DNA of 64,000 nucleotides from Comamonas antarctica (GTDB taxonomy: Bacteria; Pseudomonadota; Gammaproteobacteria; Burkholderiales; Burkholderiaceae_C), in contig NZ_CP054840.1 of the NCBI RefSeq assembly GCF_013363755.1, positions 2,287,501 to 2,351,500 of the forward strand, read 5' to 3'. The first letter of the stretch is position 1, and every line of letters begins with the position of its first letter. Under the pieces are notes generated by a model. It was not told the DNA's origin. It did not search any database and saw only the letters and a list, made by a program, of their open reading frames with translations. Made by a program: the position numbers and the translations under genes. This document shows positions 1-64,000 of this stretch, piece by piece.

Positions 1-376
1 CCAGACTGCTGGCCTTGTACGGCGAATTCCTGTAGATCAGCGGATTCACGGTGATGCTGCTGCTGTTCGTGGCCAGCAGCGTGTAGCCGTCGGCTGCGGC
101 ACGCGCAACTTCGGCAACGCCAATGGAGCCATTGGCGCCGCCCTTGTTGTCGATGATCACCGGCTGGCCCAGCGACTTTGCCATCCCGTTGGCAAGCATC
201 CGGGCCATGGTGTCGGTGATGGAGCCGGCCGGGAATGGAACCACGATGCGAATGACTTTTGCGGGCCACTTCGCTTCCTGGGCCCATGCCGGGGACGCGG
301 CCCAGGGCAGCGCCGCTGCGCCTGCAACACCTGCGGAAGCGGCCAGAAAATCACGACGCGAGCTGAACTTGTTCAT
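1..376 (-). CDS. Tripartite tricarboxylate transporter substrate-binding protein (TctC/Bug), partial
   Basis: Periplasmic solute receptor of the Bug/TctC family, which binds carboxylates or related small organics. Only the N-terminal 125 residues are in the window; the C terminus lies beyond base 1. It starts at an ATG (376-374) preceded by GGAG. The signal peptide carries an RR pair (MNKFSSRRDFLAAS) and ends near AWAQ. The typical motifs follow: IRIVVPFPAGSITD, then GQPVIIDNKGGANGSIG, then DGYTLL. It is the last gene of the operon with the thioesterase, carboxylase and CoA-transferase, 47 bases after the latter, so its ligand is probably the acid activated by that CoA-transferase (inference). 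Confidence 0.93.
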   Translation of the reverse strand, partial: MNKFSSRRDFLAASAGVAGAAALPWAASPAWAQEAKWPAKVIRIVVPFPAGSITDTMARMLANGMAKSLGQPVIIDNKGGANGSIGVAEVARAAADGYTLLATNSSSITVNPLIYRNSPYKASSL

Positions 377-423
377 GTTTTGTCTCCTCAGATTGATGGA
401 TTTGAAATGCCCTGGGAAGCGCC

Positions 424-2877
424 TCAGGCCCGCTTCCTTGTAGCCACCGTTCCCGTTATCCCGCTGCTCTCCAGCGCATCCACCTGCCCTGCCGTCAAGC
501 CTGTCACGCGCGAGAACACCTCGCGGCTGTGCTCGCCCAGCGTCGGGGCCACGCGGCATATTTCCAGCGGCTCCTGGCTTTCGCGAAACCACGGCGTGGT
601 CGCAAGGTACTCTCCCAGATGCGCGCGCCGCACCTTGCGGAAGAAGCCGCGTCCGCGCAGATGCGGATCGTCGAGAACGTCCCATATCGGCTTCACGACG
701 CCCGCGCTGACGCCCGCACGCTGCAGCAAACGCATGGCCTCCTCTGCAGGCCGCCGACTCGTCCAGGCCGTGATGGCCGCATCGATCTCTTCCCGTTGTG
801 CGCGGCGTGCCGTGACACCCCACAACGCAGCGTCCAGGCCGAGTTCAGCCGCCATCACGACGGTCGCCAGGGATTTCCATTGCACGTCATTGACAACGCT
901 GACCACCAGCCAGGCATCGTCGCCCGCACAGCGATAGATGCCGTGCGGCGCAAAGACCGGATGCAGATTGCCCTGGCGCCCACGGGTGCTGCCGTTGAGC
1001 GATTGCTCGATCAGAAACGGCGCGGCCAAGGGCAGCATGCACTCCACCTGCGAGAGATTGACATGCCGGCCGTGGCCGGTGCGCGCCTGCACCAGCAAGG
1101 CCAGCAATGCCGCCGCTCCCGCACTCACCCCTCCTATGGGATCCCCATAGGCATAGGAGGTCAGAGACGGCGGATTCTGCGCAAAGCCGGTATGGTGCGG
1201 CAGTCCGCTGGCCTGCTCCAGCGTGCCGCCGTAAGCGCGCACCCCGCTCCACTCGTTGCCGATGCCGAATGCGGGCATCGAGACCATCACCAGCCGGTCG
1301 TTCACCTTGCGCAGGGATGCGTAGTCGAGGCCCAGCTTGGGCAGGACCTCGGTCGAATAGTTCTCTATGACCATGTCGGCGGATTTCACCAGCTCGAGAA
1401 ACAGCGCACGGCCATCGGCATGCGTCAGGTCGAGCGTGACACCCAGCTTGTTGCGGTTCATCAACGCGAAGTTGGAATTCTTCTCGTAAAGACGGTCCCG
1501 GTAGAACTCCTCGGTGAAATGCGTGCCGCGCCACCAATCGGGGTACTGCGTTCCCTCCACCTTGATGACCTCGGCGCCAAAGTCCGCCAGCGTCCGCGCC
1601 GCCAAGGGGCCGGCCCAGCCCATGGTGAGGTCGATGACACGCATCTTGCGCAGCGGCTGCAGGCCTTCTGCGGCCCTGGTCCGCCCGGCTGCGCAGGCCA
1701 GCGCGGCCTCGCTGCGGTAGTGCTCGCTGTGCGCGCCTTTTTGCGCCGCGACGCCGCCGCGCAGCGGGCCTGCGTCGCCCAGTGGAAACGGCACGCCGAC
1801 ACCCTCGAAACGGCTGGCTCCTGACTCGATCGGAACAAAGGCCGCGCGTTCGCGGTGCACCTTCTGCGCCAGCAGTTCAGCCATCGTGGGAACCAGCACC
1901 GCGGGAAATTTTGCGCTGCCCAGCAGCTCGAACCACTCGCTGGCCGTTCTGGTCAGCAACGCCGGCTGCAAAAATGCATCGATTTCATCGGCGTGGCTGA
2001 TACGCGTCGGGCCGCTGACAAAGCGCGGGTCGTTGGCAAACTCCGGCCGGCCGATGGCGGCGCACAGGGTGGACCACTGCGGCAAGGTGTGCGCAAAAAG
2101 GCCGATCCATCCATTTTTGGTTGGGTAGATGCCTCCGGGATGGGTCGTGCAGAAGCGATTGACGCCCAGACGGGCCAGTGGATGGCGTCCGTCCTGCACC
2201 ATGCCGGCTTCCATCTCGACGACCGTGAAAGCCGTCTCGTGAATGCTCAGCACATAGCGCCGGCTGCCGTCGGATTCGCCCAGCAATGCGGCCACGGCAC
2301 TGGAAAAAGCCGCCAGCCCCGCGACGATTCCCGTCTGCAGGTCATGCGGCAGATGGGGTGGCCCTTCCACGGCACCGCTGCCATGGACCGCTCCCGCCAG
2401 CGCCCGGCACACTGCGTCAGAACCCACGAACTGGCTGTAGGGGCCGCTTTCACCGAACCAGGTGAGATACACCTCGATCGGCAGCTTGGCACTTGCGGTG
2501 TCCCCGCTTCGGCGGCAGACAGGATGGCCCAGTATTTCCACGCCCTCGCGCAACGCCCGGGCATCGAGCACCACGTCGCAGCTCATGGCCAGACGCGACA
2601 GCCATGCATGCTCCTCGATACTCTGGCCGCGCAGCGTGACACTGCGCTTGTTGGTGCCGAGCCAGACGTTCAGTGCGCTCTGGGGTGCCTGGCCAGCGTT
2701 GTTCAGCAGGGGGGGGAGATGGCGCAGTTCGTCGCCGTCACCATCCTCCACCTTGATGACTTCGGCACCGAAGTCGGCAAAGAGTTTCCCGGCATAGGCC
2801 AGGGCCGACCCGGTACCTATTTCAAGCACCCGTATTCCGGTCAGGGCCAGCTGGCCCGAAGTTTCAATCTTGGTCAC
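424..2877 (-). CDS. Double-domain CaiB/BaiF family III CoA-transferase
   Basis: An 817-residue protein with two consecutive class III CoA-transferase (CaiB/BaiF) domains. Each opens with the family hallmark: GIRVLEIGTGSALAYAGKLFADFGAEVIKVE near residue 14 and MRVIDLTMGWAGPLAARTLADFGAEVIKVE near residue 411 (each split here only by description, not by sequence). Family members move CoA from an acyl-CoA donor to a free acid; single-domain members are about 400 residues and work as interlocked dimers, so this fusion may act as an intramolecular pair. The start is GTG at 2877-2875 with GGGAAA about eight bases upstream. It lies 30 bases after the acyl-CoA carboxylase and before a Bug receptor, which suggests uptake, CoA activation and carboxylation of one carboxylic acid. 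Substrate unknown. Confidence 0.9.
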   Translation of the reverse strand: MTKIETSGQLALTGIRVLEIGTGSALAYAGKLFADFGAEVIKVEDGDGDELRHLPPLLNNAGQAPQSALNVWLGTNKRSVTLRGQSIEEHAWLSRLAMSCDVVLDARALREGVEILGHPVCRRSGDTASAKLPIEVYLTWFGESGPYSQFVGSDAVCRALAGAVHGSGAVEGPPHLPHDLQTGIVAGLAAFSSAVAALLGESDGSRRYVLSIHETAFTVVEMEAGMVQDGRHPLARLGVNRFCTTHPGGIYPTKNGWIGLFAHTLPQWSTLCAAIGRPEFANDPRFVSGPTRISHADEIDAFLQPALLTRTASEWFELLGSAKFPAVLVPTMAELLAQKVHRERAAFVPIESGASRFEGVGVPFPLGDAGPLRGGVAAQKGAHSEHYRSEAALACAAGRTRAAEGLQPLRKMRVIDLTMGWAGPLAARTLADFGAEVIKVEGTQYPDWWRGTHFTEEFYRDRLYEKNSNFALMNRNKLGVTLDLTHADGRALFLELVKSADMVIENYSTEVLPKLGLDYASLRKVNDRLVMVSMPAFGIGNEWSGVRAYGGTLEQASGLPHHTGFAQNPPSLTSYAYGDPIGGVSAGAAALLALLVQARTGHGRHVNLSQVECMLPLAAPFLIEQSLNGSTRGRQGNLHPVFAPHGIYRCAGDDAWLVVSVVNDVQWKSLATVVMAAELGLDAALWGVTARRAQREEIDAAITAWTSRRPAEEAMRLLQRAGVSAGVVKPIWDVLDDPHLRGRGFFRKVRRAHLGEYLATTPWFRESQEPLEICRVAPTLGEHSREVFSRVTGLTAGQVDALESSGITGTVATRKRA

Positions 2878-2907
2878 AGTCGATTTCCCGCTCGTTGGCT
2901 CAAGGGC

Positions 2908-5900
2908 TCACCAGGTGTCGACAAAGGAGCGGCGGGGCCGGCCGGCGCGCAGCGATGCGGAGGCGATGCCCTGGCGTATCCAGGTCCGGGTCTCGGCCGG
3001 ATCGATGACCGCGTCGATTTCCGTGGTGGAGGCGACATTGATCGCATGGCCGCGCTCATAGGCTCTGGCCACGAGCTGGTCGTAGAGCGCCCGCCGCTGC
3101 GGGCCGTCGGGAACGCTCTCCAGTTCCTTCTTGAATCCCAGCTGGATCGAGCCTTCGAGCCCCATGGGACCAAACTCGCCCGTGGGCCAGGACACGGCGC
3201 AGCTCGCGGACAGAAAGCCCCCGCCCGCCATGGCCATGGCGCCCAGGCCATAGCCTTTGCGCAGCGCAATCGCCAGGATGGCGACCCTGAGCTTCGCCGC
3301 GGTGACGAACATGCGCGAGACATGACGCACCTGGGCCTTGGCCTCCTCGTCGGGGCCGACCATGAAGCCCGGAGTGTCGATCAGGGAAATGATGGGCAGG
3401 CCATGCACATCGCAGAGATTCATGAAGCGCGCTGCCTTGTCGGCCGCATCGGCATCGATGGCGCCCCCCAGATGCTGGGGGTTGTTGGCAATGATGCCCA
3501 CGGGCTGGCCTTCGACGCGCGCCAGCGCCGTATGCATGCCGTGGCCAAACCCCGAGCGCAGCATCAGCACGCTGCCGATGTCGGCAATTCCTTCGATCGC
3601 CTTGCGGCTGTCGTAGACACGCAGGCGGTTTTCCGGAACCACATGGCGCAGCGCCATCGGATTCGGCGCCGACCAGTCCTTCAGCCGGCCCTGGAACATG
3701 GACAGATAGTGCTTGGCGGCGACCACGGCCTGCGCCTCGTTCTCGACCAGGATGTCGATCACGCCATTCGCGTACTGCACCGGTGCCGGCCCCACTTCCT
3801 CGGGCTTGAAGATGCCCAGGCCACCGCCTTCGATCATGGCCGGGCCGGCCATGCCGATGTTGGCGCTTTTGTCTGCGATGATGACGTCGCAGACGCCCAG
3901 GAAGGCCGCATTTCCGGCGAAGCAGCGTCCGGACACCAGGCCTACCAGCGGGACCTCGCCGCTGAGCTCGGCCAGCGCGGCAAACGCGGGCTGGTAGAGA
4001 CCGGAGACAAAGGGGAAGTCCACATCGCCGGGCCGGCCGCCGCCGCCCTCGGCAAACAGCACCAATGGCAGTTCATCGCGGCGCGCGCGCTCCACCAATC
4101 GATCCGTCTTGATGTGATTGCGTTTGCCCTGGGTCCCCGCCAGCACCGTGGCGTCGTAAGCCATGACGGCGCTGAGCGAGCTTTCGTAGCCGAATTCAGC
4201 GCCGTTGATATTGGCGATGCCGGTCACGATGCCATCCGCCGGGGTGTTCGCAATCAGGTCCTCCTTGGTGCGGCGGCTGGCCTGCGCCGCGACCACCAGG
4301 GCACCGTACTCGACGAAAGAATTGTCGTCGCACAGGTCGGCAATATTTTCCCGGGCCGTGCGCTGCCCACGCGCGCGCCGTTTTGCCACGGCCTCGGGCC
4401 GCGCCGCGTCATACAGCACCGCATGGCGGTCCAGCACCGCTTGCAGGTCGGGACGCACGGTATCCAGATCCACGGCCTGGCTGTCGCTGGCCGCACCGGC
4501 GCTGCTGCCCTCGGGCTCCATCACCACCAGAACGTCGCCTTCCAACGCCTGCTCGCCCTTCACCGTCCTTACTTCCAGCACGCGCCCGTCGAATTCCGCG
4601 ACGATGGAGTGTTCCATCTTCATCGCCTCTATCACCGCGATGGCCTGACCTTGCCGCACGGATTCATTCACGCCGACGGAAACTTCGACGATGCGCCCGC
4701 TCAACGGCGCACGGGTCGCCACTTGCCCCTCTTCCAGCGGCGAATGCATTGCTTGCGCGGCCACTGCCGGCGCGCTGGCCTGCCGGCCCATTTCACCGAT
4801 CAGCGCGTCCTTTTCTTGCTGCTGGGTCTTGAGCAGCGCGGCAGCGGCCAGCAATTCGGGAAGAATCGATTCCAGATAGCGCGTATGGTTGTGCTGCTGT
4901 TCGAAGTCGCCGCGGCCCACGATGGCCCGCAACAGATGGATGTTGGTGGGCACCCCGACAATTCTGAATTCGGCCAGGCTGCGGCGCAGACGTCGGACCG
5001 CGCTCGCGAAGTCCGGGCTGGGGCTGGAGACGATCAATTTGGCCAACAGCGTATCGAAGGCCGGCGCTGGAGAATATCCGCTGTAGGCGTGGGTATCGAC
5101 GCGTACGTCCGGACCCGCTGGCGGATCGAAGCGCTCCAGGCGCCCATGCGCAGGGCGCGCCATGCCAGTCTCGTCCGTGGACTCCGCCGTGACGCGGACC
5201 TGGATGGCGTAGCCCTTGAGCTGGGGTGGGTTGGCCGGGTCCAGCCCCAGGCTTTCGAGACTGCGTCCCTGCGCAAGTCCCATCTGCAAGGCCACCAGGT
5301 CGATGCCGGTGACCTGCTCGGTGATCGTGTGTTCGACCTGCAGGCGTGGATTGGCCTCGATGAAGACGAAGTCGGTCTGCATGCCCTGCTCGTCTTCCTC
5401 GACGAGGAACTCGAAGGTCCCCAGGCTCAGGTATTTCACCCGGGAAGCCAGTTGCTTGGCCGCCGCGAGAATGCGCGCGCGCAGCTGCGCCGTGAGCACG
5501 GGGCTGGGCGCAATCTCGACCACTTTCTGAAAGCGGCGCTGTAGCGTGCAGTCGCGGTCGCCGAGCGCCACGACATGGACGCCGTCTCCCGCGATCTGCA
5601 CTTCGATATGGCGCGCACGATTGACGAGTCGCTCCGCATACAGTGCATCGACGCCAAACGCCGACATCGCCTCGGAACGGCAGCGGGCGTAAAGCTCCGG
5701 GATCTCGGCGCGGGTCTTGACGACGCGCATGCCGCGGCCCCCGCCGCCGCCCACCGCCTTGATGACGATTCCCACGCCGCCCTGTTCGTCGAAGAATCCG
5801 CAGATCTCCTCGAGTGTGGCGCCGCCGTGCGTCGCGGGCATGACCGGGACTTCGCATTCCCTGGCGAGTTGCAGCGCTGCGCCCTTGTCACCGAACAGCG

Positions 5901-6225
5901 CCAGATGCTCGATGGCCGGGCCGATGAACGTGATTCCCGCTTCGGCGCAGGCCAGGGCGAAATCGGATCGCTCGCTGAGAAAGCCGTAGCCCGGATGAAT
6001 CGCGTCGCACTCCTGGCTCTTGGCGGCGGCAATGATGGCGCCGATATCGATATAGGCGGCCGGTCCGGTGCCGGCCAACGCCACGGCCGCATCGGCCACG
6101 ATGCGATGCTGGGAGTTCGCGTCGTCGCTGGAGTAGACGGCAATGCCTTCAATGCCCATATCACGCGCTGCACGCAGGACGCGAATGGCAATCTCGCCAC
6201 GGTTTGCAACCAAAATTCTTTTCAT
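2908..6225 (-). CDS. Fused acyl-CoA carboxylase: biotin carboxylase, BCCP and carboxyltransferase in one chain
   Basis: A 1105-residue biotin-dependent carboxylase. The biotin carboxylase domain fills roughly residues 1-450 (MKRILVANRGEIA; glycine-rich KAVGGGGGRGMRV; FIEANPRLQVEH). The biotinyl domain is near residues 500-580, with the site EAMKMEHS and Lys536 as the biotinylated residue. The carboxyltransferase domain runs from about 590 to the end (GGGGRPGDVDFPFVSG; GMAGPAMIEGGG). Most acetyl- and propionyl-CoA carboxylases split these parts over two or more subunits. I chose the ATG at 6225-6223 because the open frame upstream has no family similarity. It sits between a thioesterase and a CoA-transferase. 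Whether it takes acetyl-, propionyl-, geranyl- or another acyl-CoA cannot be told by eye. Confidence 0.92.
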   Translation of the reverse strand: MKRILVANRGEIAIRVLRAARDMGIEGIAVYSSDDANSQHRIVADAAVALAGTGPAAYIDIGAIIAAAKSQECDAIHPGYGFLSERSDFALACAEAGITFIGPAIEHLALFGDKGAALQLARECEVPVMPATHGGATLEEICGFFDEQGGVGIVIKAVGGGGGRGMRVVKTRAEIPELYARCRSEAMSAFGVDALYAERLVNRARHIEVQIAGDGVHVVALGDRDCTLQRRFQKVVEIAPSPVLTAQLRARILAAAKQLASRVKYLSLGTFEFLVEEDEQGMQTDFVFIEANPRLQVEHTITEQVTGIDLVALQMGLAQGRSLESLGLDPANPPQLKGYAIQVRVTAESTDETGMARPAHGRLERFDPPAGPDVRVDTHAYSGYSPAPAFDTLLAKLIVSSPSPDFASAVRRLRRSLAEFRIVGVPTNIHLLRAIVGRGDFEQQHNHTRYLESILPELLAAAALLKTQQQEKDALIGEMGRQASAPAVAAQAMHSPLEEGQVATRAPLSGRIVEVSVGVNESVRQGQAIAVIEAMKMEHSIVAEFDGRVLEVRTVKGEQALEGDVLVVMEPEGSSAGAASDSQAVDLDTVRPDLQAVLDRHAVLYDAARPEAVAKRRARGQRTARENIADLCDDNSFVEYGALVVAAQASRRTKEDLIANTPADGIVTGIANINGAEFGYESSLSAVMAYDATVLAGTQGKRNHIKTDRLVERARRDELPLVLFAEGGGGRPGDVDFPFVSGLYQPAFAALAELSGEVPLVGLVSGRCFAGNAAFLGVCDVIIADKSANIGMAGPAMIEGGGLGIFKPEEVGPAPVQYANGVIDILVENEAQAVVAAKHYLSMFQGRLKDWSAPNPMALRHVVPENRLRVYDSRKAIEGIADIGSVLMLRSGFGHGMHTALARVEGQPVGIIANNPQHLGGAIDADAADKAARFMNLCDVHGLPIISLIDTPGFMVGPDEEAKAQVRHVSRMFVTAAKLRVAILAIALRKGYGLGAMAMAGGGFLSASCAVSWPTGEFGPMGLEGSIQLGFKKELESVPDGPQRRALYDQLVARAYERGHAINVASTTEIDAVIDPAETRTWIRQGIASASLRAGRPRRSFVDTW

Positions 6226-6298
6226 TGTTTTCCTGATTCTTGTCTCGGGGATGTCGCGGCGCAGTGCGGCGCAAAGGGGGACGGACGGCTGGGATCGC

Positions 6299-6739
6299 CT
6301 AGGGCGCGCGCGGCACCAGCTTGAACACCGCCCTCGCGGCGGCCAGTACATTGCCCTGTGCGTCCTTGACCTCGCCCTCGCAAAAGGCGATGCGCTTGCC
6401 GCGGCGCTTGCAGATCGCGAACACATCGACATCCGCTGCCGCGGGCTCGTAGAAATGGGTGTTCATGTCGATGGTTGCAGCACCCACGTTGATTGGGTCG
6501 TGCGCGCATGCCACGACGCCCAGGCTGAAGTCCAGCGCACTCATCAGGGCTCCGCCGTGGATGTCGCCGCGGCTGTTGACCAGTACGCGCTGCAGCCTCA
6601 GGCGGGTATGGCAGCAGTCCCCCTGCAGGCTGATGCTCTCGAGTCCGATATGGTTCATGAAGGGCACGTCGAGCCCGAAATGACACCAGGGCGCGGCATC
6701 CGCATCCAGGTTCCATCCATTGCTGGTCAAGATAGTCAA
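6299..6739 (-). CDS. PaaI-like hotdog-fold thioesterase
   Basis: About 146 residues, the usual size of a PaaI/4HBT-type hotdog thioesterase, which hydrolyses acyl-CoA thioesters in the cytoplasm. Visible motifs are VPFMNHIGLE at the start, the central helix region SRGDIHGGALMSALDFSLG, and the strand VGAATIDMNTHFYEPA. The start is uncertain: a TTG at 6739-6737 with GGAAAG six bases upstream keeps the conserved APWCHFGLDVPFMNHIG segment, while the first ATG (6658-6656) would cut it off. It is the first gene of the carboxylase/CoA-transferase operon, 72 bases before the carboxylase, and may release CoA from stalled intermediates. Confidence 0.82.
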   Translation of the reverse strand: MTILTSNGWNLDADAAPWCHFGLDVPFMNHIGLESISLQGDCCHTRLRLQRVLVNSRGDIHGGALMSALDFSLGVVACAHDPINVGAATIDMNTHFYEPAAADVDVFAICKRRGKRIAFCEGEVKDAQGNVLAAARAVFKLVPRAP

Positions 6740-7186
6740 TTGCTGCTTTCCAAAAATACAGGAGCTGCCGGGAGCCGGGGTGCCAAACCCGCCCTCCCCC
6801 AGTTCAGCCCGCCAGGCCACGCGAATCGGTAAAGGAATAGTAGGTTTCCCGTTTCCGCGACACAATTCACATGTTTCTTGGACAGCTATAGCGGTTCGGC
6901 ATAACCGGACGATCTCGCGGTGGTGATGAAACCGGACCACCCATTGGCCAGCATGGCGAACTTTGGCTCGACCAGGGCCCGCCCTACCCCTCGACGGCTT
7001 GGAGCATGGCGCATCGCTCTCGGACCTGCTGGCCACGCCAGCCGGCCTGAGCCGGAAGGCGCTCAAGCTGCGCGTGCAGATGCAAGGTGTCGAGGCCGTG
7101 TGCCGCATGATGCGCGCCGTCCTGTTTCGGTCCGGCGCCAGGATGCAGTCATGGGTGTGGCACTACTGACCCATTCTTCTGCGCGC
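6740..7186. other. Intergenic stretch without a recognisable gene
   Basis: The 447 bases between the thioesterase start and the end of the GNAT-Rnk gene hold no convincing gene. An open frame at 6963-7169 on the plus strand could encode 68 residues, but it resembles no family I know and has no clear ribosome binding site. The wording around 6900-6970 (ACCGGACGATC, GATGAAACCGGACCACCC) looks like degraded insertion-sequence flank, without a transposase to support it. Confidence 0.4.
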
Positions 7187-8098
7187 CTACAGGTGAAAAT
7201 CACCCGCCGCTTCAGGCTGATAAAGCAGCTTTTCAATCGAGATACGGCGGGTGCGGTCCGGAATCCGCCAGTCGATCGCATCGCCCTCCTTGTAGCCCAG
7301 GATCGCGGTGCCGATCTCGGAGCATACCGACAGCTTGCCGGCACTTGCGTCCGCGTCCTGCGGGTAGACAAGTGCGACTTCCACGGCCTCGTCGTCGAGC
7401 AGCAAGCGGGCCCTGGAGTTCATGGTGACCACATTGCGCGCCACCTGCTGCGCATCGACCAGCATGGCTCGCTCGATTTCATGCTCCAGGTCGACGGCAG
7501 CGCCGCCCTGCTCGAACTCAAGCACACTCCTGAGCCGGGCACGGTCGATCTCGGTGATATAGATGCCCGTGGGGTCATCCACGGCGCTTTCGCGCAGGAA
7601 CCGGAGATAGCGCTGCGAAGTCATGGAAAACGACTTCAGCGTCGGCGTCTCGCTTTCCAGCAGGAAGTCGCAGCGCACAAAGGCCTGCAAGGAGCGCGCA
7701 TTGTCCGCGTGGATCCTGGCGACGAGCTTCTCGGCGCGCATGTCGAAGAACGCCAGCTTCATGCCTTCGCGAAGGGCGCTGGCGCCCAGCCGCCGGCCCC
7801 AATTGTCGCGATCGCCAATGACCAGGACGATTTCGCAATCCGGGCCGGTCTTGACGAGCCGGACAAAACCTACGGGCACGTCATGCCGGTCGCAGGCCAT
7901 GAAAAACCGGCCCCCTTGATTGAACAGATGGGTCAGGACAGGCAGCTGGACCCTGTCGATGACCTGCCCGATGAAGCGGGAGACATCGCGCGAATCGCTC
8001 AGATAGCGAACCACGCTCTCGTCCTCCAGCCAATCCATCAGATCCAGCGCGTTTGCCCGGGTGATCTCGGGACTCAGAGAAATGAAAGGCTTGCTCAT
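7187..8098 (-). CDS. Fused GNAT acetyltransferase / Rnk-type nucleoside diphosphate kinase regulator
   Basis: A 303-residue protein in two parts. Residues 1 to about 165 form a GNAT N-acetyltransferase fold with an acetyl-CoA loop near 100-108 (WGRRLGASA) and a downstream ADNARSLQAFVRCDF segment. Residues about 175-303 look like Rnk, whose C-terminal fold is shared with GreA/GreB: ITEIDRARLRSVLE, then ARLLLDDEAVEVALVYPQDAD, then SEIGTAILGYKEGDAIDW. Rnk proteins affect nucleotide balance and may touch RNA polymerase. The ATG at 8098-8096 (MSKPFISLS) starts the conserved part; longer upstream frame is non-homologous. It appears monocistronic. The acetyl acceptor is unknown. Confidence 0.85.
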   Translation of the reverse strand: MSKPFISLSPEITRANALDLMDWLEDESVVRYLSDSRDVSRFIGQVIDRVQLPVLTHLFNQGGRFFMACDRHDVPVGFVRLVKTGPDCEIVLVIGDRDNWGRRLGASALREGMKLAFFDMRAEKLVARIHADNARSLQAFVRCDFLLESETPTLKSFSMTSQRYLRFLRESAVDDPTGIYITEIDRARLRSVLEFEQGGAAVDLEHEIERAMLVDAQQVARNVVTMNSRARLLLDDEAVEVALVYPQDADASAGKLSVCSEIGTAILGYKEGDAIDWRIPDRTRRISIEKLLYQPEAAGDFHL

Positions 8099-8298
8099 CT
8101 CAACCACATTTGGTTTCAAGTATGAAAGCCCTTCATGACCAAAGCCATGACGGTTCTTTCGAAAACGCTCGATTCTATGGCAGTGCCTGTCGCGGGTCTG
8201 GAACCTGCCCGGTTTTGTTCTTGAGAGGACTGACCCGTTGCCGCACGCGGAATCACAAGCCAGTTGGCGTTTTGAAGTCACGCTGCATCCTTATAATA

Positions 8299-8316
8299 TT
8301 GATAATTCATTATCAA
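8299..8316. promoter_or_regulatory. Fur-like palindrome with nearby -10 hexamer
   Basis: TTGATAATTCATTATCAA is an 8-2-8 inverted repeat, 12 bases before the start of the downstream membrane protein, in an AT-rich island within GC-rich DNA. A perfect TATAAT lies just upstream at 8292-8297. The arms match the Fur-box half-site TGATAAT/ATTATCA, but the spacer is two bases instead of the usual one, so the Fur assignment is inference. Confidence 0.45.
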
Positions 8317-8328
8317 GATAGCAGACTC

Positions 8329-9540
8329 ATGTCTAGACTCCCTCTAGCGGCGACTGCCGGCAATGCCCCGAGCACAGCGGCCATGCCGGCACAGGCCACC
8401 ACCACCCGCCTTGGCGCGATCGATTCTTTGCGCGGCCTGGTGATCGTGTTCATGCTGCTCGACCATGTGCGCGAGACCTTTTTCCTGCACCAGCAGGTGA
8501 CCGACCCGATGGTGGTGGCCGAAACGCCGCCCGATCTTTTCTTCAGCCGCCTGCTGGCGCACCTGTGCGCGCCGGTGTTCGTGTTTCCCACGGGCCTGTC
8601 GGCCTTTCTGTATGGCAGCCGCCATGGCGATGCGGGCCGCGCCGCGGCCTCGGCCTTTCTGTTCAAGCGCGGGCTCTTTTTGGTGCTGCTGGAGGTCACC
8701 GTCGTCAACTTCGCCTGGACCTTCCAGTTCCCGCCGGCCAAGGTGTTCCTGCAGGTGATCTGGGTGATCGGCCTGTCGATGATGGCGCTGTCCGCGCTGC
8801 TGTGGCTGCCGCGCCGGGCGCTGATCGCTTTGGGCGTAGTGCTGGTGGCAGGCCACAACCTGCTCGATACGCTGCACTTCCCGGCGGGCCATGCGATGTA
8901 CGTGCCCTGGGCCGTGCTGCATGACCGCGGCTGGATCGAGCTGTCCGAATCGCTGCGACTGCGCACCTCCTACCCTCTGCTGCCGTGGATTGGCGTGATC
9001 GCGCTCGGCTATGCCGCCGGGCCGTGGTTCGGGACGGGCGTGGATGCAGCGCAGCGCCAGCGCCGGCTGCTGGGCTGGGGTTTGGGCCTCATTGCCGGCT
9101 TCATGGTGCTGCGCACGTTGAACTTCTACGGCGACAAGCCCTGGGTGGGCGGCGAGACGGGATTGCAGACGCTGATGGGCTTCGTCAACATCACCAAGTA
9201 CCCGCCCTCGCTGCTGTTCATCGCGCTCACCCTGGGCATCGGTCTGCTGCTGCTGCGCGCCTTCGACCGCCGTCCCGGCGTAGCCTGGCTGCGGCCGTTG
9301 GCGGTGTTTGGCGCGGCGCCGATGTTCTTCTACGTCTTGCACCTGTATCTGCTCAAGTTCCTCTACCTCGGCGCCGAGGCGACCTGGGGCCGCAACCACG
9401 GCGGGTACTTCGGCTTCGACGGCATGGACGGCGTGTGGCTGTGCACGCTGGTGCTGGCGGTGGCGCTGTACCCCGTGGTCAAGTCCTTCGCCGCCTTCAA
9501 GGCGCGGCGCAGGGACCTGGCCTGGCTCAAGTACCTGTGA
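8329..9540 (+). CDS. HGSNAT/DUF1624-like integral membrane protein (putative acyltransferase)
   Basis: A 403-residue polytopic membrane protein. Residues about 26-50 carry the family motif (IDSLRGLVIVFMLLDHVRE) of the DUF1624 / heparan-alpha-glucosaminide N-acetyltransferase-like group, related to YeiB-type proteins. About ten hydrophobic helices follow, with conserved charged patches such as SYPLLPWIGVIALGYAAG. Family members are proposed to carry acetyl groups across a membrane; the bacterial substrates are mostly unknown. The start ATG at 8329 follows a strong TATAAT and a Fur-like palindrome. It converges on a Bug gene 27 bases later with no clear terminator. Confidence 0.82.
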   Translation: MSRLPLAATAGNAPSTAAMPAQATTTRLGAIDSLRGLVIVFMLLDHVRETFFLHQQVTDPMVVAETPPDLFFSRLLAHLCAPVFVFPTGLSAFLYGSRHGDAGRAAASAFLFKRGLFLVLLEVTVVNFAWTFQFPPAKVFLQVIWVIGLSMMALSALLWLPRRALIALGVVLVAGHNLLDTLHFPAGHAMYVPWAVLHDRGWIELSESLRLRTSYPLLPWIGVIALGYAAGPWFGTGVDAAQRQRRLLGWGLGLIAGFMVLRTLNFYGDKPWVGGETGLQTLMGFVNITKYPPSLLFIALTLGIGLLLLRAFDRRPGVAWLRPLAVFGAAPMFFYVLHLYLLKFLYLGAEATWGRNHGGYFGFDGMDGVWLCTLVLAVALYPVVKSFAAFKARRRDLAWLKYL

Positions 9541-9567
9541 GCCGCGGTGCTGGTGGCGAAGGGTCTT

Positions 9568-10542
9568 TCAGTCCGCGACAAACCCGGTCGACTTGACGAT
9601 ACGGGCCCACCGGGCCGACTCCTCGTTCATCTTCGCCAGGAACTTGTCCCCGCAGATGCCGGGCGTCGGCGACAAATTCGACATCGCCATCCGCTGGCGG
9701 AATTCCGGCGAGGCAGCGATCTTCTGATGCGCCTCGGTCAGGCGCTGGACCACGGGCGCGGGCAGGCCCTTGGGGCCCGACAGCCCGAACCACACGGTGG
9801 TCTGGAGCTGCGGCATACCGGCCTCGGCCACGGTGGGCACGTCGGCGAGATCCGCGCTGCGCTGGCCCGCGGTGTTGACGTAGGCGCGCAGCTTGCCGGC
9901 CTTGATGTGCGGCGCGGCCGTGGCTGTCTGCACGAAGCCCAGCGGCGCCGTGCCGCCGAGCATGTCGGTGATCTGCGCCGGGCTGCTTCGGTAAGGCACA
10001 TGGGTCATCTCCACCTTCAGCGCCTCGGACAGCTGGTAGCCGAGAAAATGCGCGGGCGAGCCGGGCGCGAACGACGAGTAGGTCGGCGGGGTTTTCTGCG
10101 CCTTGATCCACTGGGCCAGCTCCTGGAAGTCCTTTGCCGGAATGCCGGGGTGACTGGCGAGCACCAGGCCGGCCTCGACGCCCTGGCAGATGGGGGTGAA
10201 GTCCGCAGGCTGGTAGCGGGCCTTGGGATTGGCATGGGGCGTGATGGTCAAGGCGCCCGCCGTGCCGACCACCAGCGTGTAGCCATCGGCCGGCGTGCGC
10301 GCCATGCCCTGCAAGGCCACCATTCCACCCACCGCCGGCATGTTCTCGACGATGACCGACTGCCCGAGCTCCTTGGCCAGCTGATCGGACAGCGCACGCG
10401 CGTAAGCGTCGGGCGGACCACCGGGCGTGGACGGGGTGATCAGCTTGATGGTCTTGTCTGGCCAGGCATGGGCACCCACGGCGCTCAAGCCGGCAACGAC
10501 CAACAGGGCTGCGGTACGCATCGAAACGGCGTTTTTCTTCAT
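9568..10542 (-). CDS. TctC/Bug periplasmic substrate-binding protein, sulfatase-linked (cassette 1)
   Basis: A 324-residue Bug receptor with signal peptide MKKNAVSMRTAALLVVAGLSAVGAHA split at about residue 26. The mature part shows KTIKLITPSTPGGPPD, GQSVIIVENMPAVGGMV-like text and DGYTLVVGTAG. It lies 24 bases after the sulfatase and in the same direction, so the two are probably co-transcribed. By context the ligand may be a sulfate ester or its product. The ATG at 10542-10540 was chosen because it begins the signal peptide and has GGAG close upstream. Confidence 0.92.
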   Translation of the reverse strand: MKKNAVSMRTAALLVVAGLSAVGAHAWPDKTIKLITPSTPGGPPDAYARALSDQLAKELGQSVIVENMPAVGGMVALQGMARTPADGYTLVVGTAGALTITPHANPKARYQPADFTPICQGVEAGLVLASHPGIPAKDFQELAQWIKAQKTPPTYSSFAPGSPAHFLGYQLSEALKVEMTHVPYRSSPAQITDMLGGTAPLGFVQTATAAPHIKAGKLRAYVNTAGQRSADLADVPTVAEAGMPQLQTTVWFGLSGPKGLPAPVVQRLTEAHQKIAASPEFRQRMAMSNLSPTPGICGDKFLAKMNEESARWARIVKSTGFVAD

Positions 10543-10566
10543 GAAGTCTCCTTGGGGCAAAGCGCG

Positions 10567-11889
10567 TCAGCGCTGGGGCATGTCTTTCGCCGAGTAGCCC
10601 AGGCTGACTCCGGCATCTTCGGGCACCGGGGGAACGGTCTGCTCCCAGGCTTGCCACTCGGCGCGCAGCTGATCGAACCTGTCGGGGTGCCTGTGCGCCA
10701 GGTTCGCACGCTCGCGCGCGTCCCGGGCGATGTTGAAAAGGTATTCGTTGCCGTCGACCTTCAGGTACTTCCAGTCGCCCTTGCGCAACGCGCGCTGATG
10801 GCGGTGGTTCATGCGCCAGTAGAGCGGCCGTTCGATGCACTGCGAGGGGTCGTGCAGAATCTTGGCCAGCGATACGCCGTCGATGGGGTAGTCGGGGTGC
10901 GCGCGGCCACCGCCAATCTCCAACAGCGTTGCCGACCAATCCATGCTCATGCAAAGCTGCTCGCTGGTGGCGCCTGCCGGGATGCCGGCGGGCCAATGCG
11001 CGATCCAGGGAACACGGATTCCGCCCTCGGTGAGGTCCATCTTGCCGCCAACCAATGGCCAGTTGTCGGAGAAGCGCTCGCCGCCGTTGTCGCTGGTGAA
11101 AACGATCAAGGTGTCGTCGAGCAAGCCCTCGTCGCGCAGCGCCTGCATCAACTGCCCTATGCCTTCGTCCATGTGGTGGATCATGCGGCGATAGGTTTCG
11201 ACATCGCCACCGTCCAGGTGGAACAGGTTGGATGCAACCTCGGCCGCAAGATGCGCGTCGTCGCGCGTCTCCCAGGGCCAGTGGGGAGCCGTGTAGTGCA
11301 GGCTCAGGAAGAAAGGCGTGCCGGCGCGCGCCGCTGGCGCACGCGAGTGGACATGCTCGACCGCGCGCTGCGACAAGAGGTCGGTGAGGTAGCCGACATC
11401 GTGGCGCTCGTCTTCGCCCTCGAAAAGGTCATGGTCGCCGCTGCCGGAGCAGTGGCTGAAGTAATCCACGCCGCCGGCCATGATGCCGTAGAAATCATCG
11501 TAGCCCGAGCGCTGCGGCCCGCAGGCCGGCGGGTAGCCCAGGTGCCATTTGCCCACCAGCGCCGTGGAATATCCCGCTTCGCGCAGCAGCGAAGGCAGCG
11601 TGGGAATCTCCGGCGGCAGGCCGAGCCTGGGGTTGCCCTTGCTGCGGCTGCTGATGGGTTCCTCCAGCCCGCCGCGCAGCCGGTACTGGTAGCGCATGGT
11701 CATCAGCGCAAAACGGGTGGGCGAGCACACCGGCGAATTGCTGTAGCCCTGCGTCATGCGCAGGCCGCCTGCGGCAAGGCGGTCCAGATTCGGCGAGACC
11801 TTGCCGAAGGCCGCGTCACGGCCGCCATAGCAGCCCAGGTCCGCGAAACCGAGGTCGTCGGCGACGATGAAGATGATATTGGGGCGCAT
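10567..11889 (-). CDS. Type I sulfatase (arylsulfatase A family), cassette 1
   Basis: A 440-residue sulfatase. The N terminus IIFIVADDLGFADLGC supplies the metal-binding aspartates. The active-site signature SPVCSPTRFAL has Cys55, which would be converted to formylglycine. The second signature is GYSTALVGKWHLGYP, and FTSDNGGERFSDNWPL follows further on. No signal peptide is visible, so it is probably cytoplasmic and acts on an imported sulfate ester. The start is ATG 11889-11887. A close paralog of equal length stands at 46975-48297, also beside a Bug gene. No formylglycine-generating enzyme is in the window. A divergent LysR gene 92 bases away is the likely regulator. Confidence 0.93.
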   Translation of the reverse strand: MRPNIIFIVADDLGFADLGCYGGRDAAFGKVSPNLDRLAAGGLRMTQGYSNSPVCSPTRFALMTMRYQYRLRGGLEEPISSRSKGNPRLGLPPEIPTLPSLLREAGYSTALVGKWHLGYPPACGPQRSGYDDFYGIMAGGVDYFSHCSGSGDHDLFEGEDERHDVGYLTDLLSQRAVEHVHSRAPAARAGTPFFLSLHYTAPHWPWETRDDAHLAAEVASNLFHLDGGDVETYRRMIHHMDEGIGQLMQALRDEGLLDDTLIVFTSDNGGERFSDNWPLVGGKMDLTEGGIRVPWIAHWPAGIPAGATSEQLCMSMDWSATLLEIGGGRAHPDYPIDGVSLAKILHDPSQCIERPLYWRMNHRHQRALRKGDWKYLKVDGNEYLFNIARDARERANLAHRHPDRFDQLRAEWQAWEQTVPPVPEDAGVSLGYSAKDMPQR

Positions 11890-11981
11890 CAGTGACAGGC
11901 AGAGCAATTGAAGCGTTGAGCTTAGGTTGCGGCCACCCATCTGTAAAATCATGAAATTGCTGGCTAAACAAAAGAAAATCT

Positions 11982-12974
11982 ATGGATCCTCGGCATCTGG
12001 TGCAGCTCGCCACAATCCTCGAAAAGGGGTCGATCACGCAGGCCAGCAAACATCTGCACCTGACCCAGCCCACGCTCACGCACAACATGCAGACCCTGGA
12101 GATGCAGGCGGGCGGGACCTTGTTCGAGCGCAGCCGCCATGGCGTGCGAAGCACGCCTCTGGGCGAGATGTTTGCGCGCGAGGGCCGCGCCATTTCGCGG
12201 CGGCTGCAGGAGGTTGCCGAGGTCACAGCCCGGCATCGCCACGGCATTCACCGCCAGTTGCGCATCGGCACCGGCCCGCTCGTCGGTGCGGCCTTGCTGG
12301 GCGACGTGGTGCGGGAGACCTTGCTGCGCTGTCCTGAGCTCGCGCTGTCGGTGCAAAGCGACCGCCCGCACCTGCTTGTCGAGCAGCTCATCGACGGGCG
12401 CCACGACCTGGTGATTGCGCCTTCCTGGCTTGAGCGTCCGCCCCCCGGCATCGAGCGCCTCCCCTTGATCGACGACGTTCTGGGCGTGTTCTGCGGTGCC
12501 ACGCATCCCTTGGCGGCGCAGGGCGCGCTGAAGAATGCCGACGACCTGCGCTGGATCAGCCTGGGCTCGACCTCTCCATTCGACCAGGAGGTTCGCGAGA
12601 TGCTGCGCTCCGTCGGCGTGCCGCGCGCGCGCGTCGACCTGGCCGTCATGGGTGAAGCGTTCATGCTCCTGGACATCCTGTCCCAGGGCCAGCACCTGGC
12701 AGTGCTTTCGCGCTTTGCGCTGCGCCAGCTGGCGCCACGCTTCGCGCTGGTGGAGATGGCAACGCCAGGCGCGGCCAAACCGCGGCCGATCTACGTCTGG
12801 TGCCGCTCGGAAGCGCTTGAAGACAGGGCCACGGCCCAGGTGACTGCCGTTGTGCAAGAGGTGGCGGCACGCCAGCTGGCGCGCATTCATCCGGCCTTGG
12901 GCCAGGCGGTGCACCATCGCGCTGCACCGGCCAAGGGGTCTGATGGTGCCGGCCTGAATGGCGAAAACGTCTAG
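11982..12974 (+). CDS. LysR-family transcriptional regulator (divergent from sulfatase)
   Basis: A 330-residue LysR-type regulator. The N-terminal winged helix-turn-helix is plain: MDPRHLVQLATILEKGSITQASKHLHLTQPTLTHNMQTLE over residues 1-40. The rest matches the periplasmic-binding-like effector domain (IGTGPLVGAALLGDVVRE, then VQSDRPHLLVEQLIDGRHDLVIAPS). It is divergent from the sulfatase with a 92-base shared upstream region, the classic geometry for a LysR regulator of its neighbour. The effector is probably an intermediate of the sulfate-ester pathway (inference). Confidence 0.93.
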   Translation: MDPRHLVQLATILEKGSITQASKHLHLTQPTLTHNMQTLEMQAGGTLFERSRHGVRSTPLGEMFAREGRAISRRLQEVAEVTARHRHGIHRQLRIGTGPLVGAALLGDVVRETLLRCPELALSVQSDRPHLLVEQLIDGRHDLVIAPSWLERPPPGIERLPLIDDVLGVFCGATHPLAAQGALKNADDLRWISLGSTSPFDQEVREMLRSVGVPRARVDLAVMGEAFMLLDILSQGQHLAVLSRFALRQLAPRFALVEMATPGAAKPRPIYVWCRSEALEDRATAQVTAVVQEVAARQLARIHPALGQAVHHRAAPAKGSDGAGLNGENV

Positions 12975-13004
12975 GCGGCAACTTCAAGCTCCATGCGGCG
13001 CGCG

Positions 13005-13829
13005 TCACCCGTCCGCGGACTTGCGCTGCGGCGCCGCTCGGTCGAAGAACTCCCCGGGCGTGGCATCAAACAGCTTGGCGAAGGCGGAAATGAACGCCGA
13101 GAGCGAGTCGTAGCCGCAGGCCAGCGCAACGTCGGTCACGCGCTCGCCGCGCTCGAGGCCCGGCAGTGCGCTCAGCAATCGCATGCGCATGTCCCAGACC
13201 CGGTAGGTCAGGCCCGTCTCGCGCAGGAAGCGGCGGCTCAGCGTCTTCTCGGACACGCCGAAGCGCTCGCTCCACACGCTCAAATGGATTCGGTGGCTTG
13301 GCCTGGCCTGCACGCTGCGGCACAGCTGGCGCAGCTGCAGATCGGCGGGCATCGGCAATATCAGGTCCACCTCGCGTGCGCTGGCGAGCTGGTCGAGCAG
13401 GACCACGGCAAGGCGCTCATCCGCGCTGCCGGGCGCGTAGTTGACCGGCACGCTGCTGAAGGTCCGAATGAGCTCGCGTAGCAGCGGGCTCACTTCGAGC
13501 ACGCGGCAGCGGCTGGGTGCTGCAAGCTGCGCTGCATCGCCGATGTACAGGCTGCGCACGCAGGTGCGCTCGGCACAGACCACCCGGTGTGCCACCCCGG
13601 CGGGAATCCAGACCCCGCGCTGGGGCGGCGCAACAAAGCGGCCGGCGTCGGTGCGCACCTCGAGCACGCCCTCGGCCGCATAGGCGAACTGGATCCAGGC
13701 ATGCCGATGCCGGTAGCCCAGCACCTGGTTGGGCAGCGATTCGGCATGCCCGTGCACGGGCCGGGAAAGCACCGTCAGCTGTGCCAGTTCAGGGGGTGGA
13801 TGTGGCTCGGCTTGTCCTTTTGTCGACAC
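13005..13829 (-). CDS. AraC-family regulator with N-terminal cupin sensor
   Basis: A 274-residue regulator. The N-terminal half is a cupin-type sensor (YRHRHAWIQFAYAAEGVLEV, then PPQRGVWIPAGVAHRV). The C-terminal AraC DNA-binding domain shows LSVWSERFGVSEKTLSRRFLRETGL and the second helix-turn-helix VTDVALACGYDSLSAFISAF. The start codon is GTG (13829-13827) because no nearby ATG precedes the conserved cupin. It is divergent from the BASS-type transporter, with 74 bases between the two starts, so it most likely controls that transporter and the Usp gene behind it. Confidence 0.9.
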   Translation of the reverse strand: MSTKGQAEPHPPPELAQLTVLSRPVHGHAESLPNQVLGYRHRHAWIQFAYAAEGVLEVRTDAGRFVAPPQRGVWIPAGVAHRVVCAERTCVRSLYIGDAAQLAAPSRCRVLEVSPLLRELIRTFSSVPVNYAPGSADERLAVVLLDQLASAREVDLILPMPADLQLRQLCRSVQARPSHRIHLSVWSERFGVSEKTLSRRFLRETGLTYRVWDMRMRLLSALPGLERGERVTDVALACGYDSLSAFISAFAKLFDATPGEFFDRAAPQRKSADG

Positions 13830-13903
13830 TTGGGGTTCTTTCAGCGTTAGCCGGCAATTCTAGGCGCGGCTACATTCGCGCTTTCATTGAATGCAGCCCC
13901 ACG

Positions 13904-14884
13904 ATGAGAGTCCTCAAAACGCTTTTTGACCGTTTCACCCTGGCCTTGCTGGCCGTGATGCTTGCCGCGACCGTGCTGCCCTGCGAGGGCGCGGGCGCAG
14001 TGGTGTTCGAAATCCTGACCTCGCTGGCGATCGGGCTGCTGTTCTTTCTGCACGGCGCCAGGCTGTCGCCGCAGGATGTTCGCAGCGGCGCCGGCCACTG
14101 GCGCCTGCATGCGCTGGTGTTCTTCTGCACCTTCGTGATGTTTCCGCTGATCGGCTTCGCGCTCAAGCCCCTGGTCTCGCCCTGGCTGGGCGCGGAACTG
14201 TACCTGGGCCTGCTTTACCTCTGCGCGCTGCCTGCGACCGTGCAATCGGCGATTGCCTTCACCTCGCTGGCGCGGGGCAACGTGCCCGCCGCGATCTGCA
14301 GTGCTGCGGCATCGAGCCTGCTGGGTATTTTCCTCACGCCGCTGCTGGTGTATCTGCTGATCGGGGTCGATGGCGCCAACATGGGGCTGGATGCCGTGCT
14401 CAAGATCGTCTTTCAGCTGCTCGTGCCTTTTGTGCTGGGGCAACTGGCGCGGCGCTGGATCGCCGGCTGGGTGGAGAAGCACCGCGGGTGGCTCAAGGTG
14501 GTGGACCAGGGCGCGATCCTGCTGGTCGTGTACACGGCCTTCAGCGAAGCCACGGTCTACGGACTCTGGCATTCGGTGCCATGGCAAAGGCTCGCGCTGC
14601 TCGCCGTCGTCTGCTGCATGCTGCTGGCGCTGGTGCTCTGGCTGACGCATGCGCTGGCGAAACACCTGGGATTCAACGTCGAAGACCGGATCACCATTCT
14701 TTTCGCGGGCTCGAAGAAAAGCATGGCCACGGGCGTGCCCATGGCCCAGATCCTGTTCTCGGCCAGCGCGGTGGGCGCGATCATCCTGCCGCTGATGCTT
14801 TTCCATCAAATCCAGCTGATGGTCTGCGCCATGCTCGCACCCCATTTCGCGCGCCGCGGCGACCGCGTGCGGGCAGAGGGTTGA
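13904..14884 (+). CDS. BASS/SBF-family transporter (YfeH-like)
   Basis: A 326-residue membrane protein of the bile acid:sodium symporter superfamily, YfeH-like branch. Nine to ten hydrophobic helices are visible. Family landmarks are SLAIGLLFFLHGARLSPQ near residue 45, LPATVQSAIAFTSLARGNVPAAICSAAASSLLG near 110-140, and FAGSKKSMATGVPMAQILF near 265-285; the last two correspond to the crossing sodium-site motifs. It probably imports an organic anion with sodium; the substrate cannot be read off. The start ATG at 13904 begins the first helix. The gene ends four bases before the Usp gene, so they form an operon under the divergent AraC regulator. Confidence 0.85.
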   Translation: MRVLKTLFDRFTLALLAVMLAATVLPCEGAGAVVFEILTSLAIGLLFFLHGARLSPQDVRSGAGHWRLHALVFFCTFVMFPLIGFALKPLVSPWLGAELYLGLLYLCALPATVQSAIAFTSLARGNVPAAICSAAASSLLGIFLTPLLVYLLIGVDGANMGLDAVLKIVFQLLVPFVLGQLARRWIAGWVEKHRGWLKVVDQGAILLVVYTAFSEATVYGLWHSVPWQRLALLAVVCCMLLALVLWLTHALAKHLGFNVEDRITILFAGSKKSMATGVPMAQILFSASAVGAIILPLMLFHQIQLMVCAMLAPHFARRGDRVRAEG

Positions 14885-14888
14885 GACC

Positions 14889-15830
14889 ATGGGCTTGCAG
14901 CTGCAAAACATCCTGGCGGCGGTGGACGGATCGCCAGCGTCTGCCGCCGTCGTCTCGCGCGCGGCCATGCTTGCCGCAAAACACGGCGTGGCGCTCAGGC
15001 TGATGGACATCAGCCCCTGGTGCGGGACCGGGGCCGCGGCGGGGCCCGATCACCTGCCCGCACTCGCCCGGCAGGCCGCCGAAAGCCACGGTGTGTGCGT
15101 CGAAATCATCGAGGACCGCGCCTCGAGCGTCGCGCACATCGCCCGCGAGGCAGGCCGGCACAGCCTCATCGCCCTGCATCACGAGCGCCGCGTGCGGCTG
15201 CGCTCGCTCTGGCGCGGCAGTCTCGCCGACCAGTTGCTGCGTATCTGCCACAGCCCCGTGCTGATCCTCAAGAGCGTCCCGGCCGCGCAGGAAAGCTACG
15301 ACCGCGTGCTGGTTGCCGTCGACCTGACGCCGGCGGCCAACGACCTGGTGGCGGCGGCCGGCATGCTTGACGACAGCAGCGCCGTGCAGATCCTGCATGC
15401 GATACCGCCCTTGCATGCCAACCCGCTGCGCAACGCGGAGGTGCCCGAGCACATCCTGCGCGCCTATCTGGTGCGCAGAAAGCTCGAAGCGCACGCGCAA
15501 TTGCTGGAGGTGGCCGCCGCCGCCCTCGAATGCCAAAAACGCGTCGAAACCGTCTTGCGCGATGGCGAGCCGGCGCGCCACGCGGCGCTGCAACAGTCGT
15601 CCGCAAAGGCCCAGCTGGTCGTGGTTGGCAAGCGGCGCGCCTGCGCGCTCCTGGATATGCTGTGCTGCGGTGTGGCAAAACGCGTCATTGCCTGGTGCGA
15701 GGCCGACATCATGGTCGTTCCCCTGGATTGCCCGGGGCCGCAGAGTCAGCCGGCCAGCGCTGCTCACGCCACAGGCAGCCTGCCGGCCCATCGACTGCAG
15801 CCCACCACCGCCGACAAATCCCAGCCTTGA
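14889..15830 (+). CDS. Tandem universal stress protein (two Usp domains)
   Basis: A 313-residue protein made of two UspA domains, residues about 1-140 (LQNILAAVDGSPASAAVVSRA) and about 141-285 (YDRVLVAVDLTPAANDLVAAA). In neither half is the ATP-binding G-2X-G-9X-G(S/T) signature intact: the second half reads VVGKRRACALLDMLCCGVAKR, so this is probably a non-ATP-binding member. The tail after 285 is low complexity. It is separated by four bases from the transporter, hence co-transcribed. Usp proteins respond to stress and sometimes associate with transporters. Confidence 0.85.
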   Translation: MGLQLQNILAAVDGSPASAAVVSRAAMLAAKHGVALRLMDISPWCGTGAAAGPDHLPALARQAAESHGVCVEIIEDRASSVAHIAREAGRHSLIALHHERRVRLRSLWRGSLADQLLRICHSPVLILKSVPAAQESYDRVLVAVDLTPAANDLVAAAGMLDDSSAVQILHAIPPLHANPLRNAEVPEHILRAYLVRRKLEAHAQLLEVAAAALECQKRVETVLRDGEPARHAALQQSSAKAQLVVVGKRRACALLDMLCCGVAKRVIAWCEADIMVVPLDCPGPQSQPASAAHATGSLPAHRLQPTTADKSQP

Positions 15831-15906
15831 GCCCAAGTGCAGTCGAGGCAGCAGTCTCTGCCGGGAAAGCCGGGTTGCCCTCCCCTGTCAACCCAGGCAT
15901 CGGCGA

Positions 15907-18066
15907 TCAAAACCCGCTTTCTCGAATCACCACGGCCAAGCCGTTTTGCAGCACATGCCCCAGCCAACTGCTGCGCTCCGCGCTGATGTGCACCGTGCCG
16001 CGAAGTTCTCGCACCTGGGGAAGCGCTTCGCGCAGCTGCAGGCGCACCCGATACAAGGCCTGCGCCGGCAGTGCCTGTTTTTCATGCGGCTGCGTTGCCA
16101 CCGCACCGCCATGGCGCGCGTCCAGCATGGCGTAGGGCAGTTGCTGGCTGCGTGCGCTGTCGACTTCCACGACCACCGCATCGACCGAAGTACCCCAGCG
16201 TTGCGGCCAGAAGCTGGCGTTGGCGCCGACCAGGATGCGCCCCACCTGCTGCTGGTCGACATAGGCATCGACGATCCAGCTGCTGGGGTCGACGAGAATG
16301 CCCAGCGGCGTACGCGCATTGACCCACGCCCCGGCCCGCAAGTGCTGATCCACATCGGTCCATTGCCCGGCGAATTCGGCTTTCAGTTGCAGTCGCGCTG
16401 CTTCGCCATCGATCGCGCGCGACTCGGCGAGTTGTTCCTGCAGACGCTGCACCATCGCCGGCTGCAGGTCCAGCCCCTGCGCCTGGCCCATCAGCTGCGG
16501 CAATTGCCGCGAAATGGTATTCACGCTGGCCTGGGTCCGGTCATGCCGGGCTTGCAGATCAGGCATTTCCAGCTGAACCAGCAAATCCCCTTCGCGCACC
16601 GCACCGGGCGCCTGCATGACCCGCACGCGCGCGGGCTGGGAACTGTAGACCGCCTGCTGGCGTTCAGCGCGGGCGACGCCTGGCGCCTTCAGATCGGCCG
16701 ACCAGGGAAAGGCCATCAAGGCCAGCACTCCCGCCGCAAAACCCCATACCAGGGCGCGCTTGGAGACAGGCACTTCAGGCCAGCGTTTTTTCCAGACCAT
16801 GATCTCCGTCCATACAGGTTTAGCCACAAACCACCACAGCTCCACGGCAAGCAGGAAAATGCCCAATGCCTTGAAGAAGAAGTAGTACACCGCAAAGGCG
16901 ATGCCAAGAAACACCGTCAGCCGATACAGCCAGGTGACATAGGCAAACAGGCGCAGCTTCCAGCGCACTTGCGGGCGGAACGGCTCCGGATCCGGGTCGT
17001 TCAGGCCCAGCAGCTTGCGGCGCATGAAGGCCTTGGCCATCGCCCCTGCCCGTTCGTGCAGATTCGGGAAATCCAGCACATCCGACAAAATGAAATAGCC
17101 GTCGAAGCGCATGAAGGGACTGACGTTGAGCGCGAGCGACAAAATCCATCCGGTTGTGGCCAGATAAAGCATGGACTGGCGCAATATGCCGTCGTCCAGC
17201 AATGCCCAGGCCAACGTGGCCAGCCCCGCCAGTGCCAGTTCGGTGGCAACGCCGGCAATCGAGATCGCCAGTCGCTGCCTGTGGCTTCGCAGCCGCCACG
17301 ATTCGCTGGTATCGGTGTAGAGCATGGGCCACAGCACGACGAAGGCCATGCCCATATGCGCCACCCGCACCCCAAGCCGTGTCGCCACCAGAGCGTGGCC
17401 CATCTCGTGCAGCGTTTTGGAGACGATCAGCGCAAGCGCGAAACCTGCCAGTCCCGCGGGCGAGAGCATATCCATGAAGCTGTGGACGAAGGTATCCCAC
17501 TGGCGCGCCACAAGCATCAGGCCCAGGGCCGAGGCCCCCAGCAACAGCCACAACGCCGTCCAGGTGAACAATGGCGCCACCCATGGCGACGTCGCCTCGA
17601 GCAGGCGCTGGGGCCGCACCAATGGAACCCGCACGAACAAGTAGGTGTGCAGCCACCATTTGGCGCTTTTCCATTTGACCGCGCTGCTTTTCTTCTGCAG
17701 CTGCGCCACCTTGCGTGGCGTGGCGCGCAGCAGGTTGTGCTGGTCCAGGAACTGGGCGAATTCCAGCACCTGCTCCTCATCGACTTCGAGCGTGGTGCTT
17801 GAACTGATGTCCCGGGCCACCTGCGCCGGCGGCAGATTCCAGCGCAGCAGGCACTCGTACTCCAGCCAGCCGATGCGATAGAAACGATTCGTGATCGGGT
17901 CTTGTATCACCCAGGCCGGCGCGCCGTCGGCGTAGGGCGCGGACTCCATCAGTTTGAGGTCGTCGCGCAGTTGCGCAGCGACGGGAGACGGGGCTTGCCG
18001 CGAGGCGCTGTCCTGCGGCGGGGAGGACGGCGCGGGTGCGGGCGCAGCCACCGGTCCGGCCGCCAT
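15907..18066 (-). CDS. M50-family metalloprotease fused to a HlyD-like domain (peptide zinc metalloprotease type)
   Basis: A 719-residue inner-membrane protein. Residues about 30-115 form a cytoplasmic PqqD-like region (APAWVIQDPITNRFYRIGWLE). Several helices follow, with the zinc motif HEMGH at 220-224 and the third-ligand region NVSPFMRFDGY around Asp322, so the protease site looks intact. From about 430 a helix leads into a periplasmic biotinyl-lipoyl/HlyD-like part with a coiled coil (VNTISRQLPQLMGQAQGLDLQP). It belongs to the putative peptide zinc metalloprotease group. The start ATG (18066-18064) overlaps the upstream stop as TAATG, showing translational coupling to the HlyD gene. It is the last gene of the adhesin locus and may process or help export the giant adhesin (inference). 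Confidence 0.88.
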   Translation of the reverse strand: MAAGPVAAPAPAPSSPPQDSASRQAPSPVAAQLRDDLKLMESAPYADGAPAWVIQDPITNRFYRIGWLEYECLLRWNLPPAQVARDISSSTTLEVDEEQVLEFAQFLDQHNLLRATPRKVAQLQKKSSAVKWKSAKWWLHTYLFVRVPLVRPQRLLEATSPWVAPLFTWTALWLLLGASALGLMLVARQWDTFVHSFMDMLSPAGLAGFALALIVSKTLHEMGHALVATRLGVRVAHMGMAFVVLWPMLYTDTSESWRLRSHRQRLAISIAGVATELALAGLATLAWALLDDGILRQSMLYLATTGWILSLALNVSPFMRFDGYFILSDVLDFPNLHERAGAMAKAFMRRKLLGLNDPDPEPFRPQVRWKLRLFAYVTWLYRLTVFLGIAFAVYYFFFKALGIFLLAVELWWFVAKPVWTEIMVWKKRWPEVPVSKRALVWGFAAGVLALMAFPWSADLKAPGVARAERQQAVYSSQPARVRVMQAPGAVREGDLLVQLEMPDLQARHDRTQASVNTISRQLPQLMGQAQGLDLQPAMVQRLQEQLAESRAIDGEAARLQLKAEFAGQWTDVDQHLRAGAWVNARTPLGILVDPSSWIVDAYVDQQQVGRILVGANASFWPQRWGTSVDAVVVEVDSARSQQLPYAMLDARHGGAVATQPHEKQALPAQALYRVRLQLREALPQVRELRGTVHISAERSSWLGHVLQNGLAVVIRESGF

Positions 18067-19463
18067 TACCAGCCGCTCCACTCGCGCATCGTCGCCAGCG
18101 GGCGGCGCAGCACGTAGTAGATCAAGGGGACCCAACCGCCGGAAATCCGCGCGGTGCCGTGCAAACCTATGCGCGCATCCTCCAGCGACTGCCCTTCATC
18201 GAGCGTGGCGCGCAATCGGTAGCTCGATACATTGTCGGGCGACAAGGAGGACTGATAGCTGGTCTCCACGACCGTCGCACGCAATGGCGACAGCGGCTTG
18301 ACGGTGAGAAACAGCTTGACCGGGGCTTTCTCGTCCAAGACCAGCGCATCGGCCACGGGCAGGTGGATCAATACGCCAGCGGACTGGGGATTTGCCACCT
18401 GCATGATCCGCTCGCCCGTCACCACCGGCCGTCCGAGCCAGTCGTCGGCGGAGCCAAACACTGCAATGCCGTCATGCGGCGCATGCACATCGATGCGGTC
18501 GAGCTGGGCGCGCACGGCAGCCAGCTCGGCGCGCTTTTCCAGTCCGCGGCCCTGCAACTGCGCCAATTCGCTCTTGCTTTGCAGGTTGTCGAACGCCTTC
18601 TGGCTGGCGGCCATCCATTCCGCATCCGCCACCGCCACGGACTGTGTCGCCACCTCGAGGCGGTTGCCCAAGGTGGTGTCGTCAAGCGACATCAGCAGAT
18701 CGCCCTTCTTCACCGGCTGGCTCGGGCGGACATGGAAGGTCTTCACCACGCCGTCCAGCGGGGAGGCAATCGTCGTTGCATCGAGCGCCACGATCTCGGC
18801 CGGCGCCAACGCCGACTGGCGCACGGGAAGTGCGCACAGCAGCAACAGCGCAATCCAGGCGAGGTGGCGCTTGCGTCCCAATGCCCGCCAGCGTTGGCGC
18901 AGACTCAAGCGCGGTTTGCCGCCCAGCATCTCCCAGCTATAGCCCCACTGCGCGGCCAGATGGGCCAATGCCTGTTTGTGCAGCGCGCTCGGTTCCTGCT
19001 CCAGCAGAAAGACCGCCCAGACCAGAACCGTGCCGTCACGACGCTTGAGCGGCAAGGCATAGAGCCCTTCCGGCCACCACTCGGCCCAGCCGTCCACTAC
19101 CTCCGGCGGAGCAGCCTCGGCCTGAGGCGCCACGGGTTCGCCCTCCTCCCGTACAGGCACCGGTGCAGCCGCCGGGGAGGCAAGCCAGCCCGCCTCGCTG
19201 CCCAGTCGCTGCTGCACCCAGGGCCAGCAACGGCGCAGCCAGATCAGATAGGGACTGTCTTCCGACGGAAGGGCCAGACCCGAAAGCGTCAGCAAACGTG
19301 CCTGCCGGCCATTGCCGGCCATGATGAATGCCTGCCGGAAACCCAGCAGGCCCTGGCTGTCGTTGGCAATCGAGAATGCCAGTTCGGCAGGCGTATTGGC
19401 GGCGCGGGCACGCGCCTCCAACTGGGCCACCCATGCGGCTGCCGAAGGGGTCGTACCACTCAT
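18066..19463 (-). CDS. HlyD-type periplasmic adaptor with large cytoplasmic N-terminal domain
   Basis: A 465-residue membrane-fusion protein. Residues 1 to about 215 are soluble and cytoplasmic; their pattern (AAWVAQLEARARAANTPAELAF, LLGFRQAFIMAG, GLYALPLKRRDGTVLVWAVFLL) resembles a divergent GAF domain. One transmembrane helix lies near 224-240 (HLAWIALLLLCALPV). The periplasmic part has split lipoyl halves (ASPLDGVVKTFHVRPSQPVKKGDLL and IDVHAPHDGIAVFGSADDWLG) around a short coiled coil. I chose ATG 19463-19461 because upstream residues look random. It is coupled to the M50 gene and 154 bases after the RND-type adaptor. A HlyD protein carrying its own cytoplasmic sensor is unusual. Confidence 0.87.
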   Translation of the reverse strand: MSGTTPSAAAWVAQLEARARAANTPAELAFSIANDSQGLLGFRQAFIMAGNGRQARLLTLSGLALPSEDSPYLIWLRRCWPWVQQRLGSEAGWLASPAAAPVPVREEGEPVAPQAEAAPPEVVDGWAEWWPEGLYALPLKRRDGTVLVWAVFLLEQEPSALHKQALAHLAAQWGYSWEMLGGKPRLSLRQRWRALGRKRHLAWIALLLLCALPVRQSALAPAEIVALDATTIASPLDGVVKTFHVRPSQPVKKGDLLMSLDDTTLGNRLEVATQSVAVADAEWMAASQKAFDNLQSKSELAQLQGRGLEKRAELAAVRAQLDRIDVHAPHDGIAVFGSADDWLGRPVVTGERIMQVANPQSAGVLIHLPVADALVLDEKAPVKLFLTVKPLSPLRATVVETSYQSSLSPDNVSSYRLRATLDEGQSLEDARIGLHGTARISGGWVPLIYYVLRRPLATMREWSGW

Positions 19464-19617
19464 AATCGCAATGCCTGAAGATTGAACGTTGGATGCTCTG
19501 CTTTTGGCGCAAGGCGCGAGCCCTTGAGGCGCGCCTTGCACAGAGCAAATATTGAAAGCCAAGCGCCTGCACCGCCAGTTCAACCAGCGATGGCAGCGAA
19601 TTCACTCCAGCCCGGGT

Positions 19618-20445
19618 CTACTGCAGCGCCGGGAAACGCGCCACGCCACTCATGCCTGCCAGCAACTCAGGGTGCTGGCCGCCGATGCGCGCCTCGAGTT
19701 CGACCGTCTGCGCCACCGCATCCACGCGCGCATTGATGGCCGTCACCTGTGCGGGATAGGTCTTGCGCGTCTCATCGATGATCACCTCGAAGGCTGTGCC
19801 GGTCTTGAGGGCATAAAGCCAACGCGACGGCACGTTCAGGCGCAGTTTCAACGGGCCGTCGCTCACCATCTCGAGCAAAGGCACACCGACGTTGACGCCC
19901 TGCGCGGGCTTCACGTGCAGCTTGACTACATGGCCCGAGAACGGCGCCTTGACGACGCACTGCCCGGTTTGCACCTGGGTCAGGCCGATGGCGGCCTTGG
20001 CCTTGTCCGCCAGGGTCTTGGCGAGCAGCACTTCCGTATCGCCGGCGGCATCGAGCTTGCGCAGGCGCTCCTTGACGTCAAACGACTCCTTGGCATTCGC
20101 ATATTCGGCCTGTGCCATCCGCAGACGCGCATCGGCCTCGCTGCAGTCGAAACTCAGGAGCACGCGCCCCTTCGCCACGCGCGTGCCAAGGCCCACGTTG
20201 ACATTGGCGACGCGCCCCAGCATCTGGGACGCGAGCAGGGTCTCCAGCTCGGGCGTGAGCAACACGCGGATCGCATGCGGATCGGCCGCCACCGCGGCCG
20301 CGGGCGCCGCTGCCATGGCGGGCCGGGGCACGGCAGGCAGCGTGTTCTGGGCCAGCCCCGCAGCGCTCCACCAGAGCATGCAGCAGCCCGCAACCAGGCG
20401 CGGGACGTCGCGCATTTGCATGGAGCTTGTATCGATCAATTTCAC
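19618..20445 (-). CDS. Periplasmic adaptor subunit (RND/MFP type)
   Basis: About 275 residues of a membrane-fusion (RND-type adaptor) protein with a signal peptide (VPRLVAGCCMLWWSAAGLAQ). The first lipoyl half-motif region is VANVNVGLGTRVAKGRVLLSFDCSEADARL, then a hairpin (AQAEYANAKESFDVKERLRKLD), then the return strand CVVKAPFSGHVVKLHVKPAQGVNVG and a beta-barrel part (LKLRLNVPSRWLYALKTG). The proposed start is GTG 20445-20443, which overlaps the TolC stop codon as GTGA with AGGTGG upstream; the ATG at 20421 is an alternative. It bridges the outer-membrane channel and the inner-membrane parts of the adhesin export locus. Confidence 0.87.
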   Translation of the reverse strand: MKLIDTSSMQMRDVPRLVAGCCMLWWSAAGLAQNTLPAVPRPAMAAAPAAAVAADPHAIRVLLTPELETLLASQMLGRVANVNVGLGTRVAKGRVLLSFDCSEADARLRMAQAEYANAKESFDVKERLRKLDAAGDTEVLLAKTLADKAKAAIGLTQVQTGQCVVKAPFSGHVVKLHVKPAQGVNVGVPLLEMVSDGPLKLRLNVPSRWLYALKTGTAFEVIIDETRKTYPAQVTAINARVDAVAQTVELEARIGGQHPELLAGMSGVARFPALQ

Positions 20446-21953
20446 TTCGCCACCTGGAATACCGTTTGCTGCCACTGGGTCGTCGTGCTCTTCATTGCCT
20501 GCGCCAGGGTCTTGACGTCATGCGCCTGCACCGTGTCCGGCAGGATATCCAATCCGACGGAGTTGTAGAGGCGGCCCCAGGCGGCCTGGGCATTGGAATA
20601 GGCAGCATAACGCTGGTACTCGCCCAGCAGCGCGCGGGCTTCGGTGCGGATGACCTCGAGCTCCGAATCGAAATGGCTCTTGGCGGCCGACTGCGCGTAC
20701 TTGAGCAGACGCTGGTCCACTTGCAGGCTGGTCTCGGCGAACTTGAGTTCCTGCAGCGACAGGCCATAGCGCTGCACACCCACGCGGACCTGCGTCAGCA
20801 CCGCCATCGACAGAGCCAGGCGCCGCATGTCGTCGGTCTCGTTCTGCGCCTGCTGCGCACGGCCCAGCGCCGGATACTGTGCCAGCTTGAGCAGGTTCCA
20901 GGACACGCGCACACCGGTGTCGACCCAGTTGCTGTTGTAGTTGTACTTGTTGCTGTCGTACTGCCATCCCGCGTCGAAGCTGACATTCGGCCACAGCAGG
21001 ATCTTCGCCGCCTTGATGTCGTTCTCGGTCACGCGCTTGCGGTACCACTCTTCCATGATCTCGGGGCGCTTTTCCAATGCCAGGCGCTCGAGTGCTTCCA
21101 TGTTGACAGGTGGCAGGGGCAGTTGCACCTCCGCTTGTTCCGCCAGGGTGAAGTTCACGCCAGGCTCCAGCGACATCAGTGCGCGCAGTTCGGCGCGGGC
21201 CAATTCGAGGTCCTGGCGGCGCAGCGTCAGCGTGTTCACGGCGTCGAGCAACGCGCGCTGATAGCCGAGGATTTGCGCCTGGGGCATCAAGCCCTGCTTC
21301 TCCACCTCGACGGAGCGCTCCAGGGCCTTGTTCACACGCTCGAGCAGCCCATCCACACGGCCGAGCAACTTCTGCGCGCCCAGCGCGCGCCAGTAGCTGT
21401 TGCGTACATCCTGCAGCACGTTCTGGATCACCTTGCGGCGACGTTCGTCCGCCATCAGGACCTGGTCGGCCTTTTGCTGCGCGCGCAGGTACGACACACC
21501 GAAATCAAGCGCATTCCAGGAGAACGACAGGTTCGCCATCGAATGGTCACGCTCCTGCGATGTGGAGGGGCGCAGGGACACCTGGCGGTCTTCGATGCCG
21601 ATCGAAGTGCCGCCGGAATCGTTGTTGCGGCTCGAATAGCCGGCGCCTGCCACCAGGCGCGGCAGCATTTCATAGGTCGAGGCGTCATAGAGGCTGCGGC
21701 TCAGCGCCGTCTCCATCACCTTGAGCCGGTAGTCGAGGTTGTATTTGAGGGCGCGCGCGGCAGCTTCATGGAAGTCGATGGGCGCGGTGACTGGCTCCTG
21801 GTCTTTGTACATGGCGACCACGTCCTGGGCAGCGCGGCTGCGCACCTCCTCGGACGTGAAGGCCTTGGGCGCGACGGAGCCGCAGGCGGCAAGCAGCAAA
21901 GGCAGGGAGGCGACGGTGATGCGCAGGGCAAACGGAGAAATACGACGGGTCAT
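20442..21953 (-). CDS. TolC-family outer-membrane channel lipoprotein
   Basis: A 503-residue outer-membrane factor of the TolC/OEP family. It has a lipoprotein signal peptide with lipobox LAAC, giving lipidated Cys24. Two long helical repeats are visible: residues near 70-220 (AAARALKYNLDYRLKVMETALSRSLYDAS, then VLQDVRNSYWRALGAQKLL) and near 290-460 (KRPEIMEEWYRKRVTENDIKAAKILLWPNVSFDAGW, then SMAVLTQVRVGVQRYGLS). It should form the outer-membrane tunnel for the giant adhesin or another cargo. It is 125 bases after the adhesin gene and overlaps the adaptor by four bases. The start is ATG 21953-21951. Confidence 0.92.
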   Translation of the reverse strand: MTRRISPFALRITVASLPLLLAACGSVAPKAFTSEEVRSRAAQDVVAMYKDQEPVTAPIDFHEAAARALKYNLDYRLKVMETALSRSLYDASTYEMLPRLVAGAGYSSRNNDSGGTSIGIEDRQVSLRPSTSQERDHSMANLSFSWNALDFGVSYLRAQQKADQVLMADERRRKVIQNVLQDVRNSYWRALGAQKLLGRVDGLLERVNKALERSVEVEKQGLMPQAQILGYQRALLDAVNTLTLRRQDLELARAELRALMSLEPGVNFTLAEQAEVQLPLPPVNMEALERLALEKRPEIMEEWYRKRVTENDIKAAKILLWPNVSFDAGWQYDSNKYNYNSNWVDTGVRVSWNLLKLAQYPALGRAQQAQNETDDMRRLALSMAVLTQVRVGVQRYGLSLQELKFAETSLQVDQRLLKYAQSAAKSHFDSELEVIRTEARALLGEYQRYAAYSNAQAAWGRLYNSVGLDILPDTVQAHDVKTLAQAMKSTTTQWQQTVFQVAK

Positions 21954-22078
21954 GGAGTGAAACGCACTTGAATTGAAACTGTCATTGAATAAGTTGTCGG
22001 GTACTGGATGCACCCTGCCCGTGCCCGCCAACCCGCGCCGCATCGGCGCTCGGGGGTTGGGCGGTCACGGGGCCGAGA

Positions 22079-25000
22079 TCATCCGGTCACCTTTCGGCCT
22101 GGCAACTGGTGGGCCCGGGCATTGAGCTGCTGGCGGAAGGAGCCGTTGCTCGGCAGGCGTTGGTGTTCCCCCTGTGCCTCCTTGCCGCGTTGCGCCTCTC
22201 CCAGCGCCGCAATCTCCAGCAACCGCTGATTTGCATCTGCCAGGGTCTGCGCTGGCGTCTCGGCTTCGGCTGGCGAGGCCCCGAGCAGTGCCATTGGCGC
22301 ATCGACCGCATCCAGGGACGCGGGCATTCCAGGGCGTGTCGTGGCATCGGCCCGAACGCCTTGCATGTCTGCTGGCGACTTTCCAAGCAGGTTCTGCACG
22401 AGGCGGTTCCAGAATTCGCCCATCTGCTGCGAATCCTGCACGGCACGGCCCACGTAGATCACGTTGGCAGGGTTGGTCAGCAGGCCTGCGCCGATCGACG
22501 ACGCCTGCATTTCGCCCGTATGGGTGATTCCGGGATCATTGCCCAGCACTTCGCGATCGGCCTGCTCGGCCTGGCTGGTCGCGACCGCAGGGGCAACAAA
22601 CACCGCGGGGTGCAGCGGCGCGTCCATGCGTGCGACCCGGTTGAAGTCGTCCCAGTAGAAGAACACTCCTGGCATGCCGCTCACATCGTTGCTGCCCGCG
22701 CCCAGGTTCGCGCCCGGCGATGCTGCGTCCGGACGGCTCCCGTCCTGCGGCGGCGTCGCGCCAGGCTGGCTCGAGTTGACCGGCGGACGGATATCGACCG
22801 TGACCACCGCGGTCGTTGTGCCGCCACGGCCGTCGTCCACCGACACCACGAAGCTATCCGTTCCCGATGCGCCTTGGGCAGGGACGTAGACAAATTCGCC
22901 AGTCTGCTCATTGAGGATCACAGAGCCCTTGGCCGGCGCCTGCGCCACCGCATAGCCCAGCGGATCGCCATCGGCGTCGGAGCCTGCCAGCTGGCCAGCG
23001 ACGGGAACCCCTTCGTCCGCCGTCATTTGCGCCGGCGGCAGCGCCGGTCGGGCATTGACATCCACCGTGACGGTGGTCGTGGCCTTTGCGCCCTGGCCAT
23101 CGTCGACCGTCACCTCGAACGCGTCGGGTCCGTGGTATCCCGGCCGGGGAACGTAGATGAAGGAGCCATCGGGCGCGATGGTGACCGTGCCGTGGTCCGG
23201 GCCCTTGGGGCCGGCGCCAAAGCTCAGCGCATCGCCGTCCACATCGGATCCCGTCACCTTGCCGCCGACCGGGGTCCCGTCATTGGTCTTCACTGCCAGG
23301 GGATCCGCCTGCGGCGCATCATTCACCGGCGTGACCATCACGGTGACCGTGGCGGTGGTCCTGCCGCCCTGGCCATCGTCGACCGTCACCTCGAAGCGGT
23401 CGGTGCCGTTGAAGTCCTGGTTCGGCGTATAGGTGTAGGAGCCGTCGGCGCGAACCACCACGCTGCCGTTGCCGGGATCGCTGCCCTTGGAATAGGTCAG
23501 AGCGTCACCATCCACATCGCTGCCCACGACGCGGCCCGACAAGGGCGTGTCTTCCGGTGTGGTCTCGCTTTGGTCAGGCGCCACAGGCACATCATTCACC
23601 GGCGTGACTTGCACCGTGATGGTGGCCGTGACCTTGCCGCCCCTGCCATCGTCCACCGTCACCTCGAAGGTGTCGGCGCCGTGATAGTTCGCATCCGGTG
23701 TATAGGTGTACGCATTGGTGCCGGGCGTGAGCACCACCGTGCCATGGGATGGCGGCGTGGTGAGCGAATACTCCAGGGTATCGCCATCGGGGTCGATCGC
23801 GGGAACCAGGCCAGACACCGACGTGTCCTCGGGCGTCGTCACGGACAGCGAGGGAGGCACTTCGGGACTGCGATTGTCGATGTCCGGTGGGACATGCCCA
23901 ACCTGGCCGGCTTCGGGATTCGTGACCAGCGGACTGTAGGGGTCGCGCGGATCGATAGGCACCCAGATGCTGCCCTGGCCATCGTCGTTGATGGTGGCAT
24001 TGCCGGTTGCCGATGCCTGGCCGCCCACGACCTGCACTTGCAAGGCGAAGTCCTCGATGATCTCGGTGAGCGCATCGTTGACGATGGGCGTGCGCACCAG
24101 CAGCTTGCCGTCGGCACCCGTGATTTGCACTGAGATGCCGTTGTAGTCAGCCCAGGTTGCGCCTCCATCGAGCGAGTACTGCAGGTTGTGGCTGTCCGTG
24201 CTGCCGAAGTCGGTTCCCCCGCCGGTCGCCGTGCCATCCACCAGCTGCAGCGTCAGCTTCTGTCCCTGCGCGCCTTGCACGGCAAATACGGCGTGCGAGG
24301 ACGCTTCGTTGACATCGATGCTGTTGACGCTGACCGTGCGGTCGTCGTCGAACACCGGTGGCGTCACGCCCGGAAGCACCGGATCGGTCGAATTCACCGG
24401 CACCAGCGGTCCGTTCGGCAAAGCCGGATCGGCAGGCTGCCAGATCGTGCCCGTGCCATCGTCCTTGATGGTGGCCGTACCGCTTGCTGCGGTGCCGCCC
24501 GTATTGGTGGCCGTCAGCGTGAATTGCTCAGCGCCTTCGGTCACCCGGTCATTGACAATGGCCACGCGCACCTGCAGCTTGCCGCCTGCAGGAATCTCGA
24601 CCAGCTGGCCAGCGGTGTAGCTGCTCCAATGCGTGCCATCAAAGTATTCCAGCGTCGCGCCAAAGTCGACGCCACCGCCGGTGGCCGTGCCATCGGTCAG
24701 GGACAGCATCACCTTCTGGCCCGCCGCACCCGTGACTTCAAACACGCCATGGCCCGAAGCTTCATTGACATCGATGCTGTTGACGCTGACCGTGCGGTCG
24801 TCGTCAAACACCGGTGGCGTCACGCCCGGAAGCACCGGGTCGGTCGGGTTGACCGGAACCAGAGGTCCATTGGGCAAAGCCGGATCGGCCGGTTGCCAGA
24901 TCGTGCCCGTGCCATCGTCCTTGATGGTGGCCGTACCGCTTGCGCCCGTGCCGCCCGTATTGGTGGCCGTCAGCGTGAATTGCTCGTCGCCCTCGGTCAC

Positions 25001-28000
25001 CCGGTCATTGACGATGGCCACGCGCACCTGCAGCTTGCCGCCCACGGGAATCTCGACCAGCTGGCCCGCCGTGTAGCTGGTCCATTGCGTGCCATCAAAG
25101 TATTCAAGGGTGGTGCCATAGTCGGCGCCGCCCCTGGCCGTGCCATCGATCAGTGCGAGCGTGAGCTTCTGGCCCGCTGCGCCGCTGACTTCAAACACGC
25201 CATGGCCCGAAGCTTCGTTGACATCGATGCTGTTGACGCTGACCGTACGGTCGTCGTCAAACACCGGTGGCGTCACGCCCGGAAGCACCGGGTCGGTCGG
25301 GTTGACGGGAACCAGAGGTCCGTTTGGCACCGCCGGATCGGCAGGCTGCCAGATCGTGCCCGTGCCATCGTCCTTGATGGTCGCCGTACCGCTTGCGCCC
25401 GTGCCGCCCGTGTTGGTGGCCGTCAGCGTGAATTGCTCGGTGCCTTCGACCACCGTGTCATTGACGATGGCCACGCGCACCTGCAGCTTGCCGCCTGCGG
25501 GAATCTCGACCAGCTGGCCCGCCGTGTAGCTGGTCCATTGCGTACCATTGAAGTATTCAAGGGTGGTGCCATAGTCGGCGCCACCCGTGGCCGTACCGTC
25601 GGTCAGTGCCAGCGTGAGCTTCTGGCCCGCCGCACCTGTGACTTCAAACACGCCATGGCCCGACGCTTCGTTGACATCGATGCTGTTGACGCTGACCGTA
25701 CGGTCGTCGTCAAACACCGGTGGCGTCACGCCCGGAAGCACCGGGTCGGTCGGGTTGACCGGAACCAGAGGTCCGTTCGGCAAAGCCGGATCGGCAGGCT
25801 GCCAGATCGTGCCCGTGCCATCGTCCTTGATGGTGGCCGTACCGCTTGCTGCGGTGCCGCCGGTATTGGTGGCCGTCAGCGTGAATTGCTCGGCGCCTTC
25901 GGCCACGGTGTCATTGACGATGGCTACGCGCACCTGCAGCTTGCCGCCCGCGGGAATCTCAACCAGCGCACCGGCCGTATAGCTGTTCCATTGCGTGCCA
26001 TCAAAGTATTCCAGCGCCGCGCCAAAGTCCACGCCGCCGCCCGTGGCGGTGCCATCGGTCAGTGCCAGCGTGAGCTTCTGGCCCGCCGCACCCGTGACTT
26101 CAAACACGCCATGGCCCGATGCTTCATTGACATCGATGCTGTTGACGCCGACCGTGCGGTCATCGTCAAACACCGGTGGCGTCACGCCCGGAAGCACTGG
26201 ATCTGTAGGGCCGACCGGAACCAGTAGTCCGTTTGGCACCGCCGGATCGGCCGGTTGCCAGATCGTGCCCGTGCCATCATCCTTGATGGTGGCCGTACCG
26301 CTTGTGCCCGTGCCGCCCGTATTGGTGGCCGTCAGCGTGAATTGCTCGGCGCCTTCGACCACGGTGTCATTGACGATGGCCACGCGCACCTGCAGCTTGC
26401 CGCCTGCGGGAATCTCGACCAGCTGGCCTGCCGTGTAGCTGGTCCATTGCGTACCATTGAAGTATTCCAGCGCCGCGCCAAAGTCGACGCCGCCGCCCGT
26501 GGCGGTGCCATCGGTCAGTGCGAGCGTGAGCTTCTGGCCGGCCGCACCCGTGACTTCAAACACGCCATGGCCCGAAGCTTCGTTGACATCGATGCTATTG
26601 ACGCCGACCGTGCGGTCGTCGTCAAACACCGGTGGCTTCACGCCCGGAAGCACCGGGTCGGTCGGGTTGACCGGAACCAGAGGTCCATTGGGCAAAGCCG
26701 GATCGGCAGGCTGCCAGATCGTGCCCGTGCCGTCGTCCTTGATGGTGGCCGTACCGCTTGCGCCCGTGCCGCCCGTGTTGGTGGCCGTCAGCGTGAATTG
26801 CTCGGTGCCTTCGACCACCGTGTCATTGACGATGGCCACGCGCACCTGCAGCTTGCCGCCTGCGGGAATCTCGACCAGCTGGCCTGCCGTATAGCTGTTC
26901 CATTGCGTGCCATCAAAGTATTCCAGCGCCGCGCCAAAGTCCACGCCACCGCCGGTGGCCGTGCCATCGGTCAGTGCGAGCGTGAGCTTCTGGCCGGCCG
27001 CACCCGTGACTTCAAACACGCCATGGCCCGAAGCTTCGTTGACATCGATGCTATTGACGCCGACCGTGCGGTCGTCGTCAAACACCGGTGGCGTCACGCC
27101 AGGCGTAACTGGGTCGGTCGGATTCACCGGAACCAGTGGTCCGTTCGGCAAAGCCGGATCGGCCGGCTGCCAGATCGTGCCCGTGCCATCGTCCTTGATG
27201 GTGGCCGTGCCGCTCGCTGCGGTGCCGCCGGCATTGGTGGCCGTCAGCGTGAATTGCTCGGCGCCTTCGGTCACCCGGTCATTGACAATGGCCACGCGCA
27301 CCTGCAGCTTGCCGCCTGCGGGAATCTCAACCAGCTGGCCCGCCGTGTAGCTGGTCCATTGCGTACCATTGAAGTATTCAAGGGTGGTGCCATAGTCGGC
27401 GCCGCCCGTGGCCGTGCCATCGGTCAGTGCCAGCGTGAGCTTCTGGCCCGCCGCACCCGTGACTTCAAACACGCCATGGCCCGAAGCTTCGTTGACATCG
27501 ATGCTATTGACGCCGACCGTGCGGTCATCGTCAAACACCGGTGGCTTCACGCCCGGAAGCACCGGGTCGGTCGGGTTGACCGGCACCAGCGGTCCGTTCG
27601 GCAAAGCCGGATCGGCAGGCTGCCAGATCGTGCCCGTGCCATCGTCCTTGATGGTGGCCGTACCGCTTGCTGCGGTGCCGCCCGTATTGGTGGCCGTCAG
27701 CGTGAATTGCTCAGCGCCTTCGGTCACCCGGTCATTGACAATGGCCACGCGCACCTGCAGCTTGCCGCCTGCAGGAATCTCGACCAGCTGGCCAGCGGTG
27801 TAGCTGCTCCAATGCGTGCCATCAAAGTATTCCAGCGTCGCGCCAAAGTCGACGCCACCGCCGGTGGCCGTGCCATCGGTCAGGGACAGCATCACCTTCT
27901 GGCCCGCCGCACCCGTGACTTCAAACACGCCATGGCCCGAAGCTTCATTGACATCGATGCTGTTGACGCTGACCGTGCGGTCGTCGTCAAACACCGGTGG

Positions 28001-31000
28001 CGTCACGCCCGGAAGCACCGGGTCGGTCGGGTTGACCGGAACCAGAGGTCCATTGGGCAAAGCCGGATCGGCCGGTTGCCAGATCGTGCCCGTGCCATCG
28101 TCCTTGATGGTGGCCGTACCGCTTGCGCCCGTGCCGCCCGTATTGGTGGCCGTCAGCGTGAATTGCTCGTCGCCCTCGGTCACCCGGTCATTGACGATGG
28201 CCACGCGCACCTGCAGCTTGCCGCCCACGGGAATCTCGACCAGCTGGCCCGCCGTGTAGCTGGTCCATTGCGTGCCATCAAAGTATTCAAGGGTGGTGCC
28301 ATAGTCGGCGCCGCCCCTGGCCGTGCCATCGATCAGTGCGAGCGTGAGCTTCTGGCCCGCTGCGCCGCTGACTTCAAACACGCCATGGCCCGAAGCTTCG
28401 TTGACATCGATGCTGTTGACGCTGACCGTACGGTCGTCGTCAAACACCGGTGGCGTCACGCCCGGAAGCACCGGGTCGGTCGGGTTGACGGGAACCAGAG
28501 GTCCGTTTGGCACCGCCGGATCGGCAGGCTGCCAGATCGTGCCCGTGCCATCGTCCTTGATGGTCGCCGTACCGCTTGCGCCCGTGCCGCCCGTGTTGGT
28601 GGCCGTCAGCGTGAATTGCTCGGTGCCTTCGACCACCGTGTCATTGACGATGGCCACGCGCACCTGCAGCTTGCCGCCTGCGGGAATCTCGACCAGCTGG
28701 CCCGCCGTGTAGCTGGTCCATTGCGTACCATTGAAGTATTCAAGGGTGGTGCCATAGTCGGCGCCACCCGTGGCCGTACCGTCGGTCAGTGCCAGCGTGA
28801 GCTTCTGGCCCGCCGCACCTGTGACTTCAAACACGCCATGGCCCGACGCTTCGTTGACATCGATGCTGTTGACGCTGACCGTACGGTCGTCGTCAAACAC
28901 CGGTGGCGTCACGCCCGGAAGCACCGGGTCGGTCGGGTTGACCGGAACCAGAGGTCCGTTCGGCAAAGCCGGATCGGCAGGCTGCCAGATCGTGCCCGTG
29001 CCATCGTCCTTGATGGTGGCCGTACCGCTTGCTGCGGTGCCGCCGGTATTGGTGGCCGTCAGCGTGAATTGCTCGGCGCCTTCGGCCACGGTGTCATTGA
29101 CGATGGCTACGCGCACCTGCAGCTTGCCGCCCGCGGGAATCTCAACCAGCGCACCGGCCGTATAGCTGTTCCATTGCGTGCCATCAAAGTATTCCAGCGC
29201 CGCGCCAAAGTCCACGCCGCCGCCCGTGGCGGTGCCATCGGTCAGTGCCAGCGTGAGCTTCTGGCCCGCCGCACCCGTGACTTCAAACACGCCATGGCCC
29301 GATGCTTCATTGACATCGATGCTGTTGACGCCGACCGTGCGGTCATCGTCAAACACCGGTGGCGTCACGCCCGGAAGCACTGGATCTGTAGGGCCGACCG
29401 GAACCAGTAGTCCGTTTGGCACCGCCGGATCGGCCGGTTGCCAGATCGTGCCCGTGCCATCATCCTTGATGGTGGCCGTACCGCTTGCGCCCGTGCCGCC
29501 CGTATTGGTGGCCGTCAGCGTGAATTGCTCGGCGCCTTCGGTCACCCGGTCATTGACAATGGCCACGCGCACCTGCAGCTTGCCGCCCGCGGGAATCTCT
29601 ACCAGCGCACCGGCTGTATAGCTGCTCCAATACGTGCCATCAAAGTATTCAAGCGCCGCACCAAAGTCCACGCCGCCGCCCGTGGCCGTGCCATCGGTCA
29701 GTGCGAGCGTCACCTTCTGGCCGGCCGCACCCGTGACTTCAAACACGCCATGGCCCGAAGCTTCGTTGACATCGATGCTGCTGACGCTGACCGCACGGTC
29801 ATCGTCGAACACCGGTGGCGTCACGCCAGGCGTGACTGGATCGGTCGGGTTGACCGGTACCAGCGGTCCGTTCGGCAAAGCCGGATCGGCCGGCTGCCAG
29901 CGGGTGCCCGTGCCATCGTCCTTGATGGTGGCCGTGCCGGTGCCGGTGTTGTCGCCAATGATCTCATTTGCGCCATAAACGGGCGTAACGATCAAAGCAA
30001 AGGTTTCTCCGTTATCGGCAATGTCGTCGTTGACGATGGCCACTCGAACGAGCAGCTTGCCGCTGGGATCGACCGGCACCGCCTCACCGGTCGTATATGC
30101 GCTCCAGCCGGTGCCGTTCCAGTATTGCAGGCCTGATCCTGCCGATTGGCCGTAGTCAACGCCTTGGCCCGTGGCCGCATCGCTGCCCACGGCATCGGGC
30201 AATGCCAGTTGGACGCTGGTGCCTGGCAGAGCCTGCACATCGAATACCGCATATCCCGAGCCTTCGTTCACCACCGGGCTGCTGACAAGGACGGGCTTGA
30301 TCGCCACGGTGCCGCTGCCCAGGTCGCTGACGTTGCCCGCCGCGTCCTTGACGCTGGCGTTGATCGTGTACGTGTTGCCTTTCACCATCGCCACGCCATC
30401 CGGCAAGCGCAGGCTCCAGGTATTGTTGTCGCGCTTGAGATAGGTATCGCCCAGAGCCTCGCCTTCCGTGAAGCTATAGGTGATGCCGCCGATGACGATG
30501 GAGACCGTCAACACTTCGCCATCGCGCACCTCTCCCTTGCCAGTGATCACCGGCGTGGTGTCATGGGTGATCTGATCCAACACCCCGGGTGCGTCGGGCG
30601 GGGTCAGGTCGATGACCAGCTCGTTGGTGGTCAGGTCCTTGACGGGAGAGCCGCCATGGGGCGTGACGGACACCTCGACGGGATATTTGCCTTCGGGCAT
30701 CTCGTCAGCCGATGGAATCTGCAGGGTCCAGGTGTGCTCATCGGCCTTGTATTGCAGCGGGCTGGAACCATTGTCCTGGCCCTCGTGCCACACATAAGTC
30801 TTGCCATTGACCTCGACCGTGAGCGTACCGTCCACCGGCACATTCGCCTCGCCGGTGATGACAGGCGTGGTGTCGTTGGTGGTTTTCCGGTCCACCGTGG
30901 GCACGTCGGGACCATTCGTGCCATTGCCGCCAATGACGTTCACCGTTGCCGTTGCAGGGGTGGCGGTGGCTCCTGCCTTGTCGGTGGCCGTGAAAGCAAA

Positions 31001-34000
31001 GCTGCGGCCGCCATTGGTAGCGGACACGCCGGCGTCGTTGCGGTACGAGATATCGCGCACGAGGGCCTGGGCCTGCGCGGCAGTGATTTCCCCGGGCAGG
31101 TTGGCCCCCCCATTCACCCCCACGGGCGTCAGCGTGAACTTGCCGGCCGCATAGGTGACCACCACCTCGACGCCGCCCACCGTGATCGCGCCCGAAGGCA
31201 GATCGCTGCCGTTGGCTTTCAGCGCGGTACCGCCAAAAACCAGTGTTTCATGGTCGCCATCGCGCAGGCCGCTGACGGCTATATCGATGCGCGTCACGCG
31301 GTTGGAGTTCTCCTGCACCGTCGCTTCATGCACTGGCGAAGTATCGTTGTCCAGGCTGACAGTGGTGGAACTGCCAGCGGTGAACTGCGCCGTGTGATCG
31401 CGCGTGACATCGCTGCCCGCATCCAGATCGATCAGCGGAGCGGTGTTGTCGATCTGGAAGCTGATGCTGCCGCCTTGGGCGAGGTCATTGCCTGCATCGT
31501 CCACGATGCTCGCAGTGCCCGGACGGGTCGGATCATTGGGTCCGTTCTTGAGGATCAGCTCGTAGTCACCCGTGGGATTGGTGACCTTGCCCAGATCGAT
31601 GTACCAGATAGCCGGGTCATTGGAGTCCTGTCTGATCGGCGTATCCGCAGGCAACGCGACCGGAGTGCCGTCGCGCACGAGGATGAAGTCTCCGACATCG
31701 ACGTTTTGAACGGCCTCGTTGAACGTCACCTTGATCTCGCCAACAGGCGTATACCGCGGCCCGGTGTTGCCGTCGACCACCTCCAGCTGGCTGACCTGGG
31801 GCGGCGCATGATCCGGTCCCTGCACCATGATGGCGTAGTCTTCGACCTCGCCGTCCATGCGGGCGCCGTAGGACCGTGGATCCCGGCCGTCCACGTTGGT
31901 GACGGCTCCGGCGTAACTGTCGCTCCAGCGGTCTTGCGTGGCGCCCAGCGTCTGCGTCTCGGACGTGATGCGGAAACGCGCATAGGTAGCCACACCATCG
32001 GCGAGCTGCAGTCCTGCGCCCCCCGGAATGTTCCAGGTCACCGTCACCGTGCCGTTTTTCGTCCCGGCCGGGACGATATAGGTCACTGCCTCTTCGACGC
32101 CGAACTTCCCATCGCCGTTGAAATCCAGCCAGGCAATCAGCTTGGCATCCTTGCCGCTATCGTTGTTGACGGCAACATCCACCGAGTAAGAGCTTGCTTC
32201 CTGGCGCAGCGCAGGAAAGATCTTCACGCCGTCGTCGTCGCTCACGCCACTGCTGTTGGTATCGCTGTCGGCGCCCGCCGAAGGCGTGCCGGTCATCTCA
32301 TAGCCGTCGGGCTTCTGGCCCAGCGAAACCTTGTTTCCAAGCTGGTTGTGACGAGGGCCCTGCGCATCCAGGCTGGTCTTGTAGCTGTCGGGTGCGTCGC
32401 CGAAATCCAGGTTGATGGTGACGATGCGTCCCGCGTCGCCGGAGCTCGGCAGCGTGCGCGAGGGGTCGGCGTCGATCCGATCGAGCTGATTGGTCGCCAC
32501 ATTGATGCGGCCCAGCTGCGTGGTGCTGATGTTGAAGTAGAAATACCCGTTGTTGTCGAAATACTGCATTGCGGCGCTGGTGACGCCGTTGATGGTGGTC
32601 GACGTGGCCGTGACGCCGGTCGGCTTGCCTTCGGCATCGCGTGCGACGACGATCTTGCGCAATGCGTCGGTGGCGGCCGAATACAAGTCGCCCTGCGCAT
32701 TGAACGCCATGTCGCTGCCGGGTGCATTCGAAGCGATGCTGATCGGTGCAAGCCACTGCTGGAAGGTGTTCGACTGCGGATTCAGGTCCAGCAGATAGAA
32801 CTTGTTTGACGAGTACAGCCACATGATGCCGTGGTTGTCGATGTCTGCCGTGACCACCGAGGCATTCGATGGCGGCGCATTGGTGCCGCCATACTGGCTG
32901 GACACCCGGGTGACCGTGCCGTCCGCATCGATTCTGACAACGAACTTGTTCGTATTGTCCGAAGCATAGAGATGGCCGTCGATGGAATTGAAGCCCAGGC
33001 CGTTCAAGCTCAAGCTGGAGAAATCGTTGAAATTTCCTCCGCCAATCTTGGCAACCGTCTCCAGCGTGCCCATGACCAGGTTCACGCCGACCAGGTCCTG
33101 GCCACTGCCACCGGTATTGGGAACCGCACCGACCAGGTAGGCCGTGGTGCTGTCGTCGATGGAGAAAGCCGCGCCCAGCACGCGCATCTCGCGCGTCGCC
33201 GCAACGGAAGAGGTCTGGCCATCATTGACGCTGACGCTGATGCTGCGCGACTGGTTTACGCCCCCTGCCGTATGGAAAGTGATCTGCCCCAGCGCCATCT
33301 GGTAGGCGGCCAGACTGGCATGGCCGCTCAGCGTGAGCGTGCCGGTACTGCTGTTGAATGCTGCCTCTATTCCCTTGGGCAGGCTGCCTTTGATCGCCAG
33401 CACGTCGCTGGCACTGCGGTTGGCGCCGATCTGGATCGTCGCACTCTCCAGGAAGGTATCGTCCGAGTCGCTCAAGACGAAGTTGCCGTTGAACAGCACC
33501 TTGGCACCGTCGCCCATGCTGAACCACTGGTGCTTGGATGGCAGCGCATCGAACACCGGCCTTTGGTTGTTGCTGTTGGTTTGGTTCAGCAAATCCAGGC
33601 TATCGAAAGCTGCGACCTGGTTGCCGACGACGTCGCGCAGCGCGGTGCCATGGTAGCCCACCTTCACGCTCTGACCTGCGATGGCTGCGGCCGACAGCGT
33701 GAGCCTCACGCTCTGGCCGTCGACGACGACGCGGTTGACCGTCACCGCAGCCCCGTTGATGGAAACGACGAAGTCGCCAGCGCCAGGGACCTGCCCCGCA
33801 TCCAGCGCATGCAGGTCGTTGAACTCCAGGGTCACGACGATGTCGCTGACTGCGCTGGCCGCACTGACTTGCGGCGGCATGTTGTCGATCACCAGGACAG
33901 CACTGCCCACCGCAGTGTTGCCGGCGGCGTCGCTGCTGCGGATCACCAGGCTGTGCGCGCCTTCGGCCAACGCCGCTCCCGTGTAGGTCAAGCCCCAACT

Positions 34001-34747
34001 GCCGCTGCCATCGGCCTTGGCGGTGCCCAGCAGCGTGCTGCCGATGTACAAGCGCACCGTATCGCCGGCGTCGGCCTTGCCGCTGAACTGCAGGCCGCTG
34101 GTCTGGTTGGTGGCGATCCGGGCGCCGTCAATACTGCCTCCGCTCAAGCCGCTCACATAGGCCGCGGTGATCACGCCATCGATCGTGTAGCTGTCGTCGC
34201 GCTTGCCATCGGCAGGATTCGTCTCTGTCACCGGGCGCGAATTGCCGTCCCGGCTGGTGATGCCGGAGTTCGCGGCCAGATCGATGTTGAGTGTGCCGGT
34301 CGCTCCCTGCAGGCCGCTGACCGTCACATCGTATTGCGTGCCGTTCAGATCCACCTGCGATACGAGCTGGATGGTCGCGCCACTTACCGACCCGGCAGCG
34401 ATGACGAAAGAGTTCCCGCTGACGCCCTGCACTCCCTCGCTGAAGGTGACCCGAAAAGTGACGCTGTCGGCGTTGGTCGTCTCGAAGCTCGGACTCTGCC
34501 GCACGATGCCCTCGACGGTGGGATCGGAGCTGGCGCCCATGAGCGCCGCGAAACCCATGAATGGCGTGCTGTCCGCTGCATTGCCATCAGGCGCATTCCC
34601 CGTGTTCCTGTCAGCGTCCGTATCCTGATGGGCGTCATCCCGCGTGGCATCTGCGATCGCCACGGCGCCAGCGCCGTCGAATAACAACCGGGGTTCCAGG
34701 GCCAGAACCCGACTGTTGGACCGAAGACGTGATTTCTTGTGTGACAT
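22079..34747 (-). CDS. Giant LEPR-type Calx-beta/cadherin-repeat surface adhesin
   Basis: A 4222-residue surface protein. After a basic N terminus, residues 17-26 read LEPRLLFDGA, the LEPR-XLL hallmark of very large exported proteins; no Sec signal peptide is seen. In order (approximate): Ig-like folds 70-400, a cadherin-like segment 400-525, a propeller-like region 530-775, a GEVED domain 775-975, further Ig-like domains to 1490, 14 Calx-beta units 1490-3605 of which 12 are nearly identical, four cadherin-like units with PDGDTLEYS/DVDGDALTY calcium motifs 3625-3990, and a non-repetitive C terminus. No RTX nonapeptides were found. The ATG at 34747-34745 begins the basic leader. It probably mediates calcium-dependent adhesion or biofilm formation, exported by the four genes downstream. 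Confidence 0.92.
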   Translation of the reverse strand: MSHKKSRLRSNSRVLALEPRLLFDGAGAVAIADATRDDAHQDTDADRNTGNAPDGNAADSTPFMGFAALMGASSDPTVEGIVRQSPSFETTNADSVTFRVTFSEGVQGVSGNSFVIAAGSVSGATIQLVSQVDLNGTQYDVTVSGLQGATGTLNIDLAANSGITSRDGNSRPVTETNPADGKRDDSYTIDGVITAAYVSGLSGGSIDGARIATNQTSGLQFSGKADAGDTVRLYIGSTLLGTAKADGSGSWGLTYTGAALAEGAHSLVIRSSDAAGNTAVGSAVLVIDNMPPQVSAASAVSDIVVTLEFNDLHALDAGQVPGAGDFVVSINGAAVTVNRVVVDGQSVRLTLSAAAIAGQSVKVGYHGTALRDVVGNQVAAFDSLDLLNQTNSNNQRPVFDALPSKHQWFSMGDGAKVLFNGNFVLSDSDDTFLESATIQIGANRSASDVLAIKGSLPKGIEAAFNSSTGTLTLSGHASLAAYQMALGQITFHTAGGVNQSRSISVSVNDGQTSSVAATREMRVLGAAFSIDDSTTAYLVGAVPNTGGSGQDLVGVNLVMGTLETVAKIGGGNFNDFSSLSLNGLGFNSIDGHLYASDNTNKFVVRIDADGTVTRVSSQYGGTNAPPSNASVVTADIDNHGIMWLYSSNKFYLLDLNPQSNTFQQWLAPISIASNAPGSDMAFNAQGDLYSAATDALRKIVVARDAEGKPTGVTATSTTINGVTSAAMQYFDNNGYFYFNISTTQLGRINVATNQLDRIDADPSRTLPSSGDAGRIVTINLDFGDAPDSYKTSLDAQGPRHNQLGNKVSLGQKPDGYEMTGTPSAGADSDTNSSGVSDDDGVKIFPALRQEASSYSVDVAVNNDSGKDAKLIAWLDFNGDGKFGVEEAVTYIVPAGTKNGTVTVTWNIPGGAGLQLADGVATYARFRITSETQTLGATQDRWSDSYAGAVTNVDGRDPRSYGARMDGEVEDYAIMVQGPDHAPPQVSQLEVVDGNTGPRYTPVGEIKVTFNEAVQNVDVGDFILVRDGTPVALPADTPIRQDSNDPAIWYIDLGKVTNPTGDYELILKNGPNDPTRPGTASIVDDAGNDLAQGGSISFQIDNTAPLIDLDAGSDVTRDHTAQFTAGSSTTVSLDNDTSPVHEATVQENSNRVTRIDIAVSGLRDGDHETLVFGGTALKANGSDLPSGAITVGGVEVVVTYAAGKFTLTPVGVNGGANLPGEITAAQAQALVRDISYRNDAGVSATNGGRSFAFTATDKAGATATPATATVNVIGGNGTNGPDVPTVDRKTTNDTTPVITGEANVPVDGTLTVEVNGKTYVWHEGQDNGSSPLQYKADEHTWTLQIPSADEMPEGKYPVEVSVTPHGGSPVKDLTTNELVIDLTPPDAPGVLDQITHDTTPVITGKGEVRDGEVLTVSIVIGGITYSFTEGEALGDTYLKRDNNTWSLRLPDGVAMVKGNTYTINASVKDAAGNVSDLGSGTVAIKPVLVSSPVVNEGSGYAVFDVQALPGTSVQLALPDAVGSDAATGQGVDYGQSAGSGLQYWNGTGWSAYTTGEAVPVDPSGKLLVRVAIVNDDIADNGETFALIVTPVYGANEIIGDNTGTGTATIKDDGTGTRWQPADPALPNGPLVPVNPTDPVTPGVTPPVFDDDRAVSVSSIDVNEASGHGVFEVTGAAGQKVTLALTDGTATGGGVDFGAALEYFDGTYWSSYTAGALVEIPAGGKLQVRVAIVNDRVTEGAEQFTLTATNTGGTGASGTATIKDDGTGTIWQPADPAVPNGLLVPVGPTDPVLPGVTPPVFDDDRTVGVNSIDVNEASGHGVFEVTGAAGQKLTLALTDGTATGGGVDFGAALEYFDGTQWNSYTAGALVEIPAGGKLQVRVAIVNDTVAEGAEQFTLTATNTGGTAASGTATIKDDGTGTIWQPADPALPNGPLVPVNPTDPVLPGVTPPVFDDDRTVSVNSIDVNEASGHGVFEVTGAAGQKLTLALTDGTATGGADYGTTLEYFNGTQWTSYTAGQLVEIPAGGKLQVRVAIVNDTVVEGTEQFTLTATNTGGTGASGTATIKDDGTGTIWQPADPAVPNGPLVPVNPTDPVLPGVTPPVFDDDRTVSVNSIDVNEASGHGVFEVSGAAGQKLTLALIDGTARGGADYGTTLEYFDGTQWTSYTAGQLVEIPVGGKLQVRVAIVNDRVTEGDEQFTLTATNTGGTGASGTATIKDDGTGTIWQPADPALPNGPLVPVNPTDPVLPGVTPPVFDDDRTVSVNSIDVNEASGHGVFEVTGAAGQKVMLSLTDGTATGGGVDFGATLEYFDGTHWSSYTAGQLVEIPAGGKLQVRVAIVNDRVTEGAEQFTLTATNTGGTAASGTATIKDDGTGTIWQPADPALPNGPLVPVNPTDPVLPGVKPPVFDDDRTVGVNSIDVNEASGHGVFEVTGAAGQKLTLALTDGTATGGADYGTTLEYFNGTQWTSYTAGQLVEIPAGGKLQVRVAIVNDRVTEGAEQFTLTATNAGGTAASGTATIKDDGTGTIWQPADPALPNGPLVPVNPTDPVTPGVTPPVFDDDRTVGVNSIDVNEASGHGVFEVTGAAGQKLTLALTDGTATGGGVDFGAALEYFDGTQWNSYTAGQLVEIPAGGKLQVRVAIVNDTVVEGTEQFTLTATNTGGTGASGTATIKDDGTGTIWQPADPALPNGPLVPVNPTDPVLPGVKPPVFDDDRTVGVNSIDVNEASGHGVFEVTGAAGQKLTLALTDGTATGGGVDFGAALEYFNGTQWTSYTAGQLVEIPAGGKLQVRVAIVNDTVVEGAEQFTLTATNTGGTGTSGTATIKDDGTGTIWQPADPAVPNGLLVPVGPTDPVLPGVTPPVFDDDRTVGVNSIDVNEASGHGVFEVTGAAGQKLTLALTDGTATGGGVDFGAALEYFDGTQWNSYTAGALVEIPAGGKLQVRVAIVNDTVAEGAEQFTLTATNTGGTAASGTATIKDDGTGTIWQPADPALPNGPLVPVNPTDPVLPGVTPPVFDDDRTVSVNSIDVNEASGHGVFEVTGAAGQKLTLALTDGTATGGADYGTTLEYFNGTQWTSYTAGQLVEIPAGGKLQVRVAIVNDTVVEGTEQFTLTATNTGGTGASGTATIKDDGTGTIWQPADPAVPNGPLVPVNPTDPVLPGVTPPVFDDDRTVSVNSIDVNEASGHGVFEVSGAAGQKLTLALIDGTARGGADYGTTLEYFDGTQWTSYTAGQLVEIPVGGKLQVRVAIVNDRVTEGDEQFTLTATNTGGTGASGTATIKDDGTGTIWQPADPALPNGPLVPVNPTDPVLPGVTPPVFDDDRTVSVNSIDVNEASGHGVFEVTGAAGQKVMLSLTDGTATGGGVDFGATLEYFDGTHWSSYTAGQLVEIPAGGKLQVRVAIVNDRVTEGAEQFTLTATNTGGTAASGTATIKDDGTGTIWQPADPALPNGPLVPVNSTDPVLPGVTPPVFDDDRTVSVNSIDVNEASSHAVFAVQGAQGQKLTLQLVDGTATGGGTDFGSTDSHNLQYSLDGGATWADYNGISVQITGADGKLLVRTPIVNDALTEIIEDFALQVQVVGGQASATGNATINDDGQGSIWVPIDPRDPYSPLVTNPEAGQVGHVPPDIDNRSPEVPPSLSVTTPEDTSVSGLVPAIDPDGDTLEYSLTTPPSHGTVVLTPGTNAYTYTPDANYHGADTFEVTVDDGRGGKVTATITVQVTPVNDVPVAPDQSETTPEDTPLSGRVVGSDVDGDALTYSKGSDPGNGSVVVRADGSYTYTPNQDFNGTDRFEVTVDDGQGGRTTATVTVMVTPVNDAPQADPLAVKTNDGTPVGGKVTGSDVDGDALSFGAGPKGPDHGTVTIAPDGSFIYVPRPGYHGPDAFEVTVDDGQGAKATTTVTVDVNARPALPPAQMTADEGVPVAGQLAGSDADGDPLGYAVAQAPAKGSVILNEQTGEFVYVPAQGASGTDSFVVSVDDGRGGTTTAVVTVDIRPPVNSSQPGATPPQDGSRPDAASPGANLGAGSNDVSGMPGVFFYWDDFNRVARMDAPLHPAVFVAPAVATSQAEQADREVLGNDPGITHTGEMQASSIGAGLLTNPANVIYVGRAVQDSQQMGEFWNRLVQNLLGKSPADMQGVRADATTRPGMPASLDAVDAPMALLGASPAEAETPAQTLADANQRLLEIAALGEAQRGKEAQGEHQRLPSNGSFRQQLNARAHQLPGRKVTG
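22780..23870 (-). repeat. Four tandem cadherin-like (tandem-95 type) units in the adhesin
   Basis: Four consecutive coding units of about 90 residues each. Each shows the pattern EDT/DGTPV...GSDVDGDAL...G.V...DGSYTYTP...G.D.FEVTVDDG.GG...TVTV. The DxDGD motifs are typical calcium ligands of this fold. The units are diverged, unlike the Calx-beta units next to them. Confidence 0.85.
24345..29803 (-). repeat. Twelve near-identical tandem Calx-beta units (453/456-bp period)
   Basis: The landmark GACATCGATGCT (coding for SIDVN on the other strand) recurs at 24311, 24767, 25220, 25673, 26129, 26585, 27041, 27494, 27950, 28403, 28856, 29312 and 29768, giving steps of 453 or 456 bases (151 or 152 codons). 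The one-codon difference is the choice between GGADYGTTLEYF and GGGVDFGAALEYF. Each unit holds VNEASGHGVFEV, VRVAIVNDxVxEGxEQFTLTATNTGG and TATIKDDGTGTIWQPADP, the Calx-beta core plus a proline-rich linker. Diverged units flank the array on both sides. Confidence 0.97.
24396..26304. repeat. About 1.9-kb higher-order duplication, copy A (copy B at 27579-29487)
   Basis: Four Calx-beta units here recur 3183 bases later (27579-29487) with no mismatch in the stretches I compared. Bounding differences are at 24395 (C, against G) and 26305 (T, against C at 29488). The shift equals seven units, so units 3-6 and 10-13 of the protein are the same block. Confidence 0.85.
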
Positions 34748-35212
34748 GGAACTCTTAGACGATTGCGGATACGGACTCACCGCCGGACTTTCGACCTTCA
34801 ATGGCCGCTGGGAGACAGCCTGCGTCAAATGACTGGCACAGTCGGGCAAACCGTACATTTTGCCAAAAAAAACACGAAATGTGACATATTTCTTGTGGCG
34901 TTGGCGAGAAATCGAGTTCTCCCAAGGGATGTGGTTCGACCGCAGGGCGCGAGCCGCAGCGTCCCGCCATGCACTCGATGGATCACGCCGCCATGATGCG
35001 CAGCCCGCGCATTTGGCCCTCGACGCCGGCGGACGTGCAATATCACGTCCCCATCCAAAACAGATAAGCAAGCGCGAAAAGCTTCGTAGCCACGGCCCAG
35101 GTGCCCATCGCAAGATGGGCGCCTGTTTCTTTTTCAACGAGTCTCCGGTATGCGCTTTCCGCTCGCTTTGGGCCCTGCTTCAGCCACCGCCGCCGCCCCT
35201 GGGCGCAGTCCC
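34748..35212. other. Divergent upstream region of adhesin and Bug genes
   Basis: 465 bases without a gene. It is AT-richer around 34855-34895 (a run of eight A and CATATTTC), the probable promoter zone for the adhesin on the minus strand. A terminator-like hairpin facing the plus strand stands at 35098-35134. I see no open frame with family similarity. Confidence 0.5.
35098..35134 (+). terminator. Rho-independent terminator-like hairpin without an upstream plus-strand gene
   Basis: A 12-bp stem CAGGTGCCCATC / GATGGGCGCCTG with one G-T wobble and a GCAA tetraloop is followed by TTTCTTTTT. It points toward the Bug gene at 35213 but no plus-strand gene lies upstream, so it may be a leader attenuator or the end of a small RNA. 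Confidence 0.7.
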
Positions 35213-36190
35213 ATGACGCCGATATCCGGAACGCGCCGGGCCTGGCTGGCCGCCGCCGCCGCGGCGCTGGCAGCCAGCACCGGGGCCCATGCCGCCATCG
35301 GCGGTGACCGCAATGTGCGCCTGGTGCTGCCGCTGGCGCCCGGTGGCGCCATGGACGTGCTGGGCCGGGAACTCGCGAATGCCCTGGCGTCGCGGCTGGG
35401 TGCGAGCTTCGTGGTCGAGAACCGCGCGGGCGCGGGCGGCAATCTGGCGCACGAACTCGTGGCGGGCGAAAAACCCGACGGCCACACGCTGCTGCTGACC
35501 AGCAATGCGCTGGTGGCAAACGTCACGCTGTTCGAGGGCAAGGTGCGTTACGACCCGGTGCGCAGTTTCGCGCCCGTGAGCATCATCGCCAGTTCTCCCA
35601 CCGTGATCGTGGTGCGCAGCGACGCGGCCGCACGCGACATGCGGGCGCTCGCAAGGCAGGCGCGCAGCGCCGGTCTCAACGTCGGCACGCCAGGCTTTGG
35701 CAACGGCAACCACCTCGCGCTGGTGAAGCTGCACCGCGCCCGGGGCGGCGACTGGCGCCATATTCCCTACAAAGGAGCGGGGCCGGCACTGGTCGGGCTG
35801 CTGGGCGGCGAGACGGATGCGGCCATCGTGGCCCTGCCGGCGGCGCAGGCCCATATCCAGGCCGGCCGCCTGCGCGCGCTGGCGGTGGTGCAGGAGCGGC
35901 GCAGCAGCCTCGCGCCCGAGGTTCCCACGTTGGCCGAGGCGGGCATCACCATCGATCTCGAGAACGGCTGGTTCGGTTTGCTGGCACCGGCTGGCACGCC
36001 GCAGGCCGTCGTGGACCGCGTGCAGCAAGCCGTGGCCGGCGCGCTGGCCAATCCGCAACTGCGTGCGCAACTCGCGCGCCAGGGATTCGAGCCCGTGGGC
36101 AGCTCGTCGCAGGCATTTGCGCGCCAGCTCGACCGGGATGTCGCCAGCTTTCCGCCGCTGCTCAAGAGCCTTGGCGCCCGGGTGGAGTGA
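35213..36190 (+). CDS. TctC/Bug periplasmic substrate-binding protein (hydrolase-linked)
   Basis: A 325-residue Bug receptor. Signal peptide: MTPISGTRRAWLAAAAAALA with cleavage near AHA-A at about residue 27. Core motifs: VRLVLPLAPGGAMDVLGREL, GASFVVENRAGAGGNLA, DGHTLLLTSNA and, later, PTLAEAGITIDLENGWFGLLAPAGTP. Its stop codon overlaps the GTG start of the alpha/beta hydrolase (GTGA), so the two are translated together and probably handle the same compound. The ATG at 35213 starts the signal peptide. Confidence 0.92.
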   Translation: MTPISGTRRAWLAAAAAALAASTGAHAAIGGDRNVRLVLPLAPGGAMDVLGRELANALASRLGASFVVENRAGAGGNLAHELVAGEKPDGHTLLLTSNALVANVTLFEGKVRYDPVRSFAPVSIIASSPTVIVVRSDAAARDMRALARQARSAGLNVGTPGFGNGNHLALVKLHRARGGDWRHIPYKGAGPALVGLLGGETDAAIVALPAAQAHIQAGRLRALAVVQERRSSLAPEVPTLAEAGITIDLENGWFGLLAPAGTPQAVVDRVQQAVAGALANPQLRAQLARQGFEPVGSSSQAFARQLDRDVASFPPLLKSLGARVE

Positions 36191-36975
36191 CACGCATGCC
36201 TGAGCTGTATCTTGGCGCGAAGCTGCATTACGAAATCTACGGACCGGATGCCGGCGCCCCGCCCCGGCTGCCGGTGCTGCTGCTCGCCCCGGGCGGACTG
36301 CGTTCGCGCATCGGCCTGTGGCGCCACACCCATGACGGCCGCGCGCGCAACTGGCCCGACCCCACGGTGGAGCTGGCACGCGCGCGCCAGGTCGTTGCCA
36401 TGGACCAGCGCAACGCCGGCCAGTCCTTTGCGCTCGTGGGGCCGCAAGACGGCTGGGACAGCTTTGCTGCCGACCAGCTGGGCCTGCTCGATGCGCTGGG
36501 CATCGAGCGCTTCCATGTGCTGGGCGCGTGCATAGGCTCGTCGTTTGCCTTGCGCCTGGCCGAACTCGCGCCGCAGCGCGTGGCCTCGGCGGTGCTGCAG
36601 CAGCCGATCGGCTGGTCGCCGCGCAATGCGCCGCTGCGGCGCGAGAATTTCCAGGTCTGGGTGGACGGCGCCGCCGACCGCCTCGCGGGCGTGCCGCCTG
36701 CGCACCTGCAGGCGCTGGAGCAGAACCTGTTCGGCGGCGAGGACTTCGTGTTCAGCGTCTCGCGCGACTTCGTGCGCAGCACGCGCACGCCGCTGCTGGT
36801 GCTGGCGGGCAACGATGTGCACCACCCGGCGCAGATTTCGCGCGAGTTGGCCGAACTGGCGCCGCATGCCGAGCTGATCGAGAAGTGGCGTGGCGAGTCG
36901 CGCCGCAGCGCCTATCTCGCGGGCGTGCTGGAATTCCTCGACCGGTCGGAGCAGCCGCCACGGATTTCCGCCTGA
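36187..36975 (+). CDS. Alpha/beta-hydrolase-fold protein with Cys at the nucleophile elbow
   Basis: A 262-residue alpha/beta hydrolase. The oxyanion region is LLLAPGGLRSRIGLW. The nucleophile elbow reads LGACIGSSFAL, so Cys115 stands where most relatives have Ser in GxSxG. An acid candidate is in LAGNDVHHP. No obvious catalytic His follows near the C terminus (ELIEKWRGESRR), so the triad is atypical. The start is GTG 36187 overlapping the Bug stop, or ATG 36196. The gene pair suggests hydrolysis of an ester, amide or lactone taken up with the Bug protein. Substrate unknown. Confidence 0.82.
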   Translation: MTRMPELYLGAKLHYEIYGPDAGAPPRLPVLLLAPGGLRSRIGLWRHTHDGRARNWPDPTVELARARQVVAMDQRNAGQSFALVGPQDGWDSFAADQLGLLDALGIERFHVLGACIGSSFALRLAELAPQRVASAVLQQPIGWSPRNAPLRRENFQVWVDGAADRLAGVPPAHLQALEQNLFGGEDFVFSVSRDFVRSTRTPLLVLAGNDVHHPAQISRELAELAPHAELIEKWRGESRRSAYLAGVLEFLDRSEQPPRISA

Positions 36976-36999
36976 TGGCGTGACCGAGGCCGGGGCGTG

Positions 37000-38181
37000 C
37001 TAGCGGCGCCAGTCTCCCGCGAAAGCCGCTGGGCTCCCGACGCCGACGCAAAGCGTCGCCGCCAGCATCAGGCAGGCGACCAGCATCAGTGCCATGGACA
37101 GCGAGGCTAACGCCAGCACGCTGCTGGTGAGAATGATGCCGACGGCATTGGCCGTGCGCAGCAGGCCGAAGACCTCGGCGCGTTGCTGCGGCGGCGCCAG
37201 GGCATCGAGGGTTAGCGAGTAGTGCGTGCCCAGCGGCGCCGTCACCGCGCCCATCATCACCACGCCCACCATCGTCAGCGGCAACGAGGCCTGCAGCGCC
37301 ACCAGCAGCGTGCCGAAGCTCATCATGGCCAGCTGGACCAGGACCATGCGCCGCGTGGCACGCAGATTTCGGATGCCTATCCACAGGCCGCCCGCGGCCG
37401 AAGCCACGCACAGCGGCACGGTGAACAGCACGGCATACGCCGCCTCGAAACCGAAGTCGAGCGCCAGCGCCACCGCGCCAATCTCGATCGCGGCCACGGC
37501 CGCGCCGCTGGCCGTCGCGCACAGCAGCCACAGCGCAATCGGCGCACCGATGCCCGTCCCGACCAAGCTGGGAGCCGCAGGCAGCGCAGGCAGCGGATCG
37601 GGCGCGGCCACGGATGGAACCAGCAGCGCCGGCAGCGCGCCCAATGCGGTCAGCATCAGCACCGCAAACACCGGCGACACCACGCCCAGTCCCGAAGCGG
37701 CCACCGGGGCCAGTACAAAGGTCAGCTCGTTGAGTGTCGCCGCCAGGCCCAGCGCGCGTGGCAGCCGCGCGGCAGTGACCAGCTGGTTCAGGATCACGCG
37801 CAGGTAACCGTGGGCTGCGCCGTTCGCCAGGCCTGCCAGTGCGGCCAGCACGATCAGCGCGCCAAACGAGGCTTCGAGCCATGCAGCCAGCGCCAGCGCC
37901 GCCAGGGCCAGCGAGCGGCCCAGCACCAGCGCACGCAGAAAGCCCACGGGTGCAAAGCGCCGGCCGATACGGCTCAGCGGCAGCACGGCCGCGACCTGCG
38001 CCAGCGTCATCGCCAGGATCAGCGCCGCCCCATCGGTGGCTTCACCGGTCAAGCCCAGCGCCAGCAGCGCAAACGCAATCGGGCTCGCGGCCTGGGGCAC
38101 ATTCAGCGTGGCCGTGGCAAAAAGCCAGCGGATCAGCGGCCCGGAACGGTCGGTTGCGGCCGCGCTGCCGTGCAGCCCCAT
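37000..38181 (-). CDS. MFS-type permease
   Basis: A 393-residue major facilitator protein with twelve hydrophobic helices. The loop between helices 2 and 3 is short (LPLSRIGRRFAP); helix 4 and onward include LAGLANGAAHGYLRVILNQLV and LAATLNELTFVLAPVAAS, typical of drug or metabolite exporters. It is the last gene of the operon XRE-cupin regulator, GNAT enzyme, permease: its ATG overlaps the GNAT stop by one base (TGATG). This suggests modification plus export of a small molecule sensed by the regulator (inference). Confidence 0.85.
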   Translation of the reverse strand: MGLHGSAAATDRSGPLIRWLFATATLNVPQAASPIAFALLALGLTGEATDGAALILAMTLAQVAAVLPLSRIGRRFAPVGFLRALVLGRSLALAALALAAWLEASFGALIVLAALAGLANGAAHGYLRVILNQLVTAARLPRALGLAATLNELTFVLAPVAASGLGVVSPVFAVLMLTALGALPALLVPSVAAPDPLPALPAAPSLVGTGIGAPIALWLLCATASGAAVAAIEIGAVALALDFGFEAAYAVLFTVPLCVASAAGGLWIGIRNLRATRRMVLVQLAMMSFGTLLVALQASLPLTMVGVVMMGAVTAPLGTHYSLTLDALAPPQQRAEVFGLLRTANAVGIILTSSVLALASLSMALMLVACLMLAATLCVGVGSPAAFAGDWRR

Positions 38182-38645
38182 CAGGCCGGCACCGCTACCG
38201 CAGGTTTGACCATGTCGATATGCGCAATTCCGTCCTCGTCATACACCTCGCCCACAGGCTGGAAGCCCAGCGAAGCATAGAACTTCTGCAGGTGGGCCTG
38301 CGCGCCGATGCGGATGCCCATGCCGGGATAGCGCGCCTCGGTGAACGCAATGGCCTCGGCCACCAGCGCGCGGCCCAGCTGCCGATTGCGGAATTCCCGC
38401 AGCGTCATGACCCGTCCGATCGAGGGCTCATGGAATTTGATGCCGGGCTCGACCACGCGCGCGCAGGCGGCAAATGCCCCGTCCGCCAGCACCCGCAGAT
38501 GCCAGGAGTGCAGGTCCGCGCCATCGGCTTCCTGGTAGGCGCACTGCTGCTCCACGACGAACACGGCTTCGCGCGCCTGGATCACTTCGTACATTTCCAC
38601 GGCCGTCAACGCCTGCATGCGGTCCCATTTGAAACTCAACTCCAT
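38181..38645 (-). CDS. ElaA-like GNAT acetyltransferase
   Basis: A 154-residue GNAT-family N-acetyltransferase of the ElaA subgroup: LTAVEMYEVIQAREAVFVVEQQCAYQEADGADLHSWHL at residues about 15-50, then IGRVMTLREFRNRQLGRALVAEAI with the acetyl-CoA loop RNRQLGRA, and GAQAHLQKFYASLGFQPVGEVYDEDGIAHI at the end. The start is ATG 38645-38643. It lies 34 bases after the XRE-cupin regulator and overlaps the MFS gene, so the three are one operon. The acceptor is unknown. Confidence 0.9.
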   Translation of the reverse strand: MELSFKWDRMQALTAVEMYEVIQAREAVFVVEQQCAYQEADGADLHSWHLRVLADGAFAACARVVEPGIKFHEPSIGRVMTLREFRNRQLGRALVAEAIAFTEARYPGMGIRIGAQAHLQKFYASLGFQPVGEVYDEDGIAHIDMVKPAVAVPA

Positions 38646-38679
38646 CTTCAATATTCCCTCTTCCTTGATTGCGGACAGC

Positions 38680-39249
38680 TCAACGGTAGTGCCTCTTGAC
38701 GACGAGATAGCGCGCCGGCACGGCGGCCGGGTTGCCGAATGCGTTTTCTTCGGTCGTCGATATGCGCGCACAGTCCCCGGGCTGCAGTTCGTAGACCGTG
38801 TCTGCGCTGCGCAGGTGCAAACGGCCTTCGAGCAAGAGGATCTGGTCTTGCGAATGCAGGCTTTGCGTGGCGGCAAAGGTGACGCTCCGGCCCGCGGGCA
38901 GCTCCACCGCGACGACCTCCACCTCACCATCGCCGCCGGGCGGAGACACCAGCCGGCGGATATAGCCGGTGGCCGGATCGGCCCATGACGGCTGCTGCGC
39001 CATGCGGCGCATCTCCGGGCCTGCCGCGACCGGCTCGCTCATCAGCGCGGACAGGCTCAGGCCCATGGCATCGCCGATCTTGGACAGCAGCACTGCCGTG
39101 GGACTGCTCTGCCCGCGCTCGATCCTCGAAATCATGGCGCGGCTGACGCCGGCGCTGGCGGCCAACTGGTCGAGCGTCAAACCGCGGCGCGTGCGCTCAT
39201 CGCGAACGCGCCGCGGGATCAGGCTCTCGGGTGATGTGGTTGGAGGCAT
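38680..39249 (-). CDS. XRE-family regulator with C-terminal cupin domain
   Basis: A 189-residue regulator. Residues about 10-65 are an XRE helix-turn-helix (VRDERTRRGLTLDQLAASAGVSRAMISRIERGQSSPT). Residues about 110-185 are a cupin that would bind a small ligand (VAVELPAGRSVTFAA, LLLEGRLHLRSADTVYELQPGDCARI). Such proteins usually repress their own operon and respond to a substrate of it. A perfect palindrome lies 20 bases upstream of its ATG (39270-39285), overlapping the promoter. It heads the GNAT/MFS operon. Confidence 0.93.
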   Translation of the reverse strand: MPPTTSPESLIPRRVRDERTRRGLTLDQLAASAGVSRAMISRIERGQSSPTAVLLSKIGDAMGLSLSALMSEPVAAGPEMRRMAQQPSWADPATGYIRRLVSPPGGDGEVEVVAVELPAGRSVTFAATQSLHSQDQILLLEGRLHLRSADTVYELQPGDCARISTTEENAFGNPAAVPARYLVVKRHYR

Positions 39250-39269
39250 AACCCTCTAATATACTGGAA

Positions 39270-39285
39270 TTCCACTATAGTGGAA
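39270..39285. promoter_or_regulatory. Palindromic operator, probably for the XRE-cupin regulator
   Basis: TTCCACTATAGTGGAA is a perfect 16-bp palindrome. An overlapping second palindrome TGGAATTCCA covers 39265-39274, so three TGGAA/TTCCA half-sites are in a row. The region sits directly upstream of the regulator gene, where TATATT on the minus strand could be its -10. Confidence 0.7.
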
Positions 39286-39489
39286 CGGAGGACAGCTGCA
39301 GCGCTTCGGCATGCGCAATGTGGATGCGCCGCGGTGTCGCGGCATGGCAACTTCGCCGTCACAAAGCCGTCAATCTTCGCCCCAAGAATGGCAGGGCAGC
39401 TCTTGTCTGGCATGGCCAGCCCGCTGCGGGGCGGCACCCTTGACCGGGTACCCGCCCCATTCCCGCATCACCACCCAAGAGGCCTTTCC

Positions 39490-41673
39490 ATGTCCCATCA
39501 CATTCCGGGTTCGTGCGACCTGCACCGCCATCGCCTGCCATTCCTGTTGGCGCTGAGCGCCACGCTGGCGCTGTCGGCCTGCGGCGGCAGCGACGGTGCC
39601 GCTCCGGCACCCGCTCCGGCACCCGCTCCGGCACCCGCGCCTGTGGTGCAGAACGCCACCGCCCAGCTGGCGCTGCTCGAGACCACCGACCTGCACTACT
39701 ACGCGCGCAGCTTCAATTACTACTCGGACAAGGAAGACAAGGCCGTGGGCCTGGAGCGCACCGCGACGCTGATCCACAAGGCGCGCGCCGAATTCCCCAA
39801 TACCCTGCTGGTGGACAACGGCGACACCGTCCAGGGCACGGTGCTGGGCACCTATGAGGCGCAGGTCGCGCCGCTGCCGGCCACGCAGCAGCTGTCCATG
39901 TACAAGGCCATGGCCACGCTGAAGTACGACGCCGGGGTGCTGGGCAACCATGAGTTCAACTTCGGCCTGCCGTTTCTCAGCCAGATCCTGGGCGGCGGGC
40001 TGGATGTCGCGGGGGTCGACCCGGCCATCGGCTCCAAGGACAAGGGACCGGGCTTTCCCATCGTGACGGCCAACGTCACCAGCCTCAAGAGCAACAAGCC
40101 GCTGGTCGATCCCTATGTCATCCTCGAGCGCCAGCTGGCCGCGACGCAGGCCGACGGCACGGCCGTGTCGCTGCCGATCAGGATCGGCGTGATCGGCATC
40201 ACCACGCCCGGCATCCTGAACTGGGACAAGGACAAGCTCGACGGCAAGGTCAGCACCCAGGACGGCCGGGACACCGCGGCCAAGTACGTGCCTGAAGTGC
40301 GCGCCAAGGGCGCCGACCTGGTGTTCGTGCTGCTGCACGGCGGCATGAGCGCCAGCGGCTACTTCCCGCAGATGGAAAACCCCGGCTACTACATCACCAA
40401 GGAGGTGCCGGGCATCGACGGCATCGTGATGGGCCATGAGCACAACACCTTCCCCGACCGCGGCACCAGCCCGGCCTACAGGTTCGACGGAGCCGACAAC
40501 GCCAAGGGCACGGTCAACGGCGTGCCGGCCGTCATGGCCAGTTCGTGGGGCAAGGCGCTGGGCGTGATCAACTACGCGCTCAAGTGGGACGGCACGGCGA
40601 AGAAGTGGTCGGTCGACACCGCCAAGACCGACGTGCAGGTACGCACCACCGACTCCAAGGATGCCGCCGGCAAGACGGTGTATGTGGATTCCGACCCGGC
40701 CGTGGTGGCCGCAGTGGACGAGCTGCACAACAAGACCCGCGCCTATGTCGCCTCGCCCATTGGCACCAGCGACTTCCGCCTGAGCTCGATGTTTGCCGAT
40801 GTCGGCAACGTCGGTGCGCTGCAGATCGTCAACCAGGCGCAGCAGGCGTATGTGGCCGACTACGTGCGAGCCAGCCTGCCCCAGTACGCGGGCCTGCCGG
40901 TGCTGTCCGTCACGGCGCCGTTCAAGGCGGGTTTCTCCGGCAGCACGGATTTCACCGATGTGGCCGCGGGCACGATGACCGTTTCGGCGGCGGCCGATCT
41001 GTACCTGTACGACAACAACACCATCCATGCGGTGAAGGTCAACGGCGCACAGATCAAGCAGTGGCTGGAGAACGCGGCCAACCGCTTCAACCAGATCGAT
41101 CCGGCCAAGACCGAAGACCAGTGGCTGATCAACGACAGCAAGACCGGCATCCAACCCGGCGCGTCGTTCCCCGGCTACAACTTCGATGTGTTCACCTCGC
41201 CGGACATCAGCTACGAGATCGACGTGACCCAGCCGAAGTACAACGTCAACAACCCGGCCCAGGGCGGCGAGCGCATCAGGAACCTGCGCTACAAGGGCCT
41301 GCCGATGGACAACGCCAAGGAGTTCATCGTTGCCACCAACAACTACCGCGCCAACAGCAGCGCGCCCTTCATCCTGGGCACGGGCAAGGCCTTCGACATC
41401 GTCTGGGCCTCGCCCGACGCCAACCGCGAAGTGGTGCTGAACTACGTCAAGGCGCAGAAGAACATCACGCGCGCCAGCAACGGCGCGACCAGCAGCTGGC
41501 GCTTCACCAAGGTGCCGACCGCGGGCAAGGTGCTGTTCAAGTCCGCCCCGAACGAGCTGGGTGTCGCGCAGGCCGCGGGCCTGGCCAACATCAGCGTGGA
41601 CCGCGCCGACGACACCGGCGTCAATGGCGGCACCGGCAGCTACGGCATCTACCGCATCGCGCTGGACCAGTAA
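39490..41673 (+). CDS. CpdB-like 2',3'-cyclic-nucleotide phosphodiesterase / 3'-nucleotidase lipoprotein
   Basis: A 727-residue periplasmic or membrane-anchored metallophosphoesterase with C-terminal nucleotidase domain. A lipobox LSAC gives lipidated Cys31, then a PAPAPAPA linker (residues 37-52). Metal-site motifs: LLETTDLHYYARSF, LLVDNGDTVQGT, AGVLGNHEFNFGLPF, VFVLLHGGMS and VMGHEHNTFPDRG. The C-terminal part has LYLYDNNTIHAVKVNGAQIKQWLENAANRFNQ. It would release nucleosides and phosphate from 2',3'-cyclic and 3'-nucleotides outside the cytoplasm. Usual CpdB is about 650 residues without a lipobox. The ATG at 39490 starts the lipoprotein signal. A strong terminator follows. Confidence 0.9.
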   Translation: MSHHIPGSCDLHRHRLPFLLALSATLALSACGGSDGAAPAPAPAPAPAPAPVVQNATAQLALLETTDLHYYARSFNYYSDKEDKAVGLERTATLIHKARAEFPNTLLVDNGDTVQGTVLGTYEAQVAPLPATQQLSMYKAMATLKYDAGVLGNHEFNFGLPFLSQILGGGLDVAGVDPAIGSKDKGPGFPIVTANVTSLKSNKPLVDPYVILERQLAATQADGTAVSLPIRIGVIGITTPGILNWDKDKLDGKVSTQDGRDTAAKYVPEVRAKGADLVFVLLHGGMSASGYFPQMENPGYYITKEVPGIDGIVMGHEHNTFPDRGTSPAYRFDGADNAKGTVNGVPAVMASSWGKALGVINYALKWDGTAKKWSVDTAKTDVQVRTTDSKDAAGKTVYVDSDPAVVAAVDELHNKTRAYVASPIGTSDFRLSSMFADVGNVGALQIVNQAQQAYVADYVRASLPQYAGLPVLSVTAPFKAGFSGSTDFTDVAAGTMTVSAAADLYLYDNNTIHAVKVNGAQIKQWLENAANRFNQIDPAKTEDQWLINDSKTGIQPGASFPGYNFDVFTSPDISYEIDVTQPKYNVNNPAQGGERIRNLRYKGLPMDNAKEFIVATNNYRANSSAPFILGTGKAFDIVWASPDANREVVLNYVKAQKNITRASNGATSSWRFTKVPTAGKVLFKSAPNELGVAQAAGLANISVDRADDTGVNGGTGSYGIYRIALDQ
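39602..39640 (+). repeat. 12-bp tandem repeat coding for a Pro-Ala linker
   Basis: GCTCCGGCACCC-type units repeat about three times and code for alternating Pro and Ala just after the lipobox of the CpdB-like protein. Unit length is a multiple of three, so slippage would change linker length without a frameshift. Confidence 0.8.
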
Positions 41674-41700
41674 AGCCAGGCGCGCGGCGCCGAGCACAGG

Positions 41701-41729
41701 AAAAGGGGTGCCCGATGGCACCCCTTTTT
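41701..41729. terminator. Bidirectional rho-independent terminator
   Basis: AAAAGGGGTGCC and GGCACCCCTTTT form a 12-bp stem around a CGAT loop, with A and T runs on either side. It lies between the convergent CpdB-like and transglycosylase genes and can serve both. Confidence 0.93.
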
Positions 41730-41749
41730 CATGGCGCGGCTGACTGCCG

Positions 41750-43066
41750 TCACTGCAGTCGCTGCAGCAGCTCCAGCGTGGGATAGCCGTCGGCGGGCAG
41801 ACCCAGGCTTTGCTGATAGGCACGGACGCCGCGCCGTGTCGCCGGGCCCATGGTGCCATCGGGCGTGCCGGTATCGAAGCCGCGCGCGTTCAGCGCCGTC
41901 TGCAGCGCGCGCACCTGGCTGCTGCTGAGGGCCGCCAGATCGCGCGGCCAGGCGGCCTGCACACCCGGGCCGCCCGCGAGTTTCTGCGCCAGCAGCCCGA
42001 CGCCGAGCGCGTAGCTGGTCGAGTTGTTGTAGCGCAGGATGGTGCGGAAGTTGGTGCCGACCAGGAAGGCGGGGCCGCGTGCACCCGCGGGCAGCAGGAT
42101 GGAGGCGCCGTCGAGCGCCGGCAGCGGCGCGCCGTTCATCGACTGCACGCCCTCGCCCGCCCATTGGGCCGATGGCTGTCGCACGCTGTCTTCGGCGCGC
42201 GCGTAGTCGAAGCCCTGCGGCAGGCGCACCTCGAGCCCCCAGGGCTGGCCGGCCTGCCAGCCCGAGCGCGCGAGGAAGTTCGCCGTCGAGGCCATCACGT
42301 CGGGAACGCTGCCCCAGATGTCGCGCCGGCCGTCGCCATCGGCATCGACCGCATACGCCAGGAAGTTCGAGGGCAGGAACTGCGTCTGGCCCATGGCCCC
42401 GGCCCACGAGCCGACCATCTGCGCGCGCGCGATGTCGCCGTTTTGCAGGATCTTCAGTGCCGCGAGCAGCTGCCCGCGCGCCCACTCGCCGCGCCGGCCC
42501 TCGAAGGCCAGCGTCGCCAGCGCGTCGATCGCGGGAATGTCGCCGACATTGCTGCCATAGTTGCTTTCCATGCCCCAGATCGCGGCCAGGATCTCGGTGG
42601 GCACGCCGTAGCGCGCGGCAATGGGATCGATCGAGGCACGCAGCGGGCGCAACTTCTCCTGGCCGCGCGTGATGCGCTGCGCCGAGACCGCGCTGTCGAG
42701 ATAGGCCCAGACGGTGCGCGTGAACTCGGGCTGCGCACGGTCCGACGCGATGACGCGGGGCACGAGGCGCACATCGGCAAATGCGGACTGCAGCGTGGCT
42801 TCATCGATGCCGGCGGCGCGGGCGCTGGTGCGGAACTCGGCGACCCAGCGCGCGAACTGCTGCTCGTGCTCGGCCTGGCTGGTTGCGGCCGGTGCCGCCG
42901 CCGGGGTGGGCGCTGGAGCCGGGCTTGCGCTGGCGACCGCGGGTGCCTGCGCCTGGTTGTCTACCGGGGGTGTGGAGGTGCAACCTGCGATGGCCACGAG
43001 CGCCAGGAGGCTTGGAGCCACCCAGAAGCGGGCCGGTGCGGGAGAGGAAGAAGTGATGTGCATCAT
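41750..43066 (-). CDS. MltB-like lytic murein transglycosylase lipoprotein with peptidoglycan-binding domain
   Basis: About 438 residues. A lipobox IAGC gives lipidated Cys29, followed by an Ala-Pro-rich linker. The SLT_2/MltB-type catalytic domain spans about 75-365, with WGMESNYGSNVGD around the catalytic glutamate, GSWAGAMGQTQFLPSNF and VDADGDGRRDIWGS. A C-terminal PG_binding_1 domain (LSSSQVRALQTALNARGFDTGTPDGTMGPATRRGVRAYQ) ends the protein. It cleaves glycan strands to 1,6-anhydro ends in the periplasm. Start: tandem ATGATG; the first ATG (43066-43064) overlaps the stop of the Prx-Grx gene, indicating translational coupling. Confidence 0.92.
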   Translation of the reverse strand: MMHITSSSPAPARFWVAPSLLALVAIAGCTSTPPVDNQAQAPAVASASPAPAPTPAAAPAATSQAEHEQQFARWVAEFRTSARAAGIDEATLQSAFADVRLVPRVIASDRAQPEFTRTVWAYLDSAVSAQRITRGQEKLRPLRASIDPIAARYGVPTEILAAIWGMESNYGSNVGDIPAIDALATLAFEGRRGEWARGQLLAALKILQNGDIARAQMVGSWAGAMGQTQFLPSNFLAYAVDADGDGRRDIWGSVPDVMASTANFLARSGWQAGQPWGLEVRLPQGFDYARAEDSVRQPSAQWAGEGVQSMNGAPLPALDGASILLPAGARGPAFLVGTNFRTILRYNNSTSYALGVGLLAQKLAGGPGVQAAWPRDLAALSSSQVRALQTALNARGFDTGTPDGTMGPATRRGVRAYQQSLGLPADGYPTLELLQRLQ

Positions 43067-43833
43067 TCCATTTTCGCCGTTCCTGCATCCGCGCCGCGCT
43101 GCTGGAGCCACTGTTCGATCGCTTCGCTGTCGCCGATCAAGCTGCCGTTGACGAACAGCTGCGGCACGGTCTGCGCCTTGGCAAGCGCACCCAGCGCGCA
43201 ATTGCGGATGCTGTCGGGCAGGCTGATATCGGCATAGGCCACGCCTGCCGCGTCGAGCAGTTGCTTGGCATGGGCGCAGAAGGCGCAGCCCGGCTTGCTC
43301 AGCAGCGCCACCTGGTCGGGCGCCTGGGCGTCCTTGTTCACATAGTGCAGCAGCGTGTCCGCATCGGAGACCTCGAAGGGATCGCCGGGCACATCGTCCT
43401 CGATGAACATCTTGTCGATGACGCCGTCGCGCACCAGCATCGAGTAGCGCCAGGAGCGCTTGCCGAAGTTCAGATCGCTCTTGTCGACCAGCATGCCCAT
43501 CTGCTCGGTGAAGCTGGCATTGCCGTCGGGCAGCATGAACACGTTGTCGCAGCCCTGGTCCCCAGCCCAGTTCTCCATGACGAAGGGGTCGTTCACGGCA
43601 ACGCAGATGATGTCATCGACGCCGTTGGCGCGAAAGGTCTCGGCCAGCTCGTTGAAGCGCGGCAGATGGGTCGATGAACAGGTCGGCGTATAGGCACCCG
43701 GCAGCGAGAAAACCGCGACCGTCTTTCCCTTGAACAGCTGGGTGGAGTCGGTGTCCTTCCACTCGCCATCTTCGCGGTAGCGGAACGTGACGTCGGGAAC
43801 GCGCTGGCCTTCCCGGGATGCAAATTTTGGCAT
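43063..43833 (-). CDS. Hybrid peroxiredoxin-glutaredoxin (Prx5/Grx fusion)
   Basis: A 256-residue thiol peroxidase. Residues 1 to about 165 are a Prx5-type peroxiredoxin with peroxidatic Cys52 in PGAYTPTCSSTHLP. Residues about 172-250 are a glutaredoxin with the CxxC motif in KPGCAFCAH (Cys183 and Cys186) and TVPQLFVNGSLIGDSEAIE for glutathione binding. The fused form reduces peroxides with glutathione without a separate glutaredoxin. It is coupled to the transglycosylase gene by a four-base ATGA overlap, a pairing with no obvious functional link. Confidence 0.95.
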   Translation of the reverse strand: MPKFASREGQRVPDVTFRYREDGEWKDTDSTQLFKGKTVAVFSLPGAYTPTCSSTHLPRFNELAETFRANGVDDIICVAVNDPFVMENWAGDQGCDNVFMLPDGNASFTEQMGMLVDKSDLNFGKRSWRYSMLVRDGVIDKMFIEDDVPGDPFEVSDADTLLHYVNKDAQAPDQVALLSKPGCAFCAHAKQLLDAAGVAYADISLPDSIRNCALGALAKAQTVPQLFVNGSLIGDSEAIEQWLQQRGADAGTAKME

Positions 43834-44051
43834 GGGATCCTTCTCATGGTTGCTTGGCTGTCTTTGAAAGTCTCATGCATGGCGGGGCCGGCACGTAAGC
43901 CGGCGCCGCATGGAATCCAGAGGCTGCTCCTACGCGTGCACGCCACCGCGTTCCGTCCGACACGGTCGAGCGCGCGAGTCCGGCGCCGCGGGGGAGGATG
44001 CCCGCCCATGATGAAGACCAGCTTCCTCCTCATTTCCGCACGCCCCATCCC

Positions 44052-45779
44052 ATGAGCACCGCTCCCCGCGCCACCCCCGCCCGCACGCGCCGCACCGCCA
44101 ACCCCATCGACACCACGTTGCGCAAGGTCTTTGGCCTCAAGCGGCTGCGGCCCGGCCAGCTCGAGGTGATCGAGCGCGTGCTGCAGGGCACGAACACGCT
44201 GGCTGTCATGCCCACGGGCGCGGGCAAGTCGCTGTGCTACCAATTGCCCGCCCTGCTGCTGCCGGGCACGACGGTGGTGGTCTCGCCGCTGGTGGCGCTG
44301 ATGAAGGACCAGTGCGACGCCCTGCGCGCGCTGGGCGTGGCGGCGGTGCAGATCAACAGCGCCATCGGCAGCGAGGAACTCGCGGCCGCGCGCGAGGCCG
44401 TGGAGAACGGCAGCGCCCGCATCGTGCTGACCACGCCCGAACAGATTGCCGATCCGGCGCTGACCACGGCGCTGTCGCGCCATCCGGTGAGCCTGCTGGT
44501 GGTCGACGAAGCCCACTGCATCTCCGAATGGGGCCATGACTTCCGCCCCGCTTTCCTGGAGATCGCGCCGGCGGTGCGCGCGCTGGGCCGTCCCGCGGTG
44601 CTGGCGCTCACGGCCACCGCCAAGCCCACGGTGATGTCCGAGATCATCGCGCTGCTGGGCATTGCGGCCAAGGACGTCGTGCAGGCCGGCGCCTACCGCC
44701 CCAACCTGCAATTTGCCGTCGAGCCGCTGGCGCGCGCCGCCGACCGCCTGCCCCGGGCGCTGGCGCTGGTGGCGGGCTACGCGGGATCGGGCATCGTCTA
44801 CACGGCCACCATCAAATGCGCCGAGGAGCTGCATGCCAAGCTCGCGGCCGAGGGCGAGTCCGTGGGCCTGTACCACGGCCGGCTCAATGCCGGCGAGCGC
44901 GCGCAGGCACAGGACGACTTCATGGAAGGCCGGGTGCGCGTGATGGTGGCCACCAACGCGTTTGGACTGGGTATCGACAAGCCCGATATCCGCTTCGTGC
45001 TGCACTACCAGATGCCTGCCAGCGTCGATGCCTACTACCAGGAAGCGGGCCGCGCGGGCCGCGACGGCGAAAACGCCACTTGCACCTTGCTCTACGTGCC
45101 GCAGGACCGCGCGCTGCAGAGCTTTTTCCTGTCGGGCCGCTACCCGTCGCTCGACGACCTGCAGGCCATCATGGCGTTGCTGCACCAGCCAGCGCCCGAG
45201 GGCAGCTGGTCGGCCGACGCCATTGTCGAGGCCGCCGAGCGCCCGCGCGCCAAGGTGCTGGTGGCATTGAGCCTGCTGCGCAGCCACAAGGCCGTGCGCC
45301 GCACGCGCGCCGGCCGTTTCCATGTGGTCCAGGATCTCGATGCCGCGGCGCTCGAAGCCCTGCTCACCGGCTACCGCACGCGGCGCGAGCAGGATGGCGC
45401 GACGCTGGAAGCCATGGTGGCCTATGCGCAGGGCGGGCGCTGCCGCTGGCAGGCGGTGCTGGCGGCGCTGGGCGAAGCCCCCTCGTTCGACACCTGCGGC
45501 CACTGCGACAACTGCCAGCGGCTGGCGGCGCTGTCGCGCCTGGCGCCCGCTGCCGTCGTGCCGCCGATCGAGATCCGCCCTGCCGCGCCGGCCAAGCCGC
45601 GCTTCGCGGGGGGCGACACGGTACGCGCCAAACGCTACGGCGCGGGCCAGGTCGTCGAAGCCGACCAGAACTCGGTGACCGTGGAGTTCCCGGACGGCGT
45701 GCGCCGCACCTTTCTGCCGGAGTTCGTGCGCGTCGCGCGGCAGGCACGCGGGGTGGCGCAGGCAGCCGCGGCGCATTGA
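44052..45779 (+). CDS. RecQ-family ATP-dependent DNA helicase
   Basis: A 575-residue superfamily 2 helicase of the RecQ family, which unwinds 3' tailed DNA during repair and recombination. Motifs: RLRPGQLEVIERVL (motif 0), MPTGAGKS Walker A at 53-60, VDEAHCISEWGHDFRP with DEAH at 152-155, VMVATNAFGLGIDKPDIRFV, and QEAGRAGRDG with the arginine finger. A short zinc-binding element follows (TCGHCDNCQ near 480). No HRDC domain is seen; the C terminus instead ends in a small domain (GDTVRAKRYGAGQVVEADQNSVTVEF). The start is ATG 44052. Shorter than E. coli RecQ because of the reduced C terminus. Confidence 0.93.
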   Translation: MSTAPRATPARTRRTANPIDTTLRKVFGLKRLRPGQLEVIERVLQGTNTLAVMPTGAGKSLCYQLPALLLPGTTVVVSPLVALMKDQCDALRALGVAAVQINSAIGSEELAAAREAVENGSARIVLTTPEQIADPALTTALSRHPVSLLVVDEAHCISEWGHDFRPAFLEIAPAVRALGRPAVLALTATAKPTVMSEIIALLGIAAKDVVQAGAYRPNLQFAVEPLARAADRLPRALALVAGYAGSGIVYTATIKCAEELHAKLAAEGESVGLYHGRLNAGERAQAQDDFMEGRVRVMVATNAFGLGIDKPDIRFVLHYQMPASVDAYYQEAGRAGRDGENATCTLLYVPQDRALQSFFLSGRYPSLDDLQAIMALLHQPAPEGSWSADAIVEAAERPRAKVLVALSLLRSHKAVRRTRAGRFHVVQDLDAAALEALLTGYRTRREQDGATLEAMVAYAQGGRCRWQAVLAALGEAPSFDTCGHCDNCQRLAALSRLAPAAVVPPIEIRPAAPAKPRFAGGDTVRAKRYGAGQVVEADQNSVTVEFPDGVRRTFLPEFVRVARQARGVAQAAAAH

Positions 45780-45826
45780 TCCGGGTGGCTTGAAGTCAAG
45801 CGCGCGGGTTTTCGAGAGCTGGCCAT

Positions 45827-45857
45827 TCATCCTTCGACCGGCTCAGGACGAACGGAA
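45827..45857. repeat. Dispersed repeat, single copy
   Basis: The text TCATCCTTCGACC followed by GGCTCAGGACGAACGG matches the repeat found at 62265-62308. It lies in the 170-base gap between RecQ and a Bug gene, which otherwise shows nothing. Confidence 0.7.
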
Positions 45858-45949
45858 ACCCTCCTCGGTTTGTGCATGCGGCGCCGGCTCAAAACGGATC
45901 CGAGCCATGTAAGAATCCGTGCCGCTGCCAAAACAACAGGAGATGCCGC

Positions 45950-46957
45950 ATGACTCACCGCCCGACGCCTTCGCGCCGCCACTTCCTGGGCCGCGCCGGC
46001 GGCGCCCTCGCCCTGGCCGGCCTGATGGCCGGCATCGCGCCCGCCGCGCACGCCCAGCCCCAGCCGCTGCTCGACGGCCCGCTGCGCATCATCGTCGGTT
46101 ATGCACCCGGAGGCGCCACCGACCGCGTGGCGCGCATCGTCGGCGACAAGCTCGGCGCGCGCCTGGGCGTGCCCGTGATCGTCGAGAACAAATCGGGTGC
46201 GGGCGGCCGCCTCGCGGCGCAGCAGGTCAAGGCCACGCCCGCCAACCAGAATGTGCTGATGCTGGCCAACCCCGCGGTCATGGTGGTCGCGCCCCTGGTA
46301 TTCAAGGACAACGGCTACGACGCCGAGCGCGACTTCGTGCCGGTCTCGCATGTCAACACCTACGATTTCGCGCTGGCGGTGTCGCCCAGCCTGCCCGTGC
46401 GCAACCTGGGCGAGCTGCTGGAGTGGCTGCGCGCCCATCCGCAGCAGGCCAACTTCGGCGTGCCCGCCACCGGCAGCCTGCCGCATTTCTTTGCGCTGAT
46501 GGCCGGCGCGAAAGCCGGCGTGCCCACGCAGGTCGTCGGCTACCGCGGTTCGGCGCCGCTGCTCAACGACCTGCTCGGCAACCAGGTGCCGGTCGCGGTC
46601 GACACGCTCGATGTCGTCGTCGCCCAGCATGAAGCCGGCAAGTTGCGCATCCTGGCGCTGTCGGGCGCGCAGCGCTCGCCGTTCGCACCCGGCATTCCCA
46701 CCTTCAAGGAAGCCGGGCTGGACCTGGCGGCCACCGGCTGGAACACCTTCTTTGCGCCGGCGAGCATGCCCAAGGACAAGGTGGAGCGCCTGGCGCGCGC
46801 CATCCATGACGTCATGCAGGAGCCCGAAACCGCCAGCCGCTTCAAGGACGCGATGATGGTTCCCGTGGTCAGCACGCAGGCCGAAACGGTCAAGATGCTC
46901 CACGCCTACCGCGCGCAATGGGCGCCGGTGGTGCAGAAGTCCGGCTACCAGCCCTGA
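45950..46957 (+). CDS. TctC/Bug periplasmic substrate-binding protein, sulfatase-linked (cassette 2)
   Basis: A 335-residue Bug receptor. The leader contains an RR pair (MTHRPTPSRRHFLGRAGGAL) compatible with Tat or Sec export and ends at AHAQ. Motifs: LRIIVGYAPGGATDRVARIV, GVPVIVENKSGAGGRLAAQQV and GIPTFKEAGLDLAATGWNTFFAPASMP. The start is ATG 45950 with AGGAG seven bases upstream. It is 17 bases before the second sulfatase, so this is a Bug-sulfatase operon mirrored by 9568-11889, here with the receptor first. Confidence 0.93.
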   Translation: MTHRPTPSRRHFLGRAGGALALAGLMAGIAPAAHAQPQPLLDGPLRIIVGYAPGGATDRVARIVGDKLGARLGVPVIVENKSGAGGRLAAQQVKATPANQNVLMLANPAVMVVAPLVFKDNGYDAERDFVPVSHVNTYDFALAVSPSLPVRNLGELLEWLRAHPQQANFGVPATGSLPHFFALMAGAKAGVPTQVVGYRGSAPLLNDLLGNQVPVAVDTLDVVVAQHEAGKLRILALSGAQRSPFAPGIPTFKEAGLDLAATGWNTFFAPASMPKDKVERLARAIHDVMQEPETASRFKDAMMVPVVSTQAETVKMLHAYRAQWAPVVQKSGYQP

Positions 46958-46974
46958 GGGCCACGCGAGCGCAG

Positions 46975-48297
46975 ATGTCCATGACACGACCCAACATCAT
47001 CTTCATCGTTGCCGACGATCTCGGCTACGCCGACCTGGGCTGCTACGGCGGCCGCGACGCCGAATTCGGCCCGGTCTCCCCCGTGCTCGACCAGATGGCG
47101 GCTGGCGGCCTCAAACTGACTCAGGGCTACTCGAACTCTCCGGTGTGCTCGCCCACGCGTTTCGCGCTGATCACCGGCCGCTACCAGTACCGCCTGCGCG
47201 GCGCGGCCGAGGAGCCGATCCGCAGCGACAGCCGCGGCAGCAGCACGCTGGGCATGCCGCCGGAGCATCCGACCCTGCCCTCGCTGCTGCGCGATGGCGG
47301 CTACCGCACGGCGCTGATCGGCAAGTGGCATCTGGGCTATCCGCCGCACTTCGGTCCGCTGCGTTCGGGCTACGAGGAGTTCTTCGGCCCGCTGTCGGGC
47401 GGCATCGACTATTTCACGCACTGCGACTCGCGCGGCAGCCACGACCTGTGGAATGGTGCGGAGGCTGCGCAGTCCGAGGGCTATCTCACCGACCTGCTGT
47501 CGCAGCGCGCAGTCGATTACGTCGGCCGCATGGCGCAGCAGGACGCGCCCTTCTTCCTGAGCCTGCACTACACCGCGCCGCACTGGCCCTGGGAGACGCG
47601 CGACGACGCGGCCCGCGCGCCCACGGTGAAGGACAACCTGTTCGACCTCTCGGGCGGCAACATCCACACCTACCGCCGCATGATCCACCACATGGATGAA
47701 GGCATAGGCCGGGTGATGGCGGCACTGAAGCAGCATGGGCTGGCCGAGAACACGCTGGTGATCTTCACCAGCGACAACGGCGGCGAACGCTTTTCCGACA
47801 GCTGGCCGCTGGTCGGCGGCAAGATGGACCTGACCGAAGGCGGTATCCGCGTGCCGTGGATTGCCCACTGGCCGGCCGTGATCAAGCCCGGCAGCGAGAG
47901 CCGGCAGCTGTGCATGACCATGGACTGGTCGGCCACCATCCTCGATGCGGCAGGCGTTTCGGCCGCGCCCGCTTACCCGCTCGATGGCGTATCGCTGCTG
48001 CCCGTGCTGCGCGAGCCCGGCCACAGCTTCGCGCGCCCGCTGCACTGGCGCATGAACCACCGCGGCCAGCAGGCGCTGCGCGACGGCGACTGGAAGTACC
48101 TGTGCGTCGACGGCAACGAGTACCTGTTCAACATTCCCGCCGACGAACGCGAACGCGCCAACCAGGCCGGCCGCGACCCCGAGCGGCTGGCCCGGATGCG
48201 CGCCGCGTGGGAAACGTGGAATGCAAGCATGCCCGCGATCGCGGCCGACGCGACCATCAGCCTCGGTTACTCGACCAAGGACATGCCGCAGCGCTGA
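46975..48297 (+). CDS. Type I sulfatase (arylsulfatase A family), cassette 2
   Basis: A 440-residue sulfatase with the same length and order of motifs as the copy at 10567-11889 and roughly two-thirds or more identical by eye: IIFIVADDLGYADLGCYGG, SPVCSPTRFALITG with Cys58 as formylglycine precursor, GYRTALIGKWHLGYP and FTSDNGGERFSDSWPLVGG. Both end in SLGYS(A/T)KDMPQR. It has no signal peptide, so likely cytoplasmic. It follows its Bug receptor closely. Where formylglycine is made is not shown in this window. Confidence 0.93.
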   Translation: MSMTRPNIIFIVADDLGYADLGCYGGRDAEFGPVSPVLDQMAAGGLKLTQGYSNSPVCSPTRFALITGRYQYRLRGAAEEPIRSDSRGSSTLGMPPEHPTLPSLLRDGGYRTALIGKWHLGYPPHFGPLRSGYEEFFGPLSGGIDYFTHCDSRGSHDLWNGAEAAQSEGYLTDLLSQRAVDYVGRMAQQDAPFFLSLHYTAPHWPWETRDDAARAPTVKDNLFDLSGGNIHTYRRMIHHMDEGIGRVMAALKQHGLAENTLVIFTSDNGGERFSDSWPLVGGKMDLTEGGIRVPWIAHWPAVIKPGSESRQLCMTMDWSATILDAAGVSAAPAYPLDGVSLLPVLREPGHSFARPLHWRMNHRGQQALRDGDWKYLCVDGNEYLFNIPADERERANQAGRDPERLARMRAAWETWNASMPAIAADATISLGYSTKDMPQR

Positions 48298-48319
48298 ACG
48301 CTGGGGCAGCGTTTTCGGC

Positions 48320-49018
48320 ATGGATTGGCAGCCGCTTGGATCGCTGGAAGCGCTCTACCTGCGCCCGCACGCGGAACGCGCGCCGCAGCCGGTGGCAGTG
48401 GCGCAGGCGGTAGCCGGCCACGGGCTTGCGGGCGATCGCCACGCCTTGGCACTCTCCCCGCGCCAGCTGCTGCTTGCGGCCAGTGATGCCTATCGCCACT
48501 GGCAATTGCCGCCCATGGCGCTGCGGGAGAATCTGCGTGTCGATTTCCCCACCAGCGGGCTGCGCTCCGGCGACCTGCTGCGCGTGGGCAGCGAGGTGGT
48601 GCTCTGGCTGACCTTCCAGTGCGAGCCTTGCAGCCTGCTGGAGCGCCGCTGCCCCGGCACGCTCAAGACCATCGGCGCCGAGCGCGGCATGCTGGCGCGC
48701 GTGCTGCGCGGCGGCGAACTGCGCGCAGGCGACGCCGTCGCCCTCTCCCGCGCCCAGGCGCCGGTGCTGAGCGAGGATTGGCGCGAGCGCGTGTCGCAGG
48801 TGGCGCAGGCCGTGCCCGAGGGCTGCTGGATCAGCTATGGCCAGTTGGCGGTGATGGCAGGGGTGCAGGCCAGCTACTGCCGCGCTTTTCCGCGCGTGCT
48901 GTCGCGCTTGCCGGCGGCTGTGACAAGCCGCATCGGCAAAGCGGCCGAGGCCGCTGGCGCGCCAACCTGGTCGGGCGCCGGGCTTTTTGCCACCGGGCCG
49001 TCAGCGGGCTTCGACTGA
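48320..49018 (+). CDS. MOSC domain fused to an alkyltransferase-like (ATL/MGMT C-terminal) domain
   Basis: A 232-residue protein in two parts. Residues about 1-145 fit a MOSC domain, which handles sulfur from molybdenum cofactor-type chemistry: GHGLAGDRHALAL, ALRENLRVDFPTSGLRSGDLLRVG, and CEPCSLLERRCPG with conserved Cys. Residues about 150-232 read like the DNA-binding domain of O6-methylguanine methyltransferase or Atl1: VSQVAQAVPEGCWISYGQLAVMAG, then CRAFPRVLSRLPA. The usual PCHR cysteine is absent, so it would be ATL-like, not an active methyltransferase. Its end overlaps the convergent LysR gene by 18 bases. It starts 22 bases after the sulfatase stop. Confidence 0.75.
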   Translation: MDWQPLGSLEALYLRPHAERAPQPVAVAQAVAGHGLAGDRHALALSPRQLLLAASDAYRHWQLPPMALRENLRVDFPTSGLRSGDLLRVGSEVVLWLTFQCEPCSLLERRCPGTLKTIGAERGMLARVLRGGELRAGDAVALSRAQAPVLSEDWRERVSQVAQAVPEGCWISYGQLAVMAGVQASYCRAFPRVLSRLPAAVTSRIGKAAEAAGAPTWSGAGLFATGPSAGFD

Positions 49019-49921
49019 AGCGGTGCGCGCAGTGGTTTCCTCCCTCTGCGCCGCAGCGACGATCTGCCGCACCAGTGGATGGTTCCGCCCGCGCCGCGAC
49101 CAGATCGCATGCACTTCCTCGCGCAAATCCGGGCAGTCGCCCAGCAAGCGCAGGCCGCGCACCAGGCCCACATCCTTGGCGCCGAGCTCGCTGACCGGGA
49201 ACACGCCCAGCCCGCGCGCGGCAAACACCGCCAGCAGCGCGCTGTCTTCGAACTCGCCAACAATGCGCGGCTGCACGCCCAGGTCCTCGAACCACTGGTC
49301 CAGCGTGGCGCGCAGCGGGGCATGCGCCGTGGGCAGCAGCACCGGAAGGTCTTGCAGCGACTGCGGAAAGCGCTCGCGCGTGGCCTTTCGCACCAGCGAC
49401 GCGGGACCGTACCAATGCAGGGCGGAGCTGGCAATGCGCTCGCTCGACAGGCGCTGGTTGGCGATGCGCGGCGCGCCCTGCCCCGCGAGCACCACATCGA
49501 GCTGGTGCAGTGCCAGCTCGGACAGCAGTTCGTCAAGCTCGCCCTCATGGCAGACCAGGCGCAGCCGCGGCGTTGCGAGCACCGGTGCGAGCAGCGCATG
49601 CGCGGCCAGCTTGGACAGGCCGTCGGACAAGCCCACCGCCAGCCGCGCCACGGGCGCACTGCCGGCAGCGCGCACTTCGCCGGCCAGGCCCTGGCCCAGC
49701 GCGAAGATCTGCTCGGCGCGCGCGAATGCGGCCTGGCCGGCTTCGGTCAGCGCCACGCTGCGGCCCGCGGGCTTGAGCAGCGCATGCCCCAGGTCCTTTT
49801 CCAGCTCACGCACCTGAACGCTGATGGTCTGCACCGCCATGCCCAGATGTTCGGCGGCACGCGCAAAGCCGCCCTGCTTGGCAACGATCCAGAAATAGTA
49901 CAGATGGCGAAAATTGGGCAT
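49001..49921 (-). CDS. LysR-family regulator, NhaR-like
   Basis: A 306-residue LysR regulator. The N terminus MPNFRHLYYFWIVAKQGGF with AAEHLGMAVQTISVQVRELE is typical of the NhaR branch, whose E. coli member activates sodium-proton antiporter genes and adhesin synthesis. The effector domain follows (LAVGLSDGLSKLAAHALLAPVL). It is divergent from the small membrane protein at 50028 (106 bases apart) and may regulate it. The start ATG (49921-49919) gives the standard NhaR N terminus. Confidence 0.9.
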   Translation of the reverse strand: MPNFRHLYYFWIVAKQGGFARAAEHLGMAVQTISVQVRELEKDLGHALLKPAGRSVALTEAGQAAFARAEQIFALGQGLAGEVRAAGSAPVARLAVGLSDGLSKLAAHALLAPVLATPRLRLVCHEGELDELLSELALHQLDVVLAGQGAPRIANQRLSSERIASSALHWYGPASLVRKATRERFPQSLQDLPVLLPTAHAPLRATLDQWFEDLGVQPRIVGEFEDSALLAVFAARGLGVFPVSELGAKDVGLVRGLRLLGDCPDLREEVHAIWSRRGRNHPLVRQIVAAAQREETTARTASVEAR

Positions 49922-50027
49922 AGGCGTATTTTCGTGAAATCCGAATATCCGCTTCGGCTCAAGCTGCTGTATTTCGAATGGCGATCCCACCATACTGGCC
50001 GATTGCGATTTTCAGTGACGACACACC

Positions 50028-50438
50028 ATGCTCTATGCACTCAGCTGGTTTCTTTCTCTTGGGCTGCTGGCGTTCTGGTCGCTGGCCTGCTGGGGCCTGT
50101 ACGCGCTCACGGTCTGGGCCATGGCCGGCGCGGGCGCACTGGCCGGGGGTGGCGCCGCAATGGGCGCGGCGCTGTGGCCCGCCTGGGCCACAGCCTGGAT
50201 TCCCCCGCAGCTGACGGCCGACCTGCAGGCGATGCTCGCCGCCATCGGCCCCATGGTCCAGGCCGCGCTGGAAACCGTGCCCATGCTTGCCGGCGCCGTG
50301 AGCGTGCTGGCCTGGGCGATCTGGGGCCTGGGCGCGCTGCTGCTGCTGGCCCTGGCGATCGGCGCGCATGTGCTGATCGCGGTACTCAAGAGCCGTAAGA
50401 GCCGCCAGCCCCTCCCCGGCGCCACCGCTGCCCACTGA
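50028..50438 (+). CDS. Small hypothetical membrane protein
   Basis: A 136-residue protein of unknown function. It has two hydrophobic helices at the start (LSWFLSLGLLAFWSLACWGLYALTVWAMAGAGAL) and a pair near 85-118 (MLAGAVSVLAWAIWGLGALLLLALAIGAHVLIAVL), with a basic C-terminal tail KSRKSRQP. I recognise no family. It is divergent from the NhaR-like regulator and ends at a strong terminator, so it forms a one-gene unit. A transport or stress role is possible but unsupported. Confidence 0.7.
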   Translation: MLYALSWFLSLGLLAFWSLACWGLYALTVWAMAGAGALAGGGAAMGAALWPAWATAWIPPQLTADLQAMLAAIGPMVQAALETVPMLAGAVSVLAWAIWGLGALLLLALAIGAHVLIAVLKSRKSRQPLPGATAAH

Positions 50439-50458
50439 CGCGCTGGATCTCACGAAAG

Positions 50459-50484
50459 AAGCCGCTGTCACCAGCGGCTTTTTG
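50459..50484. terminator. Bidirectional rho-independent terminator
   Basis: AAGCCGCTG and CAGCGGCTT form a 9-bp stem around a TCAC loop, with TTTTT after on the plus side and TTCTTT on the minus side. It separates the convergent membrane-protein and Usp genes. Confidence 0.93.
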
Positions 50485-50501
50485 CATGCAAGCGCGAAGC
50501 T

Positions 50502-50939
50502 TCAGGGCTTCACGACCAGCACCGGAATATGCACCGAGCGCAGCACGCGCTGCGTCACGCTGCCCAGCATCAGCTTTTCGAGCCCGCGGCGGCCGCTCGA
50601 GCCCATGACGATCAGGTCGGCGCCGGTGTTTTCCAGCACGCGCACGATGCCTTCATGCACGGCATGGCCCTCGCCGACCACGGTGGTCACGGGCTGTCCG
50701 GCTTCGTCCATGATCTTGCGCACGGCTTCCAGCGCCGTGTTGGCCTCGGCCGTGGCCGCGCTCAGGTACTGGGCCTGGCCGTAGGCGAAATCGGCGCCCA
50801 CGCCGGTGAAGGGATAGGGGTCGACCACATAGACCGCGGTCACGCTGCTGCCGAAGACCTTCGCCATTTCGGCGGCTTTGGACACCGCCAGCAGGGAAGT
50901 GGCCGAACCGTCGACAGGAACCAGAATGTGCTTGAACAT
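50502..50939 (-). CDS. Universal stress protein, single UspA domain
   Basis: A 145-residue UspA-type protein. The start FKHILVPVDGSATSLLAVSKA and the ATP-binding signature MGSSGRRGLEKLMLGSVTQRVL (G-2X-G-9X-G-S/T) are intact, so unlike the tandem Usp at 14889 it probably binds ATP. It has its own terminator shared with the facing membrane-protein gene. The start ATG at 50939-50937 has GGAG upstream. Confidence 0.95.
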   Translation of the reverse strand: MFKHILVPVDGSATSLLAVSKAAEMAKVFGSSVTAVYVVDPYPFTGVGADFAYGQAQYLSAATAEANTALEAVRKIMDEAGQPVTTVVGEGHAVHEGIVRVLENTGADLIVMGSSGRRGLEKLMLGSVTQRVLRSVHIPVLVVKP

Positions 50940-51008
50940 GATGCTTCTCCTCTATTGAACGTGTGTCTGCAGTGTGGCATGCGGGCGCCGCCAGGACGCT
51001 GATCGATG

Positions 51009-51782
51009 TCAACTCACCGCATGGGTGTCAAACTCTGCGCCTTGAAAGTTCTCGCGGCGGCAGGTGACCACCAGCGTATCACGGTAGCCGCCTTCGGCCA
51101 GCGGCTGGATGGGCGTGGTCTCGTGGATCATGCGCGCATCGTCAAGCAGCATCAGCGACCACGGCTCTGTCAACGTGAAGCGCAGCCCTTGCGGCCCCGT
51201 GGCTTCGAACACGCGGGTTTCGCCGCCCTTCACATCCTTGCGGCCGACCAGGAACACCGCCACCAGATCGACGCCGTCGCGGTGCGCGCCCTCGGGCGTG
51301 GGCCGGCCGATGCCATGCGTGGTGTCGATGCGGAACTGGTGCGCCTCGATGAACCAGGCCGCAGGCGGGCCGCCGGCGCGGAACACCTGGTCGGACAGCT
51401 GGCCCAGCGCGATGAGCAGCTTCTGCCAAGCGGGCTCGGCCACGACGGCATCGCGCATCGGCGCAAACATGCGCAGCATGCCGCCATGCAGCGCGTTGTA
51501 CTCGACGGGCTGCCAGTGCGCGCGGTGCTCCACCTGCTGCAGCCGGCCGCCTTCCTCGATGAAACACGAGTGGCGCCGGCGGCGGTAGCGGCCGCCGTCC
51601 TTGAGATGCTCGTCGGGCGGCAGATCGGACCAGTCCTGCGCCAAGGCCTGCAGCTCGCCGGGCGCGGCGCCAATCCAGGCCGCGACGTCGGCGGGCGATA
51701 GAACGGCATACCCCTGGCTGCGCAGCTGGTGCGCAGCCTGGTCGGGGTGGATGTATGGAGGGGAAAAGGTGACGTGCGCCAT
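51009..51782 (-). CDS. 2-oxoglutarate-Fe(II) dioxygenase of the IDO/BsmA-type family
   Basis: A 257-residue protein resembling the 2OG-Fe_Oxy_2 family, which includes L-isoleucine dioxygenase and the biofilm-related BsmA. The iron motif is HxD in PTPEGAHRDGVDLVAVFLVGR (His194, Asp196 by count), and a distal His and Arg lie in DDARMIHETTPI and YRDTLVVT. Amino-acid hydroxylation is the known chemistry of the family; its substrate here is unknown. The start is ATG 51782. It is downstream of the glucarate-dehydratase-like gene by 85 bases, so co-transcription is possible but not clear. Confidence 0.8.
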   Translation of the reverse strand: MAHVTFSPPYIHPDQAAHQLRSQGYAVLSPADVAAWIGAAPGELQALAQDWSDLPPDEHLKDGGRYRRRRHSCFIEEGGRLQQVEHRAHWQPVEYNALHGGMLRMFAPMRDAVVAEPAWQKLLIALGQLSDQVFRAGGPPAAWFIEAHQFRIDTTHGIGRPTPEGAHRDGVDLVAVFLVGRKDVKGGETRVFEATGPQGLRFTLTEPWSLMLLDDARMIHETTPIQPLAEGGYRDTLVVTCRRENFQGAEFDTHAVS

Positions 51783-51867
51783 AGGTCCCCGAGCTTAACG
51801 CCGCAGCCCGGGCACCGGGGCCCGGGGCAGGCACTTTTTTGCGCCAGCGCAAGCGCGCGCTGCGGCT

Positions 51868-53142
51868 TCAGAAGCGCGGCGTCTTGCCGCTGAACGACGG
51901 ATCGTAGCGGCGCATCTGCTGAAGGTCGTCGCGGTTGCGCACGCCGCATTCGAGATACTGCGCGTGCAGCGTGGCCAATGCCTCACGGTCGAGTTCGACG
52001 CCCAGCCCCGGCGTGGTCGGCACCACGACCGATCCCTGCTCGAAACGGATGCGTCCGCCCTTGACCACTTCCTCCTCCTGCCACGGGTAGTGGGTGTCGC
52101 AGGCATAGGTCAGGTTGGGCACGCTGGCGGCGACATGGGTCATGGCCATCAGGCTGATGCCCAGATGCGAGTTGGAGTGCATCGACATGCCCAGGCCCCA
52201 CAGCCGGCACATGCGCGCCAGCGTCTGCGTGGCGCGCAGGCCGCCCCAGTAGTGGTGGTCGGACAGCAGCACCTTGACCGCGCCCATCTCGCAGCCCTTG
52301 CGGAAATCCTCCATGGTGGTGATCACCATATTGGTGGCCAGCGGCAGCCGGGTGTGCTTTGCAAGCTCGGCCATGCCTTCGAGCCCGGGCGTGGGATCTT
52401 CGTAGTACTCGAGGATCTCATCGAGCGCTGGCGCCGCGGCGATGCTCGCGGCCAGCGACCAGTTGGCATTGGGGTCGAGCCGCAGCGGCACGCCAGGAAA
52501 GGCCTGCGCCAGCGCCTGCATGCAGGCCACCTCGTGCGCGGGCTCGAACACGCCGCCCTTGAGCTTGATGCTCTGGAAACCGTAGAGAGCGATCATGCGC
52601 TGCGCCTGCGCGACGATCTGCGCGGGGCTGATGCCCTCGCCCCAGGCGTCGGGCGCGTAGGGGTTGCCGATATGTTCCGCATATTTGAAGAACAGATAGG
52701 CGCTGTAGGGCACCGATGGACGCACCGCCCCGCCCAGCAGGTCGACCACGGGCGCGCCGACGATCTGGCCCTGCAGGTCGAGCATGCCGACCTCGAAGGT
52801 GCTGATCACCTTGGGCGCGTTCTTGGCCGCATGCGAGCCCGGCGCCAGCTCGAACTCGACGGCGCCGGGCACGGCCTTGATGGTGGCGCGCACGCGCTCC
52901 TCCATGGTGCCCAGTGCAAACGGCGACAGGCCGATGAGCAAGGGGCGCGCCTGCTCCAGCACCTTGAGCATGGGCTCGTCGCCATAGGTCTCGGAAATGC
53001 CGACGCGGCCGTCACTGGTCTCGATCTCGACGATGGCCCGCAGCGCCCAGGGCTCGTGGATGCCGGCCGCATTGAGCAGCGGGCCGTCGCGAAAGGCAAT
53101 GGGGGTGATGCGGACGTGGGTGATGGTGATGTCGCGTGCCAT
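51868..53142 (-). CDS. Glucarate dehydratase-like enolase-superfamily enzyme
   Basis: A 424-residue enolase-superfamily protein of the glucarate dehydratase type. The catalytic set is visible: KLK motif Lys193 and Lys195 (SIKLKGG), metal ligands Asp223 (RLDPNANW), Glu248 (YYEDP) and Asn271 (LATNM), then Asp295 in SDHHYWGG and His322 in MHSNSHLG. It would dehydrate a C6 or related aldarate or sugar acid. It follows a Bug receptor by 30 bases with a divergent GntR regulator ahead, so the unit most likely imports and dehydrates one sugar acid. Glucarate itself is a family guess. Confidence 0.88.
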   Translation of the reverse strand: MARDITITHVRITPIAFRDGPLLNAAGIHEPWALRAIVEIETSDGRVGISETYGDEPMLKVLEQARPLLIGLSPFALGTMEERVRATIKAVPGAVEFELAPGSHAAKNAPKVISTFEVGMLDLQGQIVGAPVVDLLGGAVRPSVPYSAYLFFKYAEHIGNPYAPDAWGEGISPAQIVAQAQRMIALYGFQSIKLKGGVFEPAHEVACMQALAQAFPGVPLRLDPNANWSLAASIAAAPALDEILEYYEDPTPGLEGMAELAKHTRLPLATNMVITTMEDFRKGCEMGAVKVLLSDHHYWGGLRATQTLARMCRLWGLGMSMHSNSHLGISLMAMTHVAASVPNLTYACDTHYPWQEEEVVKGGRIRFEQGSVVVPTTPGLGVELDREALATLHAQYLECGVRNRDDLQQMRRYDPSFSGKTPRF

Positions 53143-53172
53143 GGTCTCTTCGGTCTCTACGGTCTCGTGGAA

Positions 53173-54153
53173 TTACTCGGTGGTCGCGCCGGTCTTGCGC
53201 ACCAGCTCGCCCAGGCGCGCGGTGTCGGCGGCGGTGACCGCCGCGAGTTCCGCCGGCGTGCTGCCGATGACCTGCATGCCGAACTGGGTCTCGAACTTGT
53301 TCCTGAGTTCGGGGGTCTTGAGCGCCTTGACGATTTCGGTGTTCAGGCGCGCCACGATGTCCCTGGGCGTGCCCTTGGGCGCATAGACCGCCTGCCAGGA
53401 CACCAGGTCCAGTCCCGGGAAACCCGCCTCGGCCGTGGTCGGCACATCGGGCGCGAGCGGCGAACGCGTCTTGGTCGTCACGGCAAGGAACTTGAGCTTG
53501 CCGGCCTTCACCAGCGGCAACCCGGCCGTGAGCTGGTCGAACAGGAAAGGCACATTGCCCGCGGCCACATCCTGCAGCGCCTGCGGGCTGCCCTTGTAGG
53601 CCACATGCTGCATCGGCACCTTGAGCAGATCGGACATCTGCGCGCCGGTCAGGTGGGTCGAGGTGCCCGCGCCCGACGAGGCATACGAAGCCTTCTCGGG
53701 ATTCTTGCGGATCCACGCCACGAGTTCCTGCATGGTGTTCACGCCCAGGCTGCTGTTGACCATCAGCACGTTGGGCACATAGGCAATCAGCGTGATCGGC
53801 TCGAAGTCCTTGACCGGGTCGTAGGGCAGCTTCTTGTACAGCGAGGCGTTGATCGCATGCGTGCTGATGGTGCCGCCAATCAGCGTGTAGCCGTCTGCGG
53901 GCGCGCGCGCCACGGCCTGCACGCCGATGGCGCCACCCGCGCCCGGACGGTTGTCGATCACCACGGACTGCTTGAGCGCCGTGGACAGCTCCTGGCCGAC
54001 CATGCGCGCCACGACGTCGGTCGAGCCGCCGGGTGCAAACGGCACGACCCAGGTGATGGCCTTGGCCGCGGGCCAGTCGGCGGCATGCGCGGTGGCGGTG
54101 AAAAGGCAGGCGGCGCTGCAGGCGGCAGCAGCCAGGGCATGGCGTCGATGCAT
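53173..54153 (-). CDS. TctC/Bug periplasmic substrate-binding protein (sugar-acid linked)
   Basis: A 326-residue Bug receptor with signal peptide MHRRHALAAAACSAACLFTA ending at AHAAD. Motifs: AITWVVPFAPGGSTDVVARMV, QSVVIDNRPGAGGAIGVQAV and PTTAEAGFPGLDLVSWQAVYAPKGTP. It heads an operon with the glucarate-dehydratase-like gene. The ATG at 54153-54151 begins the signal peptide. A perfect GntR-type palindrome is 42 bases upstream, so expression is likely under the divergent GntR regulator. Confidence 0.93.
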   Translation of the reverse strand: MHRRHALAAAACSAACLFTATAHAADWPAAKAITWVVPFAPGGSTDVVARMVGQELSTALKQSVVIDNRPGAGGAIGVQAVARAPADGYTLIGGTISTHAINASLYKKLPYDPVKDFEPITLIAYVPNVLMVNSSLGVNTMQELVAWIRKNPEKASYASSGAGTSTHLTGAQMSDLLKVPMQHVAYKGSPQALQDVAAGNVPFLFDQLTAGLPLVKAGKLKFLAVTTKTRSPLAPDVPTTAEAGFPGLDLVSWQAVYAPKGTPRDIVARLNTEIVKALKTPELRNKFETQFGMQVIGSTPAELAAVTAADTARLGELVRKTGATTE

Positions 54154-54194
54154 GGAATTGTCTCCGGTAATTATTGAAGTGCCCGGCCATTGAA

Positions 54195-54212
54195 GCACTA
54201 ATATATTAGTGC
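54195..54212. promoter_or_regulatory. Palindromic operator in the Bug/GntR divergent region
   Basis: GCACTAATATATTAGTGC is a perfect 18-bp palindrome, extended with one mismatch to 54191-54216 by TGA/TCA arms. It lies between the Bug start (54153) and the GntR start (54260), the expected place for a self-regulating GntR repressor. Confidence 0.8.
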
Positions 54213-54259
54213 GTCAATGTCGTCGACCCTAGAATCGAGGCTTCGATAGCGACACCCTG

Positions 54260-54940
54260 ATGAACACCACTCCCAAGCTCGACCGCACCCGCCAGGCAGC
54301 GCCCCAGGTCTTCGGCTGGCTGCGCGAAGCCATCATTTCCCTCGAGCTCGCCCCCGGCACGCCGCTGTCGCGCACCGACCTGGCCGACCGCTTCCAGCTG
54401 AGCCAGACGCCGGTGCGCGATGCGCTGATGCAGTTGCGCCAGGAGGGTCTGGTGGACATCTTTGCGCAGCACGCGACGCGGGTCAGCCGCATCGACCTGC
54501 ACTCGGCCGAGCAGGCGCAGTTCCTGCGCTGCGCCATCGAGCTGGAGGTGGTGCGCACGCTGGCGCAATCCGGCGACGCGGCGCTGTATGCGCGCCTGCG
54601 CGGCATGGTCGAGCTGCAGGCGGCGCTCGCAGGCCACGACGCCGAGGCCTTCATTGCCGCGGACCAGGCGTTCCACCGCGCGATGTACGAGGCCGCGGGC
54701 GTGCCCGATCTCTACGAGCTGGTGCGCCGGCGCAGCGGCCATCTCGACCGCCTGCGCCGGCTCGACCTGCCCTCGCCCGGAAACCCCGAGCGCGTCGTGC
54801 GCGACCACCGCCGCATCGTCGAGGCACTCGCCGCGCGCGCGCCCGATGAGGCCCAGGCGGCACTGCGCGCCCACCTCTCGGGCACGCTGAGCCGTGTGGC
54901 GGACATCCGCGCGCGCCATCCGGAATACGTGACGGCTTGA
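54260..54940 (+). CDS. GntR-family regulator (FadR/FCD subfamily)
   Basis: A 226-residue GntR regulator. The winged helix is near residues 15-75 (VFGWLREAIISLELAPGTPLSRTDLADRFQLSQTPVRDALMQL). The FCD ligand domain follows (AIELEVVRTLAQSG, DQAFHRAMYEAAG, VVRDHRRIVEAL with metal-binding Asp and His). FCD members often sense sugar acids or organic acids. It is divergent from the Bug/dehydratase operon and the palindrome at 54195-54212 is its probable site. The start is ATG 54260. Confidence 0.93.
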   Translation: MNTTPKLDRTRQAAPQVFGWLREAIISLELAPGTPLSRTDLADRFQLSQTPVRDALMQLRQEGLVDIFAQHATRVSRIDLHSAEQAQFLRCAIELEVVRTLAQSGDAALYARLRGMVELQAALAGHDAEAFIAADQAFHRAMYEAAGVPDLYELVRRRSGHLDRLRRLDLPSPGNPERVVRDHRRIVEALAARAPDEAQAALRAHLSGTLSRVADIRARHPEYVTA

Positions 54941-54954
54941 GGCGAGCCACCCCG

Positions 54955-55012
54955 CTGCTTACGCGTTTTTCGCAAAAGCTCATGCGAAAAGCTTAGTTCC
55001 GCGCATAAGCAG
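54955..55012. promoter_or_regulatory. Cluster of inverted repeats upstream of the Bug/TauD operon
   Basis: CTGCTTACGCG (54955-54965) faces GCGCATAAGCAG (55001-55012), and within them TTTTCGCA (54967-54974) faces TGCGAAAA (54983-54990). The four GCTTnnGCG-like half-sites in under 60 bases look like a multi-site regulator platform just before the operon. Confidence 0.6.
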
Positions 55013-55064
55013 CAGTTTCTACAGTGCAGGTTCACGCAGCCGGAGTCTGCGAAGGAACCGCGCC

Positions 55065-56126
55065 ATGCCCACCACGATCCCATCCCTGTCTCGCCGCCTT
55101 GGCGTCTCACGTCGCGCCGCAATGGGCGCCGCCGTCGCCATGGCCGCCAGCGCCTGGCTGCCGGCGCTGGCCCAGACGGCGGCCGATGCCGAGTGGAGGC
55201 CGCGCAAGTCCATCGAATTCCTCGTGCCCAGCGGCGCCGGCGCGGCGCTCGATGTGGCCGCGCGCAAGCTCACCGAACTGATGGCGCACGAAAAGCTCGC
55301 GCCAGGGTTCGTGGTCAGCAACAAATCCAGCGCCCATGGCATCGTTGCGCTCGAAGGCCTGCACCGCCACCCCGGCGACGCGCATACGCTGATGACGCTC
55401 AGCACCAGCTATGGCAACAGCCAGGCGCAGAACGCACTGCCCGAGCATCTGCAAAAAGGCACCCCCGTGGCCACGCTGTTCCGCGAATACGTCACCGTGG
55501 TCGTGCGCGCCGACTCGCCGCTGCGCAACACGCAGGACCTGGTCGCCCAGTTGAAGAAAGACCCGGGCAAGTACTCGATCGGCATTGCCACCACGCTGGG
55601 CAACCACATCCACCTGGGCGTGGCCCAGCCGCTCAAGCAGGCCGGTGTCGACATCAAGGGGCTGCGCATCGTGCCCTACAAGTCGTCGGTGGAGTCCATG
55701 ACGGCGCTGGTGGGCGGCCACCTCGATGTGGTCTCCGCCACCACGCCCAACCTGTTGTCGTATCTGCAGGCGGGCCGCGTGCGCGTGCTGGCCATCGCCG
55801 CCGGGCACCGGCTGGGCGGCGCATTTGCGCAGGCCCCGACCTGGAAGGAGCAAGGCATCGACTATGTGAGCGACTCGTTCCAGGGCGTGATGACCGTGCC
55901 CGGCGCCAGCGAAGCGCAGAAGGCCTACTGGGTCGATGCGCTGCGCCAGGTGTCGCAAAGCAAGGAGTGGAAGGATTTCGTCGCGCTCAACCAATGGGAG
56001 CCCTGGTTCCAGGGGCCCGAGGCCACGCAGCAACTGCTCGCCGCCCAGTTGAAGAACAACCAGGCCCTGCTCAGCGAACTGGGCCTGTTGCCGGACGCAC
56101 CGCAAAAGCTCGCCAACGCGCGTTGA
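55065..56126 (+). CDS. TctC/Bug-like periplasmic substrate-binding protein (TauD-linked)
   Basis: A 353-residue, somewhat diverged Bug receptor. The signal peptide has two RR pairs (SRRLGVSRRAAMGAAVAMAA), suggestive of Tat export. The usual PFxPGG loop reads FLVPSGAGAALDVAARKL and the second binding loop GFVVSNKSSAHGIVALEGL, both unlike the other Bug proteins here, so the ligand class may differ. It is 20 bases before the TauD gene, implying one operon. The start is ATG 55065. Confidence 0.88.
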   Translation: MPTTIPSLSRRLGVSRRAAMGAAVAMAASAWLPALAQTAADAEWRPRKSIEFLVPSGAGAALDVAARKLTELMAHEKLAPGFVVSNKSSAHGIVALEGLHRHPGDAHTLMTLSTSYGNSQAQNALPEHLQKGTPVATLFREYVTVVVRADSPLRNTQDLVAQLKKDPGKYSIGIATTLGNHIHLGVAQPLKQAGVDIKGLRIVPYKSSVESMTALVGGHLDVVSATTPNLLSYLQAGRVRVLAIAAGHRLGGAFAQAPTWKEQGIDYVSDSFQGVMTVPGASEAQKAYWVDALRQVSQSKEWKDFVALNQWEPWFQGPEATQQLLAAQLKNNQALLSELGLLPDAPQKLANAR

Positions 56127-56146
56127 CCACCCCCAGGAGACAGACC

Positions 56147-57136
56147 ATGAACATGCGCCTCAATGCCTCGCCCCAGCAACTGCTGACCGACCGCCTGCAG
56201 ACGGCTCTCGAAGCCACGCCGCACATCAGCGCCGTACCGCAATCGGCGCACATCGGCGCGCTGATCGGCGGCGTCGACCTGAGCCAGCCGCTCAGCGCGG
56301 CCGAAATCCACAGCATCCGCTCGGCGCTGCTGCGCTGGAAGGTGGTGTTCTTCCGCGAACAGCACCTGAGCCACGCGCAGCATGTGGCGTTTGCGCGCCA
56401 GTTCGGCGAGCTGACCATCGGCCACCCGGTATTCGGCCATGTCGAGGGCCATCCCGCGCTGTACTCGATTGCCAAGCACCGCCGCGCCAACAGCCATGGC
56501 AGCGAGCCCGAGCGCCGCCCCTGGAGCGGCTGGCATGCGGACGTGACCGCGGCGCACAACCCGCCCGCGGCCTCGATCCTGCGCGGCGTGACCATCCCGC
56601 CCTACGGCGGCGATACGCAGTGGACGAACCTGGTGGCGGCGTATGAAGCCTTGTCGGAGCCGCTCAAGGCCTTCCTGCAAGGACTGCGCGGCGAGCACCG
56701 CTTCAGCCCGCCTGCGGGCGCGAGCGCCACGGCCGAATACCTCGAACTGGTGAAGAACAACACGCTGGTCAGCGAGCATCCACTGGTCACCGTGCATCCC
56801 GAAACCGGCGAACAGGTGCTCTACATCAGCCCGGGTTTCCTCAAAAGCATCAGCGGCCTGCGCACGCGCGAATCCCGCGTGCTGCTGGAGCTGCTGTGGG
56901 AACACGCGGTGGCCAGCGAGTTCACCGTGCGCTTCAAGTGGGAGCCCGGCTCGATCGCGTTCTGGGACAACCGCTCCACCGCCCATGTCGCGCCGCAGGA
57001 TATCTTCGCGCTTGAATACGACCGCCAGCTCTACCGCAGCACGCTGGTCGGCCAGGTGCCGGTCGGCGCCGACGGCCGGGCCTCGGCCGCCATCCAGGGC
57101 GACCCCGTACTCGCGGCGCACGGCGCCGCTTACTGA
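56147..57136 (+). CDS. TauD/TfdA-family 2-oxoglutarate dioxygenase
   Basis: A 329-residue Fe(II)/2OG dioxygenase of the TauD/TfdA family, which typically releases sulfite from taurine or cleaves aryl-oxy acids. Visible motifs: IGALIGGVDLSQPLS near 40-55, LLRWKVVFFREQHLS, WHADVTAAHNPPAAS with HxD iron ligands, PYGGDTQWTNL, and FKWEPGSIAFWDNRSTAHVAPQDI with distal His and Arg region. The start ATG 56147 has AGGAG nine bases upstream. Its operon partner is a Bug receptor, so the substrate is probably imported by that receptor. A strong terminator follows. Confidence 0.93.
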   Translation: MNMRLNASPQQLLTDRLQTALEATPHISAVPQSAHIGALIGGVDLSQPLSAAEIHSIRSALLRWKVVFFREQHLSHAQHVAFARQFGELTIGHPVFGHVEGHPALYSIAKHRRANSHGSEPERRPWSGWHADVTAAHNPPAASILRGVTIPPYGGDTQWTNLVAAYEALSEPLKAFLQGLRGEHRFSPPAGASATAEYLELVKNNTLVSEHPLVTVHPETGEQVLYISPGFLKSISGLRTRESRVLLELLWEHAVASEFTVRFKWEPGSIAFWDNRSTAHVAPQDIFALEYDRQLYRSTLVGQVPVGADGRASAAIQGDPVLAAHGAAY

Positions 57137-57166
57137 TCGAAGTTTGTCTCCTCCGTCAGGAGTTCG

Positions 57167-57194
57167 GGCGCTGCACATGCAGCGCCTTTTTTTT
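57167..57194 (+). terminator. Rho-independent terminator of the Bug/TauD operon
   Basis: GGCGCTGC and GCAGCGCC form an 8-bp stem around an ACAT loop, followed by eight T. It ends the TauD operon 30 bases after the stop codon and faces the HxlR gene. Confidence 0.95.
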
Positions 57195-57207
57195 GTGCGG
57201 TACCGGG

Positions 57208-57654
57208 TCAGGCGATCTTGCGCACCACGGTCGCGTCCGGCGCCAGCACGCGGCCGTCCTCAGCGACCGGTTGCATGAACGGCACCGGCCTTTGCGTGCG
57301 CAGGTCCAGCAGCAGCGAATGGCGCTCGCCGGACGCAAACAGCTGCTGCTCGCCCCACTGCCGCAGCGCCACGATCACCGGAAACAGCTTTTCCCCCCGC
57401 GGCGTCAGCACATATTCCTGGTAGGCCGAGCCATCGGAGGCGGGCTGCAGGGCCAGGATGCCGGCCTCGACCAGCTTGTGCAGCCGGTCCGACAGGATAT
57501 TGCGCGCCATGCGCAGGCCGCGCTGGAAATCGCCAAAACGGCGCACGCCGTCGAATGCATCGCGCACGATCAGCAGCGACCAGCGGTCGCCCAGGATGTC
57601 GACGCAGCGCGCGACGGGACAGGGTTCGGCATCAATGGCGACAGGGCGTGGCAT
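57208..57654 (-). CDS. HxlR-family transcriptional regulator
   Basis: A 148-residue HxlR-type winged helix protein. The conserved start is CPVARCVDILGDRWSLLIVRDAFDGVRRFGDFQRGLRMARNILSDRLHKLVEAGIL, with PRGEKLFPVIVALRQWGEQ after it. HxlR proteins often sense redox or electrophiles through the N-terminal Cys; here Cys13 lies in AEPCPVARC. It is divergent from the MFS gene at 57755 (100 bases between) and most likely represses it. The ATG at 57654-57652 was chosen as the usual family start. Confidence 0.93.
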   Translation of the reverse strand: MPRPVAIDAEPCPVARCVDILGDRWSLLIVRDAFDGVRRFGDFQRGLRMARNILSDRLHKLVEAGILALQPASDGSAYQEYVLTPRGEKLFPVIVALRQWGEQQLFASGERHSLLLDLRTQRPVPFMQPVAEDGRVLAPDATVVRKIA

Positions 57655-57754
57655 GCAGCTTCCTCGGGCACAGGGCAATGTGGTTGCATTTTAAGACCGC
57701 TTCACATAGCATGGACTGGTTTTATTTTGAAACTAGATTGCAAAGAAGCCCTGC

Positions 57755-58987
57755 ATGAATCCACCGTCTGCCACCGCGTCCCCATCCCGCGCCGAATGCC
57801 GCGCCGACCCCCGTCCCCCACTCGCACGCAGCGTGGTCTTGCTGTTCGCTGCGGCCAGCGGCCTGAGCGTTGCCAACGTCTACTACGCCCAGCCGCTGCT
57901 GGACAGTCTTGCGCATGACTTCGGCATCGGCCAGGCGGCCGTGGGCGGCGTGGTGACAGCCACCCAGGCGGGGTGTGCGCTGGCCTTGCTCTTGCTCGTG
58001 CCATTGGGTGACCACATGGAACGGCGCCGGCTGATGGCCGTGCAGATGCTGGCGCTGATGGCGGCGCTGATCACGGTTGCATTGGCGCGCAGCATGCCGG
58101 TGCTGCTCTCGGGCATGCTGGCCGTGGGCCTGATGGGCACGGCCATGACCCAGGGGCTCATTGCCTATGCTGCCAGCGCAGCCGCGCCGCAGGAACGCGG
58201 GCGCGTCGTGGGCTCGGCCCAGGCCGGCGTGTTCATCGGACTGCTTCTGGCGCGCGTGGTGTCCGGCGGCATCAGCGATCTCGCGGGCTGGCGCGCGGTC
58301 TATGCGGTCGCCGCGCTGCTGATGCTCGGCCTCGCACTGCCGCTGTGGCGCCGCCTGCCGGCCATGCCCGCCCCCGCCGGCGCACCTGGCTATCCGCGTC
58401 TGGTGGCGTCGATGCTGACGCTGCTGCGCGAGGAAAAAACGCTGCAGGTGCGCGGCCTGCTCGCGCTGCTGATGTTTGCCGCGTTCAACATCTTCTGGAG
58501 CGCCCTGGTGCTGCCGTTGCGCGCGGCAGGCTTGTCGCACACGGCCATTGGCGCGTTCGGGCTGGTCGGCGTGGTGGGCGCGCTGGCCGGCGCGCGCGCC
58601 GGGCGCTGGGCCGACGCAGGCCAGGGCGAGCGCGTGAGCGCGCTGGCACTGGGCCTGCTGCTGCTGGCGTGGTGGCCGCTGTCGTGGATGGAACAGTCGC
58701 TGTGGGCGCTGCTGCTGGGCATCGTGCTGCTGGACCTGGGCGGCCAGGCGCTGCATGTCACCAACCAGAGCCTGATCCTGCAGGCCCGGCCGCAGGCATC
58801 GAGCCGGCTCATCGCGCTCTACATGCTGTTCTACGCGGTGGGCAGCGGCGCCGGCGCGCTGGCAAGCACCGCCGCCTATGCGCACGCGGGCTGGCCGGCC
58901 GTGTGCCTGCTGGGCGCGGGCGTGAGCCTGCTGGCGCTGCTGGTCTGGTGGCGTACCCGGCCCGAGGGCGGCGGGGCAGCAGGCTAA
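57755..58987 (+). CDS. MFS-type exporter (YnfM/arabinose-polymer-like)
   Basis: A 410-residue major facilitator with twelve helices. Motifs: LSVANVYYAQPLLDSLAHDFG at the first helix, LLVPLGDHMERRRLM (MFS motif A loop), then QGLIAYAASAAAPQERGRVVGSAQAGVFIGLLLARVVSG in helix 4 to 5. It resembles drug or metabolite efflux carriers. A divergent HxlR regulator suggests induction by a toxic compound. The start is ATG 57755. No operon partner: the next gene, a Bug receptor, begins 83 bases later and could be co-transcribed. Confidence 0.88.
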   Translation: MNPPSATASPSRAECRADPRPPLARSVVLLFAAASGLSVANVYYAQPLLDSLAHDFGIGQAAVGGVVTATQAGCALALLLLVPLGDHMERRRLMAVQMLALMAALITVALARSMPVLLSGMLAVGLMGTAMTQGLIAYAASAAAPQERGRVVGSAQAGVFIGLLLARVVSGGISDLAGWRAVYAVAALLMLGLALPLWRRLPAMPAPAGAPGYPRLVASMLTLLREEKTLQVRGLLALLMFAAFNIFWSALVLPLRAAGLSHTAIGAFGLVGVVGALAGARAGRWADAGQGERVSALALGLLLLAWWPLSWMEQSLWALLLGIVLLDLGGQALHVTNQSLILQARPQASSRLIALYMLFYAVGSGAGALASTAAYAHAGWPAVCLLGAGVSLLALLVWWRTRPEGGGAAG

Positions 58988-59070
58988 GGGTAAACACAGC
59001 TTTTGCTGAAAGCCGATTGAAAGCCTGGCTGCCCATCATCGGACACGTCCATCCCTACGAGAACAACCCC

Positions 59071-60087
59071 GTGACCACCACCGAATCCAGCAACGTCCGC
59101 GCCCCGCATCCGGTCAACCGCAGGCATGCCCTGCACGCCGGCGCAGCGCTGGCACTGGCGGGAGCGCTGCCCTCGCTGTCGCGGGCCCAGTCGGCCTGGC
59201 CGACGAAGTCCGTGCGCTTCGTCGTGCCCTTTGCGCCCGGCGGCAGCTCCGAGATCATCGCCCGCTCGACGGCCGTGGAGCTGTCCAAGACCCTCGGCCA
59301 GAACGTCTTTGTCGACAACAAGCCGGGCGCCGCGGGCAACATCGCGATGTCCGAAGTCGCGCGCGCCGAAGACCAGCACACGCTGATCCTGGGCCATATC
59401 GGCACGCTCGCGGTCAACCCCTATATCTTCGACAAGCTGCCCTGGTCGCCCAAGGACTTCAAGCCCGTGAGCCTGCTGGCCAAGGTGCCCAGCCTCTATG
59501 TGGTCAATGCCGACCTGCCCGTCAAGAATCTGCGCGAGCTGATTGCCCATGCCAAGCGCAACCCGGGCAAGCTCAGCTATGGCTCGGCCGGCAATGGCAG
59601 CGCGGGCCACCTGGCTTTCGAATACCTGAAGATGGCGTCCGAGGTCTTCATGCTGCACGTGCCGTACAAGGGCACGGGGCCGATGCTCACCGACCTGATC
59701 TCCGGCCGCGTCGACGCGTCGGCAATTGGCGCGGCAGCCATCATTCCCTTCATCAAGTCGGGCAAGGTGCGCTGCATCGCGACCGGCTCGGCCCAGCGCC
59801 TGCCCCAGCTGCCCGATGTGCCCACCGTCGCCGAGCAGGGCTTTCCCGGCTTCGAGATGACCCAGTGGTACGGCATGCTCGCGCCCGCCAACATGGCGCA
59901 GGCGCATATCGACAAGCTGTCGGCGGAGACCATGAAGGCCGTCAGGGCGCCCGAGTCGCAACGCCGGCTGAGCGGCGACGCGGCGGAGGCCATTGGCGGC
60001 ACGCCCGAGCAGTTCGCCCAATTCATCGCGGCCGAGCAGGCGCGCTGGAAGAAGGTGATCGCGCGCGCGCAGATCAAGCCGGACTGA
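59071..60087 (+). CDS. TctC/Bug periplasmic substrate-binding protein (near pobA)
   Basis: A 338-residue Bug receptor. The leader VTTTESSNVRAPHPVNRRHALHAGAALALAGALP ends at SRAQ with an RR pair before the hydrophobic core (text in two parts of the leader, residues 1-18 and 19-34). Motifs: VRFVVPFAPGGSSEIIARST, GQNVFVDNKPGAAGNIAM and PTVAEQGFPGFEMTQWYGMLAPANM. GTG 59071 is the only start that gives a sensible leader. It converges on pobA with 18 bases between, so a role in aromatic acid uptake is possible but not shown. Confidence 0.88.
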   Translation: MTTTESSNVRAPHPVNRRHALHAGAALALAGALPSLSRAQSAWPTKSVRFVVPFAPGGSSEIIARSTAVELSKTLGQNVFVDNKPGAAGNIAMSEVARAEDQHTLILGHIGTLAVNPYIFDKLPWSPKDFKPVSLLAKVPSLYVVNADLPVKNLRELIAHAKRNPGKLSYGSAGNGSAGHLAFEYLKMASEVFMLHVPYKGTGPMLTDLISGRVDASAIGAAAIIPFIKSGKVRCIATGSAQRLPQLPDVPTVAEQGFPGFEMTQWYGMLAPANMAQAHIDKLSAETMKAVRAPESQRRLSGDAAEAIGGTPEQFAQFIAAEQARWKKVIARAQIKPD

Positions 60088-60105
60088 GCCTGGCCCGGAT
60101 GCTGC

Positions 60106-61293
<1,188 letters not shown>

Positions 61294-61354
61294 CTAGGTT
61301 GTTTGTGGCAAGCGTAGAAGCGATGCTCTGCGCGAGCGCAAACCAGGATCGACT

Positions 61355-61395
61355 TTTGCGCGATGATCGCGCAAACTGCGCGGCTATCGCGCAAT
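61355..61395. promoter_or_regulatory. Triple 10-bp repeat operator of PcaU/PobR type
   Basis: The 10-bp unit TTTGCGCGAT (61355-61364) faces its complement ATCGCGCAAA (61366-61375) around one base, and a third near copy ATCGCGCAAT lies at 61386-61395, exactly 10 bases further. This is the geometry known for PcaU and PobR of Acinetobacter: a palindrome plus a third repeat at 10 bp. It stands 16 bases before the IclR start and 74 before pobA. Confidence 0.85.
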
Positions 61396-61411
61396 TTCTG
61401 TCCAGGTCCCG

Positions 61412-62209
61412 ATGCTCCCCCACCCCTCTTCGTCCACACCCGGCATTGCGCCGGCCGATTACATCGCCGGGCTGGGCAAGGGCCTGGCCGTGCTCGAATG
61501 CTTCGACACCGAGCGCCAGCGGCTCAATGCCACGCTGGCTGCCGAACGCGCGGGCCTTACGCGCGCGGCTGCGCGCCGGCACCTGCTGACGCTCGCGCAT
61601 CTGGGCTATCTCGAATCGGACGGCCACCACTTCTGGCTCACGCCCAAGGTGCTTGGCTTGTCGGGCGCCTACCTCGCCAGCGCGCGCCTGCCGCGCACCG
61701 TGCAGCCGGTGCTCAACCGGCTCAGCGCGATGGCCGCGTACTCCTTTTCCGCGGCGATTCTTGCCGGCAGCGAGACGGTGGTCATCGCGCGCAGCACCGC
61801 GCAGGAAGGCGCGCAGCAGCTCTATGCGCATGGCGTGCATCTGGGCAGCCGCATGCCGGCGCATGCGGCGTCGACCGGCCTGGTGCTGCTGGCCGCGCTG
61901 TCCGACAAGGCGCTCGACGAATGGCTCGCCTGCCGCAGGCTGCACCGGCTCACGCTGCACACGCTGACCCAGCCCGAGGAACTGCGCGCCTTCTTGGCAC
62001 GGGTGCGCGCGCAGGACTACTGCATTGCCCAGGAAGGCCATGAGCTCGGAGTCCAGGCCATCGCCGTGCCGCTGCGCAACAGCGCGGGCGAAACCGTGGC
62101 CGCGCTCAATGCCGTGATGTCGGCGCAACGCATGAGCGCCCAGGCGCTGGAGCGGCAGATGCTGCCGCTGCTGCGGGATGCAGCGCAGGAGTTGCGGCCG
62201 CTGCTTTGA
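61412..62209 (+). CDS. IclR-family regulator (PobR/PcaU-like)
   Basis: A 265-residue IclR-type regulator. The winged helix is near residues 18-75 (IAGLGKGLAVLECFDTERQRLNATLAAERAGLTRAAARRHLLTLAHLGYLE), and the effector domain follows (FSAAILAGSETVVIARS, SRMPAHAASTGLVLLAAL, LGVQAIAVPLRNSAGETVAALNAV). These features match the PcaU/PobR/PcaR group that senses 4-hydroxybenzoate or protocatechuate. It is divergent from pobA, with the operator at 61355-61395 between, so it should activate pobA on 4-hydroxybenzoate and regulate itself. PobR is the likely name, but the effector cannot be proven from sequence. Confidence 0.9.
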   Translation: MLPHPSSSTPGIAPADYIAGLGKGLAVLECFDTERQRLNATLAAERAGLTRAAARRHLLTLAHLGYLESDGHHFWLTPKVLGLSGAYLASARLPRTVQPVLNRLSAMAAYSFSAAILAGSETVVIARSTAQEGAQQLYAHGVHLGSRMPAHAASTGLVLLAALSDKALDEWLACRRLHRLTLHTLTQPEELRAFLARVRAQDYCIAQEGHELGVQAIAVPLRNSAGETVAALNAVMSAQRMSAQALERQMLPLLRDAAQELRPLL

Positions 62210-62216
62210 GGGCAAG

Positions 62217-62390
62217 CCCGTCGAACCATGGACGGCCCACGCTCATGCCTGGAGGACAGGACGTCCATCCTTCGACCCTTCGACAAGCTCAGGGCTCAGG
62301 ACGAACGGTTACCACCGCGCATATGGCCCCCGCCATCCGTTCGTGGTGAGCCTGCCTGGGCGGCCCCGTCGAACCATGAACGGCCTGCCC
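62217..62390. repeat. Palindromic dispersed repeat cluster (REP-like)
   Basis: Within the 257-base gap after the IclR gene, GTCGAACCATG occurs twice (62219 and 62371) as a direct repeat, and CTCAGGACGAACGG (62295-62308) faces CCGTTCGTGGTGAGCC (62337-62352). The first arm matches the copy at 45827-45857. Arms may form large hairpins. No gene is seen here. Confidence 0.7.
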
Positions 62391-62466
62391 GCATGCCCGG
62401 ACGACGGATACGCCCAGGCAATCACCGGTCATGCAGCGGCAAATCAGCCTGGTCCGTCTCCGGCCA

Positions 62467-63375
62467 TCACTTCTCTTTCAGCGGCCTGATGGCCGCCTCC
62501 TGGCACAGCGCGCGCAGCAGATCCGACGTCCGGCGTATCAGCGGCGTGCTTTTCTTCTTGGCCGACTGCGCGATGCACAGCGTGCTGACGATGCCCGGCG
62601 ACTCGATGGGAATGCAGGCCAGTTCATCCTGATGGTCCAGGCTGCTGAGCGCGCTGGCCGTGAGCGCCGCGTAGCCGTAGCCGCCGCGCACCAGGTCGAG
62701 AATGGCGGGCACGCTGGAGACCTCCCACACCACATTCAGCTTGACCTGCGACAGCGTGGCCTGGGCTTCCATCAGCTTGCGGAAAACCTGGCCGCGCTGC
62801 GGCATGATCAGCGGGTAGTCCGACAGCTGCTTGAATTGCACCGACTTCTGCTGCGCCATGCTGGCCGGGCCGATCAGGCACAGCCGCTCCTCCAGAACCG
62901 GAGTGACCTCGACCTGGGGCTGGGGTTCGGGCGTGTAGACCAGCGCCAGGTCCATGCGGCCCGTGGTCAGCCACTCCGCCATGTTGACCGAGAAGCCTTC
63001 GACCACCGCCAGCACGGCCTTGGGCATCTCGCGGCTGAACACGTCGATCAGCGGCAGCGTGAGCCGGCGCGCCAGGCTCGGCGGCAGGCCGACCACGATG
63101 CGGCCCACGGGTTCGTCGCGCTGGCTGCCCAGGTCTTCCTTGGCCAGCGCCACGCGCTGCATGATCGCGTGCCCGTGCTCCAGCAGCCGGCGTCCCGCGT
63201 CGGTGAGCGTCACCCCGCGGCCGGTGCGGATCAGCAGGGTTTCGCGCAGCTCGGTTTCAAGCGTGCGCACCTGGCGGCTCAGCGCCGGCTGCGCAATGTC
63301 GAGCAGCAACGCGGCCTTGCTGAAGCTGCCGGTCTCGGCGACATGCACAAAAGTTTCTATCTGCTGGAGATTCAT
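62467..63375 (-). CDS. LysR-family regulator (divergent from Bug)
   Basis: A 302-residue LysR regulator. The DNA-binding part is MNLQQIETFVHVAETGSFSKAALLLDIAQPALSRQVRTLE (residues 1-40), then LGVTLTDAGRRLLEHG-like text and the effector domain (RIVVGLPPSLARRLTLPLIDVFSREMP). It resembles CbbR/nac-type aromatic or nitrogen regulators in general form. The start ATG 63375-63373 gives the standard LysR start; longer upstream frame is unrelated. It is divergent from the Bug gene at 63544, 168 bases away, and probably regulates it. Confidence 0.93.
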   Translation of the reverse strand: MNLQQIETFVHVAETGSFSKAALLLDIAQPALSRQVRTLETELRETLLIRTGRGVTLTDAGRRLLEHGHAIMQRVALAKEDLGSQRDEPVGRIVVGLPPSLARRLTLPLIDVFSREMPKAVLAVVEGFSVNMAEWLTTGRMDLALVYTPEPQPQVEVTPVLEERLCLIGPASMAQQKSVQFKQLSDYPLIMPQRGQVFRKLMEAQATLSQVKLNVVWEVSSVPAILDLVRGGYGYAALTASALSSLDHQDELACIPIESPGIVSTLCIAQSAKKKSTPLIRRTSDLLRALCQEAAIRPLKEK

Positions 63376-63543
63376 GGCGGGTTCAAGCTGTAACCATGCC
63401 ATTTTGCTATAGCTGATAGAGAGCCATGCATCTAGGCGATGCATACCGCCCTGCCACAATGCACAAATAACTTGCCCGTTCCACGCAGAGGGGGCCGGGC
63501 AGGATGCGCAACAAAGACGCGATCGCCGCAAAAGGGAGACAAG

Positions 63544-64000
63544 ATGAGCACCGAGACAAGCAAGATGAACCGCCGCAGCGCCGGACTGGCCCTGGGCGCA
63601 CTGGCGCTGGGCGCGATGGCGCCCGCGCGCGCCCAGACGGCCCCCAACTGGCCCACGAAACAGGTGCGCATCATCAATCCCTTCCCGGTGGGCGGTGGCC
63701 CCGACGGCACTTCGCGCCTCGTGGCCGACAAGCTGTCGCGCATGTGGAACCAGCCGGTGATCGTCGAGAACCGCCCTGGCGGCAACGGTTTCATTGCCAT
63801 CGATGCCTTCAAGCGCGGCGCGACCGACGGCACCGACATCATCCAGCTGGACAACGTCCACCTCGCGGCCTACCCGCACCTGTTCAAGAAGCTGCCCTAC
63901 GACATCAACAAGGACTTCGAAGTCGTGCTGCCGCTGTTTCGAACCTTCTTTTTCGTCTGCGTGGCCACCGACAGCCCCTACAAGAGCATGTCCGACCTGA
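63544..64000 (+). CDS. TctC/Bug periplasmic substrate-binding protein, partial
   Basis: The first 152 residues of a Bug receptor; the gene runs past the window end. Signal peptide: MSTETSKMNRRSAGLALGALALGA ending at ARAQ. Motifs: VRIINPFPVGGGPDGTSRLVADKL, NQPVIVENRPGGNGFIAIDAF and KLPYDINKDFEVVLPLFRT. The ATG at 63544 has GGGAG a few bases upstream; a second ATG (63565) precedes the RR pair. A divergent LysR gene is its probable regulator. Confidence 0.92.
   Translation, partial: MSTETSKMNRRSAGLALGALALGAMAPARAQTAPNWPTKQVRIINPFPVGGGPDGTSRLVADKLSRMWNQPVIVENRPGGNGFIAIDAFKRGATDGTDIIQLDNVHLAAYPHLFKKLPYDINKDFEVVLPLFRTFFFVCVATDSPYKSMSDL

Follow-up and report, generated by a model that had tools for sequence, protein, structure and literature searches.

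How does an adhesin of 4,222 amino acids leave the cell when the genes beside it encode a TolC-family protein, two adaptors and a membrane protease, and no ABC transporter? The locus that raises this question lies in a stretch of 64,000 nucleotides, the whole of which we call the window, and which is part of a 5.03-Mb genome (G000, 99.86% complete; C1 2287501-2351500).

Architecture of the locus

The initial annotation had described five minus-strand genes standing together, and all five were found at that place and on that strand, between positions 15907 and 34747 of the window. Their features are as follows.

22079..34747, minus strand: giant adhesin, 4,222 aa, without cysteine and without a hydrophobic signal-peptide-like segment
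34646..34708, minus strand: LEPR tag LALEPRLLFDGAG, FDGA subtype, at the adhesin N-terminus (NF012209 match)
24303..29939, minus strand: 12.4 tandem copies of a 456-base (152-aa) module, in the part of the adhesin with Calx-beta matches
22124..22138, minus strand: adhesin C-terminal box FRQQL, 19 residues before the end
20442..22043, minus strand: TolC-family outer-membrane protein (OEP) with a lipoprotein-like signal (OEP 129 bits, Pfam)
19618..20445, minus strand: periplasmic adaptor of the RND_mfp family, its GTG start overlapping the TolC stop
18066..19463, minus strand: adaptor of the HlyD type, in which an N-terminal domain precedes the single membrane helix
18912..19454, minus strand: GAF-fold domain, residues 4-184 of the HlyD protein (fold comparison)
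15907..18066, minus strand: RRE-M50-HlyD inner-membrane protein, 719 aa
17719..17982, minus strand: RRE-fold (leader-peptide-binding fold) domain, residues 29-116 of the M50 protein (fold comparison)
17395..17409, minus strand: M50 zinc site HExxH, residues 220-224
15958..16707, minus strand: HlyD-like periplasmic domain, residues 454-703 of the M50 protein

Pfam searches gave OEP in the TolC protein, HlyD_3/HlyD_D23 in the adaptors and Peptidase_M50 together with HlyD_3 in the M50 protein, so that HlyD_3, by which HlyD-family adaptors are recognized here, is present in three proteins of the cluster. Domains matched in the adhesin include Big_9, Calx-beta, cadherin-like and GEVED. The LEPR-8K model (cut-off 17) gave the adhesin a score of 16.9 when proteins were scanned and 23.4 bits, above the cut-off, when the genome was. 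The start codons in use are likely those at 34747 for the adhesin (MSHKKS..), 20445 for the adaptor (GTG), 19463 for the HlyD protein and 18066 for the M50 protein, the last of which gives 719 aa, the length of the identical listed protein P0006. Three tight junctions had been claimed for the block; two of them are present, GTGA between TolC and adaptor and TAATG between HlyD and M50, and the other two gaps measure 35 and 155 bases.

The block had also been described as free of any ABC component, which our searches bear out. None of the five proteins contains a Walker A pattern, and a profile built from 12 exporters of the same genome detected no ABC nucleotide-binding domain in the window frames of at least 60 aa at E<=10. 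The window frames upstream of the adhesin look by eye like a divergent Bug-type receptor and a hydrolase, and are joined by an MFS gene. A tRNA-like aragorn prediction with a four-base anticodon (window 45416-45506) lies inside protein-coding frames and is probably spurious.

Conservation of the four-gene unit

A scan of named genomes yielded at least 594 places encoding M50-HlyD relatives, and the best 80 of these were taken with flanks of up to 10 kb. A search for a shared gene order in many genomes had been recommended for this locus; among these best 80 of at least 594, the genes for TolC, adaptor, HlyD and M50 follow one order on one strand in 73. Six of the other seven lack the TolC match only, and one (L064) shows the M50 gene alone. 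Hosts among the 80 loci listed are Comamonas, Pseudomonas, Variovorax, Caballeronia, Aeromonas, Halomonas, Salinicola, Dyella, Azonexus, Azospira, Desulfopila and others. No further gene, among frames of 90-2,000 aa, is common to more than three of 28 diverse loci, the upstream side of the adhesin being covered where whole adhesin genes were fetched and the 10-kb flanks mostly ending inside the gene; in particular, the 28 loci share no RiPP modifying-enzyme gene and no RND or MFS pump gene. These results support the view of the block as a conserved unit that belongs with the adhesin.

Two variations on this arrangement were observed. In the Pseudomonas loci L052, L056 and L058 a frame of more than 3,300 aa is located downstream of M50 and the cluster shows no TolC match. 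The window genome itself contains a second, divergent adhesin-HlyD-M50 system (G000:C1:879000-909000; L156, L013), in which a TolC-like frame lies ahead of the adhesin.

Co-occurrence of the LEPR tag and the M50-HlyD protein

The 24-residue LEPR model of NCBI and an M50-HlyD profile were run on 250 genomes (the order sample). LEPR was found in 37 genomes and M50-HlyD in 50, with 35 genomes having the two together (odds ratio 231, p 2e-28). The 37 are genomes with the tag in open frames of 450 aa or more, seven of 44 with shorter frames only being left out; when the short frames are included, 36 of the 44 LEPR genomes carry M50-HlyD. The 50 remain from 54 M50 matches after removal of G049, G147, G239 and G273, in which the HlyD part only was matched, and one of them (G193) rests on a fragment. 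Fisher tests treat genomes as independent, which is softened by the repeat at genus level, where M50-HlyD is present in 22 of 24 LEPR genera as compared to 8 of 96 others. In a second set of 200 genomes (the phylum sample), M50-HlyD was detected in 43/43 LEPR genomes versus 33/157 others, and in 40/40 LEPR genomes after the eight genomes shared with the order sample had been set aside. We consider the LEPR-M50 pairing well supported. Among 14 control genomes, a LEPR match was found in Deinobacterium chartae.

The two genomes of the order sample with LEPR and no M50 match (G177 and G274) have weak LEPR matches (E 0.02-0.04), and with four to five M50/ABC candidates scored per genome some absences may be misses. 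Six genomes with M50-HlyD and no LEPR match were looked at: three (G048, G217, G098) have variant tags beside the system, in two (G140, G111) the contigs end too early to show a tag, and in G133 the M50 gene is present and the stretch read contains no tag. The second system of the window genome (M50 at C1:898486) lies downstream of an adhesin with LALEQRFMFDGAA, which is likewise not matched by the LEPR model. The tag may resemble a planctomycete N-terminal motif, and the LEPR/M50 pair may be analogous to the rhombosortase/exosortase systems.

Tag subtype follows the M50 clade

M50-HlyD proteins were divided by a gap in their profile scores, and not by a tree, into clade I (some 660 bits or more) and clade II (some 273 bits or less). 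In the phylum sample intermediate M50 scores occur between these ranges; the tag subtypes were read in the order sample. There, 94 LEPR matches were obtained, of which five, in frames of at most 300 aa, were left unread and 89 were read, eight of them being unreadable by pattern (the subtype tally has 90 rows, one unreadable tag having been fetched twice). The form LEPR..FDxA was found in 13/13 readable tags of genomes whose M50-HlyD proteins all belong to clade I. Where clade II alone is present, none of 50 tags has FDxA, 44 being LSxD and six of other forms, e.g. LAAD. The subtype therefore follows the clade in all 63 readable tags of single-clade genomes (p 1e-13 by hit, 7e-9 by genome), and three of the five genomes with both clades contain both tag subtypes. 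With four candidates scored per genome, the distance from tag to nearest M50 match reaches 678 kb in G253 and 648 kb in G085, values that may reflect missed M50 matches. Tags so far from the nearest M50 match suggest that linkage alone hardly explains the agreement of subtype, and the position of these LEPR genes fits with a tag that is read in trans.

Such a correspondence raises the possibility that the M50 system has a role in maturation or anchoring only, cleaving or anchoring LEPR proteins after their export by another route. Dedicated pairs of sorting signal and protease show motif-protease pairing across genomes, and the pairing seen here resembles them. LEPR genes outnumber M50 systems in, e.g., G065 and G135 (four M50 candidates scored per genome). 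The clade II loci point in the same direction, since a TolC profile had no match in 20/20 of them (L251-L270), even as all 20 contain an M50 frame and one of the HlyD type; the TolC component is accordingly established for clade I. In clade I clusters, on the other hand, the protease is accompanied by TolC and two more adaptors, which goes beyond the needs of cleavage, and we give this explanation only a slim chance.

Linked and unlinked ABC transporters

An ABC transporter in the system is the defining feature of type I secretion, and the cluster, having none, fails on this point. It had been considered that relatives might always carry a neighbouring ABC gene, and within the flanks covered they do not: an ABC ATPase frame occurs in 7 of the 80 loci (flanks of up to 10 kb), the nearest of them 2.7 kb past the M50 gene on the opposite strand, and in none of the 20 clade II loci.

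An ABC transporter encoded elsewhere might still drive the inner-membrane step, with the four genes as accessories for leader removal, retention or docking, so that the system would be type I secretion in disguise. The window genome does contain two LssB-type and four PrtD-type ABCs unlinked to the cluster, and a type I ABC gene over the cut-off is present in 20 of the 35 genomes with LEPR and M50, several of the other 15 having sub-threshold relatives. An adhesin without cysteine suits passage through TolC. As far as the excerpted part of PMC7730722 goes, adhesin and type I genes are unlinked in Legionella; the corresponding part of PMC10868602 describes a Vibrio LEPR protein of ~8,000 aa with C-terminal RTX and serralysin domains, which has the look of a type I substrate. 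Against this stands the loose tie between LEPR and the type I ABC families as compared to M50-HlyD, the odds ratios in the order sample being 1.5 for LssB (p 0.38), 2.4 for PrtD (p 0.037) and 4.3 for HlyB (p 0.002), the latter two weak and nominally significant. Moreover, a TolC protein and adaptors are already supplied by the cluster itself.

The most direct counter-evidence comes from a sister genome (G002), a single contig that is 100% complete and carries the same cluster with a LEPR adhesin, its M50 protein being 76% identical. Five of its ABC_membrane proteins were identified, as a cyanophycin-associated ABC, MsbA, two MsbA-like proteins and CydD, and the sixth is an unassigned frame of 394 aa; none of the six was assigned to type I secretion in a search that, outside the clusters, consisted of PF00664 and three type I models, MacB-type ABCs lying outside its genome-wide scope. 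A dedicated type I ABC thus seems not to be needed for the cluster to persist in this genome, and we regard type I secretion in disguise as unlikely.

Domains of the M50 and HlyD proteins

Fold comparison of the N-terminal domain of the M50 protein (residues 29-116) revealed a fold like that of leader-binding RiPP recognition elements (RREs), e.g. TbiB1 (6jx3), and the presumably cytoplasmic part of the HlyD protein has a GAF fold. A sequence-profile search of the two proteins gave no PqqD/RRE or GAF family match, and Pfam gave no PqqD match in 67 M50 members. The N-terminal domains of clade I and clade II aligned weakly with hhalign (probability 4%), and the RRE fold is established for clade I. 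It is this fold that suggests an RRE function for the domain. As the domain precedes the first membrane helix, it is probably cytoplasmic.

Judged from sequence, the M50 zinc-site motif is intact. HExxH and D322-G323 are invariant in 67/67 clade I M50 proteins; among the clade II proteins HExxH is found in 20/20 and the strict P..xFDG pattern in 5/20. Residues 73-434 of the longer M50 frame show a distant match to the daptide protease model NF041824 (164.6 bits against a cut-off of 300), and the adaptor parts align with MacA, EmrA and MexA. Among 7,999 proteins scored, 3,354 are related to the M50 protein at E<=0.001. Public records label such proteins as site-2 protease family protein or HlyD family adaptor, and the named proteins closest to that of the window are mostly from Comamonas.

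Signals in the adhesin

No 19-residue stretch of the 4,222-aa adhesin exceeds 1.5 on the hydropathy scale, and therefore no ordinary Sec signal peptide is visible. No TPS or autotransporter domain was detected in it either (Pfam, E<=0.01). These results bear on a further explanation, in which SecA/SecYEG would move the adhesin to the periplasm by way of its odd N-terminus and the four genes would serve the outer-membrane step only. SecA is universal and supplies ATP, and RND-type pumps that work with TolC collect their cargo from the periplasm, which makes such a division of labour conceivable. Apart from the missing hydrophobic segment, it is opposed by the absence of any RND or MFS inner-membrane pump from the five cluster proteins (Pfam) and by the probable cytoplasmic position of the RRE domain. 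We consider a Sec-first route quite unlikely.

At the other end of the adhesins, 67 C-termini directly upstream of TolC genes were read, and 61 of them have the pattern F..[QE][LMVI] in their last 60 residues, the six misses including four frames (L060, L074, L080, L082) that look like shadow or non-adhesin frames. The same pattern is present in 5% of other 60-residue blocks and in 3% of shuffles.

Proposed mechanism

Taking these results together, it seems slightly more probable than an even chance that the four genes form a dedicated machine for recognition, processing and export of giant proteins with a LEPR leader, without an ATPase of its own. The RRE domain of the RRE-M50-HlyD protein, on the expected cytoplasmic side of the membrane, would bind the LEPR leader as RREs bind RiPP leaders and present it to the intramembrane M50 centre, which would clip it. 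The membrane part of the M50 protein and the HlyD domain fused to it could then, together with GAF-HlyD, the periplasmic adaptor and the lipoprotein of the TolC family, form a conduit for the chain. A second signal, perhaps a late or anchoring one, may reside in the FxxQL box at the C-terminus. Either the proton motive force or the folding of repeat modules once they are outside might drive the passage.

Both elements of this proposal have precedents in the excerpted part of PMC10885120: complete proteolysis of the leader depends on an RRE in lasso-peptide pathways, and both cleavage and export of an epipeptide are believed to be the work of the M50 protease EpeP, although its deletion did not abolish production. 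The simplest reading, that of the dedicated machine, joins the role of the RRE in leader proteolysis with the precedent of EpeP. It is weakened by the unlinked type I ABCs, by the Vibrio protein with RTX and serralysin domains and by the clade II loci without TolC. We are aware of no M50 protease through which a polypeptide thousands of residues long passes, which also counts against it.

More tentatively, and short of calling it probable, we put forward the fuller proposal of an ATPase-less secretion in which the RRE would read the leader, the M50 membrane part would be both clipper and inner-membrane gate, the latter in line with the initial annotation, and adaptors and TolC would carry out export; LEPR and RRE-M50 would then constitute a sorting code with matched subtypes in Pseudomonadota and at least one further phylum.

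Relation to known systems

The cluster shares with type I secretion of the LapA/SiiE type a giant repetitive adhesin beside a TolC-family protein and HlyD-family adaptors, and differs in having no ABC transporter, an N-terminal LEPR tag and an M50 protease with RRE and HlyD parts. Tripartite pumps such as MacAB, EmrAB and MexAB have similar adaptor parts, but the cluster is without their ABC, MFS or RND pump. A membrane M50 protease is also found in the epipeptide and daptide pathways (EpeP; YydH/LiaK, NF058609; daptide, NF041824), the last being the model matched distantly. In contrast to these, the cluster M50 is fused to HlyD, carries the RRE in the same chain and scores below the 300-bit daptide cut-off; its presumed substrate is the 4,222-aa adhesin, and no modifying gene is common to its relatives. 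The combination of RRE and M50 recalls RiPP maturation in general, from which the cluster differs in the lack of nearby modifying enzymes. Lasso peptide RRE proteins (TbiB1, 6jx3) have the same fold as M50 residues 29-116, whereas in the cluster this fold is fused to a membrane protease and its proposed ligand is the N-terminus of an adhesin.

In the open-access literature we found no paper linking the LEPR tag with M50 or with this cluster; PMC10868602 and PMC9611531, in their excerpted parts, name LEPR-XLL once each, without a secretion machine. The LEPR tag is found on many giant proteins of surface type, for which the loci examined show no linked exporter of a known kind. If passage free of ABC is real, it would represent a new kind of protein secretion, and if no pump takes part, very long chains would cross two membranes without a dedicated ATPase, with leader recognition of the RiPP style reused for adhesins. 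If an unlinked ABC or Sec performs the inner-membrane step, the system would be a known form of export with a new sorting tag. Recognition and cleavage by themselves would still make a pair of sorting signal and protease, which could help to predict surface proteins in many genomes.

Further features of LEPR adhesins

To the eye, a run of 152-aa modules in the window adhesin (24303-29939) looks like a nearly exact internal duplication, which is suggestive of a recent expansion. DUF4347 (PF14252) was found soon after the tag in all four other LEPR adhesins scanned (L156, L155, L151, L150), and Pfam did not detect it in the window adhesin. The HG and C residues of DUF4347 look caspase-like by eye. 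In the phylum sample, open frames headed by a LEPR tag reach lengths of up to 19,427 codons (G343:C115, G289, G297).
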